From NCBI GenBank assembly GCA_031213475.1, contig JARUPZ010000012.1:8693727-8757726 (forward strand): DNA of 64,000 bases, read 5' to 3'. Of the stretch, positions 1-64,000 are shown in pieces. The first letter of the stretch is position 1. The number at the start of each line of letters is the position of its first letter. The DNA comes from Nereocystis luetkeana. Its lineage: Eukaryota > Sar > Phaeophyceae > Laminariales > Laminariaceae. The translations under genes were made by a program, and so were the position numbers. Below the pieces are notes generated by a model. The model ran no database searches and was not told where the DNA came from. It saw nothing but the letters and a program-made list of their open reading frames with translations.

Positions 1-2
1 CC

Positions 3-461
3 CTGTCGGCTCGCGCCTCGCGGCGCGTCGTCAAGCTCTCCGGGGACGAAGCAGCTCACGCTCGCACGTTTCAGCGATCCACCGCGGTCGCGAGGAACGT
101 CCATGTGGCGGGCCGTCCGCAGGGCCTCGTGGTGCGAGGGCAAGAAGAAGAGGGGCGCCGTTCAGAGGAGGACAGACAACTCGGAAGCGGAGCGGCCACA
201 CCTTCGTCTTTTTGGAGAGGCACCCCATCTTTGGGCCCCCTCGATGGCCCGAGCCCGTCGAATTCTTGTGGAGATTTCGAGGGGTGTTACTGCCGGGAGC
301 CGACGCCCAGGGCTGCTTCGAACCGTCTCACCCTTGGCGCAGTAGGTAGCGATCATCACCGCGAGAAGGGCAGTGAGGAAGACGCGGACGAAGGCGAGGA
401 GGAGGAGGAGGAGGAGGATAGTTCCATCGATAGTCATTTAATGTTTGACCTTGAACCGTGA
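3..461 (+). CDS. C-terminal coding exon of an unrecognised gene (5' partial)
   Basis: The frame is open from base 3 to a TGA at 459-461 (152 codons), so the gene must begin left of the window or in an upstream exon. I do not recognise the product. The visible protein is Arg/Ser/Gly-rich at first and ends in an acidic tail: a GSEEDADEGEEEEEEED run followed by SSIDSHLMFDLEP. The composition is GC-rich, unlike the AT-richer DNA that follows, and frame and composition both change at the stop, which favours real coding. An acidic low-complexity tail is common in nuclear or chromatin proteins, but that is only a guess. A shorter exon starting at an internal splice acceptor, for example near 358-368, is possible. 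Confidence 0.45.
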   Translation: MSARASRRVVKLSGDEAAHARTFQRSTAVARNVHVAGRPQGLVVRGQEEEGRRSEEDRQLGSGAATPSSFWRGTPSLGPLDGPSPSNSCGDFEGCYCREPTPRAASNRLTLGAVGSDHHREKGSEEDADEGEEEEEEEDSSIDSHLMFDLEP

Positions 462-722
462 TTTGATTGGTTTGATTTGACTGATTGGGGGGGGGGGGGG
501 GGGAGGGGAGGGGAGTGGGAGTGGGAGTGAAGTGCACAGTATGGCATTATGAGCTCAAGTGAGATTTTCTACAGGCAGCGGAGAACCCCCCGGGGCCGGG
601 CAAGGTTGTTCGCTCTCGGGTCTCTTGAGGCGCCCGTTTTTTTAATACATTTTTATATATTTTTAAAGGTGTGTGTTTTTGTTTTGTTTCGTTTTTGTTG
701 GCAGGCGTTCTCCTTCTACCCT

Positions 723-759
<37 letters not shown>

Positions 760-2350
760 ACCAAAGCGTTGCATTGCCGATGTTGTGGGCAAATGGTATG
801 GAGAGTCAGCAGCAAGTTGCTAGGTGCAACCAGGTTGTGTTATTTCCTGACCTGGCGTTATTTTTTTTTATTTATCGGGCGCCCTTTTGTTTTGTTGAGT
901 TTTTTATCGTCGGTTTTTTTTTGGTTGTTCTGGATGTTGTTGCCAAAACAGGAAGGTGGCTTGAAAGCAATGTTTGGCATCGGCGGTGGTGGCGGTGACC
1001 GCGGCTGATCCTCTGACTGTGGTAGCACGAGTGGCAGCGGTGTTCCCGTTGACGAGTGCTTGTAGCGCTGTTCGTCGTCGATTGCGCAGAGCGAGGGAGC
1101 GCTCCCAGCTCGCGGAATAGTTCTGTTGTTTTGTGGCTCAGGAGGCCAAAATAATGGGGGGTGGGAGCGACGAGCGGTGCGGCTGCGGCGCGGCTGAAGG
1201 ATAAAGGGTCAAGTATGGCCGTCGATCTAATAGCGAGAGGCCGCAAAAAAGTAAAAGTTGTTTTAGACGTGGTGGTGGGCGAGTGAACAATTTGTATGTT
1301 ATCACCGCAGTGCCGCTGGCTGCTCTGCGCCCGCCGAGCGGTGACGCGGTGCCATACCTCCCCCCATTGCCCCCCCCCCCCCCCCCCCCTCCCTGCCTCC
1401 CTCCCTCCCTCCCCTTGGTAGTAGCAGCGCAACTCTGGTTTTTCTCCCACCTTTGTTTTACTATTTTTGAGGCGTCTAAAGAACCTTATTCGGTAGACAG
1501 TGCGTCGTCTCGTCCGTTTTTCCTCTTCATCTTTCTTACGAGTCCCAGACTTTCGATGCGGCGGGTGTTGAATTGCCGTGTCGGGGTCAACAAACTGTGT
1601 TCGAGTGGAGGCTAAGCGTGCAGATCCCACGAATGGTTCAAGTGGTGTTCGATATGGGCGGGGAGGGAGGGGGGTGACAGTAAGCGTAGTGCGAAGAAAG
1701 TATGTTTCATGTGGGTGTCTTTAGCGTTTGAGTGCTGTAGAGTTTCGCGGTAAATGATAGGCTTGGCTGTGGTGGACTCTGACCACTCGCGCACAGCCCA
1801 AACGGTTTCGCGCGTGCGTCGCGTGCCATTTATTGGCTGACCGTAGAAGATGGGTTTCCAGAAACCATCGACAGGCGTTTTTAGCTTCTGTATGTTGTTT
1901 TGCGTATTGCCGGCTTATCTGGTGTTGCAGTGCTCGGTAGTGTCGATTTTTCGGGGTGGGAGGGTGGGGGTGGGGTAGGGCTTCAGGAATTCGTGGTGTG
2001 CGGAAAAAGAAACGCTTTATTTATGTCGAGCGCACGGGGAGAGGGCGGGGGGGGAAGTGCGGATCGTCTTGTTGTGCAGCCCAGAAATATATACCTGGTA
2101 AGGTGGTACTCGTAGCACTTACTTTGATATCATGCATGGTCAAGGAGGTGCTGCATGCTCGGACTCGTTCGCTCCACGAGACCGTCGCTTTCTGTGGATG
2201 GAGTGAAAGTTGAAGTTTGGATATTTTTGTCGTGCCCAGCCAGCACTTGAGCTTAAGTTATTGCTAATGTCGCCTCAGTGACCTGTGACACCTTCATGCT
2301 GTCTTTGAGGTTAGACATCGTTAGGATTTTGTTTTTGTTTTGTTTTGTTT
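462..2350 (+). other. UTR-like / intergenic DNA with long C and G runs
   Basis: No convincing gene. The stretch is T-rich on the + strand, as expected of a long 3' UTR after the 3-461 exon. It contains a G run at 487-504, a run of 33 C at 724-756 and a C run near 1373-1389. Open frames here are proline- or phenylalanine-rich translations of those tracts. I cannot place the polyadenylation site. Confidence 0.4.
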
Positions 2351-2357
2351 TGCGTCT

Positions 2358-2458
2358 TGACCCTTTCAGGACCGCAGTCCCGTTTTGGGGACAAACCACT
2401 CAAATTTCAAGTGGTTTGTCCCCTCAGCCGGACTGCGCTCCTACTGTAAAGGGGTTAA
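2358..2458. mobile_element. Palindromic MITE, family 2 (copy 1)
   Basis: About 100 bp, nearly a perfect inverted repeat. The left arm reads CCCTTTCAGGACCGCAGTCC, then a TTTGGGGACAAACCACT core, and the complement returns on the right and ends in GGGGTTAA. The ends AACCCTTTTAG...CTAAAAGGGGTT are shared with eight other copies in this window. There is no coding capacity; it would fold into one long hairpin. The transposase family that moved it is not identifiable from the termini. Confidence 0.8.
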
Positions 2459-3237
2459 TCGTCCTCGTAGATTGGATTAGATTGGATCAATTCGGAACGG
2501 TTGCCTCGCGTGCCATGGCGGGGTGAATGAAATGGACGTCGTCGTTGTAGTAGTGGTTTGTGGTGGTGGTGTTGGTGGTGGCTCGTCCATATAGCTACTG
2601 CTGCTGCGCCAACGAGCGGTGATATATCCCGTATAATTCCATGTTATTTACCTTTTTTTTTTTTTTCGTCACGAGCTGATAAAGTGCAAACCAACGGATG
2701 GCCCATGTATATATATGCTGTGTCATACCGTGCTGTCATGTACAGCTAGCTATATCATGATGTGCAGCTGCAATGCGAGTGTTTTCTCTGTGTGCGTATG
2801 GTGTAATCATTTACATCTACGATATGCTGTGCAGTGCGAGTGTTTTCTCCGCTATGTCACCCAGGGTGTCGTCAAATGTACAGCTAGCTGTGATACGCAG
2901 CTGCCCTGCGAGTGTCTCCTCTGAAACAGGATCGTGGCCGGTGCGAAAACCCGAGGGTTCTATCACGTGTTTTGCGTGCGTGTCTTGTGTTCTTTTCCGA
3001 GACCCCGAGAAAGCGAGAACATCCATGATTTGTTCTGTGCTACAGCAGCTATCAACCGTCTACGAGCAGCGCTCACGCCCAGCAGTACCACGCGTAGTTG
3101 TACCATGTTGGGCCCGTTCCGTACGACTGGCTCCTCAATTGAAAAGCAACACCGGGACAACAATGTCGATCCTCCCATCATCCCCCAATCGCGCAGTTGC
3201 AGTTGCCGTTGCTGCAGTCGCCACTCCGGTACGCCCA
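2459..3237. other. No gene recognised
   Basis: Mixed-composition DNA with short GT-rich microsatellite-like stretches near 2540-2580. The ORFs overlap on both strands with no recognisable motif. Confidence 0.4.
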
Positions 3238-3405
3238 AAGATAGATATCAGGAGACAGCACTTACTTTCACCCCGTCACAGACTGCAGATTTGCCTTGAC
3301 GTATCATGACCGACGACACCATGTTATTAGGTTTTAGCGTGGTACAACCGGCCCTGAGCCCTTGACAGCGCAAGTTTTGCCTTGCTTGACATGTCTCCTG
3401 ACAGG
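3238..3405. mobile_element. MULE-type MITE, family E (copy 1 of a tandem pair)
   Basis: This segment matches the better-preserved copies at 32899-33061 and 54066-54245, which carry 9-bp target-site duplications. Diagnostic internal words are ATTTGCCTTGACGT, GACAGCGCAAGTTTTGCC and GCTTGACATGTC. The inverted ends here are degenerate (GATATCAGGAGACAG on the left, CTCCTGACAGG on the right). It abuts a second copy. Confidence 0.65.
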
Positions 3406-3563
3406 AGACAGGCTTCCACCCCTTGCCAGACAGCAAATTTGCCTTGACGTGCCATGACCGACACCAAATTACAAGGTTCCAATGTTTAGTTTGAGATAAC
3501 CGGCCCTGGACCCTTGACAGCGCACGTTTTACCTTGCTTGACACGTCTCTTGACATCTTGACT
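3396..3563. mobile_element. MULE-type MITE, family E (copy 2 of a tandem pair)
   Basis: It starts from the shared CAGGAGACAGG end and repeats the same internal order as the previous copy (CAGCAAATTTGCCTTGACGT, then GACAGCGCACGTTTTACC, then GACACGTCTCTTGACATC). It is non-coding. The ORFs here are translations of the repeat. Confidence 0.65.
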
Positions 3564-4168
3564 TTGGTATCGTCCTTCCCCCCCCCCTCCCTCTGACCGT
3601 CCCGAGTTCCACCCATTGAAATCTAATCTAACTATTAATAAAGCCCGGAGCCCTCCTGTGTATAGTGGGCTCATTGTTCATCCTAACTGTTGTCCTGAGA
3701 TGTATAAAAGCTCATGTGGTCACAAGCTACGAGACGAGTGTACGTAAACACCGCGAACAGATACACCGGTTCAGAGCACATCATCATCTGCACGTATTTT
3801 TTTGTGTGATCTGTATGATACATACTTCATGCTGTTGCCGGGTATTAGGGGCCTTACAACCTACTGTAGGATAAGTTTCCTGGGTTAGATCTGTGCTACA
3901 CAAATCCTGCACATCGTCTCATAAAACAGCAGGCTGTTAGGATCTAGATTATCTATCTGATCTACGGATAGATCGTGGTATGTGCGCGGTGTGTAACTTT
4001 TTGTGGTCAGGAGTATTCTACGAGTACCAGTCTGCGGTCGTAGATATGAGACATTCGGATGACCACATATTGGCCGCTTAAAGGTATATATACCACTAGT
4101 ACACCCAGTATGCATTAGATGTTCGGTCAGACGCTTGTGGTGCTTCTCTGGCAGCGTGTGCCTTGCTC
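3564..4168. other. No gene recognised
   Basis: Ordinary mixed sequence between repeat families. It has no splice-bounded open frame and no motif I recognise. Confidence 0.35.
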
Positions 4169-4265
4169 TTACGGGGGGCCATAGTTAACAGGACCAAATA
4201 CTGTTAGTAAAAAGGGTTAAACATATACCTGGTAGGTTTTTATGTGTCCCATAGGCCCTGTTAAC
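4169..4265 (+). mobile_element. TA-type MITE, family 1 (copy a, right end missing)
   Basis: Left terminal inverted repeat TTACGGGGGGCCATAGTTAA followed by the family body. The element stops at GCCCTGTTAAC, where a SINE begins, so the right terminus is lost. Relative to copies b and c it carries an extra CCTGGTA in the body, at 4226-4234. Confidence 0.85.
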
Positions 4266-4614
4266 TTTTTTTAGTTTTATTTTTCTCATCCCATTCATTA
4301 TCTTCGCACATCTTCTTCTCTCTCCTTCCAACTCGTAACTCAGATCCGGGGTCACATAGCAGGCTCTTCTCCACCCTTCCCGCTACGTACGGTACGTGCC
4401 TTCAATTTTATCGCGAGAAGATTTCAGCCTTTTCTTCCCTCGTCGACTCGCATCGAATTGTGCTTACCCACGCTGCAAGGCGCTCTCAACAATTGAATCC
4501 TTTTTTATTTTTGCAAATAAAGTCAAAGTCCGACCCACCTGGGGCTCGAACCCAGGAGGACTCAAACAAAAGTAGAATTCGATGTTAACCACTTGAACCA
4601 CCGGGGCCGACCGG
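4266..4614 (-). mobile_element. tRNA-derived SINE, family S1 (copy 1)
   Basis: On the - strand it begins with a tRNA-like head: A-box-like TGGTTCAAGTGGTTAAC and B-box-like GGGTTCGAGCCCC. The body holds GAGAGCGCCTTGCAGCGTGG and GTGACCCCGGATCTGAG, and it ends in an A-rich tail (the T-rich tract near 4266-4285 on the + strand). This head/body/tail order is that of a pol III-transcribed SINE moved by a partner LINE. It lies between two family-1 MITEs. Confidence 0.85.
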
Positions 4615-4615
4615 C

Positions 4616-4734
4616 TATTACGGGGGGCCATAGTTAACAGGACCAAATACTGTTAGTAAAAATGGTTAAACATATATATAGGTTTTTATGTGTCCCATAT
4701 AGGCCCTCTCTGTTAACTATGGTCCCCGGTAATA
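4616..4734 (+). mobile_element. TA-type MITE, family 1 (copy b)
   Basis: Complete copy: TATTACGGGGGGCCATAGTT at the left and CTATGGTCCCCGGTAATA at the right, about 40 bp of imperfect terminal inverted repeat. The ends begin and finish with TA, consistent with a duplicated TA target as in Tc1/mariner-type MITEs. Confidence 0.88.
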
Positions 4735-5226
4735 GCCTGTTTCGAAGGGAGGGATATTGATTGGTTGTTCCTCGACCCTCTGTGATGGTATATTCATGAC
4801 CTCTTCTCTGGTACTACTAATTAATGTATGATATCCACAACAAGGCTGTGCTGGTGGAATGAAAGCCCCTCGTATCGCTGTCAGCCATCTCGTGCCACAC
4901 AGGTATGTACGGTGTATGTCTTTCATTAAAAAAAAACGCTTGTTGCGTGGTCACCTTCTTCGTCTTCAACGATGAACTCTTTTTTCAAGCCCACATTGCA
5001 TTATTATTATACTTTTGCCATCGGATTCCGACAATGTGTACGTAGCGTTGTTCTAAAAAAGACCAAGGAACAGATCGTGAAGAACTCTGCCCATGTTGTA
5101 TGTGATACACATGTCATACACCCCATGTTTGTACATGGACAATACTGGCATGTACCTGGTACTACATGTCAGACCGCGGTCTCCCCGATATCCTATTATG
5201 TTCGTAGACTAGTGGTTAACACCGGA

Positions 5227-5228
<2 letters not shown>

Positions 5229-5264
<36 letters not shown>

Positions 5265-5283
5265 ACTACTACTATACTACTAC

Positions 5284-5330
<47 letters not shown>

Positions 5331-5456
5331 TTACGGGGGGCCATAGTTAACAGGACCAAATATTGTTAGTAAAAATGGTCAAACATATAGGTTTTTATGT
5401 ATACCATAGGTCCTGTTAACTATGGTCCCCCCTACTACTACCACTACTACTATTAA

Positions 5457-5509
<53 letters not shown>

Positions 5510-5510
5510 T

Positions 5511-5585
<75 letters not shown>

Positions 5586-5602
5586 CACTACTATACTACT
5601 AT

Positions 5603-5655
<53 letters not shown>

Positions 5656-5672
5656 TACTACTACTACTTCTA
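5229..5672. repeat. (TAC)n trinucleotide array interrupted by a MITE
   Basis: Long CTA/TAC microsatellite, split by a family-1 MITE at 5329-5432 and ending just before another at 5673. Poly-Thr, poly-Val and poly-Tyr ORFs here are translations of the microsatellite. The MITE's TA target preference fits insertion into TAC repeats. Confidence 0.95.
5329..5432. mobile_element. TA-type MITE, family 1 (copy c) inside the TAC array
   Basis: The left end TATTACGGGGGGCCATAGTT is intact. The right end CTATGGTCCCCCC runs straight into the TAC repeat, so the last few bases are lost. The body reads AAACATATAGGTTTTTATG without the 7-bp insertion of copy a. Confidence 0.88.
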
Positions 5673-5785
5673 CTACGGGGAGCCATATTAAATACCTGGT
5701 AGGACCTGCGGTACACACAACACCTAAATATCTCTGTATTTTTACCCACAATATTTGGTCCTATTTACTATGGTCCCCCGTAATA
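5673..5785. mobile_element. TA-type MITE, family 1 (copy d, divergent)
   Basis: The left end is degenerate (TACGGGGAGCCATATTAAATA) and the right end is TACTATGGTCCCCCGTAATA. At 5693-5701 it carries CCTGGTA between AAATA and GGACCT; copy m at 53651 has AAATAGGACCT uninterrupted. Confidence 0.85.
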
Positions 5786-6267
5786 ATGTACTACCAAATA
5801 GCCAGCGTATGAGCGCCAGGGGTGGAATCCCGGCGGGTTCCCAAAAAGACATGACGAAAAGTGACGTCTATACTCGTACGTCTGCAGCCAGTACGTGCCC
5901 TTTTCTCGTCGCAGAAAGCCCGAGAGCGTGAGGAAGGGACCCCGAAATAATACCGACCCAAAACCAAAAAGATACTAATACTAGTACTTGCGTGTTGACA
6001 GTAACTGTAGTTATCAGCCGCCTACGATGTGGCGTGAGAGTGCCTACCTTGCATTACTCGTCGTGCTGCGCACGTGCCGAGAGCACGCAACTCCTTTGCA
6101 TTGTAACTCGGACGCCAATTCTTATATAATTCATGTGAAATCATTCCCCAGTCAGTCACGCATCGGCGGGTACTGTGCTTACTACGCGTACCTGGTATTT
6201 TGTAATCGCTACCTGGTACCGTACTTTTTACGCTCATGTTCCCCCTTTGAACGTCTCAAGAGGGTTA
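5786..6267. other. No gene recognised
   Basis: Mixed sequence. It contains two TACCTGGTA words (6189 and 6210) and no supported coding region. Confidence 0.35.
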
Positions 6268-6373
6268 TAACCCTTTTAGGACTGCAGTCTCGTTTTGAGG
6301 ACAATTGGGGAAAAGTTACTTGGAGTTTGACTGGATTGCCCCCAAAACGGGACTGGAGTTCTAAAGGGGTTAA
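6268..6373. mobile_element. Palindromic MITE, family 2 (copy 2)
   Basis: Ends AACCCTTTTAGGACTGCAGT and TTCTAAAGGGGTTAATA. The central hairpin is longer than in copy 1 and includes an AATTGGGG insertion. Confidence 0.8.
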
Positions 6374-6442
6374 TACGTTAATAATATGGATGACAACATT
6401 CGATGAAAACAAACTGTGATGCAGTGAAGAGGATTGGACATG

Positions 6443-6444
<2 letters not shown>

Positions 6445-6481
<37 letters not shown>

Positions 6482-6808
6482 CCATCCCATTCATTATCTT
6501 CGCACATCTTCTTCTCTCTCTCCTTCCAACTCGTAACTCAGATCCGGGGTCACATAGCAGGCTCTTCTCCCCCCTTCCCGCTACGGTACGTGCCTTCATT
6601 TTTATCGCGAGAAGATTTCAGCCTTTTCTTCCCTCGTCGACTCGCATCGAATTGTGCCTACCCACGCTGCAAGGCGCTCTCAACAATTGAATCCCTTTTT
6701 TTATTTTTGCAAATAAAGTCAAAGTCCGACCCTCCTAGGGCTCGAACCCAGGACTCAAACAAGTAGAATTCGAGGTTAACCACTTGAACCACCGGGGCGA
6801 CCGGCTCT
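6445..6808 (-). mobile_element. tRNA-derived SINE, family S1 (copy 2, full length)
   Basis: A poly-T block at 6449-6481 is the A-tail of a - strand element. It is followed in reverse by the body and the tRNA-like head, which ends at CCGGGGCGACCGG near 6808. This is one of the most complete copies. Confidence 0.88.
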
Positions 6809-8647
6809 AGGCTGCGATGAGTGAAACCCTCTGTGAAGATAAACATGAAGGCAAGTACCGCGGCGCGGGGGAGGGGCTGTGGGGGAGCGGGGGGAGGAGA
6901 CGCCTGTGACCACACACGGGTTATCCAAAAGAGTTCTGTATAAAAGTAAAACTATTAATAATAATAGTAAAAGTGCGAACGATGTTGAAAAAAAAAATGA
7001 AGAAACAAAAAACAGCGCGGCGGTATATAGAAGCGATACATACATGCTCATTATTAGGTACATACATACATGGTACATACATGGGACATGGGACCGGCGG
7101 TAGTACCGACGCACACATATTTCAAGCGCTAAACGCCATACTTCCAAACACTTGAGGCCATACCTTCTTCATACATTTCCCCCTGCATTATTCATCATTC
7201 ATTATTAACCAATAGTTAATGTAATAATACCTGGTACGTCATGTATAACATGCATGAATGAACTACTACTACTGTATTACATACATCGAATCGGCGGTAT
7301 AGTCTCGACCTATTCTGCGAACAGTAACATGTTTTACATTACATTCATTCTTGGAAGCACGAGGTATATATATATGTATGTGCATTGTTATAAATTCCGT
7401 CGGGCTTCATCCACACCCAATGCCATCCTTTTGCTTTCATAAGCACAGTCTTTGTTTATAAAGGACGCCTATTATAATGCATCGCTACATACATGCGTTC
7501 ATGCCGCCATTTGTTTCGTCGATTTTCGGAATCGACCCTCCTCGCGATAAGTTCCCCCCGGCTTGAGCTTAGAAAGTGTGAGAAAAACGTTGATATTCAT
7601 ACAAGCGTTGGACGGCAGAAAAAACATGTCCATACTCACGTACGTACATAGATTATACCAGGTACCTGGTACGAGCTAAAAAAACACCGCAAGTAATGGT
7701 GCCGGAAACAGGTTACGAAGCTTGGTAAAACGCGGGCTGGAATTATTCTCTCTGTGGGTCTAGCAAGTACAATTTGTGAGATAGATGCATACTACACCCA
7801 CTACTCCCATTTTCAACATCCACCACCCGCACCACTATTGATTGTTTGTTTGTTTGCTCAAACACAACACACATGCCTCATTTCCTTGGTGGCTCGCACG
7901 TTAAACACGTAGTATACTCTGATGATGACACTCCAGCTTGTTGCGGTGGTAGTGTTCCATTCTCTGATGATGATTTTGACAAGGGATTCGCATTTCTTTT
8001 CAGGATTGACGATGAGGACCTTTAGCCTTAATATACTCCAAGCCCTAACTACCTTGCACATATTTCCATGGAATAATATACCGGGTACGTACGCACATGC
8101 AGAGAACAGGCAGGACACACCCGCTATTCCGATAACTGGTCCACAGGTATAGGTAGAGGGAGAACACGAGCCCAACGTATCGCATGCACTACTACAGAAG
8201 TATACATCGAATATGATATCGCAAACAGTACGTAAAACCTATGCGTTCTTCGTAACACACACCGAGCGTGAGCGCTCCATCCAAAGAAGATACGAATACT
8301 TCGAGAAGTACTCCCCTTATCCCCTAGCCGGTCACGCCTTTTACGTAGCATTTACGATTCAAGGATGGATATATATTTCATATTTTCACTCAGACGACGC
8401 GCTCTACGATAATAGAGGTAGAGCACATTCCGGCTAAACTGTTTTCTGAGTGACAGAGTTATTCCTTAGCCCAAAATCGTCAGGATGTCAATCTTGTCTC
8501 GAAAAATGACGTTTTTGTATACTTGGACCATGGGATTACTCATCGCGATGCAATTTGATTCTTGCTGAATGAAGTCAGTTTTCGGGTAGAAGAGGTATGG
8601 CGCTCCTATAGTGAGGAGCCTCAGAAAAATTAGGGTGAACCTCTATC
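6809..8647. other. No gene recognised
   Basis: About 1.8 kb of AT-rich sequence with ATACAT/GTACAT microsatellite-like patches near 7040-7090 and paired TACCAGGTA/TACCTGGTA words at 7656-7671. No ORF has a recognisable domain. Confidence 0.35.
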
Positions 8648-8815
8648 TATGATTTATTATTTCCCTTGCCATCCGACAATGTGCAGCATGATCTTCAACA
8701 TTGATCACTCATAACTTTCCCGAAAGAAGAAAACCTCGGAAACAAAAGGAAACCCATGCACCAAGTCTACCTCCCTTCTGTACCAACTTTAGGCTTGTCT
8801 ACTCCATTTATCGTA
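8648..8815 (-). mobile_element. Short 3' fragment of the 34.8-kb non-LTR retrotransposon
   Basis: Near-identical to 34826-34985, from TTATTATTTCCCTTGCCATC through the block containing GATCACTCATAACTTTCCC to CTTGTCTACTCCATTT. Only the 3' terminal part is present, which is how a severely 5'-truncated non-LTR insertion looks. Confidence 0.75.
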
Positions 8816-9550
8816 GAAAAGGTCTCCATAATATCAGACAAGGTCATCGATTAGTATTTCCACGATTTAGGTCTCGTGATCTAGGTATTTCAGGGCAGAC
8901 AGATGTATCCCTGATCTGTACGTACGTATGATCTACAGCAGTAGCCCATGTTGCCGGGTGAGAGCCGTATAGTCTGTTGATCGAATCTCTAGGATGTGAC
9001 TGCTGAGTCGGATCTGTACTTGTACAGGTCCCGCACAGCCTCTCACAGAGCAGGTGTCAAAGTTTCCCTTCGCTCAATCTTCCAGGTATATATATGTAAC
9101 TGATAAATCACTCAAAAATACGAAGTTCCGACGATGTTAGTGTACTGCTTGGCTGCCGTAACACTTCACATGAAGTTATATTATGCTATATTAGGTGTAT
9201 ATATACCTAACCCTAAGTATATATATAATACATAATATATATATATATATGTCACATACCAGTACAACACAGATCGATGCACAGAGCAAGTAATGTTGTG
9301 GAACACGCTGCAGTTTTTTTTGCCCTCGGGAAAAAGCTTGCGAAGAGAGGTCCAGTAGGGTTAGGAACACGACAAGCTAATCGCCCTAAAAGCAGGTCGG
9401 TCCGGCAGAGGACAAAAACAAACCCCGCGAGAGAGATCGTTCGTCTGACTGGTCGAGACTGGCTGGCCTTTCGCCCCCCCCCCGCTCCGTGTGTCCTTGC
9501 CTTGGATTAGCACAACCAAAAAAACATGATGTGGAGCCGGGCGACTCCCG
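8816..9550. other. No gene recognised
   Basis: Intergenic sequence with an (AT)n tract near 9215-9250. No supported coding region. Confidence 0.3.
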
Positions 9551-9564
9551 AACTCAAGGGGAGG

Positions 9565-9620
9565 CTTAGGGTCAGGGTTAGGGTAAGGGCTAGGGTCAGG
9601 GTCAGGGTTGGGGCTGTAGG
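9565..9620 (+). repeat. Short degenerate telomere-like TTAGGG / TCAGGG run
   Basis: Tandem GGTTAGGG, GGTCAGGG and GGCTAGGG hexamers over about 50 bp, too short and degenerate for a telomere. It may be the decayed edge of the adjacent pentamer array. Confidence 0.5.
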
Positions 9621-9654
9621 TCGGGGGTCGGGTTTGTCTGGACCGGCGTACAAG

Positions 9655-9995
9655 ATTCAAATCAGGGCTAATCACGGTTCGGGTCAAACCTCGCGGGTCA
9701 GGTCGGGTCGGGTAGGGTCGGGTCGGGTGGGGTTGGGTCGGATCGGGTCGGGTCGGGTCGGGTCGGGTCGGGTCGGGTCGGGTCGGGTCGGGTCGGGTCG
9801 GGTCGGGTCGGGTTGGGTCGGATCGGGTCGGGTCGGGTCGGGTCGGGTCGGATCCCCCGACCCGACCCGTGAGAGTTTGAAAGCCTCTTGACCCGACACG
9901 TTTCGACCCGGTCCGGCCCGGCACGGCCCGTGAGGTGTCAAAAACTTTCTGACCCGGCCCGCAAGGTTGTTTGCCGGGCCTACTTCCTACATTCA
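9655..9995. repeat. GGGTC pentamer array inside a palindromic element
   Basis: From about 9690 to 9850 the sequence is an almost pure array of GGGTC units with a few GGATC or GGTTG variants. The flanks AAACCTCGCGGGTC and GACCCGTGAGAGTTTGAAAG are inverted relatives and also bound the short element at 57884-57995. I read the array as an expanded arm of a MITE whose terminal repeats are built from the pentamer. Pro-Asp-Pro-Thr-Arg ORFs here are artefacts. Confidence 0.8.
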
Positions 9996-10344
9996 GGACG
10001 AGCCGGCGGAAGAGGGTGGCGAACATTGCTTGCTAGGCGTACTGTTCGTGAAGGGAGCAGGGGTTCGGGGGCGAGGCGCAGCCAGCCGAGCCCACCTTTT
10101 CTCCCTCTTGATACATCAGTTCATCGGAACCTTCGTTGTAGCGAATATTGGAGAGCTCAACACAAGGCCGCCTTGTCTATAGCAAAGCACCCAGAAGGCG
10201 TTGCAGGGCGCATGCTTAGTGACGGGAAATTTGCTATCGTTCAATTTGTCATCCTCGACAAACATGCAGCACTTGTGTTCCAATCATACCATCCACCTTT
10301 AAAGAGGTAACTATTAATAGAGCCCGATGGCTTAACATGGAAGA

Positions 10345-11310
10345 ATATTGCGTTCGTCGTCCGGCAACGTGCAGCATGAGCTTTCAAATTTGATCACTCG
10401 TACACAATCCCCAAAGGGAAGAAAACCAAGGGAAACCAAACAAGGAAGTATATTTGGACCACAGTAGACTATTGGGCTAAAGTATCCTATTGGACTACAA
10501 CAGTCTGTTGGACAACAGTGGGTTCAACGTTTGATCACTCATAAACATTTCCCGTGATAAGAAAACCACGGCGAACCGAAAAATGATATATATTGGACTA
10601 CATTAACCTTTTGGACTACAGTAGCTTCATCGTTGATCACTCATAAACATTCCCCGAAAGAAGAAAACTAATGAAACCAAAAAAGGAAATATATCGAACT
10701 ACAAAGCAGTAGCCTATTGGACTACAGTAGCTTCAACGATGATCATTCCTAAACAAATCCCCGAAAGAAGAAGACCGAAGGAAACCAAACAACGAAGTCT
10801 ATTGGACTACAGTAGGCTATTCGACTACAGTGTCCCATTGGACTACAGTAGCCTGTTGGGCAGCAGTAGCTTCAACATAGATTGCCCTTAAAGCTTCCGA
10901 AAGAAGAAAACCGAGGACAAAAAAGTATATATCGGACTACAAAGCAGTAGCCGTTGGACTACAGTAGGCTATTGGGCAACAGTAGCTTCAACATAGATTG
11001 CCCTTAAAGTTTCCGAAAGAAGAAAACTGAGGACAAAAAAGTATACCGGTATATCGGACTACAAAGCAGTAGCCGTTGGACTACAGTAGGCTATTGGACA
11101 ACAGTAGCTTCAACATAGATTGCCCTTAAAGCTTCCGAAAGAAGAAAACTAAGGACAAAAAAGTAAATATCGGACTACAAAGCAGTAGCCGTTGGACTAC
11201 AGTAGGCTATTGGGCAACAGTAGCTTCAACAGTAGCTTCAACGTAAACGACCCCCGAAAGAAGAAAACTAAGGGGAACCAAAACAACCAAAAATAAACCT
11301 ATGCTATTTA
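10345..11310. repeat. Eight-unit satellite related to a retrotransposon 3' end
   Basis: Eight units with starts near 10398, 10532, 10635, 10740, 10873, 10993, 11117 and 11240 (spacing about 103-134 bp). Each carries CCCGAAAGAAGAAAAC preceded by GATCACTCATAAAC or AGATTGCCCTTAAAG. Between them lie TTGGACTACAGTAG sub-repeats. The core matches the 3' end of the non-LTR element at 34850-34925, so the satellite seems to have grown from that tail. Confidence 0.8.
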
Positions 11311-11329
11311 TTGAGGAAATGCACGCTAC

Positions 11330-11437
11330 TACGGGGGACCCTAGTCAACAGGAAGGACCTATGGTGTACATAAAAACCTATATATTTAAGCATTTTTACT
11401 AACAATATTTGGTCCTGTTAACTATGGCCCCCCGTAA
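11330..11437. mobile_element. TA-type MITE, family 1 (copy e)
   Basis: TACGGGGGACCCTAGTCAAC at the left and AACTATGGCCCCCCGTAA at the right, in the opposite body orientation to copies a-c (ATAAAAACCTATATATTTAA). Confidence 0.87.
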
Positions 11438-12546
11438 AAGTATTAATTGATAATATCCCCCGTCATGTTTGCCCCCGGAGGAGAAGGTTCTCGTGACACG
11501 CAACCCGCCACGTGTGTTGCTACTTCAAAAAGAAAACTTGACGATGAGAAACGCCGATTTGTGTAGAGTTGTGGGCGCTAGGCGCCACCTCTCCTTCTCT
11601 TCTCGTATAAACGCCTCCACACGCATAATTATTTTCAGATTACACCAGCAACGAAGCGGCCGCTTCGTGTTGGGGGGATTGCACAACTTGTTTGGTGTTG
11701 CGAGTTTTAATGAATGCAAGGAGGTCGTACGCCAAGGGCGCAGTCAGCGCGATCAATCTGTATACCACATACTGCTTGGCGACGCGCTGCTCGTAGACGG
11801 TTGTTCAACACCAAAGTAGAAGCTCACGAAGCGTCAAAAGAAGAAGAAAGCGTAGGAAACCCTATGACTCCAAAAAATCGGAGAAAAACGGATGTCTATC
11901 GAGTGCAGCGGCGCTGCGAAAATCACCTGCGCTACGCTGAGATTCCGCGCGAAGGCGCTAGCTGAGTGTGTTTGTGGACGACACCAAGAGCCGCATACAG
12001 CTCCCGTCCAAGTGGTGTACGTAGCGCGAGACAAGAGGAAGCTTGATGAATCATGAATCCCGAGTCATTCGAGCACAAACATCGCACCAAATATACGTGT
12101 TCCCTCCGTACTAGTCCTACTCGCGATGGCTTTCCCGAGCCACCACAAACCGTCGTCGCCCTTGTACCCGAAGGCGAGCGCCGTGGCGCTGTGGCGGCGA
12201 AGCCAATTTCTCGCGCGGGGGGACCCAACCGTGGCCGGGCGCCAGGACACGTTGGTCGTTACCTCGAGAAAGCTCTCGTTGTGCAGCGCCAATTCTCATC
12301 GGGTGGTACAGAGGCGGTCATTTGGTTCGGCGGTGCTGGTTCGGGGTGGTGCCGATTCAGCGTCTCAAGCTCTGGTGGCGAGAGAGCTGGAGGCCGGTTT
12401 CCCTCTCTCATGGTGGCCCAGAGAGGCCCGTCCAGGGCGCCTCGTATATCACCGCGGTGGCCGCGGCCTCGACCGCGGTCTTCTGCACTTCGAGTCGTTG
12501 AAGAGGAGTCCAAGCCTTGTCTTGGGGTGGCGTGGTACGGGGGGGG
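11438..12546 (+). other. GC-richer stretch with unassigned open frames
   Basis: Two + strand frames stand out, 11469-11819 (no ATG at its start) and one beginning with ATG at 12126. Neither shows a domain I recognise. The second runs into the D repeat at 12547. Overlapping long frames exist on both strands, as expected of GC-rich non-coding or decayed transposon DNA. I do not call a gene. Confidence 0.3.
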
Positions 12547-13056
12547 GGGGTGTACTCGATATGATGCATGGCCGTAGTCGTTTGACCATAGATCCTTGCA
12601 TCCCTACGATGCCAGGACGGAGCGCGTCGGGGTTTTCACCGATCAGGCAGACGTTGCTTGCACCAAGCGCGAAGCGCCCTGAGGTGTTCGGCGAATCGCA
12701 TGGAGGGTGAGCCGCATCCTAATAAGAAACATTTGTGAGGCGGACTTGCATATGGGTGACAGCTTCAACAAGATGATTTATTCTCCGGTGTGGCCACTTC
12801 CAGAGACAGGAGCGGGGGTACTATGTAACGATCTCTTTGGTGCCATACCATAAACACTACCTGGTACGTGATACGATCACTCCCCTTGCGCGGAGTAAAG
12901 GTTCCTCCACCCCGCACAAATTATCTATCTCGATCGCCAGCTGCGACCGACCTCCAGAAAAAATAGCGGCCCCCTGGTTGCCTAGCTCACGTAGTGAGTG
13001 TCATGCTTTACTGTGTCGTTGCCGACCGAAGCCAACCAACCTAGACGGCGACCAAT
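12547..13056 (+). repeat. Dispersed repeat family D (copy 1, full length)
   Basis: About 510 bp, preceded by a run of ten G. It opens with TGTACTCGATATGATGCATG, then TTTTCACCGATCAGGCAGAC, CCAAGCGCGAAGCGCC and GAGGCGGACTTGCATATGG, and ends near CCAACCTAGAC. Full copies recur at 17685, 19839 and 21989. It has no coding potential; it could be an LTR-like or SINE-like unit, but its ends do not settle the class. At 12858-12866 it carries the TACCTGGTA insertion, which the copy at 18005 lacks. The LINE remnant begins immediately after it. Confidence 0.75.
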
Positions 13057-15230
13057 CTGGTTTCTTCAAGCACCTCAAAGGGGATGTATTTCGACGGGAA
13101 GAAATCATGCAGCTCTCAATACATCAAGGACGCAAAGAAAGGGCAGTTTGCTTCGTCACATGGGATCATTCGCGATCGGTAGGTATAGTGGTGCAGCTCT
13201 TTGCTCAACACGAAGCCGCCAACGCTCGACCCGAGTATCGTCGAAGAGCTCAAGGTATGCCCCCCGTGCACACCTACCTCTCGATTATTTACCTTCGATC
13301 TTCGAGGTGGAGGAAACCAGCATGTCAAACCGAAAGGCGGTTGGACTCGATGAGTTCCCGCTGGACCCCTCAATAACGCCTTAGGTGGAGATCGCGATGG
13401 TAACCGCCGTTTACTAGAACAGCTCCACGCCATTGCGATCGCCATATGGCAGGGCGGGGGCGTGCCACAGGAGTGGGAAGATGCTACGATCATAGTGCTG
13501 CACAAGAAGAAGGAGCGGACTGAGTGCGGTCACTATCGAGGCATCTCGCTCGTGGTACACACTGGCAAGGTTCTCCTCAAGGTAATCGCCAATCGCCTCA
13601 GCAAGCACTGCGAACGAGAGGGTAGCTACCGGAGGAGCAGTGCGGCTTCAGACAGCAACGGTCGACGATTGATATGATCTTCGTGGTTCGACGGCTTCAC
13701 CAATTGGCATGAAAGAAAGAGCACCCCTCTTTACATGTGTTTCGTCGACCTCGCCAAGGCATACGATTCAGTCAACCGGACTCTCTTGTGGACCGTGTTC
13801 GCTCGGTTTTGGCGTACCATCAAAGATTCTCGCGGTTATTCGCCACTCCCACGATGGAATGCCCGCGCGCATCCGAACGAACGAAGGTGAATATTCAGGC
13901 TGGTTCGACGTGGGGCAGGGCCTACGGCAAGGAGACGTGCTCGCACCATTGTTGTTCAACATGTTCTTTACCTCCGTACTGCACGTGGCGGTGGAGCGGT
14001 TAAGCGCCAATGCAGATGTGGTGAAGAATATGGTGTGCACCAAGGTGAAGGACGAGAATGGGGGGGGGGGGGGGGGAGCGAGGGGGGGCGCAGAAAGGGC
14101 GAGACAAGCCCCAGAAGACTGTGGCGGAGCCAGAACTGATCTGGGGAATGCTGTATGCAGACGACGTGGGTATCGTTTCCAAATCGAGGAACAACCTTGC
14201 GAAGATAATGGCAGCCATCGTTGAAGTGTGTGGTTCGTTCGGATTGACAGCTTCGGCTGCCATGACGGAGACCATGTGCCTGAGGACCGAACGTATGGGC
14301 AGGGTCGCTTTCGGTGCTGAGGCAGCCGGCCAGGTGTACAAACAAACCACCACAGTTTTTGTGTACCTCGGGGCAACTGTGCGCGAGAACGCCGACCGAC
14401 CTTACTGCCGAAATCAACCGGCGCGAGATGCAGGCCAACCTACGCTTCAGACGGCATAGTTTGCCACTGTACGACCAGCCCACCGCACCGCTCCGGCTCA
14501 AAAAATACGGATGCTCAAAGCCTGGGTAATGGAGAGCATGCTATACAGGGGTGTCACGTAGAGCCCCACCGTGGCCCATCTCGCCATACTGCGGACAGCT
14601 CACCACCGATTGCTCCTCCGCTGCACGGGATGAAAGAGAAAACCCCGCGACGGCTACCATATGATTTTTCATGCGCAGACGCACGGGCCGAGACTGTCTG
14701 TGAGAACATCGAAAGAGACGACGGTGCGAAAGCGAAGGATACTTTCCGCGGGGGATCGTGGTTCGTTAGTGGCTCCTATGGGTAACCAGAGGCTACCCAA
14801 ACGAATGATGTTTAGGGAACTGGAGAGGGGAAAGGGTCACTTGGGGAGGGCAAGGAGCAGGACTGGATGCGTTGCCTCGAACGCGACCTATCGTCGTTTC
14901 ACTTGCCCATCGAAGAGAAAAAATGTACGCTGGCGGCGAAGAAATCGAGCAAGTGGTTCAGCCGTGTTGTACAAGCTGCAGAGCGGTGCAGGAAGCGCTG
15001 GTTCGTTAAGGAGAGGGAGAATGCAGCAAAACGACGAGCGCTTGAGGTACAAAGTAGGTGGCAACTCAATCAAGACGCCGTTGGGCCCCAAGGCCAGGGG
15101 GGGGGGAGGAAGAGGAGTCGCGTTGAAAGAGGCGTAGCAGCAGCAACAGCAGCAGCTAGTCCGGTCAGGAAAGTGCAGGCACCCGCCGAAACTTGGCACT
15201 GGCCGTCTTTCTAGTCGAGACACCCAGTGC
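13057..15230 (+). pseudogene. LINE (non-LTR) reverse transcriptase pseudogene
   Basis: Degenerate ORF2-like protein spread over several frames. In order: an upstream segment; [20 protein letters not shown] and GHYRGISLV (fingers, 13462-13570); FVDLAKAYDSVNR (RT motif A with the catalytic Asp, 13740); GQGLRQGDVLAPLLFNMFF (motif B, 13916); YADDVGIVS (motif C, 14155); FVYLGATVRENAD (thumb, 14360); then a basic C-terminal region to about 15200 with ETTVRKRRILSAG and RLPKRMMF. Frames change near 13680, at a 15-18 base G run near 14060-14077, and again near 14400 and 14530, so it is dead. No endonuclease is visible upstream; the insertion or its decay begins at the D-repeat junction. The enzyme would copy the element's RNA at a nicked target site. 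Confidence 0.9.
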
Positions 15231-15491
15231 CTACTGCCTACTGCTGTGTTACAATCCTCTTTTTGTTTGTCTTCATGTTTGTTTGTTTGTTGTGATGCCC
15301 TATTCCCCAGCCAAGTCGATGGTATCCCCCCCCCCGTACCCTGTCATTCTGCGTCGGCTGCGTTGCCTTACTGTTATATTGGTGTGACCACTCTGTTTTT
15401 TTTCCTTTTTTTTCCGATTATGTTAACATTTTCCTTGGTCCGTATGTCTCGGCCCTCTTTGTGTCGGTTGTGTCCTCCTTGACCCACCAAC
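15231..15491. other. No gene recognised (T-rich)
   Basis: T-rich tract after the LINE remnant; it may be the element's 3' UTR. Confidence 0.3.
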
Positions 15492-15600
15492 TATTACGGG
15501 GGGCCATAGTTAACAGGACCTATGGTATACATAAAAACCTATATGTTTAACAATCTTTACTAACAATATTGGGTCCGGTTAACTATGGCCCCCCGTAATA
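15492..15600. mobile_element. TA-type MITE, family 1 (copy f)
   Basis: TATTACGGGGGGCCATAGTT at the left and AACTATGGCCCCCCGTAATA at the right, both complete. The body is in the ACATAAAAACCTATATG orientation. Confidence 0.9.
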
Positions 15601-16147
15601 GACATATGACTGCTCGCTTTTTTGTGTGTGTTTTGGCTCTGTGTCCCAGCCCTCTCCTTGTCTTCTTGCCCTCCGTCTGGGCTTGTTGTGGCTTCCTTTT
15701 GTTGGTCCATCAGCTGGGCATATCGTACGACTGATCGCACCTAGCAATCAGCAACCTTGCCCTCGGGAGTCGGCCTGCGCCTTGAGCGCATGTTCACTTC
15801 GTTTTTCTTTCTTTTATGTTCTCCTTTCGTCTTTTTTTTTGTCTCTTCGTGTTTTTTGTTTCTGTTTCCCTTTTTTTTTCTTTTTCTTCTCGAGTGTACA
15901 TATACAGCAGTAATACCATGGATGGATATGCACCTGATGTTACTTGGTTGCAAGTGATACGGGATGGTATACCACAGATCGCTAGAACCGTTTTCCTTGC
16001 GCACTAGTATGGTACTGCCGTGCGCACTGTTTCGTACTTGTTTGTTTTTCTCCCATTGAGATATATTTTTGCTACAGCCTGTTTTTGTGACCATAACACT
16101 GGTAGGATTTTAGGGAAGTGGGCTAATGCGGCAATATCATCATCATT

Positions 16148-16179
<32 letters not shown>

Positions 16180-16200
16180 ACGGTATATAGGGGGGGGGGG
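15601..16200. other. No gene recognised; ATC microsatellite
   Basis: T-rich sequence with an (ATC)n microsatellite at about 16138-16180. Confidence 0.35.
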
Positions 16201-17250
16201 ATGTCTCGGAGAATTTGCTAAGCACATATTGCGTCCCACCACGCCGGCAAACACTGTGGCATGTCGCCTCGGTCGTGGGCGTTGGCACTAGGTTTACAAG
16301 CGTTGTACCGAAACGCGTCTGCGAGCATTCGCACCGGGCACGTCAGAAGGCAGATCCAACATATAGGACCTTAGCGCTGAGAGGGGAACCGCCCGGGGTG
16401 TCTGCGGAGGAGCAGAGGCCAGCTTCGGGGGCTTTCGTGCGAGCCCGTCTGGTTGAGCTGAGCGACAGCTTGGCCCTGTCGGCTTTGGTATCGGTGTCGA
16501 TCTTCGCGCCCGGGTGGGTGGTGGTAGCCGTATTATACACCCACGCTCTAGCCACCAGCGACGAACGTCGGGACCGGACGCAGCGCGCGGAGCTTCGGCG
16601 GTCCACGCGAGAAGCTGTCAGGGCATGGTGCTCGCGAACGAGATCGCACGCACGCTGCTGACGGTCGATCACCAAGCCGCAGCGGGTGAGGTGATCGTGG
16701 GACAAACGCTGGTGGTCGGCGGTGGCCCCAGCGCGCTCGAAGATCGAGAGAGGGGGACGCGGAAGCCTACCTATGTGGACCAAGCCTGTGGCGCCGCTGG
16801 CCGAGTTGTTGTATGCGAATTTGACGTCCGGGAGCTGTTCATCTCAGTTACTTTGGAGCGCGTTGACGACCATTCCCAGCATCTGGACCATTGTGGAGTT
16901 TCACACGGTCCACCCACCGTTGCCGTTTGGGTGGTAGGAGCTGGTGGTGATTTTTCCGGACCACGAGAAGCTTGTAGACGGCGTGCGAAAGCTTTGAGCA
17001 AAAGTGGAGACCGTCGTCCGAGAGTATGCCGCGGAGGCGTATTCCCAGAGGGGAATGTACCGTTCGATCTGATCATTTTTACCTTGCCTTCGGCTGTGAA
17101 CTCTGCTGCTGCGACGACAAACATGCCGGCCCGGCGGCTGAAACGACCACTGAAGAGCAAGATGCAGGTGCTACCTCGAGGCGTGGCCGGACGAGGGCCG
17201 AAGTAATCGACGCTGACGGTGATGCCTGGCCCTTCGAGCAGAAGCATCGA
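16201..17250 (-). pseudogene. Ty3/gypsy retrotransposon integrase remnant
   Basis: Read on the - strand, the best frames give GITVSVDYFGPRPATPRG and LLFSGRFSRRAGMFVV (start of an integrase core with the first catalytic Asp, near 17150-17245). Frame-shifted and stop-interrupted segments follow, including VHIGRLPRPPLSIFERAG and ACDLVREHHALTASRV near 16650-16780, then a C-terminal tail near 16400. The order matches the rve core followed by the C-terminal part of Ty3/gypsy integrases. No complete domain survives and no RT or LTR could be recognised next to it. A C run at its 3' side (16190-16200) could mark a polypurine tract. Confidence 0.7.
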
Positions 17251-17416
17251 AATGATGGGTCAACGGACAGCCAGCCGCGAGGTTTTTCCGTGCTTGGCGA
17301 CACAATCAGTTGCTCAGCTACCGCTGGGCACAGAGGGGAGGGATCAGGGGGGGTGTACCCATGGCGAGGAGGGAGGGGGTGAGTGAAAGAGGGGGAGGGT
17401 GACGGAGGGTGGGGTG

Positions 17417-17535
17417 GGGGTGTACTCGATATCATGCTTGGCCGTAGCCGTATTACCATTGACCCTCGCATCCCTGCAATGCCGAAACGGAGCTCGTCGG
17501 GTTTTTACCGACTAGGCAGACATTTTTTGCACCGA
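17417..17535 (+). repeat. Dispersed repeat family D (copy 2, 5' part only)
   Basis: First about 120 bp of the family (TGTACTCGATATCATGCTTG to ACCGACTAGGCAGACATT), then replaced by G-rich low-complexity DNA. A G-rich tract precedes it. Confidence 0.75.
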
Positions 17536-17684
17536 GGGGGGTGGGGCGGGGAATGCGGGAATAGGGGGGGGAAGGGGGAGGGGGGTGAGGAATAGGTAGG
17601 TAAATCGGGGGAGGGGGGGTGAGCGGGGGTGAATGGGGGCTCGGGTCGGGGGGGTGGGGGGGTGAGTCGGGGGAGGGGGGGGGT
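17536..17684 (+). repeat. G-rich low-complexity tract
   Basis: About 150 bp of G-runs separated by T, A or C between two D copies. The strand asymmetry would allow G-quadruplexes on the + strand. Confidence 0.7.
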
Positions 17685-18205
17685 GTACTCGAGAAGAGAG
17701 ATGAACTCGATCTCATACATGGCCGTAGTCGTATGACCATAGACCCTCGCACCCCTACAATGCAGGGACGGAGCTCGTCGGGTTTTCACCGACCAGACAG
17801 ACATTGCTTGCACCAAGCGCGAATCGTCGTGAGGTGTCCGACGAGTCGCATGAAGGGTGAGCTGCACCCCACTAAGAACCGCTTGTGAGGCGGACTTGCA
17901 CGTGGATGACAGTTTCAATGAGCTACTTTGGTTACCGGTGTGGCCGATTCCAGAGACAGCAATGGGAGTACTATGTAACTGCCTCTTGGGTGTCTTACTA
18001 TGACCACTACGTGATACGATCAATTCCCTTGTGCGGAGTAAAAGTTCTATAGTCCGCACAAATGATCTAACTCGACGACCAGCTGTGGGCGACCGCCGAA
18101 AAAGAAAAGGAAACGGTGCCCTGGTTGTCTAGCTCTCACGTAGTGAGCGGCATATTTTACAGTGTCTTTGCCAACCGACGCCAACCTAACCTGTATATAG
18201 TAGGG
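17685..18205 (+). repeat. Dispersed repeat family D (copy 3)
   Basis: Nearly full-length copy with a small internal duplication at the start (TGTACTCGAGAAGAGAGATG then AACTCGATCTCATACATGG, also seen in copy 5). It contains CACTACGTGATACG at 18005, the uninterrupted form of the site that carries CCTGGTA in copy 1. It ends at CCAACCTAACCTGTATATAG and a G run. Confidence 0.8.
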
Positions 18206-18258
18206 GGGGGGGTGAGTTGGGGAGGGACAAGGGGAGGGGGGGCGAAGGGGGGGGAGGG

Positions 18259-18325
18259 GGGTGTACTCATGTCATGCACAGCCATCGTCGAATGGCCATA
18301 GATCCCCACATCCCAACAATGCCAG
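18259..18325 (+). repeat. Dispersed repeat family D (copy 4, 5' fragment)
   Basis: GTGTACTCATGTCATGCACA to ACAATGCCAGG, preceded by G-rich DNA. Only the 5' end of the family is present. Confidence 0.6.
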
Positions 18326-18339
18326 GCGAAGCAGGGGAG

Positions 18340-18440
18340 GGGAGGAGGACGTACTCATTTGTTGCTTGCCTTAATATTTTGACCAATAACCACGCATCCC
18401 TTTCGAGACGGAGCACCGTTCCCAGATCTGGTTGAGACAC
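18340..18440 (+). repeat. D-related repeat (subfamily D')
   Basis: CGTACTCATTTGTTGCTTGC then ACCACGCATCCCTTTCGAGA and CGGAGCACCGTTCC. The same segment recurs at 26594-26700. Word order mirrors the start of family D (GTACTC, a GACCA word, CGCATCCC, GACGGAGCAC), so D' is a diverged relative. Confidence 0.55.
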
Positions 18441-19838
18441 CTCCAACAGTTGGGTGCTCAGTATGGTGTCTCCATTTCTTTCGTAGAAACCTTTTGCTAG
18501 TCTAATCCCCTTGCTGTTTCGCCGGCGAGTATAGCACAAGGAAGAGCGCGGTGAGTTCCATCCAGGCTGTCGACGGGGGGAGAGACAAAAAAAAAACGCA
18601 TGCTCCATCTCGGCCCGTGCACGACACACCACAAGCGGGCCGGGGTTGTAGAACGAAAGTACCCGCCTCTGCCAGTCCCGAAGAAGCCTACTACACGTAC
18701 TTATACGTGCGTCGGAGGATCTGTACACAAACGTTTTTTTCTCTTCTGTCTGCAGCTTCACATGAGTGATCGACGTGTGTTTACTTATTGTTATGCTGCA
18801 AAACGTTCGATGGCAAACGCGACAACAACGGGTGGCAACAATAAGACGCGGTACTGACAATAGCGTGCCTAAGCTGGAGCTGGGCATACTGTGCTGTGAA
18901 GAAAGCAGGAGGGCCTCAAGGGACAGTTATTCGAAGACCATTTAATGTACTCATGTGGCACGTATGTGGGATTCTACGGGATAGTTGCGTCAAGATCGAC
19001 TATAGATACCGCCAGAGATCTACGGAGAACAGTGCGGATGATTGAGAAGTTCCATACGAGAGGATTTACCTTCTACGTTTTATTTGTGGTCATCAGGGGC
19101 GACGATGCAGCAATGGTCTCCCTATTGTGCCGGTATGCATGCGCCAGGCAGCACTACCGGCACATCAGCGGGCAGCCGGCACTATTCAACCGGCACTACA
19201 CTACAGAGGGGCCACTACTATTGCGACACAACTCTCTGTGTCTTCTTTTAGGTGCTCTCCTTCTCCTCCTCCTCCTCTTCCTCCTCCTCCTCCTCCTCCT
19301 CCTCCTCCTCTTCCTCCTCCTCCTCCTCCCCCACCTCCTCGTCGTGTCCGCTACAACCCGATCCACGAGTTGAGCAAACACGCTTTGCCGGTAAAAAAAA
19401 CGATTGTTATTGCACTGGCATCTGGGGAGAGATGGGCTGCGGGCAACAGCTGCGGCTGATCGCAATGCGAGAATGTGAGAGGAGCCTTTCCAGCATAGAC
19501 AACAGGCACCACTCCGCAGCAAGACACCGACGTACTCTCCTAGGTCTTTCACGAAGCAAAGCGTAGAGTAGCGTACGACCACGACCTTGGTAAATCGGCA
19601 GGCACGAATAACCACACCCGGCGCGAACAGCTTTCAACTATCAACGGGCGATGGGTGTGCTCCGGACCGATCCAGGGTTATCGATGAAACGGGCGAAGTG
19701 GAAGGGTGGGTCGGGGGGAGGTGGATGGGGGTGGGTGAGAGGGGGTGGGGCTTAGAGGGTAGGGTGGAGGGGGGGGCAGGTGTGGGTTGGGACGGTGGGG
19801 GGGATGCGAGGGTGGGGATGGGGGTGGCGGGTAGGGGG
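18441..19838. other. No gene recognised; (CTC)n microsatellite
   Basis: Contains a CTC/CTT microsatellite at 19257-19335, whose poly-Ser, poly-Leu and poly-Arg translations are artefacts, and a G-rich tract from about 19700 leading into D copy 5. Confidence 0.4.
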
Positions 19839-20362
19839 GTGTACTCGATAGGAGAGATGTACTCGATCTCATGCATGGCCGTAGTCGTATGCCCATAGAC
19901 CCTTGCATTCCTACAATGCCGGAACGGAGCATGTCGGGTTTTCACCGACCAGGCAGACATTGCTTGCACCAAGCGCGAAGCGCCGTGAGGTGTCCGGCGA
20001 GTCGCATGAAGGGTGAGCTGCATCCTACTATGAACCGCTTGTGAGGCGGACTTGCATATGGATGACAGCTTCAACGAGTTAATTTAATTTCCGGTGTAGG
20101 CACTTCCAGAGACAGCAATGGGAGTACTATGTAACTGCCTCTTGGGTGCCTTACCTTGAACACTACCAGTACGTGATACGGTCAATTCCCTTGTGCGGAG
20201 TAAAGGTTCTCTACCTCGCACAAATGATCTAACTCGACAACCAGCTGTGGGCGACCGCCAAAAGAAAAACAAAAAAAACGGTACCCTGTTTGCCTAGCTC
20301 ACGGAGTGAGCGGCATGTTTTACAGTGTCGTTGCCAACCGACGCCAACCCAACCTATATAAA
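19839..20362 (+). repeat. Dispersed repeat family D (copy 5, full length)
   Basis: TGTACTCGATAGGAGAGATG start; ends CCAACCCAACCTATATAAAA followed by ten G. At 20162 it has CACTACCAGTACGTG, a 6-bp insertion (CCAGTA) at the site where copy 1 has CCTGGTA and copy 3 has nothing. Confidence 0.8.
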
Positions 20363-21988
20363 ATAGGGGGGGGGGAGGGAAGGGTGGGTGGGATGGGAGG
20401 GTGGGGATGGGGGTGGCAGGTAGGGGCGGGGTTGGCACCGCCTCACTCCTCAACGGGTGAAGTGGCATTGTGGTAACATACAATTATTTACTCGCCCACA
20501 AGGTCCAAGCATTTTTAGCCTTAACCACGTTAGATGTCGGTGGCCGAAGTGATGCCACCTTGTCCCCTCCTGCCCCCGTGATTTCGGTCGCAGTACGAGC
20601 TCTTTCCAGCACGTTTCATGGAGGGGAATCGACGACTCCAGGCACTGATCGGGTCACTGCTGGGTTTAGCTTGGATGCTGTTTAGTTGTGATTGCTTGCT
20701 TGATATTGACTATTGCTTGCTCTATCCAGATATTGTTTGACAGCACGGAGAGAGAAATTCCTCTTACAGGCAAGCGAGGACGCCCGCCACGTAATATTTG
20801 TATCGGACCTTCACAGGCCTTCCACGACGAACCAGAACAAAAGCTTAACCTGGTGACTATCTACTGTGGTAGCCTATCGGATCGATGCTCTGCAACATAA
20901 TCTATGGTGAGTCGTACAAGGTGTCGTGCATCGTTTCGTCTTCAGTAAACGAGACCTCAGGTCGCGGTTCGACGACCAGTTGCGCTGCGAACGAGCTTGA
21001 AATATTTGGAAGAGCCGACAGCTGGATTGTTGCGAACAATTGCAGCGAGCTAGTTGCACACAGAGAAGAGGAACACAAGTGTTTGCGCACCCCCAGAGCG
21101 AGGCCCAATGACGCCATTTGTGAATGCGACACCACCGTTTGACACATCACCATCAGTGCGACTTGAGCTGTTTAACCGCAGCTCCACGCCAGCCTCCACG
21201 GATCGCTATCGGTCATCCTTCTGAGGACAGTCTTCTTCAGAGGACCTTAGCACAAGCATCGCCGGACAACCTGAGGACTGCCATCAATAGATCAACGTTG
21301 AAGCTAGTACTACACGCTGTCGGATGCCAAGAATAAAAGTAATAATGCATGACTACCTAGAACCGTTCCTCAGGTGACCCGACCGCTATAGGTCCTGGGC
21401 CTATTTACGCGCTTGAGCACTGCATCGCGCAAACCGTCGTGTTACGTCAAGAGACCCTCCCTGTACCCTGTAGCGAGCCGCCTCTTCTGTGGTGTCTGCA
21501 GGATTTTGATCATCCCATCTCCAGAAACCGACGCTTGCAAAAACAGGGTGATACTATATGGTGATACCCCAGCAGGCATCCCTGTTGCACGCGTGCCTAC
21601 GTAATAGAAGAGAACCCGCTAGTAGGACCACACGCAGGTATCGAACGACAGAGTGATAATATGCGCTGAAGAAGCCTACCGCACCTAACTAACCCTGTGC
21701 GAACTCAACGAGTTTCTCTAACGGTAACCGAGGAGGGGTGCGATAAAAAGGCACCACTGTTCAGCGCTACATTCCGCAAGCTGGGGAGCCCTACCCTTTC
21801 CCAGCGCCAGGCCACTCACGATCGAGCCGACCGCGAAGTTGTTCGCCATCTTGGAACAATCGTCCTGCCTTTCTTTTCGTGGGCAGGCGCGAAACGGGAA
21901 CGTCTGGAACCCGTGGCCATGGCCACGAGGCACGGCAGGAGCTACCGTAACTGTTGACTGGTGCTAAGGAAGGGGAGGGGGGGGGGGG
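20363..21988. other. No gene recognised; shared H segment at 20985-21330
   Basis: The 20985-21330 part (GAGCTAGTTGCACACAGA ... ACGCCAGCCTCCACGGATCG ... GACAGTCTTCTTCAGA) is related to 25370-25700 beside the copia fragment. I cannot say whether it is coding or LTR. Confidence 0.4.
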
Positions 21989-22510
21989 GGTGTACTCGAT
22001 ATCATGCATCGCCGTAGTCGTATGACCACAGACCCTCGCATCCCTACAATGCCGGGACGGAGAGCACGTCGGGTTTTCACCGACCAGGCAGACATTGTGT
22101 ATTGCACTAAACGCGAAGCGAAACGTGAGGTGTTGTGCGAGTCACATGAAAGGGCTGACTGGATCCTACCAAGAACCGTTTTTGAGAAGGATTTTCTTGC
22201 ATATAGATCACTTTTCAGCGTCAATGCATCGATTTGTTTTCTGGTGTGGCCGTTTCCAGAGACAGCAATACGTTTACCATGTAACTACCTCGTGGGTGCC
22301 TTACCATATACACACCACGTAATACTTTAATCCCCCTTGTGCGGAGTTAAGGTTCTCCCCGCGCAAAAGTGATCTAACTCGACCGCCAGCCGTGGTGACC
22401 GCCCCAGAATTAAAAAAAAAAAAAAGTGATACGCTGGCTGTCTAGCTCACGCAGTGAGAGGCGTGCTTTAGAGCGTCCTCGCCAACCGACGCCAGCCCAA
22501 CCTATACGTA
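21989..22510 (+). repeat. Dispersed repeat family D (copy 6, full length)
   Basis: Preceded by a G run of about 14. Opens TGTACTCGATATCATGCATC and ends CCAGCCCAACCTATACG. More diverged in the middle than copies 3 and 5. Confidence 0.8.
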
Positions 22511-23756
22511 CGAAGTATATATACATACCAGGTACAAGGGGCTACGCCGGCGGCCTGATCGGCCACCGGTCGCAGACTTGCGTGGTGGGCGTATAATGTA
22601 GAGGAGGAGGAGGCTGAGACTCGATGCCAAGAGATCGAGAGCGTGCCCTCCACACTCCATGAACGTTGGAAAAGGCGGCAGAATGCCGACGATTACGTGC
22701 CAAGTAGCCGAAAAGCGGCAGAATGCTAGAAGGCGGTGCAACTAACTCCTAACTCAGGGAGTACGCGATGACCGGCAACACAGCTCCGCAGAAAGGTGCC
22801 GTCACAGCAGCTGCTGTGGCAGCAATGCTGTAGCTGTACATCTCCGAAGCCACGTAGTACAGCTCCACTGCAGCTGCCGCTGTACGATAGAGTACAAAAC
22901 AAAAGTGCTGCTGGCCGTCATAAGTGCTGCTAGCTGTAGCTGACATGCGATCTCAGATAGGGCATACATTTTCATGGATGGCAGTTATCAACCACGCATG
23001 TGTAGCATGTGCTATCGGGGCGTTCCATCGATGTCCCAGACACAGCCACCCGCCCAGGCCCCCACAATGGCAACCCCGGCCGGGTAGCTGACCCTCCCCA
23101 TTGGTCGGAGGTCGGACAGGACGTACCGGAAAAAACCACGCGAAGGCATACACCCTGTCGAGAGACCATGAGCAAAAACACTGACAGGGCAGGGATTTCC
23201 GGGGATTCCTTCGTAGATCTCAACGCCAAGGCTTCGCGCGGGCGCTGCGGCGCGGAACGGGCGGACCCTCCGACACCGGACGGGACAGGCGTGGAGGGGG
23301 CACGCCCCGGCGAAGAAACCGCGCCGAAAGACGGTCAGAGGTGGGAGAGATCCGCCGACCAAAAACGGATCGGATCAGGCCGAGGATCATCATAGGTATA
23401 TTTATCATTTAACTTTGGCGGTGCTGCGGTAGGAGGTCGCTTGTCTATAAGCAAAAAGGAAATCTGCCATTCAACGCCACTCGATCGAGTGACTACTCTA
23501 TGAAATTGAAGTTATTGATTGCGTGCCCTTTTGCCTCCGTCATGTGCACCGCCCTGGGAACGTTTGTTACGTTGCGACAACAAAGTATGTAGTTGTGTCT
23601 GTCCCATTTTGAGCGAGGCACCGAACCACTCGCCCGAGTGGCCTCAACGCGGCGGGGAAAAGGTGTGTGGGGGGTAGCCTCTCCGCCGTCGCACGGGCGT
23701 GCACTTCAAGTGCATCGCAGTCACAGACGACGCGGAGCTGTTGGTGGTCACGCTCG
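22511..23756. other. No gene assigned; GC-rich open frame at 23009-23395
   Basis: A hydrophilic + strand frame ends at 23395 (Arg/Gly/Asp/Glu-rich, with DRAGISGDSFVDL near the middle) and resembles a gag or linker segment, but I recognise no domain. A - strand frame overlaps it completely. Nothing else stands out. Confidence 0.3.
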
Positions 23757-23975
23757 TTTTTTTTCTTCTTCCACATCCCATTCACCATCTCCGCCCTCCT
23801 ATTTCTCTCTCCATCCTACGTTGTCGTCACTCAGATCTGGGGTCACGTAGCAGGCCCTCCCACCCCCTCGTCCCCGCTACGGTTTCATGCCTTGCACTTT
23901 TGCAGCGAGCAGACTCCAGCCCTTTCTTCCCTCGTCGAGTCGCGTCAACCATGGAGCCTGTTCACGATCCGAACG
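23757..23975 (-). mobile_element. SINE S1-related element (copy 3, divergent subfamily)
   Basis: Same order of body words as S1 in reverse complement (CCCATTCACCATCTCCGCCC, CAGATCTGGGGTCACGTAGC, TTTCTTCCCTCGTCGAGTCG) but clearly diverged. The tRNA-like head is not recognisable. Confidence 0.65.
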
Positions 23976-24599
23976 AATCTACTTCCTCCTAGCCTCCCCC
24001 CTCGCCATCAAGTGGAGACTAAGGGTAAATCAAATACGGACGCAGCCTATCATGGTTCAAGAATACTTCTAAATACAAGGGTCTCGTGACGCCCGGAGGC
24101 CTTTCCATTTTCAACCTTAAACGGGTCCAAGGCTCCATACGGCATCTCTACCTCGACACTCCGTCAGCCTTGGAGAATAAAACTAGAGCACGTTCGCTCA
24201 CCGAGGCGCGGCCATGATAGCGGGGTCCCAGCTCCCGATTCCGACCAAGTGACTTTTTCCCTGCAACAAGTCGGGTCATTACCGGCGGGGCTGCGCCTTG
24301 TTCGCCAAGGAAAAGAAAAACAGGGCATTTGTCTTTGAACGAGGTAGGGCTCAGGCGCCGCCAAGAAGACATGCATGGCTCTCTGTACACAGGACCACCC
24401 AACTTGGTGCTGTCGACTGTGGTATCCACCGGCTGGAGACACCACGCGCGCCAGAGGGGGGGGGTCTTACACGGCGACTGATCTCTCCAACTCGAGCAAT
24501 TCGCCTACCAACGGAAACGAAGGGCCGGCCTTCCCCAATGGATCCAACGATGGCCTTATGCGGATGGCCTTATCTGAATGACCGACCTTCCCGCCCAAC

Positions 24600-25085
24600 A
24601 ACAGCGACAGCGCCACGCTTGCAGACAGCGGCGCTACGGAACACTTCGTGAAGGACGAGCCGATCCCCGATCTCAAGGAGAAATTTCTGAACGACACCGT
24701 GCTCCACACGCCGAAAAAATTGAGAGCAGCCGGCTAGCAGATATTTGTTGGCCCCGCCACTCGGTTTCTAGCTGGCTTCAGATCCTAAAAGGATCGGGAA
24801 AGCATGAGGTAGGCTTACCCGGCATAGTCGTTTCGAGACTATTACGGGGGACCATAGTTAATAGGACCAAATATTGTTAGTAGAAATGGTTAAATGTATA
24901 GGTTTTTATGTATACCACAGATCCTATTAACTATGGTTTCCCGTAATAACTCGACATCTCTTCTACGAACCTTCTGATGCTGAAAAAAGAGGTATCTCCG
25001 CCGCCGTCGAGCCGGAGAATCTCCACCTGACGACAAGGGATATCATCGAGGTGCCTCTACAGAAAAGGAACGCAGACATGGGGTC
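24600..25085 (+). pseudogene. Ty1/copia gag-pol fragment (protease region) split by a MITE
   Basis: The + strand frame reads LADSGATEHFVKDEPIPDL (24618 onward), the DSGA active-site motif of a retrotransposon aspartic protease. A TAG stop follows at 24735-24737. After a family-1 MITE at 24840-24948, the same kind of protein resumes as RHLFYEPSDAEKRGISAAV and NLHLTTRDIIEVPLQ. The MITE sits at a TA; ignoring it and one TA joins SRL to TRHLF in one frame. The protease would cut the element's own polyprotein. It is dead (stop plus insertion). Confidence 0.75.
24840..24948. mobile_element. TA-type MITE, family 1 (copy g) inside copia
   Basis: TATTACGGGGGACCATAGTT to CTATGGTTTCCCGTAATA. It interrupts the copia protease-region frame at a TA, giving a clean view of the target duplication (TA on both sides, one TA in the inferred empty site). 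Confidence 0.92.
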
Positions 25086-25369
25086 TGTGTTCGTTTCCCT
25101 TTCGGCCTAGAGACGCAAAGCACGCACGGACAGGATACATCTACGAACTGTACACCCGTCAGCGCTTCTGACAGGCACGGGCGGATGGTACGTAATAGAC
25201 CCCCGCAGGCCGGGCATTGCTGTGTAAGGAGGACGGTAAGCGTCTCAACCACTGCAGCACCGTATCAGGCTGTCACATCTGCACCTTGGGCTAATGTCAG
25301 GTAGAGGCACACCCCAGGAATACCGCGCACAATGCGGGTGGGTTCATGGAGCTGCTCACAACCGACCTT

Positions 25370-25700
25370 GCCGTGCCGCTGGAGTGCATCGAGCAGTCGC
25401 AGCTAACCAGCTAGTTGCTCACAGATCAGAGCGTGAGCGGGGGTGCTTGCGCATCCCCCCGGGCGAGGTTCACTCTTCTTTCACCCCCCGAACCTCCATT
25501 CTTGCCAGTTCATGGTGATACACCTTCTCTTGGCCCTAGGAGCGCCCCCTGTAGGTGTGACACCATCGTCTAACCACGGCTCCCCGCCAGCCTCCAAAGA
25601 CCGGCATCGGTATTTATTCTGGAGACAGTCCTCTTCAGACAACTCGAGAACAGTCGCCCATCAGACTACCTGGGAACAGTCATCCTCAAACGCGCTAGGA
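25370..25700 (+). repeat. H segment (second copy)
   Basis: Related to 20985-21330: AACCAGCTAGTTGCTCACAG, then CGCCAGCCTCCAAAGACCGG, then GACAGTCCTCTTCAGACAAC. It lies about 300 bp after the copia fragment and may belong to that element; class undecided. Confidence 0.5.
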
Positions 25701-25998
25701 TAGGTATACTCACACGACCTGCATTCTACAGCAGACCAATACCATACGAGTACATGAGAAGCAATGAAGATCCGGGAAAATCCCGGTTCCTCTGAACAAG
25801 ACGAACATCAATCAGAGATGGCGATCGCGTAATGCTGGCGGTCAACCTTCTTCTGTTTCTTCAGTGATACTCTCATGCTGAAGAGCATCCACTAGTTAGG
25901 CTGCTGTACCGCAGTCGCTGCTGAATATTGACCACGCCGATGGGCTGTTGTTGGCTATTTCTTCCGATAGCAGACACCTATACCCTAGAAGACGCTAG

Positions 25999-26100
25999 TT
26001 ACGGGGGACCATAATAAATATGACCAAAGATTGTTAGTGCAAAGGTGAAATAGGTTTTTGTGTATAACTTAGGTCCTATTTAATATACCCCCCCGTAATA
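25999..26100. mobile_element. TA-type MITE, family 1 (copy h)
   Basis: TTACGGGGGACCATAATAAA at the left and ATATACCCCCCCGTAATA at the right. Shorter body and more substitutions than most copies. Confidence 0.87.
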
Positions 26101-26304
26101 GGAAGCCTTCTAGAAGAACGTCAAACGGAGGAAAGGCAAAAGGGGGCGTGAAGGTATTCTGGTTCAGGGTAATAGGCTTACGACAATGCGAGAACATCGT
26201 TATCGCCATCAAAACTACGTAAGCTTACGACCCCTAAGGAGCTCGAAAGTTTCAGACACGCCAAGCTACCGTCCCAGCTCCGGAAAAATGGGGGGGGGGG
26301 GGGA

Positions 26305-26440
26305 GGGGTACTCATACCATGCATGGCCGCAGCGGTATGACCATAGAGACCCTCGCATCTCTGGAATGCCGGGACGGAGCACGTAATTTTTTCACCGACC
26401 AGGTAGACACTGCTTGCACCAAGCGCGCAGCGCCGGGGAG
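26305..26440 (+). repeat. Dispersed repeat family D (copy 7, 5' part)
   Basis: Preceded by about 14 G. GTACTCATACCATGCATGGC to CAAGCGCGCAGCGCC; the 3' two-thirds of the family is missing. Confidence 0.7.
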
Positions 26441-26593
26441 GGGGCAGCGAACATGCATCCTCGCAAAAGTTATTAGACAACGTCAAGCTACCGCAGCGTT
26501 CCCGCCGCGGGGGTGAGGGGCGAAAGCTCTTGCTGAATCCGTGAGGACACAGGGTGCCGATATATCACCAGGGGTCGACCGGGGAGGCGGGGG

Positions 26594-26700
26594 GGGGGAG
26601 GGGGGGGCGTACTCAATAGTTGCTTGCTTTAGTGATTTGGCCATTGACCACGCATCCCTTTGGAGACGGAACACCGTTCCTACTCCAATTGGAGACACCC
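26594..26700 (+). repeat. D-related repeat (subfamily D', copy 2)
   Basis: CGTACTCAATAGTTGCTTGC, ACCACGCATCCCTTTGGAGA, CGGAACACCGTTCC; matches 18340-18440. Also preceded by G runs. Confidence 0.55.
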
Positions 26701-26856
26701 CCTACCGTTGGGCATTCATTACATCGTTTCTAGATATTATAGGGGTTCCCCTGTTATTTTACCCGGAAGCATTAAGAACGTCGTAAAGAACGTAGTCTCA
26801 GTTTGGGATATTTCCTCGCGAAGTTCGCCTTGACGTTTGGACGACATTTTGCCGAC

Positions 26857-26965
26857 TATTACGGGGGACCATAGTTAATAGGACCAAATATCGTTAGTAA
26901 AATTGTTTAAATATATAGGGTTTTATGTATACCATAGGTCCTATTAACTATGGTCCCCCGTAATA
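26857..26965. mobile_element. TA-type MITE, family 1 (copy i)
   Basis: Complete: TATTACGGGGGACCATAGTT and CTATGGTCCCCCGTAATA. The two arms are nearly perfect complements over about 45 bp. Confidence 0.92.
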
Positions 26966-26999
26966 GTTGGCGAGAATGGTGGAGATTGGTACACGGCAT

Positions 27000-27600
27000 A
27001 GATTGGGTAGGCGATTGGTTAACCCTATACCAGTAGCCCAACGGACTAAGACCTCAACAAATGGCGTCGACGGCAGGACATGGGTCGTTGGTCGTGAGTT
27101 CGAATCTCACGTCCACCATGAAATGCTCCTTGAAGAAAAGTGAAGTTAAAAAAATGTCAGGAATCTGATAAAACCCTCTTCCTGGATCCCCAAAGATTGT
27201 GAAGTACTGAGGACTAGGAAGACCAACGACCCCGCTGTTCCCGAGTGTTTTAAGGCTTAGAGTGGGTAGGCGATTGGCTAACCTTTTACCAGTAGCCCAG
27301 CGGACTAGACCTTACCCAGTTGCTAAGGTCTTAGTCCGTTGGGCTACTGGTAGAAAGGTTAATCAATCGCCTACCCAATCTAAGCCTTGTAACACTCCCC
27401 ACCCCTTCGTATAGGGCCGTACGTGCCTACCAGGTAGTCCTCAGTTCTTAACTGTCTTTGGGGACCCCGGAAGAGTGTGTTACCAGATTCTTGAAATGAG
27501 GAAATTCCCTCTGCTTCAAAAAGCGATGGTGGACGTGAGATTCGAACTCACGACCAACGACCCATGTTTTGCCGGTGACGCCATTTGTTTAATGTGAGGC
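27000..27600. repeat. tRNA-like inverted-repeat cluster
   Basis: 27007-27050 (GGGTAGGCGATTGGTTAACC, CAGTAGCCCAACGGACTAAG) recurs directly at 27259-27312 and inverted at 27317-27387. The segment 27056-27118, which contains a perfect T-arm (GTGAG-TTCGAAT-CTCAC, a B-box) and an upstream A-box-like TAGCCCAACGGAC, recurs inverted at 27520-27590. The 5' acceptor strand complementary to GTCCACC is missing, so I treat it as a tRNA-derived repeat and not as a working tRNA gene. Confidence 0.65.
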
Positions 27601-27989
27601 GGTATGGACCTACAGTAGGGGCCAATTACTGCTAGCAGGTTGATGCCTATGGCTCTGCTGTGGTCACTCACACAAGGTGCTTGACGATGTTGGAAGCTCT
27701 AAGCTCTTGCATTAGTTGCTGCTTGCCTCGCCAGATGTTTTCTTAATGAAGGGGAGAGGCACTCATCAGAAAGGCAGACGTTAACGCCTGCCAGGTATGA
27801 TGAGGGGACGATTGATACACACCAAAATGGCGCAACGGGGGAGAAGGGATACAATAACAAGATCTCGCCGCTCTTACCTTCTCGTAAACAGGGAAGGCCC
27901 GCGTTTTGAAATTTGACGTATGCTTAGAAAAAAGGAAGACATTGAGCCTGATGGACACACTAAAATTGCAAGGTTAGGTTCTGTCAGTA

Positions 27990-28605
27990 GGGTTTGTGGA
28001 TGTAGGGTTAGGGTATGGGTGTCTTACAGAACTTACAGAAGTTCCGGGTTGGGGTATAAAACCCTTACAGAACTCACAGAAGTTCCGGGTATAGTGGCAC
28101 GGGCGTACAGAACTCACAGAAGTTCCAGGCAGGTATGAAAATGGTGTACCGGTACCCCGGGTATTGTGAAACCGGGTGTACAGAACTTACAGAAGTTCCG
28201 GGTACGGGTATAAAACCTTTACAGAACTCACAGAAGTTCCGGGTATTGTGGCACGGGCGTACATAACTCACAGAAGTTCCAGGCAGGTATGAAAATGGTG
28301 TACCGGTACCCCGGGTATTGTGGCTCGGTCGCACAGAACTTACAGAAGTTCCGGGTACGGCTATGAAGGTCGCACAGAACTCACAGAAGTTCGAATTGTG
28401 GCACGGGCGTACATAACTGACAGAAGTTCCGGGCATTTATTAAGGAACGGGCATACATAACTCACAGAAGCTCCGATTGTGGCCCGGGCGTACAGAACTC
28501 ACAGAAGTTCCAATTGTGGCCCGGGCGCACAAAACTCACAGAAGTTCCGATGGTGGCACGGGTGCACAAAACTTACAGAAGTTCCGGGTAATATTCTGGT
28601 AAATA
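27990..28605. repeat. Satellite F: AGAACT(C/T)ACAGAAGTTCCGG repeats
   Basis: Some 12-14 units of ACAGAACTTACAGAAGTTCC alternating with GGGTATTGTGGCACGGGCGT or GGGTATAAAACC spacers. Each unit has a short inverted repeat (GAACTT...AAGTTC). The array recurs at 33085-33455. Cys/Phe/Ser ORFs here are translations of the array. Confidence 0.85.
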
Positions 28606-29026
28606 CCCACTTCAAGGGGGCGAAAAAACAAGGAATTTACTGGTCAAACAAATACATAAAATGCATTTCGAAGTACTTACTTGCGATTGGTGTGCTGCAA
28701 ACACGACACACTATATACAATACCGGTAATAGCGCCTATATACCATGCACGTACCATTATAGCTAATTTCTGTTATAGCTGCCTTTCACGATTTTCACGG
28801 TAAGAACCGTTCCAACTTCATCGGAACGACTACCGCCGTCATGGATTTACCTCCCAAATCAAGGTACTTGTATGCCGTTCCACAAGAACAAAACCTTGTA
28901 ATATTACTATAACTAATGATGCTACTGCAAGTACTTACAGTAGTATTTAAATGGAAAGCCCGAAAGCCCTTCCAAAACCGACAAAAAACAACTTAAAAAA
29001 AATGAAGCCATGCCGATCACAACTAC
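28606..29026. other. No gene recognised
   Basis: AT-rich DNA; nothing supported. Confidence 0.3.
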
Positions 29027-29480
29027 TAAGGCTGTTTCCTATGCGGTTCGATTTCGAACTTCAGATTTGTATTTTTCAATCTCAAAAACGAATCACCCTG
29101 CTTTTTATGCAGTCCGAATATGCAAAATCCGACCGGAATCTTTTCGATTTGAGAATCCGATGACCCAAGTCGTCGGATTTTGGCCCAAAATCCGACGACT
29201 TGGGTCATCAGATTTTCGAATCGAAAAATGGCATGCTCTCTAAATTCAAGATGTTATCCACTACAGCAAACAACAGCAGAACGATCGATGAATTGGATGG
29301 TGACACAGCTGTATAGCGACGTTGCTTCTCGCCCGACGCTCGCCAGTGCAGCTGCAGCAAGAACAGCAGGCCCCCCCAACCAGACTCCGTCAACCCTCGT
29401 CCATGCCCATGTCTTGAGAAGTTGATGCCGCAGGATTGTTCAGCACGTCAAAGGCGGCTTCAGCCGCCACCAAGTCTGCG
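29027..29480. mobile_element. hAT-like element remnant (left part)
   Basis: Starts AGGCTGTTTCCTATGCGGTT, the same terminus as the element at 45327. It contains a perfect hairpin at 29158-29208 (GATGACCCAAGTCGTCGGAT on each side of TTTTGGCCCAAAA). Homology to 45327 onward continues to about 29340. Confidence 0.7.
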
Positions 29481-29726
29481 TCCTCTGGTGAACCGCGCGG
29501 GGAGACACATGCATGCCTGAATATCCTTCGCAGCGATCATGGGGATGCCCCCGCAATCGGTGATGTGCTCGAAGTAGGCCTTGAGGAACATCACCATCTC
29601 CACCCAGTACGTGTCGATGCGACTCCGGTTTGGAACGAGGAGGTTACTGCAAGCGCTGAAATCGCGCTCAACCGTCGGTGTATCAGCGTGCTTTGCTTCA
29701 GATTTTTTTTGTGTAGACGAAAACAA
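29460..29726 (-). pseudogene. hAT transposase C-terminal fragment
   Basis: The - strand peptide contains VERDFSACSNLLVPNRSRID and EMVMFLKAYF. It has the spacing and character of the C-terminal dimerisation motif of hAT transposases (S-x-x-F-S-x-A, a short Arg-rich turn, then a V-x-x-L-x-F-L helix). No upstream catalytic part is present. It lies within the element whose left terminus is at 29027, so it is probably that element's transposase remnant. Confidence 0.5.
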
Positions 29727-29920
29727 ATTAAAATTAAAATCGGCTTTGAACCAACCCCCCCCCGACTACGGCCATGCGTGGGATGAGTACTGGTACGGGA
29801 CATCCCCCTGCTATTGAATACACAATACTATAATAGTGTACGAGTGAAAACACGAAACCTTTACGTGCGTGCGTATCATAAGTTGCGCTCGTTGTGATAT
29901 TATTGTATTATTTTTAAAAT
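29727..29920. other. No gene recognised
   Basis: Short AT-rich stretch between the hAT remnant and foldback element A. Confidence 0.3.
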
Positions 29921-32777
29921 CACACCCTGGACAATTCCTGTTTCAATAGTCTATTGGGTCTACAATTAATTCAGGAGGCTGTGTGTTAATTTTGGATTTG
30001 TCTCTACAATTGGTTTTGGCGATTGATTGCCGAATAATTGGAATTGTCCATACAATTGTTTTCGGCGATTCTCTATGAATTGGAATTGCCCAGGCAATAT
30101 ATTTCGAAGACCATCTATTGATTGGAATTGTGTGTGAGCAATAGGTTTCGAGTGTTGTCTATGAGTTGGAATATTTGTCTAAACAATAGATCGCGGAGAC
30201 TGCTAATTAATTGAAATTATCTAGCAAATTGATTTCGGGTGCTGGCCCAACAATTAATTGGAATTGTCCGGACAATTGATTTCGGGTGTTGTCCACTAAC
30301 TGGAATTGTCCAGACAATTGATTTCGGGAGCTGCCTATCAACTGGATTATTAGCCTGAACAATTGATTTCGGATGCTGCTTATTGAATGGAATTGTCCAA
30401 ACAAATGATTTCGGGTGCTGTGAACTAATGGAGTTGTCCAAACGGACTCCGGCGATCGGAAAGTAGTTGGGATCGTCCGCACAACGTATTGCAGATGCCG
30501 CGCAAGAAACCAATTGCTCGATAAATGTCGTGGCCGTGTACCTATTGTATTATGATAAGACTCTCCCCATTGAATTGATCCTACTCGTAACACTCGTAAT
30601 ACGGTACAGCAGTAAAGGACCTTGCAAATGATTACGTCTACTACAGGGAAGTTCCCGATCCAGTTGTAGAGGCAATATTAACATGGTATTGTTATGTACT
30701 GACCAAATCAACTGTCTGTGTAGTTCTACAAGCAGCTGCCGGCTTTCAAACAACACAGCCTTCTTAAACTCGATAGTCGTGACAATTCCAATTAGTAGAC
30801 CACCTCCGGAACCAATAGTCCGGACAATTCCAATTAATGGACGGTCTCTCTAAGCAGTTGCCCCGACAAGTCCAATTCATGTAAATCACCCGAAATCAAT
30901 TGCTCAAGCAATTTCAACTAGTAGACAGCCTATCTATGAGATCATTTGCCATTACAATTTCAATCAATCCTCTCCGAGCTCGTTTGTCTGAACAATTCCA
31001 ATTATTGAGAAACACCAAACATCAATTGTTCAGACAATTCCAACTAATGGGCACTCTCTGAAATCAGTTGTCAGGGCAATTTCGATTGATTGAGAGTCTC
31101 CAACATTTTTTGTCAAGATAATTCCAATTAATTGCTAGACAGTACCCGATATCAATTATCCGAATAAATCCAATTAATTGATAGACGGTATCCAAGATCA
31201 ATTTCGTCTGAACAACTTCAACTCCTCGACATCACGCATGCAGACCCCCAAGCGAAGGTCCACATGCGGGCAGGCAGCGCTGACCGAGACGGATCAGCCG
31301 CTTCCACTTCAGAGGCGCGAAAGCGCAACCACTACGCTCGTGCAGGACAAGTGTCCTTCGACGAGCGCCGCTATAAACTTGTCACCCTCGCGGTGGAAAG
31401 CTTGGGACGCCTCGGGAAGGAAGGTAGTGATTTCATCGACCAGCTGGCGGCGAGCATCGTTGGAGGAACGGACGGGGGATCTTTAGCAAGAAAAGGGGTT
31501 TGTAAGGAGCACCTTCTCCAGGTCATATCGGTGACTACCTAGGTCGCGATCTCGCGCAGAGTGCACCGATATAAGCTCGCCCTGCGAGACCGCCAGGCCG
31601 CCAGGGGGAGAAGGGAGGAGGAGGGAGGACTACTTCCCATGGCGTGGGGGTGGAATGTAGATGCGGAGTAGGGCGCATGGCGTATAGATACATAGTACCA
31701 GGTAGTAGGTAAAATATCTCGCTAAATGGTGGGGGTGCATATTCAAGTGAGTATACGCAGGGAAGGAGAATTGGTTAGATGAAGTTAGTGGTATTCGATG
31801 AATTATGTCAGCGTTTACATTTTGAATGAATAACGCCCTGCACATTGTCAGAAGGCAAATAAATAATACCCTGGTAAATCATAATTGAAAAAAAATGATA
31901 GACAGTCTTTGACATCACTGGCCCGAACAATTACATTAAATAGACAACTTCGTGACTCTGCTGTAGGGGCAATAGTCTATTGATAGGTCTATTGCCCAAG
32001 GCATAAGCAGAAAAGGGCGGGACACCTCAACTTTAGCTTTGTAATTTAAATCCGCAAGTAGGACGTTTTGATACTGCCTAGCCCATGTGCTCAGATGTAA
32101 ATCATTAAAAAAACGTTTCACGAAACAAAATAATCCGTATGCATTGATCGCTAGAAATGTACGAGTAATTGAGTCAGGAGACTGCCTACTAATGGCATTG
32201 TCTGAAGGAGTGATTTGGGAATAAGTCGAAATTGTCCGGATAATTGATTTTGTATACTGTCTACTAATTGGAATTGCCCGGACAGTTGATTTAGAAGGCA
32301 GTCTGCTAATTGAAGTTGTCCGGACAATTGATATTGCAGGCTGTGCATAAATTGGAATTGTCGGGGCAATTGATCTGGGAGACTGCCTTTTAATTGGAAT
32401 TGTCGGGACAAATAGGTTTGGCGGCAATCTATTCATTAAAATTGTCCGGACAACTGATTTGGGGAGCCGTCCGTCAATTAATTGGAATTGTCGGGGCAAT
32501 TGGTTCAGCAGACGGTCTGTCAATTGGAATTGGACGGACAATTTATATTGGAGAAGGTCCATTAGTTGGAATTGTCCGGACCATTGATTACGGCGACTGC
32601 CCGTGAAATGGAGTTGTTTGGACAATAGGGCCAGTTAGGGGTTATTCAATAGAAATTGCCTGGATAACAGAGCTCGATGCCTTTCAATTAATTGGAATTA
32701 GGGACCACTATATAGGGTCAATTGCAATAGGAAGCTATTAATAGACTATTGGATTGTTGTGTATTGTCCAGGGTGTG
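29921..32777 (+). mobile_element. Foldback-type element A (carries a truncated retrotransposon)
   Basis: Begins CACACCCTGGACAATT and ends TATTGTCCAGGGTGTG. The interior is dozens of degenerate roughly 35-45 bp units built on GGAATTGTCCGGACAATTGA, in alternating orientations, so each arm folds on itself. It has no coding capacity of its own. Collinear with element B (33525-39345) in inverted orientation. Without the insertion at 31236-31910 it is about 2.2 kb. It retains the empty site (near 30790-30800) for B's retrotransposon. Confidence 0.85.
31236..31910 (+). pseudogene. 5'-truncated non-LTR retrotransposon inside element A
   Basis: The + strand protein includes AASTSEARKRNHYARAGQVS, ESLGRLGKEGSDFIDQLAAS, VAISRRVHRYKLALRDRQ and a GWNVDAE end. 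It matches the C-terminus of the - strand element at 34824-37178 (SFDERSHKLATLAVESFGRL). A TAG interrupts it near 31540, and an A-run at 31888-31895 ends it. GACATCAC occurs at both sides (31228 and 31911) and only once at the matching place in element B (about 34372), consistent with a target-site duplication. Confidence 0.8.
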
Positions 32778-32898
32778 ATTTCTATACGCATCAAACCAGG
32801 TATATACTATTAATATATATTATATATACATACGACGTATCTACGAGCTGTAATTTCGTCATTTCGTGACGTCAGAATGCATAACGTCACTCCTCAAC

Positions 32899-33061
32899 AT
32901 AGATGTCGGAAGACATGTCAAGCAAGGAAAAACATGCGCTGTCAAGGGTGCAGGGTCGAAGTGTTCCACACTAAAACCTAGTAGTTTGGTGTCAGTCTCG
33001 GCATGTCAAGGCAAAGCTGCTGTCTGTCAAGGATTGAAAGTCCTGTCTCCCGACATCTTTG
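32899..33061. mobile_element. MULE-type MITE, family E (copy 3) with 9-bp TSD
   Basis: Inverted ends AGATGTCGGAAGACA and TGTCTCCCGACATCTTTG. It is flanked by CTCCTCAAC on both sides (32890-32898 and 33062-33070). A 9-bp duplication is the signature of Mutator-like elements. 163 bp, non-coding. Confidence 0.85.
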
Positions 33062-33084
33062 CTCCTCAACGCCATCCTAATCTG

Positions 33085-33455
33085 TACCGGCACCCCGGGT
33101 ATTGTGCCGAGGGTATACCCTTACCCCGGGTATTGTGCCGAAGGTCTTACAGAACCTCCAGAAGTTCCGGGTACGGGTATGGATGTCTAAGAGAACTTTT
33201 ACGAAAGTTCCGGGTACGGGTATAAAACCCTTACAGAACTCGAAAGTTCCGGGTATTGTGGCACGGGCGTACAGAACTCACAGAATCTCCGGGCAGGTAC
33301 AAAAACGCCGTACCGGTACCCCGGGTATTGTGAAACGGGGCGTACAGAACTTACAGAAGTTCCGGGTACGGGATTGAAGGTCAAACATAACTTACAGAAG
33401 TTCCGGGTACGGGTATAAATGTCTTACAGAACTTACAGAAGTAAGTTATCTGTAG
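33085..33455. repeat. Satellite F (second array)
   Basis: Same AGAACTTACAGAAGTTCCGG units and GGTACCCCGGGTATTGTG spacers as 27990-28605. Confidence 0.85.
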
Positions 33456-34823
33456 GGTATTTCCCGGGTAAATACCCCGGGTATGGTTCTGCAGGGTACC
33501 CACAGAACCAAACCTTGCAAAATCTGCACACCCTGGACAATACCTGGTACACAACAGTCCAATAGTCTATTAATAGCTTCCTATTGCAATTGACTCTATA
33601 TTGTGGTCGCTAATTCCAATTAATTGAAAGGCATCGAGCTCTGTTATCCAGGCAATTTCTATTGAATGACCCCAAACTGGCCCTATTGTCCAGACATCTC
33701 CATTTCACGGGCAGTCGCCGTAATCAATGGTCCGGACAATTCCAATTAATGGACCTTCTCCTATATAAATTGTGCATCCAATTCCAATTGACAGACCGTC
33801 TGCTGAACCAATTGTCCCGACAATTCCAATTGACGGACGGCCCCCCGAATCAGTTGTCCGGACAATTTCAATGAATAGACACTGCCGCCAAACCTATTTG
33901 TCCCGACAATTCCAATTAAAAGGCAGTCTCCCAGATCAATTGCCCCGGCAATTCCAATTTATGCACAGCCTCCAATATCAATTGTCTGGACAACTTCAAC
34001 TAGCAGACTGCCTTCTAAATCAATTGTCCGGGCAATTCCAATTAGTAGACAGTATACAAAATCAATTATCCGGACAATTTCGACTTCTTTCCAAATCACT
34101 CCTTCAGACAATGCCATTGGTAGGCAGTCTCCTGACTCAATTACCCGTATATTTCGGATTATTTTGTTCCGTGAAACGTTTTTTTAATGATTTATATCTG
34201 AGCACATGGGCTAGGCGGTATCAAAACGTCCTACTTGCGGATTTAAAGTACAAAGCTAAAGTTGAGGTGTCCCGCCCTTTTCTGCTTATGCCTTGGGCAA
34301 TAGACCTATCAATAGACTATTGCCCCTACAGCAGAGTCACGAAGTTGTCTATTCATTGGAATTGTTCGGGTGATGTCAAAGACTGCCTAGCAATTGAAGT
34401 TGTTTAGACAAAATAGATCTTGGATACTGTCTATCAATTGGATTTATTCGGATAATTGATATCGGGTACCTGGTACTGTCTAGCAATTGGAATTATCTTG
34501 ACAAAAAATATTGGAAACTCTCAATCAATCGAAATTGCCCAGAAAATTGGTTTCAGAGAGTGTCCATTAATTGGAATTGTCTGAACAATTAATTGATGTT
34601 TGGTGTTTTTCAATAATTGGAATTGTCCAGACAAACGAGGTCGGAGAGGATTGATTGAAATTGTATGGGCAAATGATCTCATAGGCTGTCTACTAATTGA
34701 AATTGCTTAAGCAATTGATCTTGGTTGATTTACATGAATTGGACTTGTCGGGGCAACTGCTTTCAGAGACCGTCCATTAATTGGAATTGTCCGGACTATT
34801 GGTTCCGGAAGTGATCTACTATT

Positions 34824-37178
34824 ATTATTTCCCTTGCCATCCGACAATGTGCAGCATGATCTTCAACATTGATCACTCATAACTTTCCCGAAAGAAGAAA
34901 ACCTCGGAAACAAAAGGAAACCCATGCACCAAGTCTACCTCCCTTCCGTGCCAACTTTCGGCTTGTCCTACTCCATTTGCTGTCCTTGCTCCTTCCTTCC
35001 CATCACGTTCTATTCTTAAGTCCTAAGCTGCATCCAAGCTCCATCCCCACGCCATCGGTGTGGGTCTGTCGCCCCTCCCCCCCTGTTCCTTCTTCCTTCT
35101 TGGCTGTCCCTAAGCTGGAGCTTGAACCTCGACACCCTCCTCGAAATGGCGACCTGTGTGGTCACCGAGACGATTTGGAGCAGGCGTTCCTTCACCACCC
35201 CCTTCCTTGCCATCGGCCCACCATCCCTCCCCCCCACGACATTAGCTGCCAGCTGGTCGATGAAGTTGCTGCCCTCTACCCCGAGGCGCCCAAAGCTTTC
35301 CACCGCTAAGGTGGCTAGTTTGTGGCTCCGCTCGTCGAAGGACACATGTCCCGGACGCGCGTAGTGTTGGCGCTTGCGCGCCTCGGATGTAGAGGAAGCT
35401 GATGCGGGTCTGCATGGGTGACGTCCAGCAGGATGGACGTTTCCCTGTATTCCCTGTTAGGAGCGTCCCGAAGACCTCCTCTCCTGACAACGATGTCCAC
35501 CCGCAGGTTCCGGTCTGCAGTGAACGGTTCGCCGCTCTCCACTTGGTGTGGGATTCCCAGCCGCTTCAGCGTGCGGGAGATCGCGTGAACCAACGGTTGA
35601 TGCTGGTTTACCTGTGCCCCTGCTCTGGGACAGATGCGTGCGTGGCGTGTGTCTATGTCGATTGCGTCGCAGCAGGGGCACCTCGCTGCCACTTGCTCCT
35701 CGATGCCCATGAAGCGCCTTCCCATGCCCACGAACTCCGCTCCTGGTATGACACGGAGCGAGTCTGTTGGCCTCGCCTGAAGGCAAGCAGTGGCTCCTGA
35801 TCCTTGTAGACTTCTGTAGCGAGCTTTGGCGAAGGCCTTGGTCTCGCTCCCCCCCAGCGGGTCGCCAAGTCCAGGTGGGCGTGCACTCTCCGGTAGCCCC
35901 TCCGACCCTGATTCACCAGCTTGCCCAACCTCTGTATAGCCTTCTGGGAGTTGGTGGTTACGGCATCATGCGCAGTCAGCATGTTGGCTTCAGGGGGCCC
36001 TGGGACCAGGTCTCCCTCTGCACCCATGCTCCATACCAACCAAGATTCGGGGACGATGCCCTCCATCGCTTCTTTTGTCACGCCCACGTGTCCCGAATCT
36101 CTCGCAAGCTGCCACCGAGCTCAGCAATGATGTTCGAATCAGGGAGACGCCTCTTGACCCTGTCTCCTATCGGGCCCGTGAGGTCTGCTAGAACCTCCGG
36201 CAGGATGCCCACCCTGCTCCCGATTGAGGCAGACGTTCGCCTCGCTTCCGTCGACGGCAGCCCTAACCCTCCCGCTCCCGTAGAAAGGCGCGCTTGGGCT
36301 TGTTGGTAGGGTTTTAGGGTCAGTACTCTAGCCGGGCACCCCTCCTGGAAAAACGACTGTGCGTCCGCCGCTCCCGATAGCTCTAGGATATTTTCGTAGG
36401 CCCACTGAGCCCCGTTGTTGGCCCTTCGGCATCCTTCGAGTGACAGCCCCGGGCCCAGAGCCCTTTCGAGGTAGCCCGTCCGCTGCCCGAGGGATTCGAC
36501 GGTGATGAGGGCCGCCGCTTGCCTGTCGGGCATGTTAGCGAGGCAGCGCGCAAGGCGGTCCGGGCCTCCATCCCTCACTACCTCCATTGCTCGCCCCAGC
36601 ACGTATTCATCCGAGCCGATCGGAACGCCCACCACCGTCACCCCTCCTTTGTCTGCGATGCGGACGTCAACGCTCTCCAGGAACGATATCTCCTCCGCCG
36701 TCGAGACTTGTCCTTTGGGTCGTAGTGCTACGGTCTTGGCGGGGTTGACCACAATGCCGATGTCGTTTAGCTCTCGCCGGAGGAAGGCAAAAACTCTAAT
36801 CGTGTTGGCCGTGACCCCCATAAGACCGAGAGATACATCGTCCATGTAGGCGAAGGCTTCCACTCCTTTTCCCTCGAACTCCTGTCGGAAACGCTTCAGC
36901 CCCGGTCGCAGCGCCAGACAGAACATTGCCGGCCCCATGGGGTCCCCTTACTGGACACCGCTGGAGCAAGCGATCGTCTTGGTCTCCCCTGAGTCCATCC
37001 GGAAATACACGTCGGCGGGTCTAGTGCCGCAGCACTTGACCACAAACGGCGTGAGCGCTGGCACGCCGTTGGCCGCCTCTTCAAGCACCGCCGTCCGTTT
37101 GACCGTGTAGAAGGCGTTGGAGCAGCCCGTTAGGACGACCCAGTTGCCCGTCTCGTGTAGCGTCCTAGCCCTACTATT
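34824..37178 (-). pseudogene. Non-LTR retrotransposon reverse transcriptase (5'-truncated, broken)
   Basis: Read on the - strand: NWVVLTGCSNAFYTVKRTAV (motif A region), a premature TAA in GVQ*GDPMGPAMFCLALRP (motif B, near 36948), then AFAYMDDVSLG (motif C, catalytic DD) and a thumb to about 36080. After frameshifts near 36080 and 35720 come a Cys/His cluster (CPCCDAID...RHARIC, zinc-binding type), VDIVVRRGGL with ILLDVTHADP (possibly endonuclease-like, my inference) and FDERSHKLATLAVESFGRLG to about 35020. CTACTATT flanks both ends (34816-34823 and 37171-37178), and element A shows the site unfilled. The N-terminal part is absent. Confidence 0.85.
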
Positions 37179-37639
37179 TGGAATTGTCACGACTATCGAG
37201 TTTAAGAGGGCTGTGTTGTTTGAAAGCCGGCAGCTGCTTGTAGAACTACACAGACAGTTGATTTGGTCAGTACATATCAATACCATGTTAATATTGCCTC
37301 TACAACTGGATCGGGAACTTTCGTGTAGGCGTAATCATCTGCAAGGTCCTTTACTGCTGTACCGTATTACGAGTAGGATCAATTCAATGGGGAGAGTCTT
37401 AACTAAACCTACTCATATATTAGGTACACGGCCACGGCATTTATCGAGCAATTGGTTTCTTGCGCGGCATCTGCAATACATTGTGCGGACGATCCCAACT
37501 ATTATCCGGAGTCCGTTTGGACAATTCCATTTAATTAAGAGCACCCGAAATCAATTGCTTGGACAATTCCATTCAATAAGAAGCATCCGAAATCAATTCT
37601 TTAGGCAAATCCAACTGATAGTCAGCACCCTGTCAGCGT

Positions 37640-38265
37640 ATGGACGTTGAGATCCATATCAGATCAGACCTATGTTGATGTGCAGTCACCTCACAAGAGC
37701 TTACTAAGTATCTTATGATAGATGCGGAGAAATACGGTATGCGGCGAGACTTGAGTTTGCTCTTTCTTGCCGACGCACTGTATTCAACTTACCTCTATCA
37801 TACTGATCGTAATGCAGGGTAGCTAGCTTACCACCATAAGTATCAGGTAACCATGGTAATGTTACATACCAGGTACCTACCTGGTAGAACGTTACGAGTA
37901 CGCTACATAGAACGTTGCAGGGGCATTGCTAGGAACGGCGGTTCAGGGAACGTTGACGGGCTGCTGTAGAATACACCTGCCCGTAGCATGGGCATTTTGT
38001 CTCGTGAGCAGGTGATGGCGTGCCCCACCTCGATCACTCCACTTTCTGTCCTCTCCACTCTCTGCCCTCTCCACTCTCCTCTCTCTCCACTCCTCCATCA
38101 CTCCTTCTCCTTTCCTCTTCTCTCTTGATCTCTGAGATCAAGATCCCTTATAAAATGCCAATTTCAAACCATCTTCTTTCTTCATCACAAGTGATCTTCA
38201 CGGACACTTCGGTGCCACCTCAGCCATCTCTCTTCCCAGACACAGAGCCTCGACACATGCGTTAT
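37640..38265. mobile_element. Insertion 1 in element B (unclassified)
   Basis: Absent at the matching place in element A (near 30330). No recognisable protein; contains a CTCTCCACT-rich patch at 38037-38100. Boundaries are set by loss of alignment to A and are good to about 10 bp. Confidence 0.6.
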
Positions 38266-38364
38266 ACCTTCACTCCCAAAATCAATTGTCTGGACAAGTC
38301 CAGTTCGAGTTAGTAGTGGACAACACCCAAGATCAATTGTCCGGACATTTCCAATTGTTAGGCC

Positions 38365-38960
38365 AATGTTAAGATCACGGAGAGCGGGACACTTTTTGTA
38401 TCCCTGGACAGGTCTGCCTATTAAGCCGGCACTCGTTGGTACTCACGTAATGTTCGCTTAGAGATAGAAGAGCCACTTTATTCCTTTCGTGCACGACGGA
38501 GACTGGGACCACTCGCGCCTCTCTGGAAAACCCCTGGTTTTCCACCTAAGATACGCCTTCCAAGTACTACAAATACGTTCCCAGTGCCAGAACCCAGATA
38601 ATTACCGGGCTTTCAACCTCATACAAAACAGTATCATAACACTAGCCCACTCTGATGAGCCGTATATGCAGAATTATGGGAAATTCATGGAAACCCCGAT
38701 TCCACAACTAGAACATGAGTCGAAGATGCGGCTCCTCAAAACCCACTCCCACACACCTCTGAACGGCAAGGCAACGAAGCCGGCAAAGTACGTAAAAAAC
38801 AATGAAAGGAAGCGTAGCCTCAAGGGGCAGGAAGAAATCGTCAACGCAAAACCATCGCCATGTCACCCGCGACCGGGGGGGGGCGAGGAAGATGCAGGGA
38901 AAGCGAAAAGGGGACATAAAAGAAAGACGAGAAGAAAAATATCACGGAAGATGTCAAGAG
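38365..38960. mobile_element. Insertion 2 in element B (unclassified)
   Basis: Absent from element A (near 30250). A + strand frame ending at 38974 encodes a Lys/Arg-rich hydrophilic peptide that I do not recognise. Confidence 0.55.
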
Positions 38961-39345
38961 ACACCCGAAATTAATTTGCTAGATACTTCCAATTAATTTG
39001 CACAGTCTCCGCAATCAATAATTGTTTGGACAAACTTCCAATTCATAGATGACACTCGAAACCTACTATATTGCTCACACACAATTAATTCCAATTAATT
39101 ATTATTACATGGTCTTCGAAATCTATTGCCTGGACCATTCCAATTAATAGAGAATCTCCGAAAACAATTGTCTGGCCAATTTCAATTAATCGGCAATCGC
39201 CGAAATCAATTGTATGGACAATTTCACCGTCGCCAAAACCAATGGTTGAGACAAATCCAATTAACACACACAGCCTCCTGAACTAATAGTAGACCCAATA
39301 GACACTATTGGAATATTCGTAGGAATTAATTGTCCAGGGTGTGCA

Positions 39346-40130
39346 AAATTGTGACGTGCCCACACTGCTGTATGTATGTATTTATGTGTGTACTCGTGCA
39401 GGCGGCGTATATATCTGCTACCTGGTACTATACTTGTACGTACGTATTGTGTAAAAGCTACACTACAGGCAGGTACAAATAACAGCACACTACGTACGTA
39501 GTAAACAGCACAAACAGTAGGCAGTACAACGTACCAGGTATGGAACAGAGGTTTACCGTGCCTGGTACCATACCAGGTATGAAACAAATATCGACTTTGC
39601 TTCTGATTCGCACAACACGGAGGACACACCTACTAGCTACAGCCACCTTTACTTCCCGTAAGTTTGACCATGTGACTGGATACGAGTGAGAGAGTGAGTG
39701 TGTGTGGCTGTATGTCTAAAACTATCTCAAAACTATTCGATGCAAGAAATGACGGGTAGCCCCTGGTTTGCTGTATGTTCAGTGCCGTCGTCTCTGCAAA
39801 GATGGATGTACGGGGAGACGGCCCTCTTCCCACATGACACAGCAACAGAGCAATCCGTACGAGTAACAACAGCATTGTGGGGATGGAGATGCCTACGTAT
39901 AATACGTACCCTGTACAATAGTTCAGGCCTGCAACGAACGTCGGTGTGTATACAGCAGTACGTGTACCAGTTTTATAGTCTCGGCGACTCGTCTTGTCCG
40001 TTGCCTCGTCAGTCGTTGCTTGTTGCCACTCTGTCTTTTTTTTGACAGTTTCAGATTTGAAGATTTTCATTGCTGTTTTTTTATTTTTTGCTTGATTCCG
40101 ATTGGCTGTCCAGATCACAGGTTCCAGTTA
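39346..40130. other. No gene recognised (upstream of the bHLH gene)
   Basis: Rich in TACCAGGTA words (39419, 39532, 39571) and ACGTACGTA. It may include the promoter of the gene at 40410, but I see no unambiguous element. Confidence 0.35.
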
Positions 40131-40409
40131 GGCGGCCGCAGAGAGGGGCAGGACAGGCAGTACTAGTAGTCGAGTACAACCTGGGACTACACAGCTGGCG
40201 CGAGAGGAGCGAGACAGAGGGCGAGACGTAGGAGAAATACCTAGCCGTAGAGGGTTTTCCCGAGGACCCAGGGGGTAAGGGCGTTGGTGTTCGGAGGGGT
40301 TTCTGTGCAACTTTTGATCGCTGCGTGACGGAGGGTCCAGCCAAGCGAGAGGCGGCCGTCACTCGGGGAGGACCCAAAAAAGGAAGGGAGGTGGAGCGTT
40401 CTCTGCTAT
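40131..40409 (+). promoter_or_regulatory. Putative promoter / 5' UTR of the bHLH gene
   Basis: GC-rich, purine-rich stretch contrasting with AT-rich DNA upstream. It lacks family repeats and leads directly into the exon-1 ATG. Position and composition fit a 5' leader; no TATA box or initiator could be placed with confidence. Confidence 0.4.
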
Positions 40410-40537
40410 ATGTCTAGCCCCGGGAGCATGGAGCCTCGACCAGGAAGCTCAGGCGGGGCGGTTCCTCCCGAAGATCTCAGTCCTGACGATCTGGACGCGC
40501 TGCTCCGGTCGAATATGTTGGATACGCTCGCGGACTT
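40410..40537 (+). CDS. bHLH transcription factor, exon 1
   Basis: ATG at 40410 (a second in-frame ATG at 40428) opens MSSPGSMEPRPGSSGGAVPP, then EDLSPDDLDALLRSNMLDTL and AD. The frame would stop at TGA two bases on, but that TGA lies inside a consensus donor CTT|GTGAGT at 40538. Splicing to the acceptor at 47767 (TAATAG|C) joins TT+C into a Phe codon and continues FDFSYPDLGGTDAE in frame, extending the acidic hydrophobic theme (DDLDALL...DFDFSYPDL) typical of a transactivation segment. The phase match, the donor and the absence of an ATG in exon 2's upstream reading support this as the first coding exon. Transcript evidence is needed to exclude other 5' exons. The intron is 7,230 bp. Confidence 0.72.
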
Positions 40538-41255
40538 GTGAGTTTTGCTTCGGTTGAATGCTCCTCAGGGAGCAGAGGGGTTTGTTTGGTGTTTGCGCGC
40601 TCCTGCTGTTTTTTTTTCCCGCTTTCGTTTTATCCCGGCCTGGAGTTTCATGCATCAGGTTTGACGGCGATTTTTGCCGCCCTTTTGGTGGCCCGGCACC
40701 GTCGTGATGGCGCTGCCCACGCGGACTCCCTGGTCTCCGTGGGAACGGTAGTGAGGGGACGCCCCGCTCGCTTTTGTCTGCGCGTTTGGCGGTTTTATGA
40801 GATTTCGAACATGAAAAAATGAAAAATCGTGTTTTTGCGTAAAAAAAACAGCTTCCAAACAAGTTCCACTTTTATTTTTCTGGTGGATGGGTACGTACAC
40901 GAGAGAGCCTCGTCGCTGTAATTGCGTAAATTGCGGCTGCCCGCCCTGGGCTCTCTGTTTGCTCTGTCGAGCTCCTTCGATTGAGACTCTGGCTACTACA
41001 GCAGTAGCAGCCAGCCCTTCTAAGGGAAGCGAGCTGGTGCTGTCCGCGTTGGGATTGGCTGTGTCCCCTGTCGGTCTGTCTGCTTGATGATTCGTTCATT
41101 CACGGCCGATCAAGCAGTAGATTCCTTGTGTTGCATGATTTGTTTTTTTGCCTGACGGCGCACGTAAAAGGTAGAGTGTGGTTAAAGTGTGGTACGTAAA
41201 TAGTACCTTCAAATCAGTACACTGGGCGGGCGTATGTACCTTCAAGTCAGTCCAG

Positions 41256-41390
41256 TACCGTAGCGGGAAGGGGGGAGAAGAGCCTGCTATGTGACCCCGG
41301 ATCTGAGTTACGAGTTGGAAGGAGAGAGAGAAGAAGATGTGCGAAGATAATGAATGGGATGGAAAAAAAAAAAAAAAAAAAAAAAAAGTC
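41256..41390 (+). mobile_element. tRNA-derived SINE, family S1 (copy 4, 3' half)
   Basis: Starts inside the body (GTACCGTAGCGGGAAGGGGG), runs through GTGACCCCGGATCTGAG and GATAATGAATGGGATGG, and ends in an A-run. The tRNA head is missing, as in a 5'-truncated insertion. Confidence 0.85.
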
Positions 41391-41717
41391 AGGACCAATT
41401 TGTCTTGAAAGAAGATTAGCGAGCGGCACGAACTAAAAGAGAAATGCACTCGACGACCTTCCACCAAGTACCAGACCCCTGCTCGCCCACGCCCACGACT
41501 AGAGCTGTAGATGGTCTCCTTCGTTTCTATCTCGACCCTTTCCAGCCCACCAGGTACCTGGTATGTCCTTCCAGTTCAACCAACACCCAACGCACACCGG
41601 CAAGCAAACTGCAGCTTCGGTGTTGCACTCTTTTTTTTTTTTTCTTTTTTATCACTTTTACTTTCCATTACGAGTACGAGTATAAAACTCGTATTAATAA
41701 TACCAGGTATTTATTAA

Positions 41718-41826
41718 TATTACGGGGGGGCATAGTTAATAGGACCAAATATTGTTAGTAAAAATGGTCAAACATATAGGTTTTTATGTATACCATAGGT
41801 CCTGTTAACTATGGTCCCCCGTAATA
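41718..41826. mobile_element. TA-type MITE, family 1 (copy j)
   Basis: TATTACGGGGGGGCATAGTT and CTATGGTCCCCCGTAATA, complete, in intron 1. The body reads AAACATATAGGTTTTTATG, without a 7-bp insertion. Confidence 0.9.
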
Positions 41827-41859
41827 GGAGGTTTTACCCTCGGCGATTTTCTGGACAAG

Positions 41860-42120
41860 CCGTGGTCACAGGTAGTCGTCCCTTCTCCCCCCGGGTACGT
41901 GCCTTTTTATTTTTTGTCGCGCATAGGGTTTAGCATTCCCACTGCTCGTCGACATTCATCGAATGTAGCTAACTCACGCTCTCACGCTTTCCGCTAGTCG
42001 TTTTTTTTATACAACAAAAAGTCCCTACGACGAGCATGCACTCGGTGAGACTTGAACCACGAAATTGATCTTGAAAGGCACGCGGACCACCTACCCTGCT
42101 ACCAAAAGCCACTGCAGACG
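41860..42120 (-). mobile_element. tRNA-derived SINE, second head type (S2)
   Basis: On the - strand: A-box-like TGGTAGCAGGGTAGG, B-box-like TGGTTCAAGTCTCACC, then a body with GTCGACGAGCAGTGGG and a tail region GGGGGGAGAAGGGACGACTA. The tail resembles S1 (GGGGGGAGAAGAGCCTGCTA) although the head comes from a different tRNA-like sequence. Confidence 0.65.
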
Positions 42121-42408
42121 AAAAAAAAAAAGGTGTTTTGCCAAAACTCCCGATAACAAAGACACTGGTACCACGTCTTCCGCCGTTCCTTTTCCTGAAG
42201 AGATGTCGTGTATCTACTCGCTCCTCTATGATAGCTCCGAATCTCCCCATCGAGCCAAAAGTTGGCAGGGCAGATGTGAGCTCCCTGGTGCACTCCCATG
42301 AGTGTGCCAAAGCGACAGCACTCTTTGTGCCCTCTCTCACGACAGACCTCCTCGCTGAAGTTTGAAATTGTGGTTCCAGGCGCTTGATTTGTCAGTTTCT
42401 CATATTCG

Positions 42409-42507
42409 TAACCCCTTTAGAACCGCAGTCCCGTTTGGGGACAAAACTACTTGAAATTTGACTGGTTTGTCCCCAGAACGGGACTGCGGTTCTAAAAGGG
42501 TATTATG
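42409..42507. mobile_element. Palindromic MITE, family 2 (copy 3)
   Basis: AACCCCTTTAGAACCGCAGT and ACTGCGGTTCTAAAAGGGT. The two arms pair almost perfectly around AAACTACTTGAAATTTGACT. Confidence 0.85.
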
Positions 42508-42714
42508 TTTCTGCTTTAGGACGAGAAGGAGGAACGCAGAAGCTTCTCGAGTACGTACTCACAACACTCGGACCTGGTACATGATAATACAACATACCGG
42601 TCCGACATTTAATATCACTGGGCCCATACGGAGATTTTGCGGCGTAATAACGTGTGCTGTTTTGCGATTTTTTTATCAAGATAAAATAGACCCCGTTTTT
42701 TTACATACCAAGGA

Positions 42715-43364
42715 GGTCTACAAGCAGAAGCTGCTGGACGATACCATCGTCGTTACCATGGTCACCACAGCTCTGTTCCTGCTGTTTCGGCGGGCTGCCA
42801 CCTGCGTCGTGAAGGTAACGATAGCGATTTTGCCGTCGAAGGCCTGGTTTTCTGCCGTGTTTCTGCGTGGGCGCGCAACGGCTGCAAGGTGCATGACCTT
42901 TATGTGAGATTTGTGTTGGAACTTGTGCACGGGTGCTTCTTCGCCATCTGCGAGGTACAGTAGTACACCTCTCCCTGCTTCTTCACAGAAAACCATTTTT
43001 CGTCTACCATGCATACGTTGTCCATAGTATTAATAGCAAACCTGCGCGAGCCACCAGGGCCCGAGCGGATCCAGGACAGCGCCCACTGCGGCCTCCGGGT
43101 CTCGCCTGCATCTGTGAGCAACGGTCTCAGGAACCTCTTTGACGCATGAATACCAATCTTGTCGAGGTTTCTCTCTCGAACCTGCTGAGAGATGCCCAAC
43201 TCAGCAGCAACAGCCCTCTGAGTTGTTCGATTCTTCAGCGGAACTTCGCGAAGAGCCTCGTTTAGCTTCGCAAAATCGACGGGTTTCCGCCCAGAGTTTC
43301 CGAAGCGCTTGTTGCGGCAGGTCGACGTTCGAGACACCATCAGACACCTGCAGCCATGACGCAT
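42715..43364 (-). pseudogene. Tc1/mariner (plant MLE-like) transposase pseudogene
   Basis: The - strand protein from 43364 shows an N-terminal helix-turn-helix region (RTTQRAVAAELGIS), LRPLLTDAGETRRPQWALSW, then VCMVDEKWFSVKKQG with the first catalytic Asp of the DDE/D triad (42975-43010). A frameshift near 42905 leads to KVMHLAAVARPRRNTAENQA and FDGKIAIVTF. This order (HTH, V-D-E-K-W-F, K-V-M-x-L-x-A-V-A-R-P, F-D-G-K-I) is that of plant-type mariner transposases. The second and third catalytic Asp are missing. A TATTAATA word lies inside the coding sequence at 43028-43035. A peptide TKEVYKQKLLDDTI, expected just downstream in this family, is encoded on the opposite strand at 42707-42750, suggesting a small inversion at the CCATGG palindrome near 42760. 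Confidence 0.85.
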
Positions 43365-43570
43365 CGTTACCTCGATAGCCCTACGAATCTATCCCCCATC
43401 CCTTCTTTTCGAACTCGCCAACGATTCAACGCTTCCCCACCAACCCCAGATTTCCTTCTTTCAATCCTCCATGTTGTGCGTTGGTAGTGCAGTGCCATCA
43501 GAAGTGTCATCGGATTTGTCGCGACCTTCAAAATCGAATACGTTCCTGGTACGAGTATGTACCATTATTA

Positions 43571-43665
43571 TCCCTTATAGGACCCCAGTCCCGTTTTGGG
43601 GACAAACTATGTATAATTTTATGTCCTTTGTCCCCACATTTGGGACTGCGGTGCTAAAATGGTTC
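43571..43665. mobile_element. Palindromic MITE, family 2 (copy 4)
   Basis: CCCTTATAGGACCCCAGTCC to GGACTGCGGTGCTAAAATGG; more diverged than copy 3. Confidence 0.78.
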
Positions 43666-44140
43666 ATATTAATAGTATCAACATAATATTAATATTGCGT
43701 GGTATTAATAGGGCTGTACGTACGTAAGGATACCGCAAAATCACCACGAACGCCGAATCGCGAATCACCACCGGCACCGGCAGTCGTGCAGCTACTAAAC
43801 CGTTGATCGCTCTGCAAGAGCGTGCCTGAAGCGCTGTGTTGGTGTCTTATCTCCACACCTCGACAGTTTAGATCTGCAGATCATTTACCTCTCCTCACCT
43901 GCCGTTGTCAGAGGATGTCCCGGATCTGAACTACAGATCCAACCCAGCAGGGAACATGTCCTAAATCGTGCAGATCCTAAATCGTGCAGATTTACGTCTC
44001 CCACCCGCCAGCAACATGACCTACGAGTACAGTTAGTACGTACCAGGTACGATCATGCAGACCAGGAATCTATCTGCCTTAAAAAATCTAGATGGTCAAG
44101 TGGAATCACTGATCCGTCCGAGGTGTGGTATCTTTATTTT

Positions 44141-44237
44141 GCCGTTTTAGGACCGCAGTCGCGTTTTGGGGGGGAAAAAACTACTTAGAATTTCAGTGGT
44201 CTGTCCCCCAAACGGGACTACAGCCCTAAAACGGTTG
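44141..44237. mobile_element. Palindromic MITE, family 2 (copy 5)
   Basis: CCGTTTTAGGACCGCAGTCG to CTACAGCCCTAAAACGGTTG, with a G-run expansion in the loop-proximal arm. Confidence 0.8.
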
Positions 44238-44566
44238 AGGCAGCAAACGGCACGCAAAAAAGGACCCTTTAGGCAGCTCTAAAATACGCCATTAGTCTGG
44301 AACTCCCAAAAGCAGAGAAAAGGGGATACCATTGAACCTGCCCCCCGCTGGGTATGTTTCACAGGTCGGATAACGTAAAACTCGGGGATATATATATATA
44401 TGTATATCTGTGTGTAGTTCTATGGACCGGGGCATCGCCGATCAACCCACATATTTATGTTTTGGGGCCTAACACAGCGGCTTGGCAACGTTCTAACATT
44501 GTGTTCGCAGTGGAAGGGCAGTCGCGTGACGTCGCAGGGTAGTGTTGAGTGCATACCAGGTATTGG

Positions 44567-44684
44567 TATTACGGGAGACCATAGTTGATAGGACCAAATA
44601 TTGTTAGTAAAAACGGTCAAATATATACCAGGTATAGGTTTTTATTTATACTATAGGTCCTATTAACTATGGCCCCCCGTAATA
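44567..44684. mobile_element. TA-type MITE, family 1 (copy k)
   Basis: TATTACGGGAGACCATAGTT and CTATGGCCCCCCGTAATA. At 44626-44634 the body has AAATATACCAGGTATAGG, where copy p has AAATATATAGG: a 7-bp gain. Confidence 0.9.
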
Positions 44685-45326
44685 GTGCACATCCACGAGC
44701 GTTGTAACGCGTTAACGTTATGTTACCTCTCGATCGGCGGCTCGGGTGCGGTAACATGGTGTTGCGCCGTGATCGGTACGTGTACAAACATCGTAACACA
44801 GTCGGTGGTAGGATTTGCGCAGGCTCGTACGTTATCAACCTATTGCATAGATCAGTACCGGCCGATTCCGCGGAGTTGCCAACACAATGTTGTTGTTGTT
44901 GTTGTTCTCACATTAACTCACAATACAATGCAGTCCGTGGTCGCAGGAAAGGCTCCAATAACTCTGGAGTGGAAGAGATACCCCGGTAAAAAAAAAAAAA
45001 AAAACTGTACCTGGTACGAGGCTGTGGGCGTAATGCCCTATTAATAACATTGTCTTAGAGTTCAGGGTGACGTTAGAGGCATAACGCTTCAACATAAGGT
45101 TAGTATTCATCGTGATTATCGTGTTACCCACCACGATAACGTTATGTTGATCGAACGTTGCTGGAGTCCCCCGTGTTCTTCCTTATTAGAGTCGGATAAC
45201 GTAGCAGCACTCACCATAAGTTAGGTAAGTTTGACCTTCGGTCGTGATGTAACACTAATAGTTAGAATGTGACGTAAATGGCGAGAGGTGCCATGTTACT
45301 CGCTATGAAGATCTCACTGTAGCCTT
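44685..45326. other. Intron 1 DNA without recognised gene; repeat I at 44894-44998
   Basis: Repeat I is (GTT)n followed by CTCACATTAACTCACAATAC and GGCTCCAATAACTCTGGAGT; it recurs at 51456-51556 in intron 2. Confidence 0.45.
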
Positions 45327-46116
45327 TAGGCTGTTTCCTATGCGGTTCGATTTCGAGCTTCAGATTTGTATTTTTCAATCTCAAAAATGAACGATCCTTT
45401 TGCTTGTGCAGTCCAAATATGCAAATCCGACCGGAAATTTAGCGATTTGAAAATCCGATGACCCAAGTTGTCGGATTTTGGGCCAAAGTCCGACGACTTG
45501 GGTCATCAGATTTTCGAATCGGAAATGGCATGCTCTCTAACTTCAAGATGTTATCCACGACAGCAAACAGCAGCAGAACGATCGATGAGTTGGATGGTGA
45601 CACAGCTGTATAGCAATGTTGTTTCGCGCCCGACACGCGGGCGGCGGGCGATGCGTCCCTCCGTGGCCAGACGACAGTCGGCTGGCGCGAGCTCGGGTCT
45701 AGCGATCAACAGAGGCGCACTCGGCACGTACCACCTCTCCGTGGATACGTACTGGTAGACGACACTGCTGTACAGCAGCCGCAGCAGCAGTCACAAATTG
45801 AAACACAAAATACCAAGGCAGGTTGACTAGCGCACTCGCCACGTCTCTTCGCCGCCAGACGAGAGGCAGTCAGCCTTGGGTCGGACGCTTGGGTTCTACG
45901 CGCAGGGCAGCGCACCCAGCGCGTCTCTTCGCGGCGCCAAACCACAAGGACAGCAGTTGGTCTAGGCGTTTTCCCCATTCTCTGTACTCTGTACACTCAC
46001 AAAAAAAACAGTTTTTTCCGCATAGGAAGACTGTTACGACTTGCCAAGTTCACATCTGACAATGCGATCGCGTCTAAATCTGAAGCTCAAAAATCGAATC
46101 GCATAGGAAAGGGCCT
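45327..46116. mobile_element. hAT-like non-autonomous element (TIR about 40 bp)
   Basis: Left end TAGGCTGTTTCCTATGCGGT...GAGCTTCAGATTT; right end AAATCTGAAGCTC...GCATAGGAAAGGGCCTTA, inverted with a few mismatches. It shares the left 300 bp with 29027, including the hairpin (45458-45508). The interior has no convincing ORF. The target duplication is not clear. Confidence 0.7.
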
Positions 46117-47767
46117 TACGTGACTATGTTGCCATCATGTTGCCTTCAATGACGACCTGGACGTAACATTTCGTTACTACGTGACAGTCAGACCTGAGAT
46201 GACTACTTTGCGATTTTACCGTTTGGGGCTTCCCGGGATCTTCGCTCAAAGCGGAGTTTCTGAGTAACGTAGTGCCAGGTGACTGGTATCCGTTATTAAC
46301 TGGAGTTCAATAGACCGTCTCGTACGCGGGGACACATACAACACCCCCCCGAGAGGGGAGGTTGAGATAGCATCCCCGAAAAAACGCCTCCTTTTTTTTC
46401 AACCTCAGCAACAGGGAATATGTAGGAAGCATCCCCGAAAGAAACGCCTGAAACAAATATGAAGCTCCACCATTACGTCATCCATCTATAACGTGTCACA
46501 ACTCACGTGCGGATCTAAGACAGCAGTAACATAATGTAATGTTCATGTTAGATTGGGGATATCCGTTAGCTGCTACCAGTATTAATTATACTCGTGTTAT
46601 CAATAGCACCAGGTATCTATTTTGCATACGAGCTGTACGAGCTTCGTATTAATATTGCTGCGATGATTTGTCGTTATGTACGTTATTTACCTAACGTGTG
46701 TTACGATGCAATTGTCGTTTCCGCTAAGATCCTAACGTCACGTTACTCTGTACGAGCTACCTGGTATAGACTACTTTTACCTGGGAGTTACGTATGAGGA
46801 TGTAGTGTGGTAACGTACTTACTAACACTGCTTTGTTACCCCAAAACCTAGAAATCGGATAAGGCATTAATAGATACCAGGGTACCAGGTAGTACCGTAA
46901 TGTTCTAAAAATCGTATACCCTAATACGTACCTGGTACGAGCTTAAAGTAACACATTGACGTTGTGTTACTTCTTGTTGCTGTAGTGTTCTATAGGTCAT
47001 GTTCATTTACGTTATTTTCCCAACGTTTTACGATGCAATTATAGTGTCTTCTGACATCCCAACGTTATGTCACTCGCTACAAGCTACGGACTTGACACAG
47101 TACACTACCAGGTAATTTTTTGTTATTAAATAATCTAGCTATTATTATCTCGATAACATCGCCCGCCGATAGCGTGACGTGCTATTGTAACACTGCTGTC
47201 TTGCCTCAATATCTAGAAATCAGATAAATTAGTAACGCTATGTTGAAAAAAAACGCCGAACCCTTAACATGGATGTGGAACGATAAGTGTTATTATATCC
47301 GAGGTGGGGTATGTTTATATATTTATGGAGAGGCCGCCGCTGTGCTCCTGCTGCTGCTGCCTCAGGTCACACAGCCCAGACATACCGTGTGAGCTCTGCT
47401 GGCGTGCAGAGCAAATTGCTTTCGGTGATGCCGCAATAGCACCAATTGAGCGCGCACGCGCCACCATGCCTGGCAAACCTATATGGGCGCTACTCGCAGC
47501 CTTGGAAGGAAACCCTGAGAAGAACGCCTCAACACCCTGTTCTGAACTCCCTTTTCTGAAAGAGCGCCCCTGAAGTTGACGGCACTGTAGTTTTCAAAAC
47601 TTGTTGCACAGGTGGGCGGCGGTTACTACAGTTGCACTACCCCACGAGTCGTACAAGTACATGCGCTTCGTACACCCTCGCCCTCTCTAATCATGACCAT
47701 CTCCGCCCCCCCCGCCTTCACGCCCATCCACGCCCCTCCACGCCGGCACCGGGTTGCTCCGTAATAG
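46117..47767. other. Remainder of intron 1, no gene recognised
   Basis: Scattered TACCTGGTA words (46758, 46883, 46929, 47106). The frame at 47304-47573 lacks recognisable features and splice context. Confidence 0.4.
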
Positions 47768-48416
47768 CGACTTCTCGTACCCCGACCTAGGAGGGACCGA
47801 TGCGGAAGTGAAGCCCGCCACGAACGCCGCTGTGACATTCTCTCCAAAAGTAGGCGGCCGCAAGCGAGGCTTCCCCCTCCCCCAGACCTGCAACTGGGAC
47901 GCCGTCGGCGGGACGTGGGAAAACGCTCAAGCGCACGCCCACGCGCAGCAGGCACAGGCGCATGTGGAAACCCAAGCCCCGCCCCAGCCAGCAGCAGCAG
48001 CAGCAGCAGGAGGAGGGGGAGGAGGAGTAGGAGGAGGAAGATCAACGCCTGCTGGTCTACTGGGCCCAGCGATGGCCGCCGCCGGGTCGAACCATACGTA
48101 CGTGTCGGCGAGCTTGAGGGGTCGTTGCTATGTCGACTCGAAAGCAGCATCGGCGACGACGGCGACTAGTATAGGATCACCGCCGGCGGATTCGGCAAGA
48201 ATCGGTGGCGCATCAGACCGGGAAGGACCACCAGTTGCTGAGGTTGCCGCTGCCCCTAGTGGGAAGGCCGCTGGTACCGGGGGAGGGGGTGGGGGGGGGG
48301 GGGCGCAGAAGGGGCGGCGAGGGGCAGGGGGCGGGGGCGGGGGGGGCGGGAAGCGCCCGCTTAATCCCGACCGTATGGAGCGGAAAGCGTCGCGGGAGAA
48401 GCGGCGGCGAGAGGAG
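47768..48416 (+). CDS. bHLH transcription factor, exon 2
   Basis: Encodes residues 43 (split codon) to 259. From the start: DFSYPDLGG; a His/Gln/Ala-rich run (AQAHAHAQQAQAHVETQ); poly-Ala and two Gly-rich blocks; then KRPLNPDRMERKASREKRRR and EE, which is a nuclear-localisation-like patch plus the bHLH basic region with the conserved E-x-x-R-R core. The frame is closed upstream by TGA at 47694, and there is no in-frame ATG before 47768, so an upstream exon is required. The donor GAG|GTGAGG at 48417 is in phase 0. Reading through into the intron gives an unrelated tail. Length-variable Gly and Ala tracts are usual in brown algal nuclear proteins. Confidence 0.85.
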
Positions 48417-48892
48417 GTGAGGGCCTTGCTTGAGGCTCGTGTGTTCGCGCGTTTGTACCATACCCCGGTACGTTTTGCTGTCGGTATGTTGCATGCAGGT
48501 ATGCAGGTAGTCCTCGTTCTCTGCCCTATAGTAAGACGGCGCCGAGTTAGTATTTGCAACCCATGGACTACTGCTGTAGCACACAAGTGCAGCCCACACG
48601 CCGCTACTGCTGTAGCAGGAGTGTATTTAGTGTTCTCTGTTATCAGTATTATTAATGGTACGACTAGGGTGAGGCGGAGTGCTCAATAGGCCACCCCTCC
48701 TTCTTGTCCGGTCAATACCTCTTGTACCCAGATCCCACCGGGACCTGATCCTGTTTGGCACCCTGCTCCCACTTGGTGGTACAAGCTATATTAGTTGTGC
48801 TATATACGCACTGCCTCAGGCATCTTTGAGAGGTAGTACCGTACGATGACGCAGCTGTAGTCATTATTTTATTATTTTCAGTTTTGTGGTCA

Positions 48893-48976
48893 TCCCTTTT
48901 AGAACCGCAGTCCCGTTTTGGAGACAACCCACTCAAATAACAAGAGGTTTGTCCCGAAAACGGGATTGCAGTCACC
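48893..48976. mobile_element. Palindromic MITE, family 2 (copy 6, right end lost)
   Basis: CCCTTTTAGAACCGCAGTCC with the arm returning as CCCGAAAACGGGATTGCAGT; the terminal CCTAAAAGGG is missing. Confidence 0.78.
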
Positions 48977-49054
48977 CCACCGACCCGAACGCCAACCCTA
49001 TGCAAGTATGATACGCAAGTAACCCGATCCCTGTTACTTGGGCCGGCTCGGGAC

Positions 49055-49235
49055 GCTGCTGTGTGTTTGTTTTCACATTAAGCCGGTATTTCTACCCGTC
49101 GACACCCAGCAGTATCTGTGCCGATTCATCCTATTGGGATACAAACTCCGTGGCCACAAAAACTTCGACACAGCAGAGACACTGCATTGTTGTGCAGTAC
49201 CTGGTACGCAAAGTTGACAATACATTGCCATCCCA
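49055..49235 (+). repeat. Intron-2 repeat J (copy 1)
   Basis: TTTCTACCCGTCGACACCCA, GTGCCGATTCATCC, CGTGGCCACAAAAACTTCGA; four copies, all in intron 2. Confidence 0.7.
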
Positions 49236-49282
49236 TTGTTACTGTCTACGACAGGCACACAGGCACGACATACATGCGATGA

Positions 49283-49361
49283 CGGGGGGGCATGGGGCTC
49301 GAACTCAGGACTCGAACACAAGTAGAATTCGAGGTTAACCACTTGAACCACCGGGGCGACC
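49283..49361 (-). mobile_element. SINE S1 tRNA-like head only (copy 5)
   Basis: Reverse complement of GGTCGCCCCGGTGGTTCAAG...GAGTTCGAGCCCC. Body and tail are missing; a family-1 MITE starts where the head ends. Confidence 0.75.
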
Positions 49362-49478
49362 GGTAAATAGGACCAAATACTGGTATTGTTATCAATAGCA
49401 AAAATAGGGAACTACCTGGTATATAGGCGTTTCTGCGTATCTTACCGTAGGTCCTATTTAATATGGCCCCCCGTATTA
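49362..49478. mobile_element. TA-type MITE, family 1 (copy l, left end lost)
   Basis: Starts at TAAATAGGACCAAATA and ends TTTAATATGGCCCCCCGTAT. Two insertion-like words: CTGGTA after AAATA (about 49379) and CCTGGTA at 49413-49421, at different TAs of the body. Confidence 0.82.
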
Positions 49479-49632
49479 GCAATCCAGATCCGTCGAGAGA
49501 TAAAGAGGAAGAAACGAAGAAACACATGGAAGACAAAAGAAGGAAATACGTCAGAAGAAAAGAAGAGGAACAAAAAAGGAAAACAAAATGCCGTGCACCC
49601 CTGGAGATGTGATAAGACAAAAGAAAACACCT

Positions 49633-49741
49633 TGACCCTTTTTAGGGCAAAAATTTGCTGTCGTCCCGTTTTGGGGACAAACTAGTTGGCATTTGACTGG
49701 TTTCTCCCCGAGGATGGGACTGCGGTCCTAAAAGGGTCAAG
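49633..49741. mobile_element. Palindromic MITE, family 2 (copy 7)
   Basis: TTGACCCTTTTTAGGG to CTGCGGTCCTAAAAGGGTCAA; outermost bases TTGACCC/GGGTCAA are inverted. Confidence 0.82.
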
Positions 49742-50154
49742 AGAGCACAATAAAAGTAAAGTCAAACAAAGTACGTACGTAGGACTATAGAGTAGGGACG
49801 AAAGCGAAGGACAGGCGAACGGAAGCACAACAAAAGCACCCTTCAGGCAGCAAACTGCAGTATGTGAGACGGGTAGCGCTAACAGGTTCTACCTTGGTAC
49901 GGCAGTAGTCGGTCTGGGTACCTTGCTACCCTGTCTGCCGTCTCCTTCCTGCTTTCGTCAACGGCGGTTCCCTGTATACGGCCGCCATCCCCGTTCTCTT
50001 CGACGCCACCCAGATAGAACGTAGGTGTGGCGTGGCGGTGTGGCGCTCTCTACTCGATTTCGCCAAGTCATCGTGCCAAACACGAAGAAAGACAAAGAAC
50101 GAACGAAAGGAAGAAAGAAAGGAGTAAATAAAAAGGGTGGCCTGGAAAGACTTG

Positions 50155-50480
50155 CTTGCTTTGTTCGTGTGCTGTTGTCCTTTCTACCCGTCGACATTCG
50201 GCACAAGTGTCCGTACCGATTTTTCAATCCTAGGGAGACAGGGAGACTAGCTCTGTGGCCACAAAACTACGACGCGTCAGAGATACTCCAATAATATAGG
50301 ACATTGTTATGCAGTGAGCAGGGTAGACAAGGCAATGCCATGCCGTCGTGTGTGTGTACTCCACATTAAAGCGCTCTTTCTACCCGTCGGCATCCAGCAC
50401 AACCAGTGTCCGCGCCGATTCTTCAATTCTAGAGAGATACGAACAAGTTCTGTGGTCACAAAACTACGCCACAGATTTTG
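50155..50480 (+). repeat. Intron-2 repeat J (copies 2 and 3, tandem)
   Basis: Two adjacent units, 50155-50345 and 50348-50480, each with TTTCTACCCGTCG, TGTCCG(T/C)(A/G)CCGATT and CTCTGTGGCCACAAAACTAC-like words. Confidence 0.72.
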
Positions 50481-50489
50481 TGTTCTCGT

Positions 50490-50692
50490 ACCCGGTACGC
50501 TGGCATTTCACTTGCTTGACACTTGAATTTTGCGATTATTTTATGTTTTTCTGTCTTCCTCTGTCTCACAGTCTGGCTTATGTACAGAATCTCAGTATAT
50601 CTCTATTATAGGAAAGGCATCAGGACGCTGATGAAGCTGGGTAGAAAGGACGATTTCATTTGAAGACAACAACAACAACAACAACAACAACA
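50490..50692 (+). repeat. Intron-2 repeat K (copy 1) with (CAA)n
   Basis: CACTTGCTTGACACTTG, CTCTGTCTCACAGTCTGG, GATGAAGCTGGGTAGAAAGG, ending in GAAGACAACAACAACAAC. It follows J directly and recurs at 54648-54830. Confidence 0.68.
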
Positions 50693-50865
50693 ACAGAGAC
50701 ACTACGTTGCCACGTAGGCAGTAAGCACAGCAGTAGACAGCAGCGCACTACATACACATGCTCTAAACTGTGAAATACCTGGTAGAGAAGTAGTACTGGA
50801 TGTCGACGAGTAGCAAGAACGGTTTCATGTGAAGGACACACACACAGACAAGAGACAGACGCATG

Positions 50866-51225
50866 CCGGTCGCCCCGGTGGTTCAAGTGGTTAGCCTCGA
50901 ATTCTACTTGTTTGAGTCCTGGGTTCGATCCCCAGGTGGGTCGGACTTTGACTTTATTTGCAAAAATAAAAAATAAAAAAAGGATTCAATTGTTGAGAGC
51001 GCCTTGCAGCGTGGGTAGGCACAATTCGATGCGAGTCGACGAGGGAAGAAAAGGCTGAAATCTTCTCGCGATAAAAATGAAGGCACGTACCGTAGCGGGA
51101 AGGGGGGAGAAGAGCCTGCTATGTGACCCCGGATCTGAGTTACGAGTTGGAAGGAGAGAGGGAAGAAGATGTGCGAAGATAATGAATGGGATGAGAAAAT
51201 AAAAAAAATAAAAAAATTGTCATCA
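50866..51225 (+). mobile_element. tRNA-derived SINE, family S1 (copy 6, full length)
   Basis: Head GGTCGCCCCGGTGGTTCAAG with GGGTTCGATCCCC, body, then an A-rich tail AAAATAAAAAAAATAAAAAA. Sense to the host gene. Confidence 0.88.
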
Positions 51226-51455
51226 TCGTACCCCTGGATATCATGGGACAGGCACGAGATACGTACACATTTCATAAAAAAAGAGAGAAAACACGAGAAA
51301 CAAAAAGAGCAATAAAAAAGCAAATCGGATGAAGAAAAGAAAAAGACTGCCGTACTATCTCTTATGTATACTCGTAGAGGTTGTGCTGTCGCTTATGGGG
51401 CTTCCGAGTCGGAGGGGACTATAAGTCGTTTGAGCCGCGTACGAACGTACCAGGT

Positions 51456-51556
51456 TGTTGTTGTTGTTCTCACATTAACTCACAATTCAATGCAGTCCGT
51501 GGTCGCAGGACAGGCTCCAATAACTCTGGAGTGGAAGAAATACCTCAAGTAAAAAC
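51456..51556 (+). repeat. Repeat I (copy 2)
   Basis: GTTGTTGTTGTTCTCACATT and GGCTCCAATAACTCTGGAGT, as at 44894-44998. Confidence 0.7.
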
Positions 51557-51905
51557 AGAGGCAAAAACAAAAAACAAGCATACGCATTCCACCACTGCGG
51601 ACACCAGGGAAGCAAAAAGGAGACTATTAATAGCAGACAAAAACCTAAAAAAGAAGATGAAGCTAAGCAAAAAAAAAAAAAAACGAACAAACAAAACAAA
51701 AACAGACGCAGATAGCAAAACGCAAAAAAAAGGCAAAACGGACCATACTAACAAAGACACAAAGAGGTACAAACGGGATTGAAAGAAAAATGAAAAAAAA
51801 GAAGGGACAAAAAAGCGATAATCACGGGCGGGGGGGAAAGAAAATACGAAAGGCAGGCACTGGAGCATACAGACTCGCAAAGTTGCCCAGATGGCACCAT
51901 GCTAG

Positions 51906-52256
51906 TTACTTTTTTTTCTTTTTTTTTTTCCATCCCATTCATTATCTTCGCACATCTTCTTCTCTCTCTCCTTCCAACTCGTAACTCAGATCCGGGGTCA
52001 CATAGTAGGCTCTTCTCCCCCCTTCCCGCTACGGTACATGCCTTCATTTTTTATCGCGAGAAGATTTCAGCCTTTTCTTCCCTCGTCGACTCGCATCGAA
52101 TTGTGCCTACCCACGCTGCAAGGCGCTCTCAACAATTGAATCCCTTTTTTATATTTTTGCAAATAAAGTCAAAGTCCGACCCTCCTGGGGCTCGAACCCA
52201 GGACTCAAACAAGTAGAATTCGAGGTTAACCACTTGAACCACCGGGGCGACCGGGT
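51906..52256 (-). mobile_element. tRNA-derived SINE, family S1 (copy 7, full length)
   Basis: T-rich tail at 51908-51931, then reverse body and head ending CCGGGGCGACCGG. Antisense to the host gene. Confidence 0.88.
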
Positions 52257-52974
52257 ATATAATATACTCATGCCCTTTCAGCTTTAGCCAACCAGAGTAG
52301 CTTAGCAACTATGAAACCTTACGCGTACGTAGGAAGATCCGCCATCAGTACTGCAACTACTACTGGCAGCTGGCAGCCGAACGTGGCCAATTAACATCGG
52401 CGCAGGCAGCAGCAGCAGCAGCAAGCGGGTACGTACGAAGCATAATAGGTGTAACCATGGTTCCGATGTTCCGATGGTCGCTAATAACTACCGGTATCAA
52501 TATCATTATCAAACAATCAAACGCACAGCAGTTGAAGGTGCGAGTGTTGTTGACATTTACATGTGAACGTTATTTCTTAGGTGAAGCTGAAGGCAACTCG
52601 GTGGAAAATGACAAAATGACGTGAAAACCGATAGGGTACGACGTACGTACGTACATACCTACGATGTAAGAATTTCGAGTTTAGGCTTGGACGTTTCGGC
52701 TCCGAGCTCACTAAAAAAAACTCAATTCCGCACGTGGAAACCTCTTCTTTTCGGTGCTGTTGGTTGTTCGTAGCTAGTTGTTCGTTGTTTCTTGTTTACT
52801 CTGTGAATGTACGTAAAATTACAATACTGATATTTCAGCGATGTATGTATATGTACGAACGGTGATGTACGTCAGCCGGAAGTTCGACCGATTGAGTGAT
52901 TGATTTTCAGCCTTGCAAGCTCAATAATCGAGATTTTGAAGATATAGTTCGACCGTGGTCGGGTAAAAGAGTTG
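52257..52974. other. Intron 2, no gene recognised
   Basis: ACGTACGTA-rich DNA around 52640. Nothing else stands out. Confidence 0.35.
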
Positions 52975-53135
52975 TGTTGTGCGTGTTCTTCACATTTAAC
53001 TCGTTCTTTCTAGCCGTCGACATCCAGCACGACCAGTGTCCGTGCCGATTCAAGAAGAGATGCAAGTTCTGTGGTCAAGCTGTGACAGAGATACTCTCGC
53101 ACATTGTTCAGCAGAGTAGACAATGCGATGCCTTA
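52975..53135 (+). repeat. Intron-2 repeat J (copy 4)
   Basis: CTTTCTAGCCGTCGACATCC, CAGTGTCCGTGCCGATTC, GTAGACAATGCGATGCC. Confidence 0.7.
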
Positions 53136-53279
53136 GTCTACAAAAAAATGAAATACAAAACACGTCAGGGATCGCGAATTTTTTCATCAACGTATCTCAG
53201 AATCTGCTATTACCAGGTATTAATAGTGTTGTAGTGTGCGAGTCTACACTTGTAGACATATATAGTGTAATACACTCCG

Positions 53280-53592
53280 GTCCGGTCGCCCCGGTGATTC
53301 AAGTGGTTAACCTCGAATTCTACTTGTTTGAGTCCTGGGTTCGAGCCCCAGGTGGGTCGGACTTTGACTTTATTTGCAAAAATAAAAAAGGGATTCAATT
53401 GTTGAGAGCGCCTTGCAGCGTGGGTAGGCACAATTCGATGCGAGTCGACGAGGGAAGAAAAGGCTGAAATCTTCTCGCGATAAAAATGAAGGCACGTACC
53501 GTAGCGGGAAGGGGGGAGAAGAGCCTGCTATGTGACCCCGGATCTGAGTTACGAGTTGGAAGGAAAGAGAGAAGAAGATGTGCGAAGATAAG
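53280..53592 (+). mobile_element. tRNA-derived SINE, family S1 (copy 8, tail missing)
   Basis: Head GGTCGCCCCGGTGATTCAAG, B-box GGGTTCGAGCCCC, full body to GATGTGCGAAGATAA; no A-tail follows. Confidence 0.87.
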
Positions 53593-53650
53593 TTGTACCC
53601 CTATTAATAGATTACGCACATACTGCTGTATACCGGGTACAACTATTAAT

Positions 53651-53757
53651 ATTTCGGGGGGCCATAGTAAATAGGACCTACGGGGCTCACATAAACCTAT
53701 ACATTTCTCTATTTTTAAGAACACTATTTGGTCCTACTTCCTATGGTCCTCTGTAAT
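53651..53757. mobile_element. TA-type MITE, family 1 (copy m)
   Basis: ATTTCGGGGGGCCATAGTAA and CTATGGTCCTCTGTAATT; decayed ends. Its GTAAATAGGACCTACGG is the uninterrupted form of the insertion site in copy d. Confidence 0.82.
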
Positions 53758-53845
53758 TTTATACCAGGTAGTGTATAACTATTAAATATTATACCTGGTG
53801 TGTTTGCACCGTCGTCCCGGTGGTATGGTGGTCAACCTCGAAAAC

Positions 53846-53951
53846 TACACGGGGGGGCATAGTTAATAGGACCTATGGTGCACATAAAAACCTATATTTC
53901 ACCATTTTTACTAACAATGTTTGGTCCTATTAACTATGGCCCCCCATAATA
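53846..53951. mobile_element. TA-type MITE, family 1 (copy n) inside S3
   Basis: ACACGGGGGGGCATAGTTAA to AACTATGGCCCCCCATAATA; it splits the tRNA-like head of S3 between A-box and B-box. Confidence 0.85.
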
Positions 53952-54065
53952 CCATAATGTCGAAAACTGCTATAATTAATACCGTAAGGTCGAAGGCAGG
54001 GTTTGGGTTTCGAGCCCCGCCATCTTGTGGGTTCAATATTTTGAAGAAAATTGACTGCTGAGAGC

Positions 54066-54245
54066 AACAGATGTCGGGAGACAGGACTTTCATCCCTCGA
54101 CAGACAGCGGCTTTGCCTTGACATGCCGTGACTGACACCAAAATACTATAATACCAGGTAGGTTTTAGCCTGGAACACTTCGGCCCTATATACACCCTTT
54201 ACAGCGCATGTTTTTCCTTGCTTGACATGCCTCCCGACATCTTTG
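54066..54245. mobile_element. MULE-type MITE, family E (copy 4) with 9-bp TSD
   Basis: Ends AACAGATGTCGGGAGACAGG and TGCCTCCCGACATCTTTG; flanked by GCTGAGAGC at 54057-54065 and 54246-54254. At 54152 it carries TACCAGGTA before GGTTTTAG, where copies 1 and 3 have a plain TTA or CTA. Confidence 0.87.
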
Positions 54246-54647
54246 GCTGAGAGCGCATAGCGTGGGTTTAGGCGCGTTTTCGACGCGAGTGGACGAGCGA
54301 ATAGCCTGGAACACTTCGGCCCTATATACACCCTTCACAGCGCATGTTTTTCCTTGCTTGACATGCCTCCCGACATCTTTGGCTGAGAGCGCATAGCGTG
54401 GGTTTAGGCGCGTTTTCGACGCGAGTGGACGAGCGAAAAAAAGTGCTGCACCCTTTTCGCGAAAAAAATGCCTTCCAAGGCAAGAAGTGTCGTGGGGTGG
54501 AGGGAGGAGAGCCTACTGGGTGACCCCGGATCTGAGTTAGGAAATAGGAAGGAGAGGGGCGAAGAGAAGAAATGGGACGGGAAATACCAGATACTGCTGT
54601 ACCAGGTACATGTTTGGCATACCAGGTATAATACCAGGTACTTACTT

Positions 54648-54830
54648 CCTTGCTTGACATTTGGACAATTGCGTTTTTTTTTCTTGTTTTTGGTCTTGCT
54701 CTGTCTCACAGCAGTCTGTGACCACAGAATCAGTACGCATCTCTCTAGGATAAGGAGTCAGGACGAGACGCTGGGTATGAAGCTGAGTAGAAAGGGCGAT
54801 TTACTGCTGTGAAGAATGTGAAGACAACAC
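54648..54830 (+). repeat. Intron-2 repeat K (copy 2)
   Basis: CCTTGCTTGACATTTGGACA, GCTCTGTCTCACAGCAGTCT, GAAGCTGAGTAGAAAGGGCG; matches 50490-50692. Confidence 0.65.
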
Positions 54831-54934
54831 ATACGTACATTGTTTTAGTTTGGGCAAAGGCCCAAAATTGGTATATGCCTACGCCTTTTTGAGCCAATTA
54901 TACGTAGGCACACTGCGTACACCTTTGGCCTCGG

Positions 54935-55600
54935 GAAAAGGATCCCTCTGGTCCTCCCTCTGATTGGCCAGCGCCCTATCGTACCTTTTGTTGGCTGAGC
55001 GTTCCAGGTACACCTCTTTTGTGTCTGCTCGAGCTGGGCTTCACCCGTACCTGGCCATAACTGTACCCGTTGGTGGCTAAACCTGTACTGTCAAAGGGCA
55101 TCTTGCGTCTCCTATTAATAGCTATTACGGGGGACCATAGTTAACAGGACCTATGGTATACATAAAAACCTACATGTTTAACCATTTTTACTAACAATAT
55201 TTGGTCCTGTTAACTGTGGCCCCCCCCGTAATAACAGCCCGGTTTGTCAAACTGGGCTTACTGAGTGTGCAGTATTGACAATAGGACAACACATGATCCC
55301 CCGAAAAAAACATGCGAGTTCGCAATTTCGTTTTTTTTTTTCTTGACAAGACCGGGTCTCCACCTGATCCCGACGGCCGTGTGTAGCCGTATCACAGCCT
55401 TCAGTTTTTTTTCCCCCAAGAAAAGGGTTCAATTGAGAGCCAATTTGTTTGTACGATTGGAACCAAAAATAGGTGCCACCCAACTTGCAGACACAGAGAG
55501 GCGTCTCTGTGCCTTAAATCTTCCAGCCATCCGTCGGTACGATCGGGCGTTTGCCAATCAGAGAGAGGGCCAGGAGGCCTTTGCTCCCGAGTGAAAATAT
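54935..55600. mobile_element. Inverted-repeat element L with a nested MITE
   Basis: The left arm (TTTGGCCTCGGGAAAAGGAT, CCTCTGATTGGCCAGCGCCC, TTTTGTGTCTGCTCGAGCTG) returns inverted at the right (GCAGACACAGAGAGGCGTCT, GGGCGTTTGCCAATCAGAGA, AGGCCTTTGCTCCCGAG). The arms exceed 100 bp with many mismatches. MITE o lies in the loop. No ORF of note. Confidence 0.65.
55123..55233. mobile_element. TA-type MITE, family 1 (copy o)
   Basis: TATTACGGGGGACCATAGTT and AACTGTGGCCCCCCCCGTAA, nested in element L. Confidence 0.9.
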
Positions 55601-55672
55601 GACGTGTACCTATAAATGGTTTAAAATGCCTAGGTGTACCTATTTTGTTTTTTTTTTGTCTTTTCTTTGGTT

Positions 55673-55768
55673 CAACCCTTTTAGAACCGCAATTCCGTTT
55701 TGGGGACAAACCACTCAAATTTCAAGTAGTTTATCCCCAAAACGGGACTGCGGTCCTAGAGGGGTTAA
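55673..55768. mobile_element. Palindromic MITE, family 2 (copy 8)
   Basis: CAACCCTTTTAGAACCGCAA and GACTGCGGTCCTAGAGGGGT. One of the best-preserved hairpins of the family. Confidence 0.88.
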
Positions 55769-56537
55769 GGGCGAGCGGAGGGGCGATTAAAAACAACACG
55801 AAATTATCGGTAAGGGAGGCATGCTCCGTGACTCTTGGTTGGTACCGATATGTGCCAAGGTGGCGATTGGCGATTGGTCATCTGCTGCTGCTGTGCTGGT
55901 ATGCGTCTGTTTTTTTTTTTTTCGTCTGCGTTACGTCGGCCTCCGTCGTGCGGTGAACTTCCAAAATTGCACGAGCAAGCAACTATTATGAATCCGCGCG
56001 ATCTCTCACGTGCGTGAGCAATAACACCAGTACGCACGCGCAAGTATCTATCTGTACGTTCTTTTGCATTGATACAGCAACAGTAGTGTTACTACTCTCT
56101 CTCTGTTGCTGTGTCATGACGGCGGGTGTTCGCTTGTCCTTCACATGGAACCGCCGTTCTTCCTAAGCACGGTGAAAAATGACGCACAGCGCACAACATT
56201 CGCCGTGTGTGCTTTCCCCGTGGCTATCGTATACGACTACCTCTATTTTGGTTGATCGTTCGTGCTTCCGAGTGCTGCACTGCTATTCTAACAATGCCGT
56301 ATTTTTCTATTAATAGGTTGTGACGCACGAGTACATGTGTCGGTACATTCTGCGATGAAGCCCCAACTGCTGCTGCTGCTGCTGTGCTAAAGCTGTACCA
56401 ACTCTTAAGGTTGTAACACCTATCAATACCAGTGTTGTTACGGCCCACAGGGGGTCGACAGACTCACTCCACCTGCTCAGTGCGGCTTTTTCACTTTTTT
56501 CACTTTTTTCACTTTTGACTCGTACGTACGATACTAC
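55769..56537. other. Intron 2, no gene recognised
   Basis: Mixed DNA with a triple CACTTTTTT direct repeat near 56485-56515. Confidence 0.35.
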
Positions 56538-56646
56538 TATTACGGGGGACCATAGTTAATAGGACCAAATATTGTTAGTAAAAATTGTTAAATATATAGG
56601 TTTTTATCTATACCATAGGTCCTATTAACTATGGTCCCCCGTAATA
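56538..56646. mobile_element. TA-type MITE, family 1 (copy p)
   Basis: TATTACGGGGGACCATAGTT and CTATGGTCCCCCGTAATA; body AAATATATAGGTTTTTATC, the unfilled counterpart of copy k. Confidence 0.92.
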
Positions 56647-56871
56647 CTGCTCCTGTACTTTCTCACCACGTACGTACGTGCGGTACGATTATATTTTTTT
56701 CATATTAATAGTGCTTTCCTGCCTTTTTTCTGTTGACGCTGCTGTTAATCGTAATACCAGGTAACAATTACTGCTGTTCCCAACACTTGGAAATCGCATC
56801 GTAGCCGTGAGTAGTGCAGCATCCTTTTTGCTACAGCCGTACCAGGCATATAGCAATTGTTTTAACCCTTC

Positions 56872-56912
56872 TAGGACCGCAGTCCCGTTTTGGGGACAAA
56901 CTACTTGACGAC
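56872..56912. mobile_element. Palindromic MITE, family 2 (copy 9, left arm only)
   Basis: AACCCTTCTAGGACCGCAGT and TTTTGGGGACAAACTACTTG; the right arm is absent. Confidence 0.75.
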
Positions 56913-57883
56913 GAAAGGACAAAATCCATTCCGCCGAGGAGCACAACTTTTGTGAAAGGTATCATCGTGGGGCCTATCTTCGTTCCTGTGAGCATAAATG
57001 GCCCAGAGCACGAGCATGCTATTAATTGGTGCATGCATAGTCACCTAAAAGTTTGATAAAAATCAGCAAAACTGCATTTTTAGCGGCATAAAATAATAAG
57101 AATAAGAATAATAATAATAATAAGCGTAATGGAATATTCCGTGGTAGTGGGAGATACCGTTCGTGGTATGCTGGTATATCCCTGCAGTGTGCTCGAGTAC
57201 CCGGTACGATCTAATGTTGCCTGTTCCATCTGATTCTACCTGTATTTTCTCAGCGTGTTTTTATCAGGGTATTACGTGTGCTATCCCCCTTGCACCTAAC
57301 CTGGTTGATACACGGGTACCCCCAGAGTATAATACCCTGTTCGAAGTTACCCATGGCATGTTGCACACATCATCGATTCCCAGTTCATGATCTAGATATT
57401 TTGGGGCAGTTGGATAAATCCCTGAACTGTCAGTTAGATCCCTCATCTGTATGCTTGCAGCTCGTGTGATCGGTTGGTAGCCTTGCCCGAGGCGCTATTT
57501 ATATACCAGGGATGTGTCTGACTCGCTTCCTGGGGTGAATCTGTGGCATAGATGGAGCCTTCATAACATGTGACATCTGCAGGCTAGGAGGGTCTATATA
57601 TAGATGATTTATCTGCAGATAAGCTGTAGATCCATCTGTTGACGATCTACCCTGTCCGATGTTTGTGGAATGGTTTGGGTTGTGGGTGCCGGCGCAAGCG
57701 ACACAGATGAGGGCAGATTCAGCGATTCTGTCTTAGGCCATATATAATTGGTCCGGTAGCTATTAGTATTTGTCTGTGCTGTGTGTATGCTTCATTTTTC
57801 CTTTCAATGTTTGTGCACGGCACTTGTCCGCTGGAGCTCGGAACTGCTCAAAACATATTTTTCAAGGCTGTTCATGGGTCGTG
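56913..57883. other. Intron 2, no gene recognised
   Basis: Contains an AAT/AAG microsatellite at 57090-57125. No coding evidence. Confidence 0.4.
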
Positions 57884-57995
57884 TCAAAACTCGCGGGCCG
57901 GGTCGGATCGGGTCGCTTACAACCCGACCCGAATCGACCTGGCCCGACCCGACCCGACCCGCGAGTTTTTGATTGCCTCCTGACCCGACCTATGA
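57884..57995. mobile_element. Palindromic pentamer-ended MITE
   Basis: AAAACTCGCGGGCCGGGTCG at the left and CGACCCGCGAGTTTTTGATT at the right; the arms consist of GGGTCG-type units. It is the compact relative of the expanded array at 9655-9995. Confidence 0.7.
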
Positions 57996-58114
57996 CCCGT
58001 GATCATTCCTGCTATTTAATTGCTCGCTATTGTTTGCTGATGTTATGTTCTCCCCTTGTTCCGCCCCCCCCTGCCCCCCCCCCCCGATTTCCCCGACGCG
58101 TCGCAAAAAAAAAG

Positions 58115-59161
58115 GTGAACGAGAAGTTCGAGCAGCTGCAACAGGTGTTGGAAAAAGCCGAGACTACCTCGGGGTTGGAGCCGCCCGTACCCACGGAGGG
58201 GCAGACTGCCGCGAACGCGTGCATCAACGGGCGGAGGGTGGAAGTTCTCTCCCGCACGATAGTCGTTCTCAACAAGCTTCTCCGGGACAGGCTTGCCGCC
58301 GCCGCCTCCGCCTCCGCCTCCCCGCCTTCGCCCTCTTGTTCCTCCCCTCTCGCGATCTCGGGAGACGGGGTCGTCGAAGAGGAAACGCCTGCTTCGCTGT
58401 CGGCGTCAGCGTCTGCGGCTGCCGCCGCCGCCGCGGCCGTTGCGGCCGTCTCTACGCCTGCGGCTGCTGCTGCTGCTGCTGCTGCTGCCTCCTCCGCCAC
58501 CACCGCCGTCGCCGCCGTGCCTGTCCCGCACTGTACCTCCAGCTCGTGCTGCACCTGCAGCGTGGAAGCCACCGCCGCCGCTGCCGTCGCGGCCACCACC
58601 ACTACAAAGGAGGCCACCGCGCCGCCGGCCCTCGTGCACCACGTGACCCTGCCCGGGCACGGACACGCTCCCGTGTCGGTCCCGGCCGGTTTCCCAGCGG
58701 GCCTGCCCGCGGGTATCCAGGCGGGCCTCGCCCACGGGATTTCCGGGCACGCCATGTCCGGTCACCTCTCCGGCCACGGCCAGCCGATTTTCATCGCCGT
58801 TCCGATGTACGTCCCCCGGGGCCAGGGGATGGGGCCTGCTGACGGCTCGGTCCAGCCGGGGAGTCCTCCCGCTTCGGCGGCGGCCGCGGCTGCGGCTGCC
58901 TCGGCAGCTGCTGCTGCTGCTGGTGCGGCGGCGGCGGCGGCGGCTCCCGCCCCTGCCGCTGCTGCTCCGGAGGTGATTTCCTCGGGGGCCCCTCCGGTGA
59001 AATCGGAGTCGGCGCTTTTGGCGGTGGGCAAGGAGGCCTGTGCGGCGCACCCGAGCATGGGGTTCCAGTCGATGATGACCCTGCAGATGCCGCAGTTTGT
59101 TGCGCAGGCGTTGTCGACGGAGGAGGGCGACGTGAAGCCGACGCACGCGGTGTGCGCGTAG
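58115..59161 (+). CDS. bHLH transcription factor, exon 3 (C-terminal)
   Basis: Joined in frame to exon 2, it gives helix 1 (VNEKFEQLQQVLEKA, residues 260-274), an unusually long loop (275-300) and helix 2 (VEVLSRTIVVLNKLLRDRL, 301-319). The R-E-K-R-R-R-E-E-V-N-E-K-F-x-x-L junction is the classic bHLH pattern, closest in feel to plant ILR3-type and stramenopile bHLH proteins (my recollection, not a search). The rest is low-complexity: Ser/Pro/Ala, poly-Ala, a Cys/Ser patch, a PAGFPAGLPAGIQAGL repeat, a hydrophobic HGQPIFIAVPMYVPRG and a C-terminal MMTLQMPQFVAQALSTEEGD; stop TAG at 59159-59161. It should act in the nucleus as a dimer binding E-box-like DNA. The basic region keeps the Glu that reads the CA of CANNTG. 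Total protein 607 residues with exons 1-3. Confidence 0.9.
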   Translation: MNEKFEQLQQVLEKAETTSGLEPPVPTEGQTAANACINGRRVEVLSRTIVVLNKLLRDRLAAAASASASPPSPSCSSPLAISGDGVVEEETPASLSASASAAAAAAAAVAAVSTPAAAAAAAAAASSATTAVAAVPVPHCTSSSCCTCSVEATAAAAVAATTTTKEATAPPALVHHVTLPGHGHAPVSVPAGFPAGLPAGIQAGLAHGISGHAMSGHLSGHGQPIFIAVPMYVPRGQGMGPADGSVQPGSPPASAAAAAAAASAAAAAAGAAAAAAAPAPAAAAPEVISSGAPPVKSESALLAVGKEACAAHPSMGFQSMMTLQMPQFVAQALSTEEGDVKPTHAVCA

Positions 59162-60689
59162 TGCTTTTCGCGCGCCTTCCGTTTTTTTTTTTTTTTTGTC
59201 TCTTTTATCTGCGAGAACTCCCCCGCCCACGCCCAGCACGTCGACGTGCTGCTCTGTTTTGTTTCTGAGCTGTTATCTAGGAGCCCGTTTTGTTTTTTTC
59301 TTCTTGTTTCGTTTCGGTCCTTTTTTTTTCGGTTTGTTTCGGTTTTGTTTGCCCTCCCTTGTGCTTTTTGGTTTTTTCATATGTTTTGGTTTTGAATTTT
59401 TCGTATTTTTTTCTCGGGTTTCGACCGGACGGACCGAAGGGGAGCGGGAATGGGGGGGGGGGGGGGGGGGGGGGGAGCGTGGTAGTGCACACCTGCCGTG
59501 GTGAAGACGAGATTTCGTTGGGGTTTGTAGACGAGGAGGCGAAAGGAGCGACACGGGTGGGGGGGGTGGGGGGGTAGGTGCTTGGGTGGGTTAGTGGGTC
59601 TCTCACGCTGTGGAGCGCTGTTGCAAAATTTTAGATGTGTTTACAGCTGGCTACATATATTATGTGTTACGCCCCCCCCCCCCCCCCCCGAGGTAGTTCC
59701 GCACCGCCCGATTTCATGCTATCAAAGCTCGCCCGGGGAGATATGTGGGCCATAAGAAAATCCGCTGCTGTGTTCTCGTTGGTACAAGAAGAAAAAAAAA
59801 GCGACGCAAAATGACGAGCACGCGAAAGAGATCACCGCAGCACGCGACGAAAACGTCTGTGCGTCCGGCGGGTATAAACAACCCCGGGTTTCCACAATCA
59901 GGAGGTTGCGTTTTTGTGTGTGTGTTCAGCCCTTTTATTCCCTCGTTTTGGTTTGCGCGACACACATATATATATATATATATATGCATTGCTGTCTGTT
60001 CCTTTTGCTCTCGTCTCGTTTTTATAGCTTTTAGTCGTCTAGCGAACGGGGATTGGAAACATCAGCCTCTGACGGTTTTCGGGAGCAGCTAAAGGGCGTC
60101 TGTTTGTGTTTTGTGTTTTTTCATTTTCTTCTTCCGCCTAGTGCTCTTTTTTTTTCGCCCACATGTATCGAGGACAGACGGCGAGAATCCCATGCGAGGA
60201 AAAAGGAAGGTAAGAGTCTTATCGGGGGATATTTCGCGTTTTTTTTTTCGCGTTTTTTTTTCGTTTTTTTTTCGTTTTTTTCATCCGTTTTTTTTCATGG
60301 TTTTTCTCCATGGGGGTGGTGCTGGGCATGCTTGTCATATTGTATCGTTAGAACGGAACGACAACAAGCAAACACCACGAGCGGGGAGGAGGCTTAAAAG
60401 TTGGGAGAGGAGGCCGGCCCCACGCCATGCCGCTACCGAAGGGATTTTGTAAGAGGAGTGATTGCTCGGAACGTGGTCGGCCTTACTTACGATGGAGGGT
60501 GTGGGAGGGTTTTGAGGGAAGAGTGGGAGTCACAACTGATTCGAGGACGTGGGAGGGTGGGCACGAGGAAGGGAAACCCTCACGATGGAGAGTCGTGAGT
60601 TGACCGGTGTGAGGGCGGGTGAGGCATCGCGTTGAGGGTTTGTGAGGATGTTTTTGGTGGGAGTAGATACTCTGGACGTGGCGGGGTAG
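59162..60689 (+). other. 3' UTR-like DNA after the bHLH gene
   Basis: T-rich on the coding strand, with a run of 24 G at 59452-59475 and 18 C at 59671-59688, and an (AT)n at 59965-59985. The T-rich bias suits a long 3' UTR. The polyadenylation site cannot be fixed. ORFs are low-complexity. Confidence 0.45.
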
Positions 60690-60835
60690 TTACCCGGGTA
60701 TCCGGGTATTTTACCGGGTATCCGGGTATTTTACCGGGTATCCGGGTATTTTCCCGGGTATCCGGGTTTTTTCCCGGGTAATATCCCGGGTATCCGGGTA
60801 TCTACCCGGTTATCACGAATATGACCAGGTTTCAG
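60690..60835. repeat. Tandem CCGGGTATTTTACCGGGTAT repeat
   Basis: Five to six units of about 24 bp (CCGGGTAT-CCGGGTATTTTA) followed by degenerate CCCGGGTA units. The units are partly palindromic. Confidence 0.8.
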
Positions 60836-62609
60836 TACCCGGGTACCCCAGAGTACGTAAGCCTACTAAACACACCCTTTGTGGGTGTTGAGAGAGGAGG
60901 GAGGCACCACGGCGAGGATTTTGTGAGTGCTGACGAGAGCAGGCCCCACGATGATGTAGGAATTATTTTTGGGGGAGCGCTGAGACGGGAGGCTGGCCCC
61001 CATATCACGAGGAGGGGCTGGGTACCATCGTGTTTTCGAGAGACAGCATGCATGCCCCACGATCGGAACTGTTGTTGTTTGTCTGTTGCCACGGAGCATG
61101 CATGCATGCGTGCGTTCTTGCATGCCCGTGCAGGTTAGATCATTAGTTATACAAGGTGAGGGTGTTTGATTGATGGAGATGATGATGAGCCGACCGACTT
61201 GAATTCGAGCGAGATATAGACAGTCGCTTTATATGGCCGCCGCAAGATGGTGGTGTGGTGTGGTGGAGGTAATAATGGTGGTGTTGTTCGCCGTTGGTGG
61301 CACGTCCTTCCGCTGCGTGTCGGACGCTACCTGGAAATCCGGGGATGCCCCCAAGATGTCCCCGGGGGATGTGCTCAGGATGTCCCCTGTCGATCACGTA
61401 CCGCTTTTTTGGCGTCACCTTTTTTTAGAGAGCTAGCTGGGGCGGTCTTGATCCTATGAAGCAGTGGTGGTGCTGCTGATCGGCGGTTGCTCGGAATTGT
61501 CGCTGATGAACGCGTGCTTGTTTGTCCCTCGCGGAATTCGCAGAGCTTTTTTTGCTTCGTTAAGCGGACTGACCCCGACGTGTGACCTTAACTGGGGCAA
61601 CAGCTTATTATTTTGCATTATTAAAAGAATGAAGATAAACTAATATACACGTGGACATGATAATATTATGGAAAAACTCGGCTGTTTGTTGAACAGCTGT
61701 ATGTATGCTCGTGTACACCGTACGTATGTATGCGCCTCCCCCCCCCCCCCCTCACCCCTTGTAGGAATCGATCTCTGTAGGTTTTGGCCTGGGCAGGAAA
61801 GAGGGGGCGGGCAAGGGGGTGAAAAACGCAACGTATAGTGAGTCGCGATCAGGATGATAGTAAGAAATAGCAATAATAACATTTTTTGCGCCTTGTTTGG
61901 TTTAGCTTTTAGCTATTCATCCACGACAGGCTCGTGCAAGGCTCTCCAACAGCTTGGGAGCATGATACATGCAAGGCCCTCCAACAACTTGGGAGTCGTA
62001 TGATAAATGTTTCTAACCACTCCCGAGTATGTTTTCGGGTTGTTCGAGTTACGGCCTTTGGACCGTGCGGCTTGGATTGGGCTTTTTGGTTGAGCCTACG
62101 GGAAGGTTGCACGTATATCAGCAGCACAACACGAACGACGTGACGTTGTGTAGCGCTTACATATTGCATGGGTATCCCTTTGCACTACTACTAATAATGC
62201 AAAAAAATCCCAGTCTAATTCCAAAAGTAAGTTTGTACCCAAATCGTGCGTGGGTGCTGTTCCAAAGAGAGGGGTTATAACAACTCACGTTATAATCGAG
62301 CGTGATGGGAAAAAAAAATCCCAGGCAGGCAGTATTTACGAGTACTTCAAGTATGTGATGGATAGTTGAACTTGGGTTTTTAATTGTTTTTTTCCAAAAT
62401 AATGCATACCAGGTACCTGGTACTCCATACAACAGTAGTCGTACCGAGTTCGATCGATCGATTGGTCGGTGAGAAGATTTCGTATTAATAGTGGGCCTCT
62501 CCGCAAGCTGCGTTATTCGTTGCATCGTTGTTTGTGAGCTGGGACACATCATGAGAGGCGTTCCTCTACGGGATGTCTTCTGTCAGCTCGCGCGTGTTCT
62601 GCTGTTTGG

Positions 62610-62647
<38 letters not shown>

Positions 62648-63480
62648 GCTGTTGTGTTGGGAGATACTTCTGAGGAGACTTGATCGACTCCACCGCGCAC
62701 CACGACACGAAAAAAAAAAAGCAAAACAAAAAGGAAGCAGCCCGTTGTTGTCCGACGGGACTATATCACTCTGTGGGCGTTTCCCCCCACACGATCAATG
62801 CTTTTGCCTCGTATTAATAGTAGTAGCAGTGGTTGAGAGTATACCTGGTATAAAAATACGTGCGTATGCGGCGAGATGCAATGTATGTACGTACGTACAT
62901 GAACATCGTCCCAGGTATGTAGTATGTGCTGATTCGGCGGCGAGCAGATACGACTACAAAAATAGCATCATCAACTGTCAAATATATATATATACCAGGT
63001 ATATATTATATTGTTTGTCTTCTGGATTTATTGATTGATTTTGGCCAAGTTGATTTTTTCTCGTGCTGCGTTTTCTCAGCTTATTATGGTTGTTGTGTTC
63101 GTCGGTCGCCCACTCTGCAGGATATACCCCCCTATTTCGCCAAGCCCGGTCTCCGACTGCAGGGAAGCATTATCACGATAGTTTTTGCGTAAATGTAGTA
63201 TATTATGGCTCGATCGCCTGACAAATATCATCGGTCTCGACCGATTATCAGCATGCCGAGCAGTGTAGAGTGTGCGACTAACTTCTGATACTCCGACAGT
63301 CTGCCCGCTGGCGGCCTCCCGAGCTCTCGAGCACACGACAACACAGCAGCAGCGCGCATCATCATGTATGTTGGGGCTTGCACCCACCGATCGATTCCGT
63401 GCGTCAGCCATTCATTATCGAGACTACCGGGTCCACATTATAGCTTGACGCGGATATGGTCTACCGTTACATTGTAAAAG
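60836..63480. other. No gene recognised; (GTT)n at 62606-62650
   Basis: Intergenic-looking. TACCAGGTA words at 62407, 62414, 62842 and 62993. A + strand frame ending at 63192 opens after a CTGCAG that could be an acceptor, but I recognise no domain. Confidence 0.35.
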
Positions 63481-63533
63481 TGTCAACCCCCCCCCCCACT
63501 CCCCGCCCTCCCCCCCCCGCCTCCGTCCCGGCA

Positions 63534-63600
63534 ATATAGGGATGCGAGGGTCTATGGCCATACGACTATACGGCCATGCATGATAATGAGTACACCCCCC
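63534..63600 (-). repeat. Dispersed repeat family D (copy 8, 5' fragment, inverted)
   Basis: Reverse complement of the family's first about 65 bp (GTGTACTCATTATCATGCAT, GACCCTCGCATCCC), with its flanking G run appearing as C runs here. Confidence 0.65.
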
Positions 63601-64000
63601 CTCTCCTTCCTCCCCTTATCCCCTTATCATCCCCTCACCCCATCCCCGACACCCCCCCAAAGCTCCTCCTCCCTTCCGCCCTCCTTTCCCATACCTGGGT
63701 ACACAGGATATAGATTAAAAAAATCCGAAGATGTATGTATGTGGCGGGATCGACGCCATCGCTGTGGTGGTGGCGTTTTCCCCGCGGGCCACCGTATAGA
63801 TTTCGCGGCGTTTTTCATTTTTGTTTTCCGGTTATTCCGGCGCCTCTATACCGTCCGCCACACTCGGCCGACGGACCAACCATACATACACCGTGACACA
63901 ATAAGCCTTTCTACGTAGTTACTACTGGTAGAAACGCGAAGGCGTTATTATGTGTACAGTACCTCGGGTGTAAACGATTACTATATACCTGGTGATCGAT
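63601..64000. other. No gene recognised
   Basis: A C-rich tract, then mixed DNA with frames on both strands around 63740-63830. Nothing supported. Confidence 0.3.

Follow-up and report, generated by a model that had tools for sequence, protein, structure and literature searches.

Why a single nine-nucleotide word, TACCWGGTA, recurs throughout a stretch of the genome of the brown alga Nereocystis luetkeana is the question raised by this locus. The window, the whole stretch of 64,000 nucleotides that was analysed, holds 44 exact copies, 22 with A and 22 with T at the centre (Table 1). Markov models of orders 1 to 3 predict 0.46 to 0.64 for the two words together, so the count of 44 against about 0.5 in the initial annotation was reproduced, at the same places. 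Orders 5 and 6 give expectations of 10 and 30, which are inflated because the word itself feeds these models. Exit scars of transposons usually span just a few bases and go unnoticed in the noise. We propose, with a probability of roughly 0.85, that TACCWGGTA is the scar left behind on excision by a cut-and-paste DDE transposon whose insertion targets TA and duplicates it. This brown-alga genome seems to hold a dense record of past jumps.

Density was estimated from 25 stretches of 10 kb, taken at round coordinates from 21 of the larger contigs, together with the window. Outside the window there are 86 words in 250 kb, about one scar per 2.9 kb. The 314 kb as a whole contain 130 words against 3.05 expected (60 with a central A and 70 with a central T). 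Words relate to TA sites as 76 to 10,609 in 20 of the other stretches and as 44 to 3622 in the window. Extrapolation gives approximately 160,000 copies genome-wide. Chance, low complexity, or the spread of a few word-carrying repeats has a probability close to nil: part of the words do lie inside MITEs or AT-rich DNA, but 127 of the 130 (41 of the 44 in the window) are kept once similar flanks are removed, and such distinct flanks refute this explanation.

Table 1. Scars and related elements in the window
Position	Strand	Feature	Remark
2092..2100		scar TACCTGGTA	exact word
4226..4234		scar TACCTGGTA in MITE	exact word, copies aligned; 13 word-free copies, 1 filled
5153..5161		scar TACCTGGTA	exact word
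5693..5701		scar TACCTGGTA in MITE	15 word-free copies (TA or CA), 0 filled
6189..6197		scar TACCTGGTA	exact word
6210..6218		scar TACCTGGTA	exact word
7228..7236		scar TACCTGGTA	exact word
7656..7671		nested scar pair TACCAGGTACCTGGTA	7656 and 7663
12858..12866		scar TACCTGGTA	5 word-free copies, 0 filled
20164..20171		short scar TACCAGTA	6-bp case; 3 empty copies
22526..22534		scar TACCAGGTA	exact word
27028..27352		TA-flanked MITE, CCAGTAGCCC inverted ends (22/22)	another CCAG-ended element
27428..27436		scar TACCAGGTA	exact word
31696..31704		scar TACCAGGTA	exact word
31867..31876		long scar TACCCTGGTA	
33541..33549		scar TACCTGGTA	7-bp gain against one foldback copy
34467..34475		scar TACCTGGTA	7-bp gain against copy at 31208
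37867..37886		two scars TACCAGGTACCTACCTGGTA	37867 and 37878
39419..39427		scar TACCTGGTA	exact word
39532..39540		scar TACCAGGTA	exact word
39571..39579		scar TACCAGGTA	exact word
41555..41563		scar TACCTGGTA	exact word
41701..41709		scar TACCAGGTA	exact word
42595..42610		relic of likely donor family, end TA followed by CCGGTCCGACATTT	14/14 with R at base 3
42900..43364	-	transposase piece of the same relic, 154 aa	80% identical over 121 aa to L153 frame
44041..44049		scar TACCAGGTA	exact word
44554..44562		scar TACCAGGTA	exact word
44626..44634		scar TACCAGGTA in MITE	+9 bp against most copies
45008..45016		scar TACCTGGTA	exact word
46758..46766		scar TACCTGGTA	exact word
46875..46891		long scar TACCAGGGTA (46875) joined to scar TACCAGGTA (46883)	
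46929..46937		scar TACCTGGTA	exact word
47106..47114		scar TACCAGGTA	exact word
49198..49206		scar TACCTGGTA	one 77% word-free copy
49378..49385		short scar TACTGGTA in MITE copy	
49413..49421		scar TACCTGGTA, same MITE copy as 49378	3 word-free copies
50776..50784		scar TACCTGGTA	exact word
53211..53219		scar TACCAGGTA	exact word
53762..53770		scar TACCAGGTA	exact word
54152..54160		scar TACCAGGTA	unclean against other copies
54600..54608		scar TACCAGGTA	exact word
54620..54640		two scars TACCAGGTA	54620 and 54632
56538..56646		TATT-ACGGGGG MITE copy	ends TT...AA match TATTAATA
56755..56763		scar TACCAGGTA	exact word
62407..62422		nested scar pair TACCAGGTACCTGGTA	62407 and 62414
62842..62850		scar TACCTGGTA	exact word
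62993..63001		scar TACCAGGTA	exact word

Seven paired repeat copies had been put forward as 7-bp gains. Five of them are clean: at 4226, 5693, 12858, 33541 and 34467 the word is a 7-bp insertion at TA relative to at least one repeat copy. The copy at 44626 carries 9 extra bp relative to most copies and 5 extra bp relative to one whose TA run is longer, so that a 7-bp gain does not resolve there; the copy at 54152 exceeds its best match by 12 bp. Both 6-bp cases listed alongside were found again, the one at 20164 with its empty copies and the one at 49378 as a 6-bp gap against two MITE copies. Among ungapped copies, the empty place reads TA in 18/20 at 4226, 12/20 at 5693, 5/6 at 12858 and 3/11 at 34467. 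It does not always still read TA, though the nearest word-free copies mostly do. Since the nearest alignable repeat copies are usually plain TA, we conclude that the 7 bp were gained.

A strict test in 264 kb could be applied to 118 of 120 words, 10 of them within an alignable repeat, and word-free copies are the majority at nine of these ten. The nine include weak cases: L136:1862 lies in AT-rich DNA, the copy at L137:9581 reads GA, and 49198 has its single diverged copy. Other TA-N5-TA words, used as the control, have a word-free majority in 25 of 167; two of the six control cases shown are an ACT microsatellite and three overlap real cases. In unbiased mining of indels, the insertion that recurred most often at unrelated places was the 7-bp ACCAGGT rotation, with 5 loci.

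The flanks of the word carry a target preference. Around the 33 isolated words of the window, T stands at +6 in 34/66 flanks and A or T at +7 in 53/66, each equalled in 0 of 20,000 TA samples. The preference is symmetric on both sides of the word and was found again in 20 other stretches (0 of 5000 samples). In the last 50 kb sampled (20 flanks) the frequency of T at +6 is 0.35, and A at +1 is not rare. The same preference is present in the CCGG form (14 against 4.7 expected; 0 of 4000 samples), the CCAG/CTGG form (29 against 13.8; 0 of 4000) and the CCAGGG/CCCTGG form (11 against 0.8; 1 of 4000). The mirror forms, which are those that CCTGG...CCAGG ends would predict, are without it: CCTG/CAGG is not enriched (12 against 10.0) and CCTGGG/CCCAGG occurs twice against 0.55. 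The dominant footprint between the TAs is 5 nt long, with minor forms of 4 and 6 nt. All preference-bearing forms consist of at most 4 nt of CCAG plus at most 4 nt of CTGG, and would be the rejoined breaks of an element reading TA-CCAG...CTGG-TA.

Some further words are enriched. CCSGG (21 against 2.4) and CCCGGG (4 against 0.3) lack the preference and are unaccounted for by the scar model. Shorter prefix-plus-suffix forms also lack it and are likewise unaccounted for (TACGTA, 150 against 71; TACCGTA, 66 against 35). CTAG (10 against 4.6) has A/T at +7 and not T at +6. TACGAGTA and TACWGTA are enriched, with few paired gains.

A second scar class, TATTAATA, occurs 76 times against 7.2 expected in 314 kb. 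Of 11 cases that could be aligned (264 kb), 7 have mostly word-free copies; two of these seven gains have copies reading CA or CT, and one lies in AT-rich DNA. The scar consists of 2 nt of each end of the TATT-ACGGGGG MITE between TAs, at the same target: G/T/A frequencies are 0.51/0.56/0.57 in flanks of the scar and 0.65/0.62/0.47 in those of the MITE (34/49 MITE ends reading TATT). Because TATTAATA matches both the ends and the target of a local MITE, it serves as a check of the scar logic. A direct 7-bp insertion at TA with no element excised, or a palindromic binding site kept by selection, is very improbable beside this parallel class and a variant spectrum of end-prefix plus end-suffix in a single orientation, even though the paired copies differ by short lengths only and a filled site was never seen among them. 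Against the scar model itself stands that no site was observed in both the filled and the scarred state. EcoRII/Dcm-type cutting at CCWGG was set aside on reasoning alone, as it would duplicate CCWGG without TA.

For excision, we envisage that an element reading TA-CCAG...CTGG-TA would leave with each broken end retaining TA and a few element nucleotides. The two overhangs would pair via C-G and G-C around an A-A mismatch, and repair would resolve the mismatch to A or to T with about equal frequency, so that CCAGG or CCTGG results. A 4-nt CCAG overhang with CAG/CAG pairing around the A-A mismatch could yield both directly, and other registers of pairing or trimming may produce the rarer CCGG, CCAG/CTGG and CCAGGG/CCCTGG. 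The length and polarity of the overhang are what we infer from such a scheme. The initial annotation had suggested a footprint of a TA-duplicating element with CCAGG/CCTGG ends and a 5-nt stagger. The TA-duplicating element is well supported by the TA gain, the preference, the variants and the MITE-matched second class. The CCAGG ends and the 5-nt stagger are not required, because no preference-bearing form needs more than CCAG plus CTGG and because the candidate element L153 reads CCAGT...ACTGG. A different, unseen element whose ends truly read CCAGG...CCTGG, acting by the same mechanism with an overhang of 5 nt, is an unlikely donor. It would suit the predominance of CCWGG (130 words against 31, 16 and 11 for minor forms), the self-pairing of a CCAGG overhang at four of five bases, and TACCAGGGGTA with its complement, which needs five CCAGG letters and occurs twice against 0.29 expected. 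However, no TA-CCAGG...CCTGG-TA element with inverted ends was found in 264 kb or 314 kb at the lengths and thresholds used, the fully filled CCAGGCCTGG has 0 occurrences, and the CCAG...CTGG type is represented by a complete element. The repeat TACCAGGYGGATT, present in 3 copies, has no inverted partner.

That one complete CCAG...CTGG element, L153:1188-3207, has ends TACCAGTCCGACATTT and terminal inverted repeats of 33 nt (arms 1188-1220 and 3175-3207, 97%). TA flanks it on both sides, as it does the scars, in keeping with the TA duplication of Tc1/mariner elements. Its own flanks are without T at +6 (a single element; CCAG-ended copies are too few for a preference). The 492-aa transposase frame combines an N-terminal DUF7769 with a putative Tc3-type HTH. 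HTH_Tnp_Tc3_2 scores 32.1 bits in the L154 frame (cut-off 31.5), 23.8 in that of L153 and 26.1 in that of L152. Scoring of 30 candidates gave no genome match for Pfam DDE_3 (PF13358), none of these three frames matched it, and the best match in a search of solved structures reached only E 0.31. By eye, L153 contains MVDEKWF, QQDNAPAH and NSPDTNILDLGFFNS, and on the alignment 39 residues separate its second aspartate from its third; L154 also has MVDEKWF and the last two blocks. In its catalytic-type blocks and this spacing, counted by eye, L153 presumably resembles the DD39D plant-type mariner-like transposases, a tentative class assignment; unlike them it has the DUF7769 domain and a brown-algal host. 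L154 has terminal sequence at one end only. Its inverted pair was rejected as its two ends, since CTTTTGG and not GG-TA comes after the right arm. A relic of an L153-type element spans 42595-43364 in the window. The L153 family (DUF7769 plus putative Tc3-type HTH) is probably the donor of the scars. A few occurrences of TACCAGTA/TACTGGTA belong to the MITE at 27028-27352, as its ends, and are not scars.

The scars would have accumulated through many single jumps over a long time. Tentatively, a resident mariner-type family may have kept up low, steady hopping over the long term, with scars outnumbering copies many-fold, about one TA site in a hundred scarred, and scars re-creating the preferred TA-N5-TA spacing and hence favoured landing sites. 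Programmed removal in each generation or tissue, like that of ciliate IESs, with the assembly representing the cut genome, is scarcely credible. It would fit the scar density outside the window and the absence of donor elements from the 314 kb of DNA taken without selection, but scars seem to decay (103 one-mismatch neighbours at the eight outer positions against 51 expected, of which variants made at birth may explain part), and six nested scars in 314 kb suggest a second strike on a scar in inherited DNA.

The footprints of Sleeping Beauty and Frog Prince are C(A/T)GTA (Tc1/mariner; PMC3878927, table 1), and their 3' overhang is given as 2 or 3 bp (PMC3878927). They share with the present scars the TA target and its duplication, a short remnant and an A/T ambiguous centre. 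The present scars differ in having two extra bases (CCWGG, a 7-bp gain), another element family and their extrapolated genome-wide number. Tc1/mariner footprints, given a range of 2-4 bp in PMC7913693, are likewise few-nucleotide end-joining remnants between two TAs. The dominant 5-nt product here is unusual in that range, but could still derive from 4-nt CCAG overhangs with register-shifted pairing. Ectocarpus, also a brown alga, has 17 Mariner-Tc1 families with almost 12,000 copies, most of them non-autonomous (PMC12477816); the words footprint and excision are absent from the main text of that paper.

Long, orientation-informative and abundant, the scars yield, with no experiment needed, a target-site logo, a spectrum of repair products and the sequence of the element ends. 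Should the donor link prove true, it would become possible in a brown alga to count and date one family's past jumps throughout the genome and to set excision against copy number. If the steady-hopping reading is true, the genome would record, as on a readable tape, its cut-and-paste transposition and the choices made in end joining.

One or both strings of the literal word turn up in 217 open papers; among the matches listed, the 20 titles concern other subjects, and we took the matches for primers and barcodes. In IMG/VR two words lie close together in at least 120 stretches, about chance level by our own estimate; searches there gave none for the MITE and Tc1-end patterns and no confirmed reverse-transcriptase relatives. 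A contig scan with the MITE core returned two MAG contigs, one of which (L122) is algal-looking; its 8,000 bases contain 3 words besides a MITE.

The word TACCWGGTA (W = A or T), which we read as an excision footprint or scar, was counted 44 times in the window against an expectation of 0.46-0.64, in agreement with the initial annotation (44 against about 0.5 by chance). The central nucleotide is A in 22 and T in 22 of these. Outside the window there are 86 words per 250 kb, 76 of them in 20 stretches of 10 kb taken at round coordinates from C1-C16 and 10 in five further 10-kb stretches from C20-C28. The density of the window is thus about twice that of the sampled stretches (L127-L151), and extrapolation from the 250 kb gives a genome total of approximately 160,000. 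In a 200-kb sample the word is the commonest 9-mer once simple repeats are set aside. The flanks are distinct for 127 of the 130 words in the combined 314 kb.

Repeat copies were used to examine the proposal that the word was gained at TA. Each word was collapsed to TA and the flanks were aligned to find word-free copies. The nearest word-free copies read plain TA at the scar place, and in remoter ones CA or other letters often stand there. TA is found at the empty place in 18 of 20 copies for the scar at 4226, 12 of 20 for 5693 and 3 of 11 for 34467. Under a strict test an alignable repeat surrounds 10 of 118 words, and word-free copies are the majority in nine of the ten (three of the nine are weak), which supports the proposed gain. 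For other TA-N5-TA words, word-free copies are the majority in 25 of 167. Mining of 3-14 bp indels, blind to sequence, recovered the ACCAGGT rotation at five loci and the TATTAA rotation at three. A 6-bp indel at five places lay in one shared context, and the recurring 4-bp words are AT-rich or simple.

The scars lie in a preferred target. The 66 flanks of 33 isolated window words, both sides read outward from the word, were compared with 20,000 TA-site samples. T at +6 (34/66) and A/T at +7 (53/66) were each reached by 0 of 20,000 samples, and A is scarce at +1 (4/66; 38 of 20,000 samples). Extra TA dinucleotides occur 7 bp (24 versus 6.2 expected) and 14 bp (16 versus 7.3) from the words; no excess was found at 21 bp. 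The same flank preference is present in 20 other stretches (0/5000). The last five stretches provide only 20 flanks, in which A/T at +7 reaches 0.85, T at +6 is weaker (0.35) and A at +1 shows no shortage. An insertion enzyme would be expected to leave such a preference, symmetric and at some distance from the word.

Several variants, namely CCGG, CCAG/CTGG and CCAGGG/CCCTGG, are likewise enriched between two TAs and share the target preference. Each preference-bearing form consists of at most four letters of CCAG followed by at most four letters of CTGG. The mirror forms expected from CCTGG...CCAGG ends are neither enriched nor show the preference. The footprint interpretation is therefore supported by the gain, the preference and the variants, but the CCAGG/CCTGG ends with a 5-nt stagger originally suggested are not required, as the preferred forms fit CCAG plus CTGG. 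An unseen donor with a 5-nt CCAGG overhang would give the same main product; forms that require five letters of one end are absent or rare. Counting against the scheme of up to CCAG plus up to CTGG is the enrichment, without target preference, of CCSGG (TACCCGGTA/TACCGGGTA; 21 versus 2.4 expected in the 314 kb), CCCGGG (4 versus 0.3), TACGTA (150 versus 71) and TACCGTA (66 versus 35), as well as that of CTAG, which has only the A/T at +7. Also overrepresented in the 314 kb are TACGAGTA/TACTCGTA (57 versus 12.5) and TACAGTA/TACTGTA (117 versus 45; the fraction of flanks with G at +1 is 0.53). Both may be additional scar classes; they show few gains in paired copies.

A likely donor is an element family with CCAG...CTGG ends. 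Relatives of the transposase piece in the window carry DUF7769 adjoining a Tc3-type HTH, and a DUF7769 search of the genome (32 candidates scored) identified 19 places, four of which were read (L152-L155). L153 holds a complete element, to which the relic piece in the window is 80% identical over 121 aa. L154 contains a frame of 468 aa (63% identity) and carries TACCAGTCCGACA at one end only. No such paired ends were found in L152 and L155; the CCAGT pair of L152 sits within an inverted duplication of 395 nt. The relic is surrounded by a GAACCGCAGTCCCGTTTTGGGGAC-type inverted repeat in several copies, and more copies lie in two sampled stretches (L134, L135).

A second scar class, TATTAATA, is tenfold enriched in the 314 kb (76 versus 7.2 expected). 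Alignment was possible in 11 cases, and in 7 of them most copies lack it; two of these seven have CA or CT in the copies, and one lies in AT-rich DNA. An abundant MITE of the genome has the site form [TA]TTACGGGGG...CCCCCGTAA[TA], and TATTAATA corresponds to two letters from each MITE end set between TAs. Of 49 MITE ends, 34 read TATT; the outer flanks of these 34 at +1 to +3 are G 0.65, T 0.62 and A 0.47, which the scar flanks resemble (0.51, 0.56 and 0.57). Because TATTAATA matches the ends of the MITE and has similar flanks, TA elements of this genome seem to leave scars built from both ends, at the element's own target. The longer forms TATTTAATA/TATTAAATA (14 versus 2.9 in the 314 kb) also fit this TATT-ACGGGGG MITE.

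The gain at TA, the target preference, the variant spectrum and the second class are the established parts of the mechanism. For the joining itself, each broken end would retain TA plus CCAG, and two CCAG overhangs may pair CAG with CAG (C-G, A-A, G-C) by analogy with Sleeping Beauty. Filling would then yield CCAGG or CCTGG, and pairing in other registers the minor forms. Removal of elements anew in each generation is spoken against by the age of the scars, which seem to be inherited and old enough for decay, since one-mismatch neighbours of the word at outer positions number 103 versus 51 expected and six scars are nested in the 314 kb.

The window spans 64 kb of contig C12 (8,693,727-8,757,726), and the assembly holding it comprises 465 Mb in 1987 contigs. 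Judged by sequence, the window is most likely brown-algal nuclear DNA because the named relatives of its reverse transcriptase, among at least 120 matches listed, are from Laminaria digitata (n=9) and Scytosiphon promiscuus (n=1). The nine L. digitata relatives, among the matches listed, are 76-83% identical at 38-68% query coverage.

Coordinates of features in the window and in the DUF7769 transposase loci
Feature	Sequence	Position	Strand	Description
Complete element	L153	1188-3207		TA-flanked; 33-nt ends TACCAGTCCGACATTTTATATAGGACCGATCCG; 492-aa open frame
Inverted duplication	L152	1121-2409		395 nt, 99%; within DUF7769 transposase locus
Relic of likely donor family, end	window	42595		[TA]CCGGTCCGACATTT
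Relic of likely donor family, transposase piece	window	42900-43364		
Inverted repeat copies	window	42411-43662		GAACCGCAGTCCCGTTTTGGGGAC-type
Reverse transcriptase	window	36078-36938	minus	
tRNA-Lys (TTT) gene	window	4531-4607	minus	predicted
Large foldback	window	30816-34798		many near-identical inverted arms, told apart by scars at 33541 and 34467

Footprints of Tc1/mariner elements are given as 2-4 bp in PMC7913693, and 17 Mariner-Tc1 families are reported from Ectocarpus in PMC12477816, the main text of which contains neither "footprint" nor "excision". The parts examined of PMC13236599 and PMC7318753 make no mention of scars, and no title on a comparable scar density was found among open-licence papers. 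Two contigs filed under bacterial MAGs, L121 (JALZWC010000131.1) and L122 (JALZWD010000061.1), bear the algal MITE core. L122 is probably algal contamination because it has this core together with three TACCWGGTA. L121 contains one TACCWGGTA and a very long open frame.
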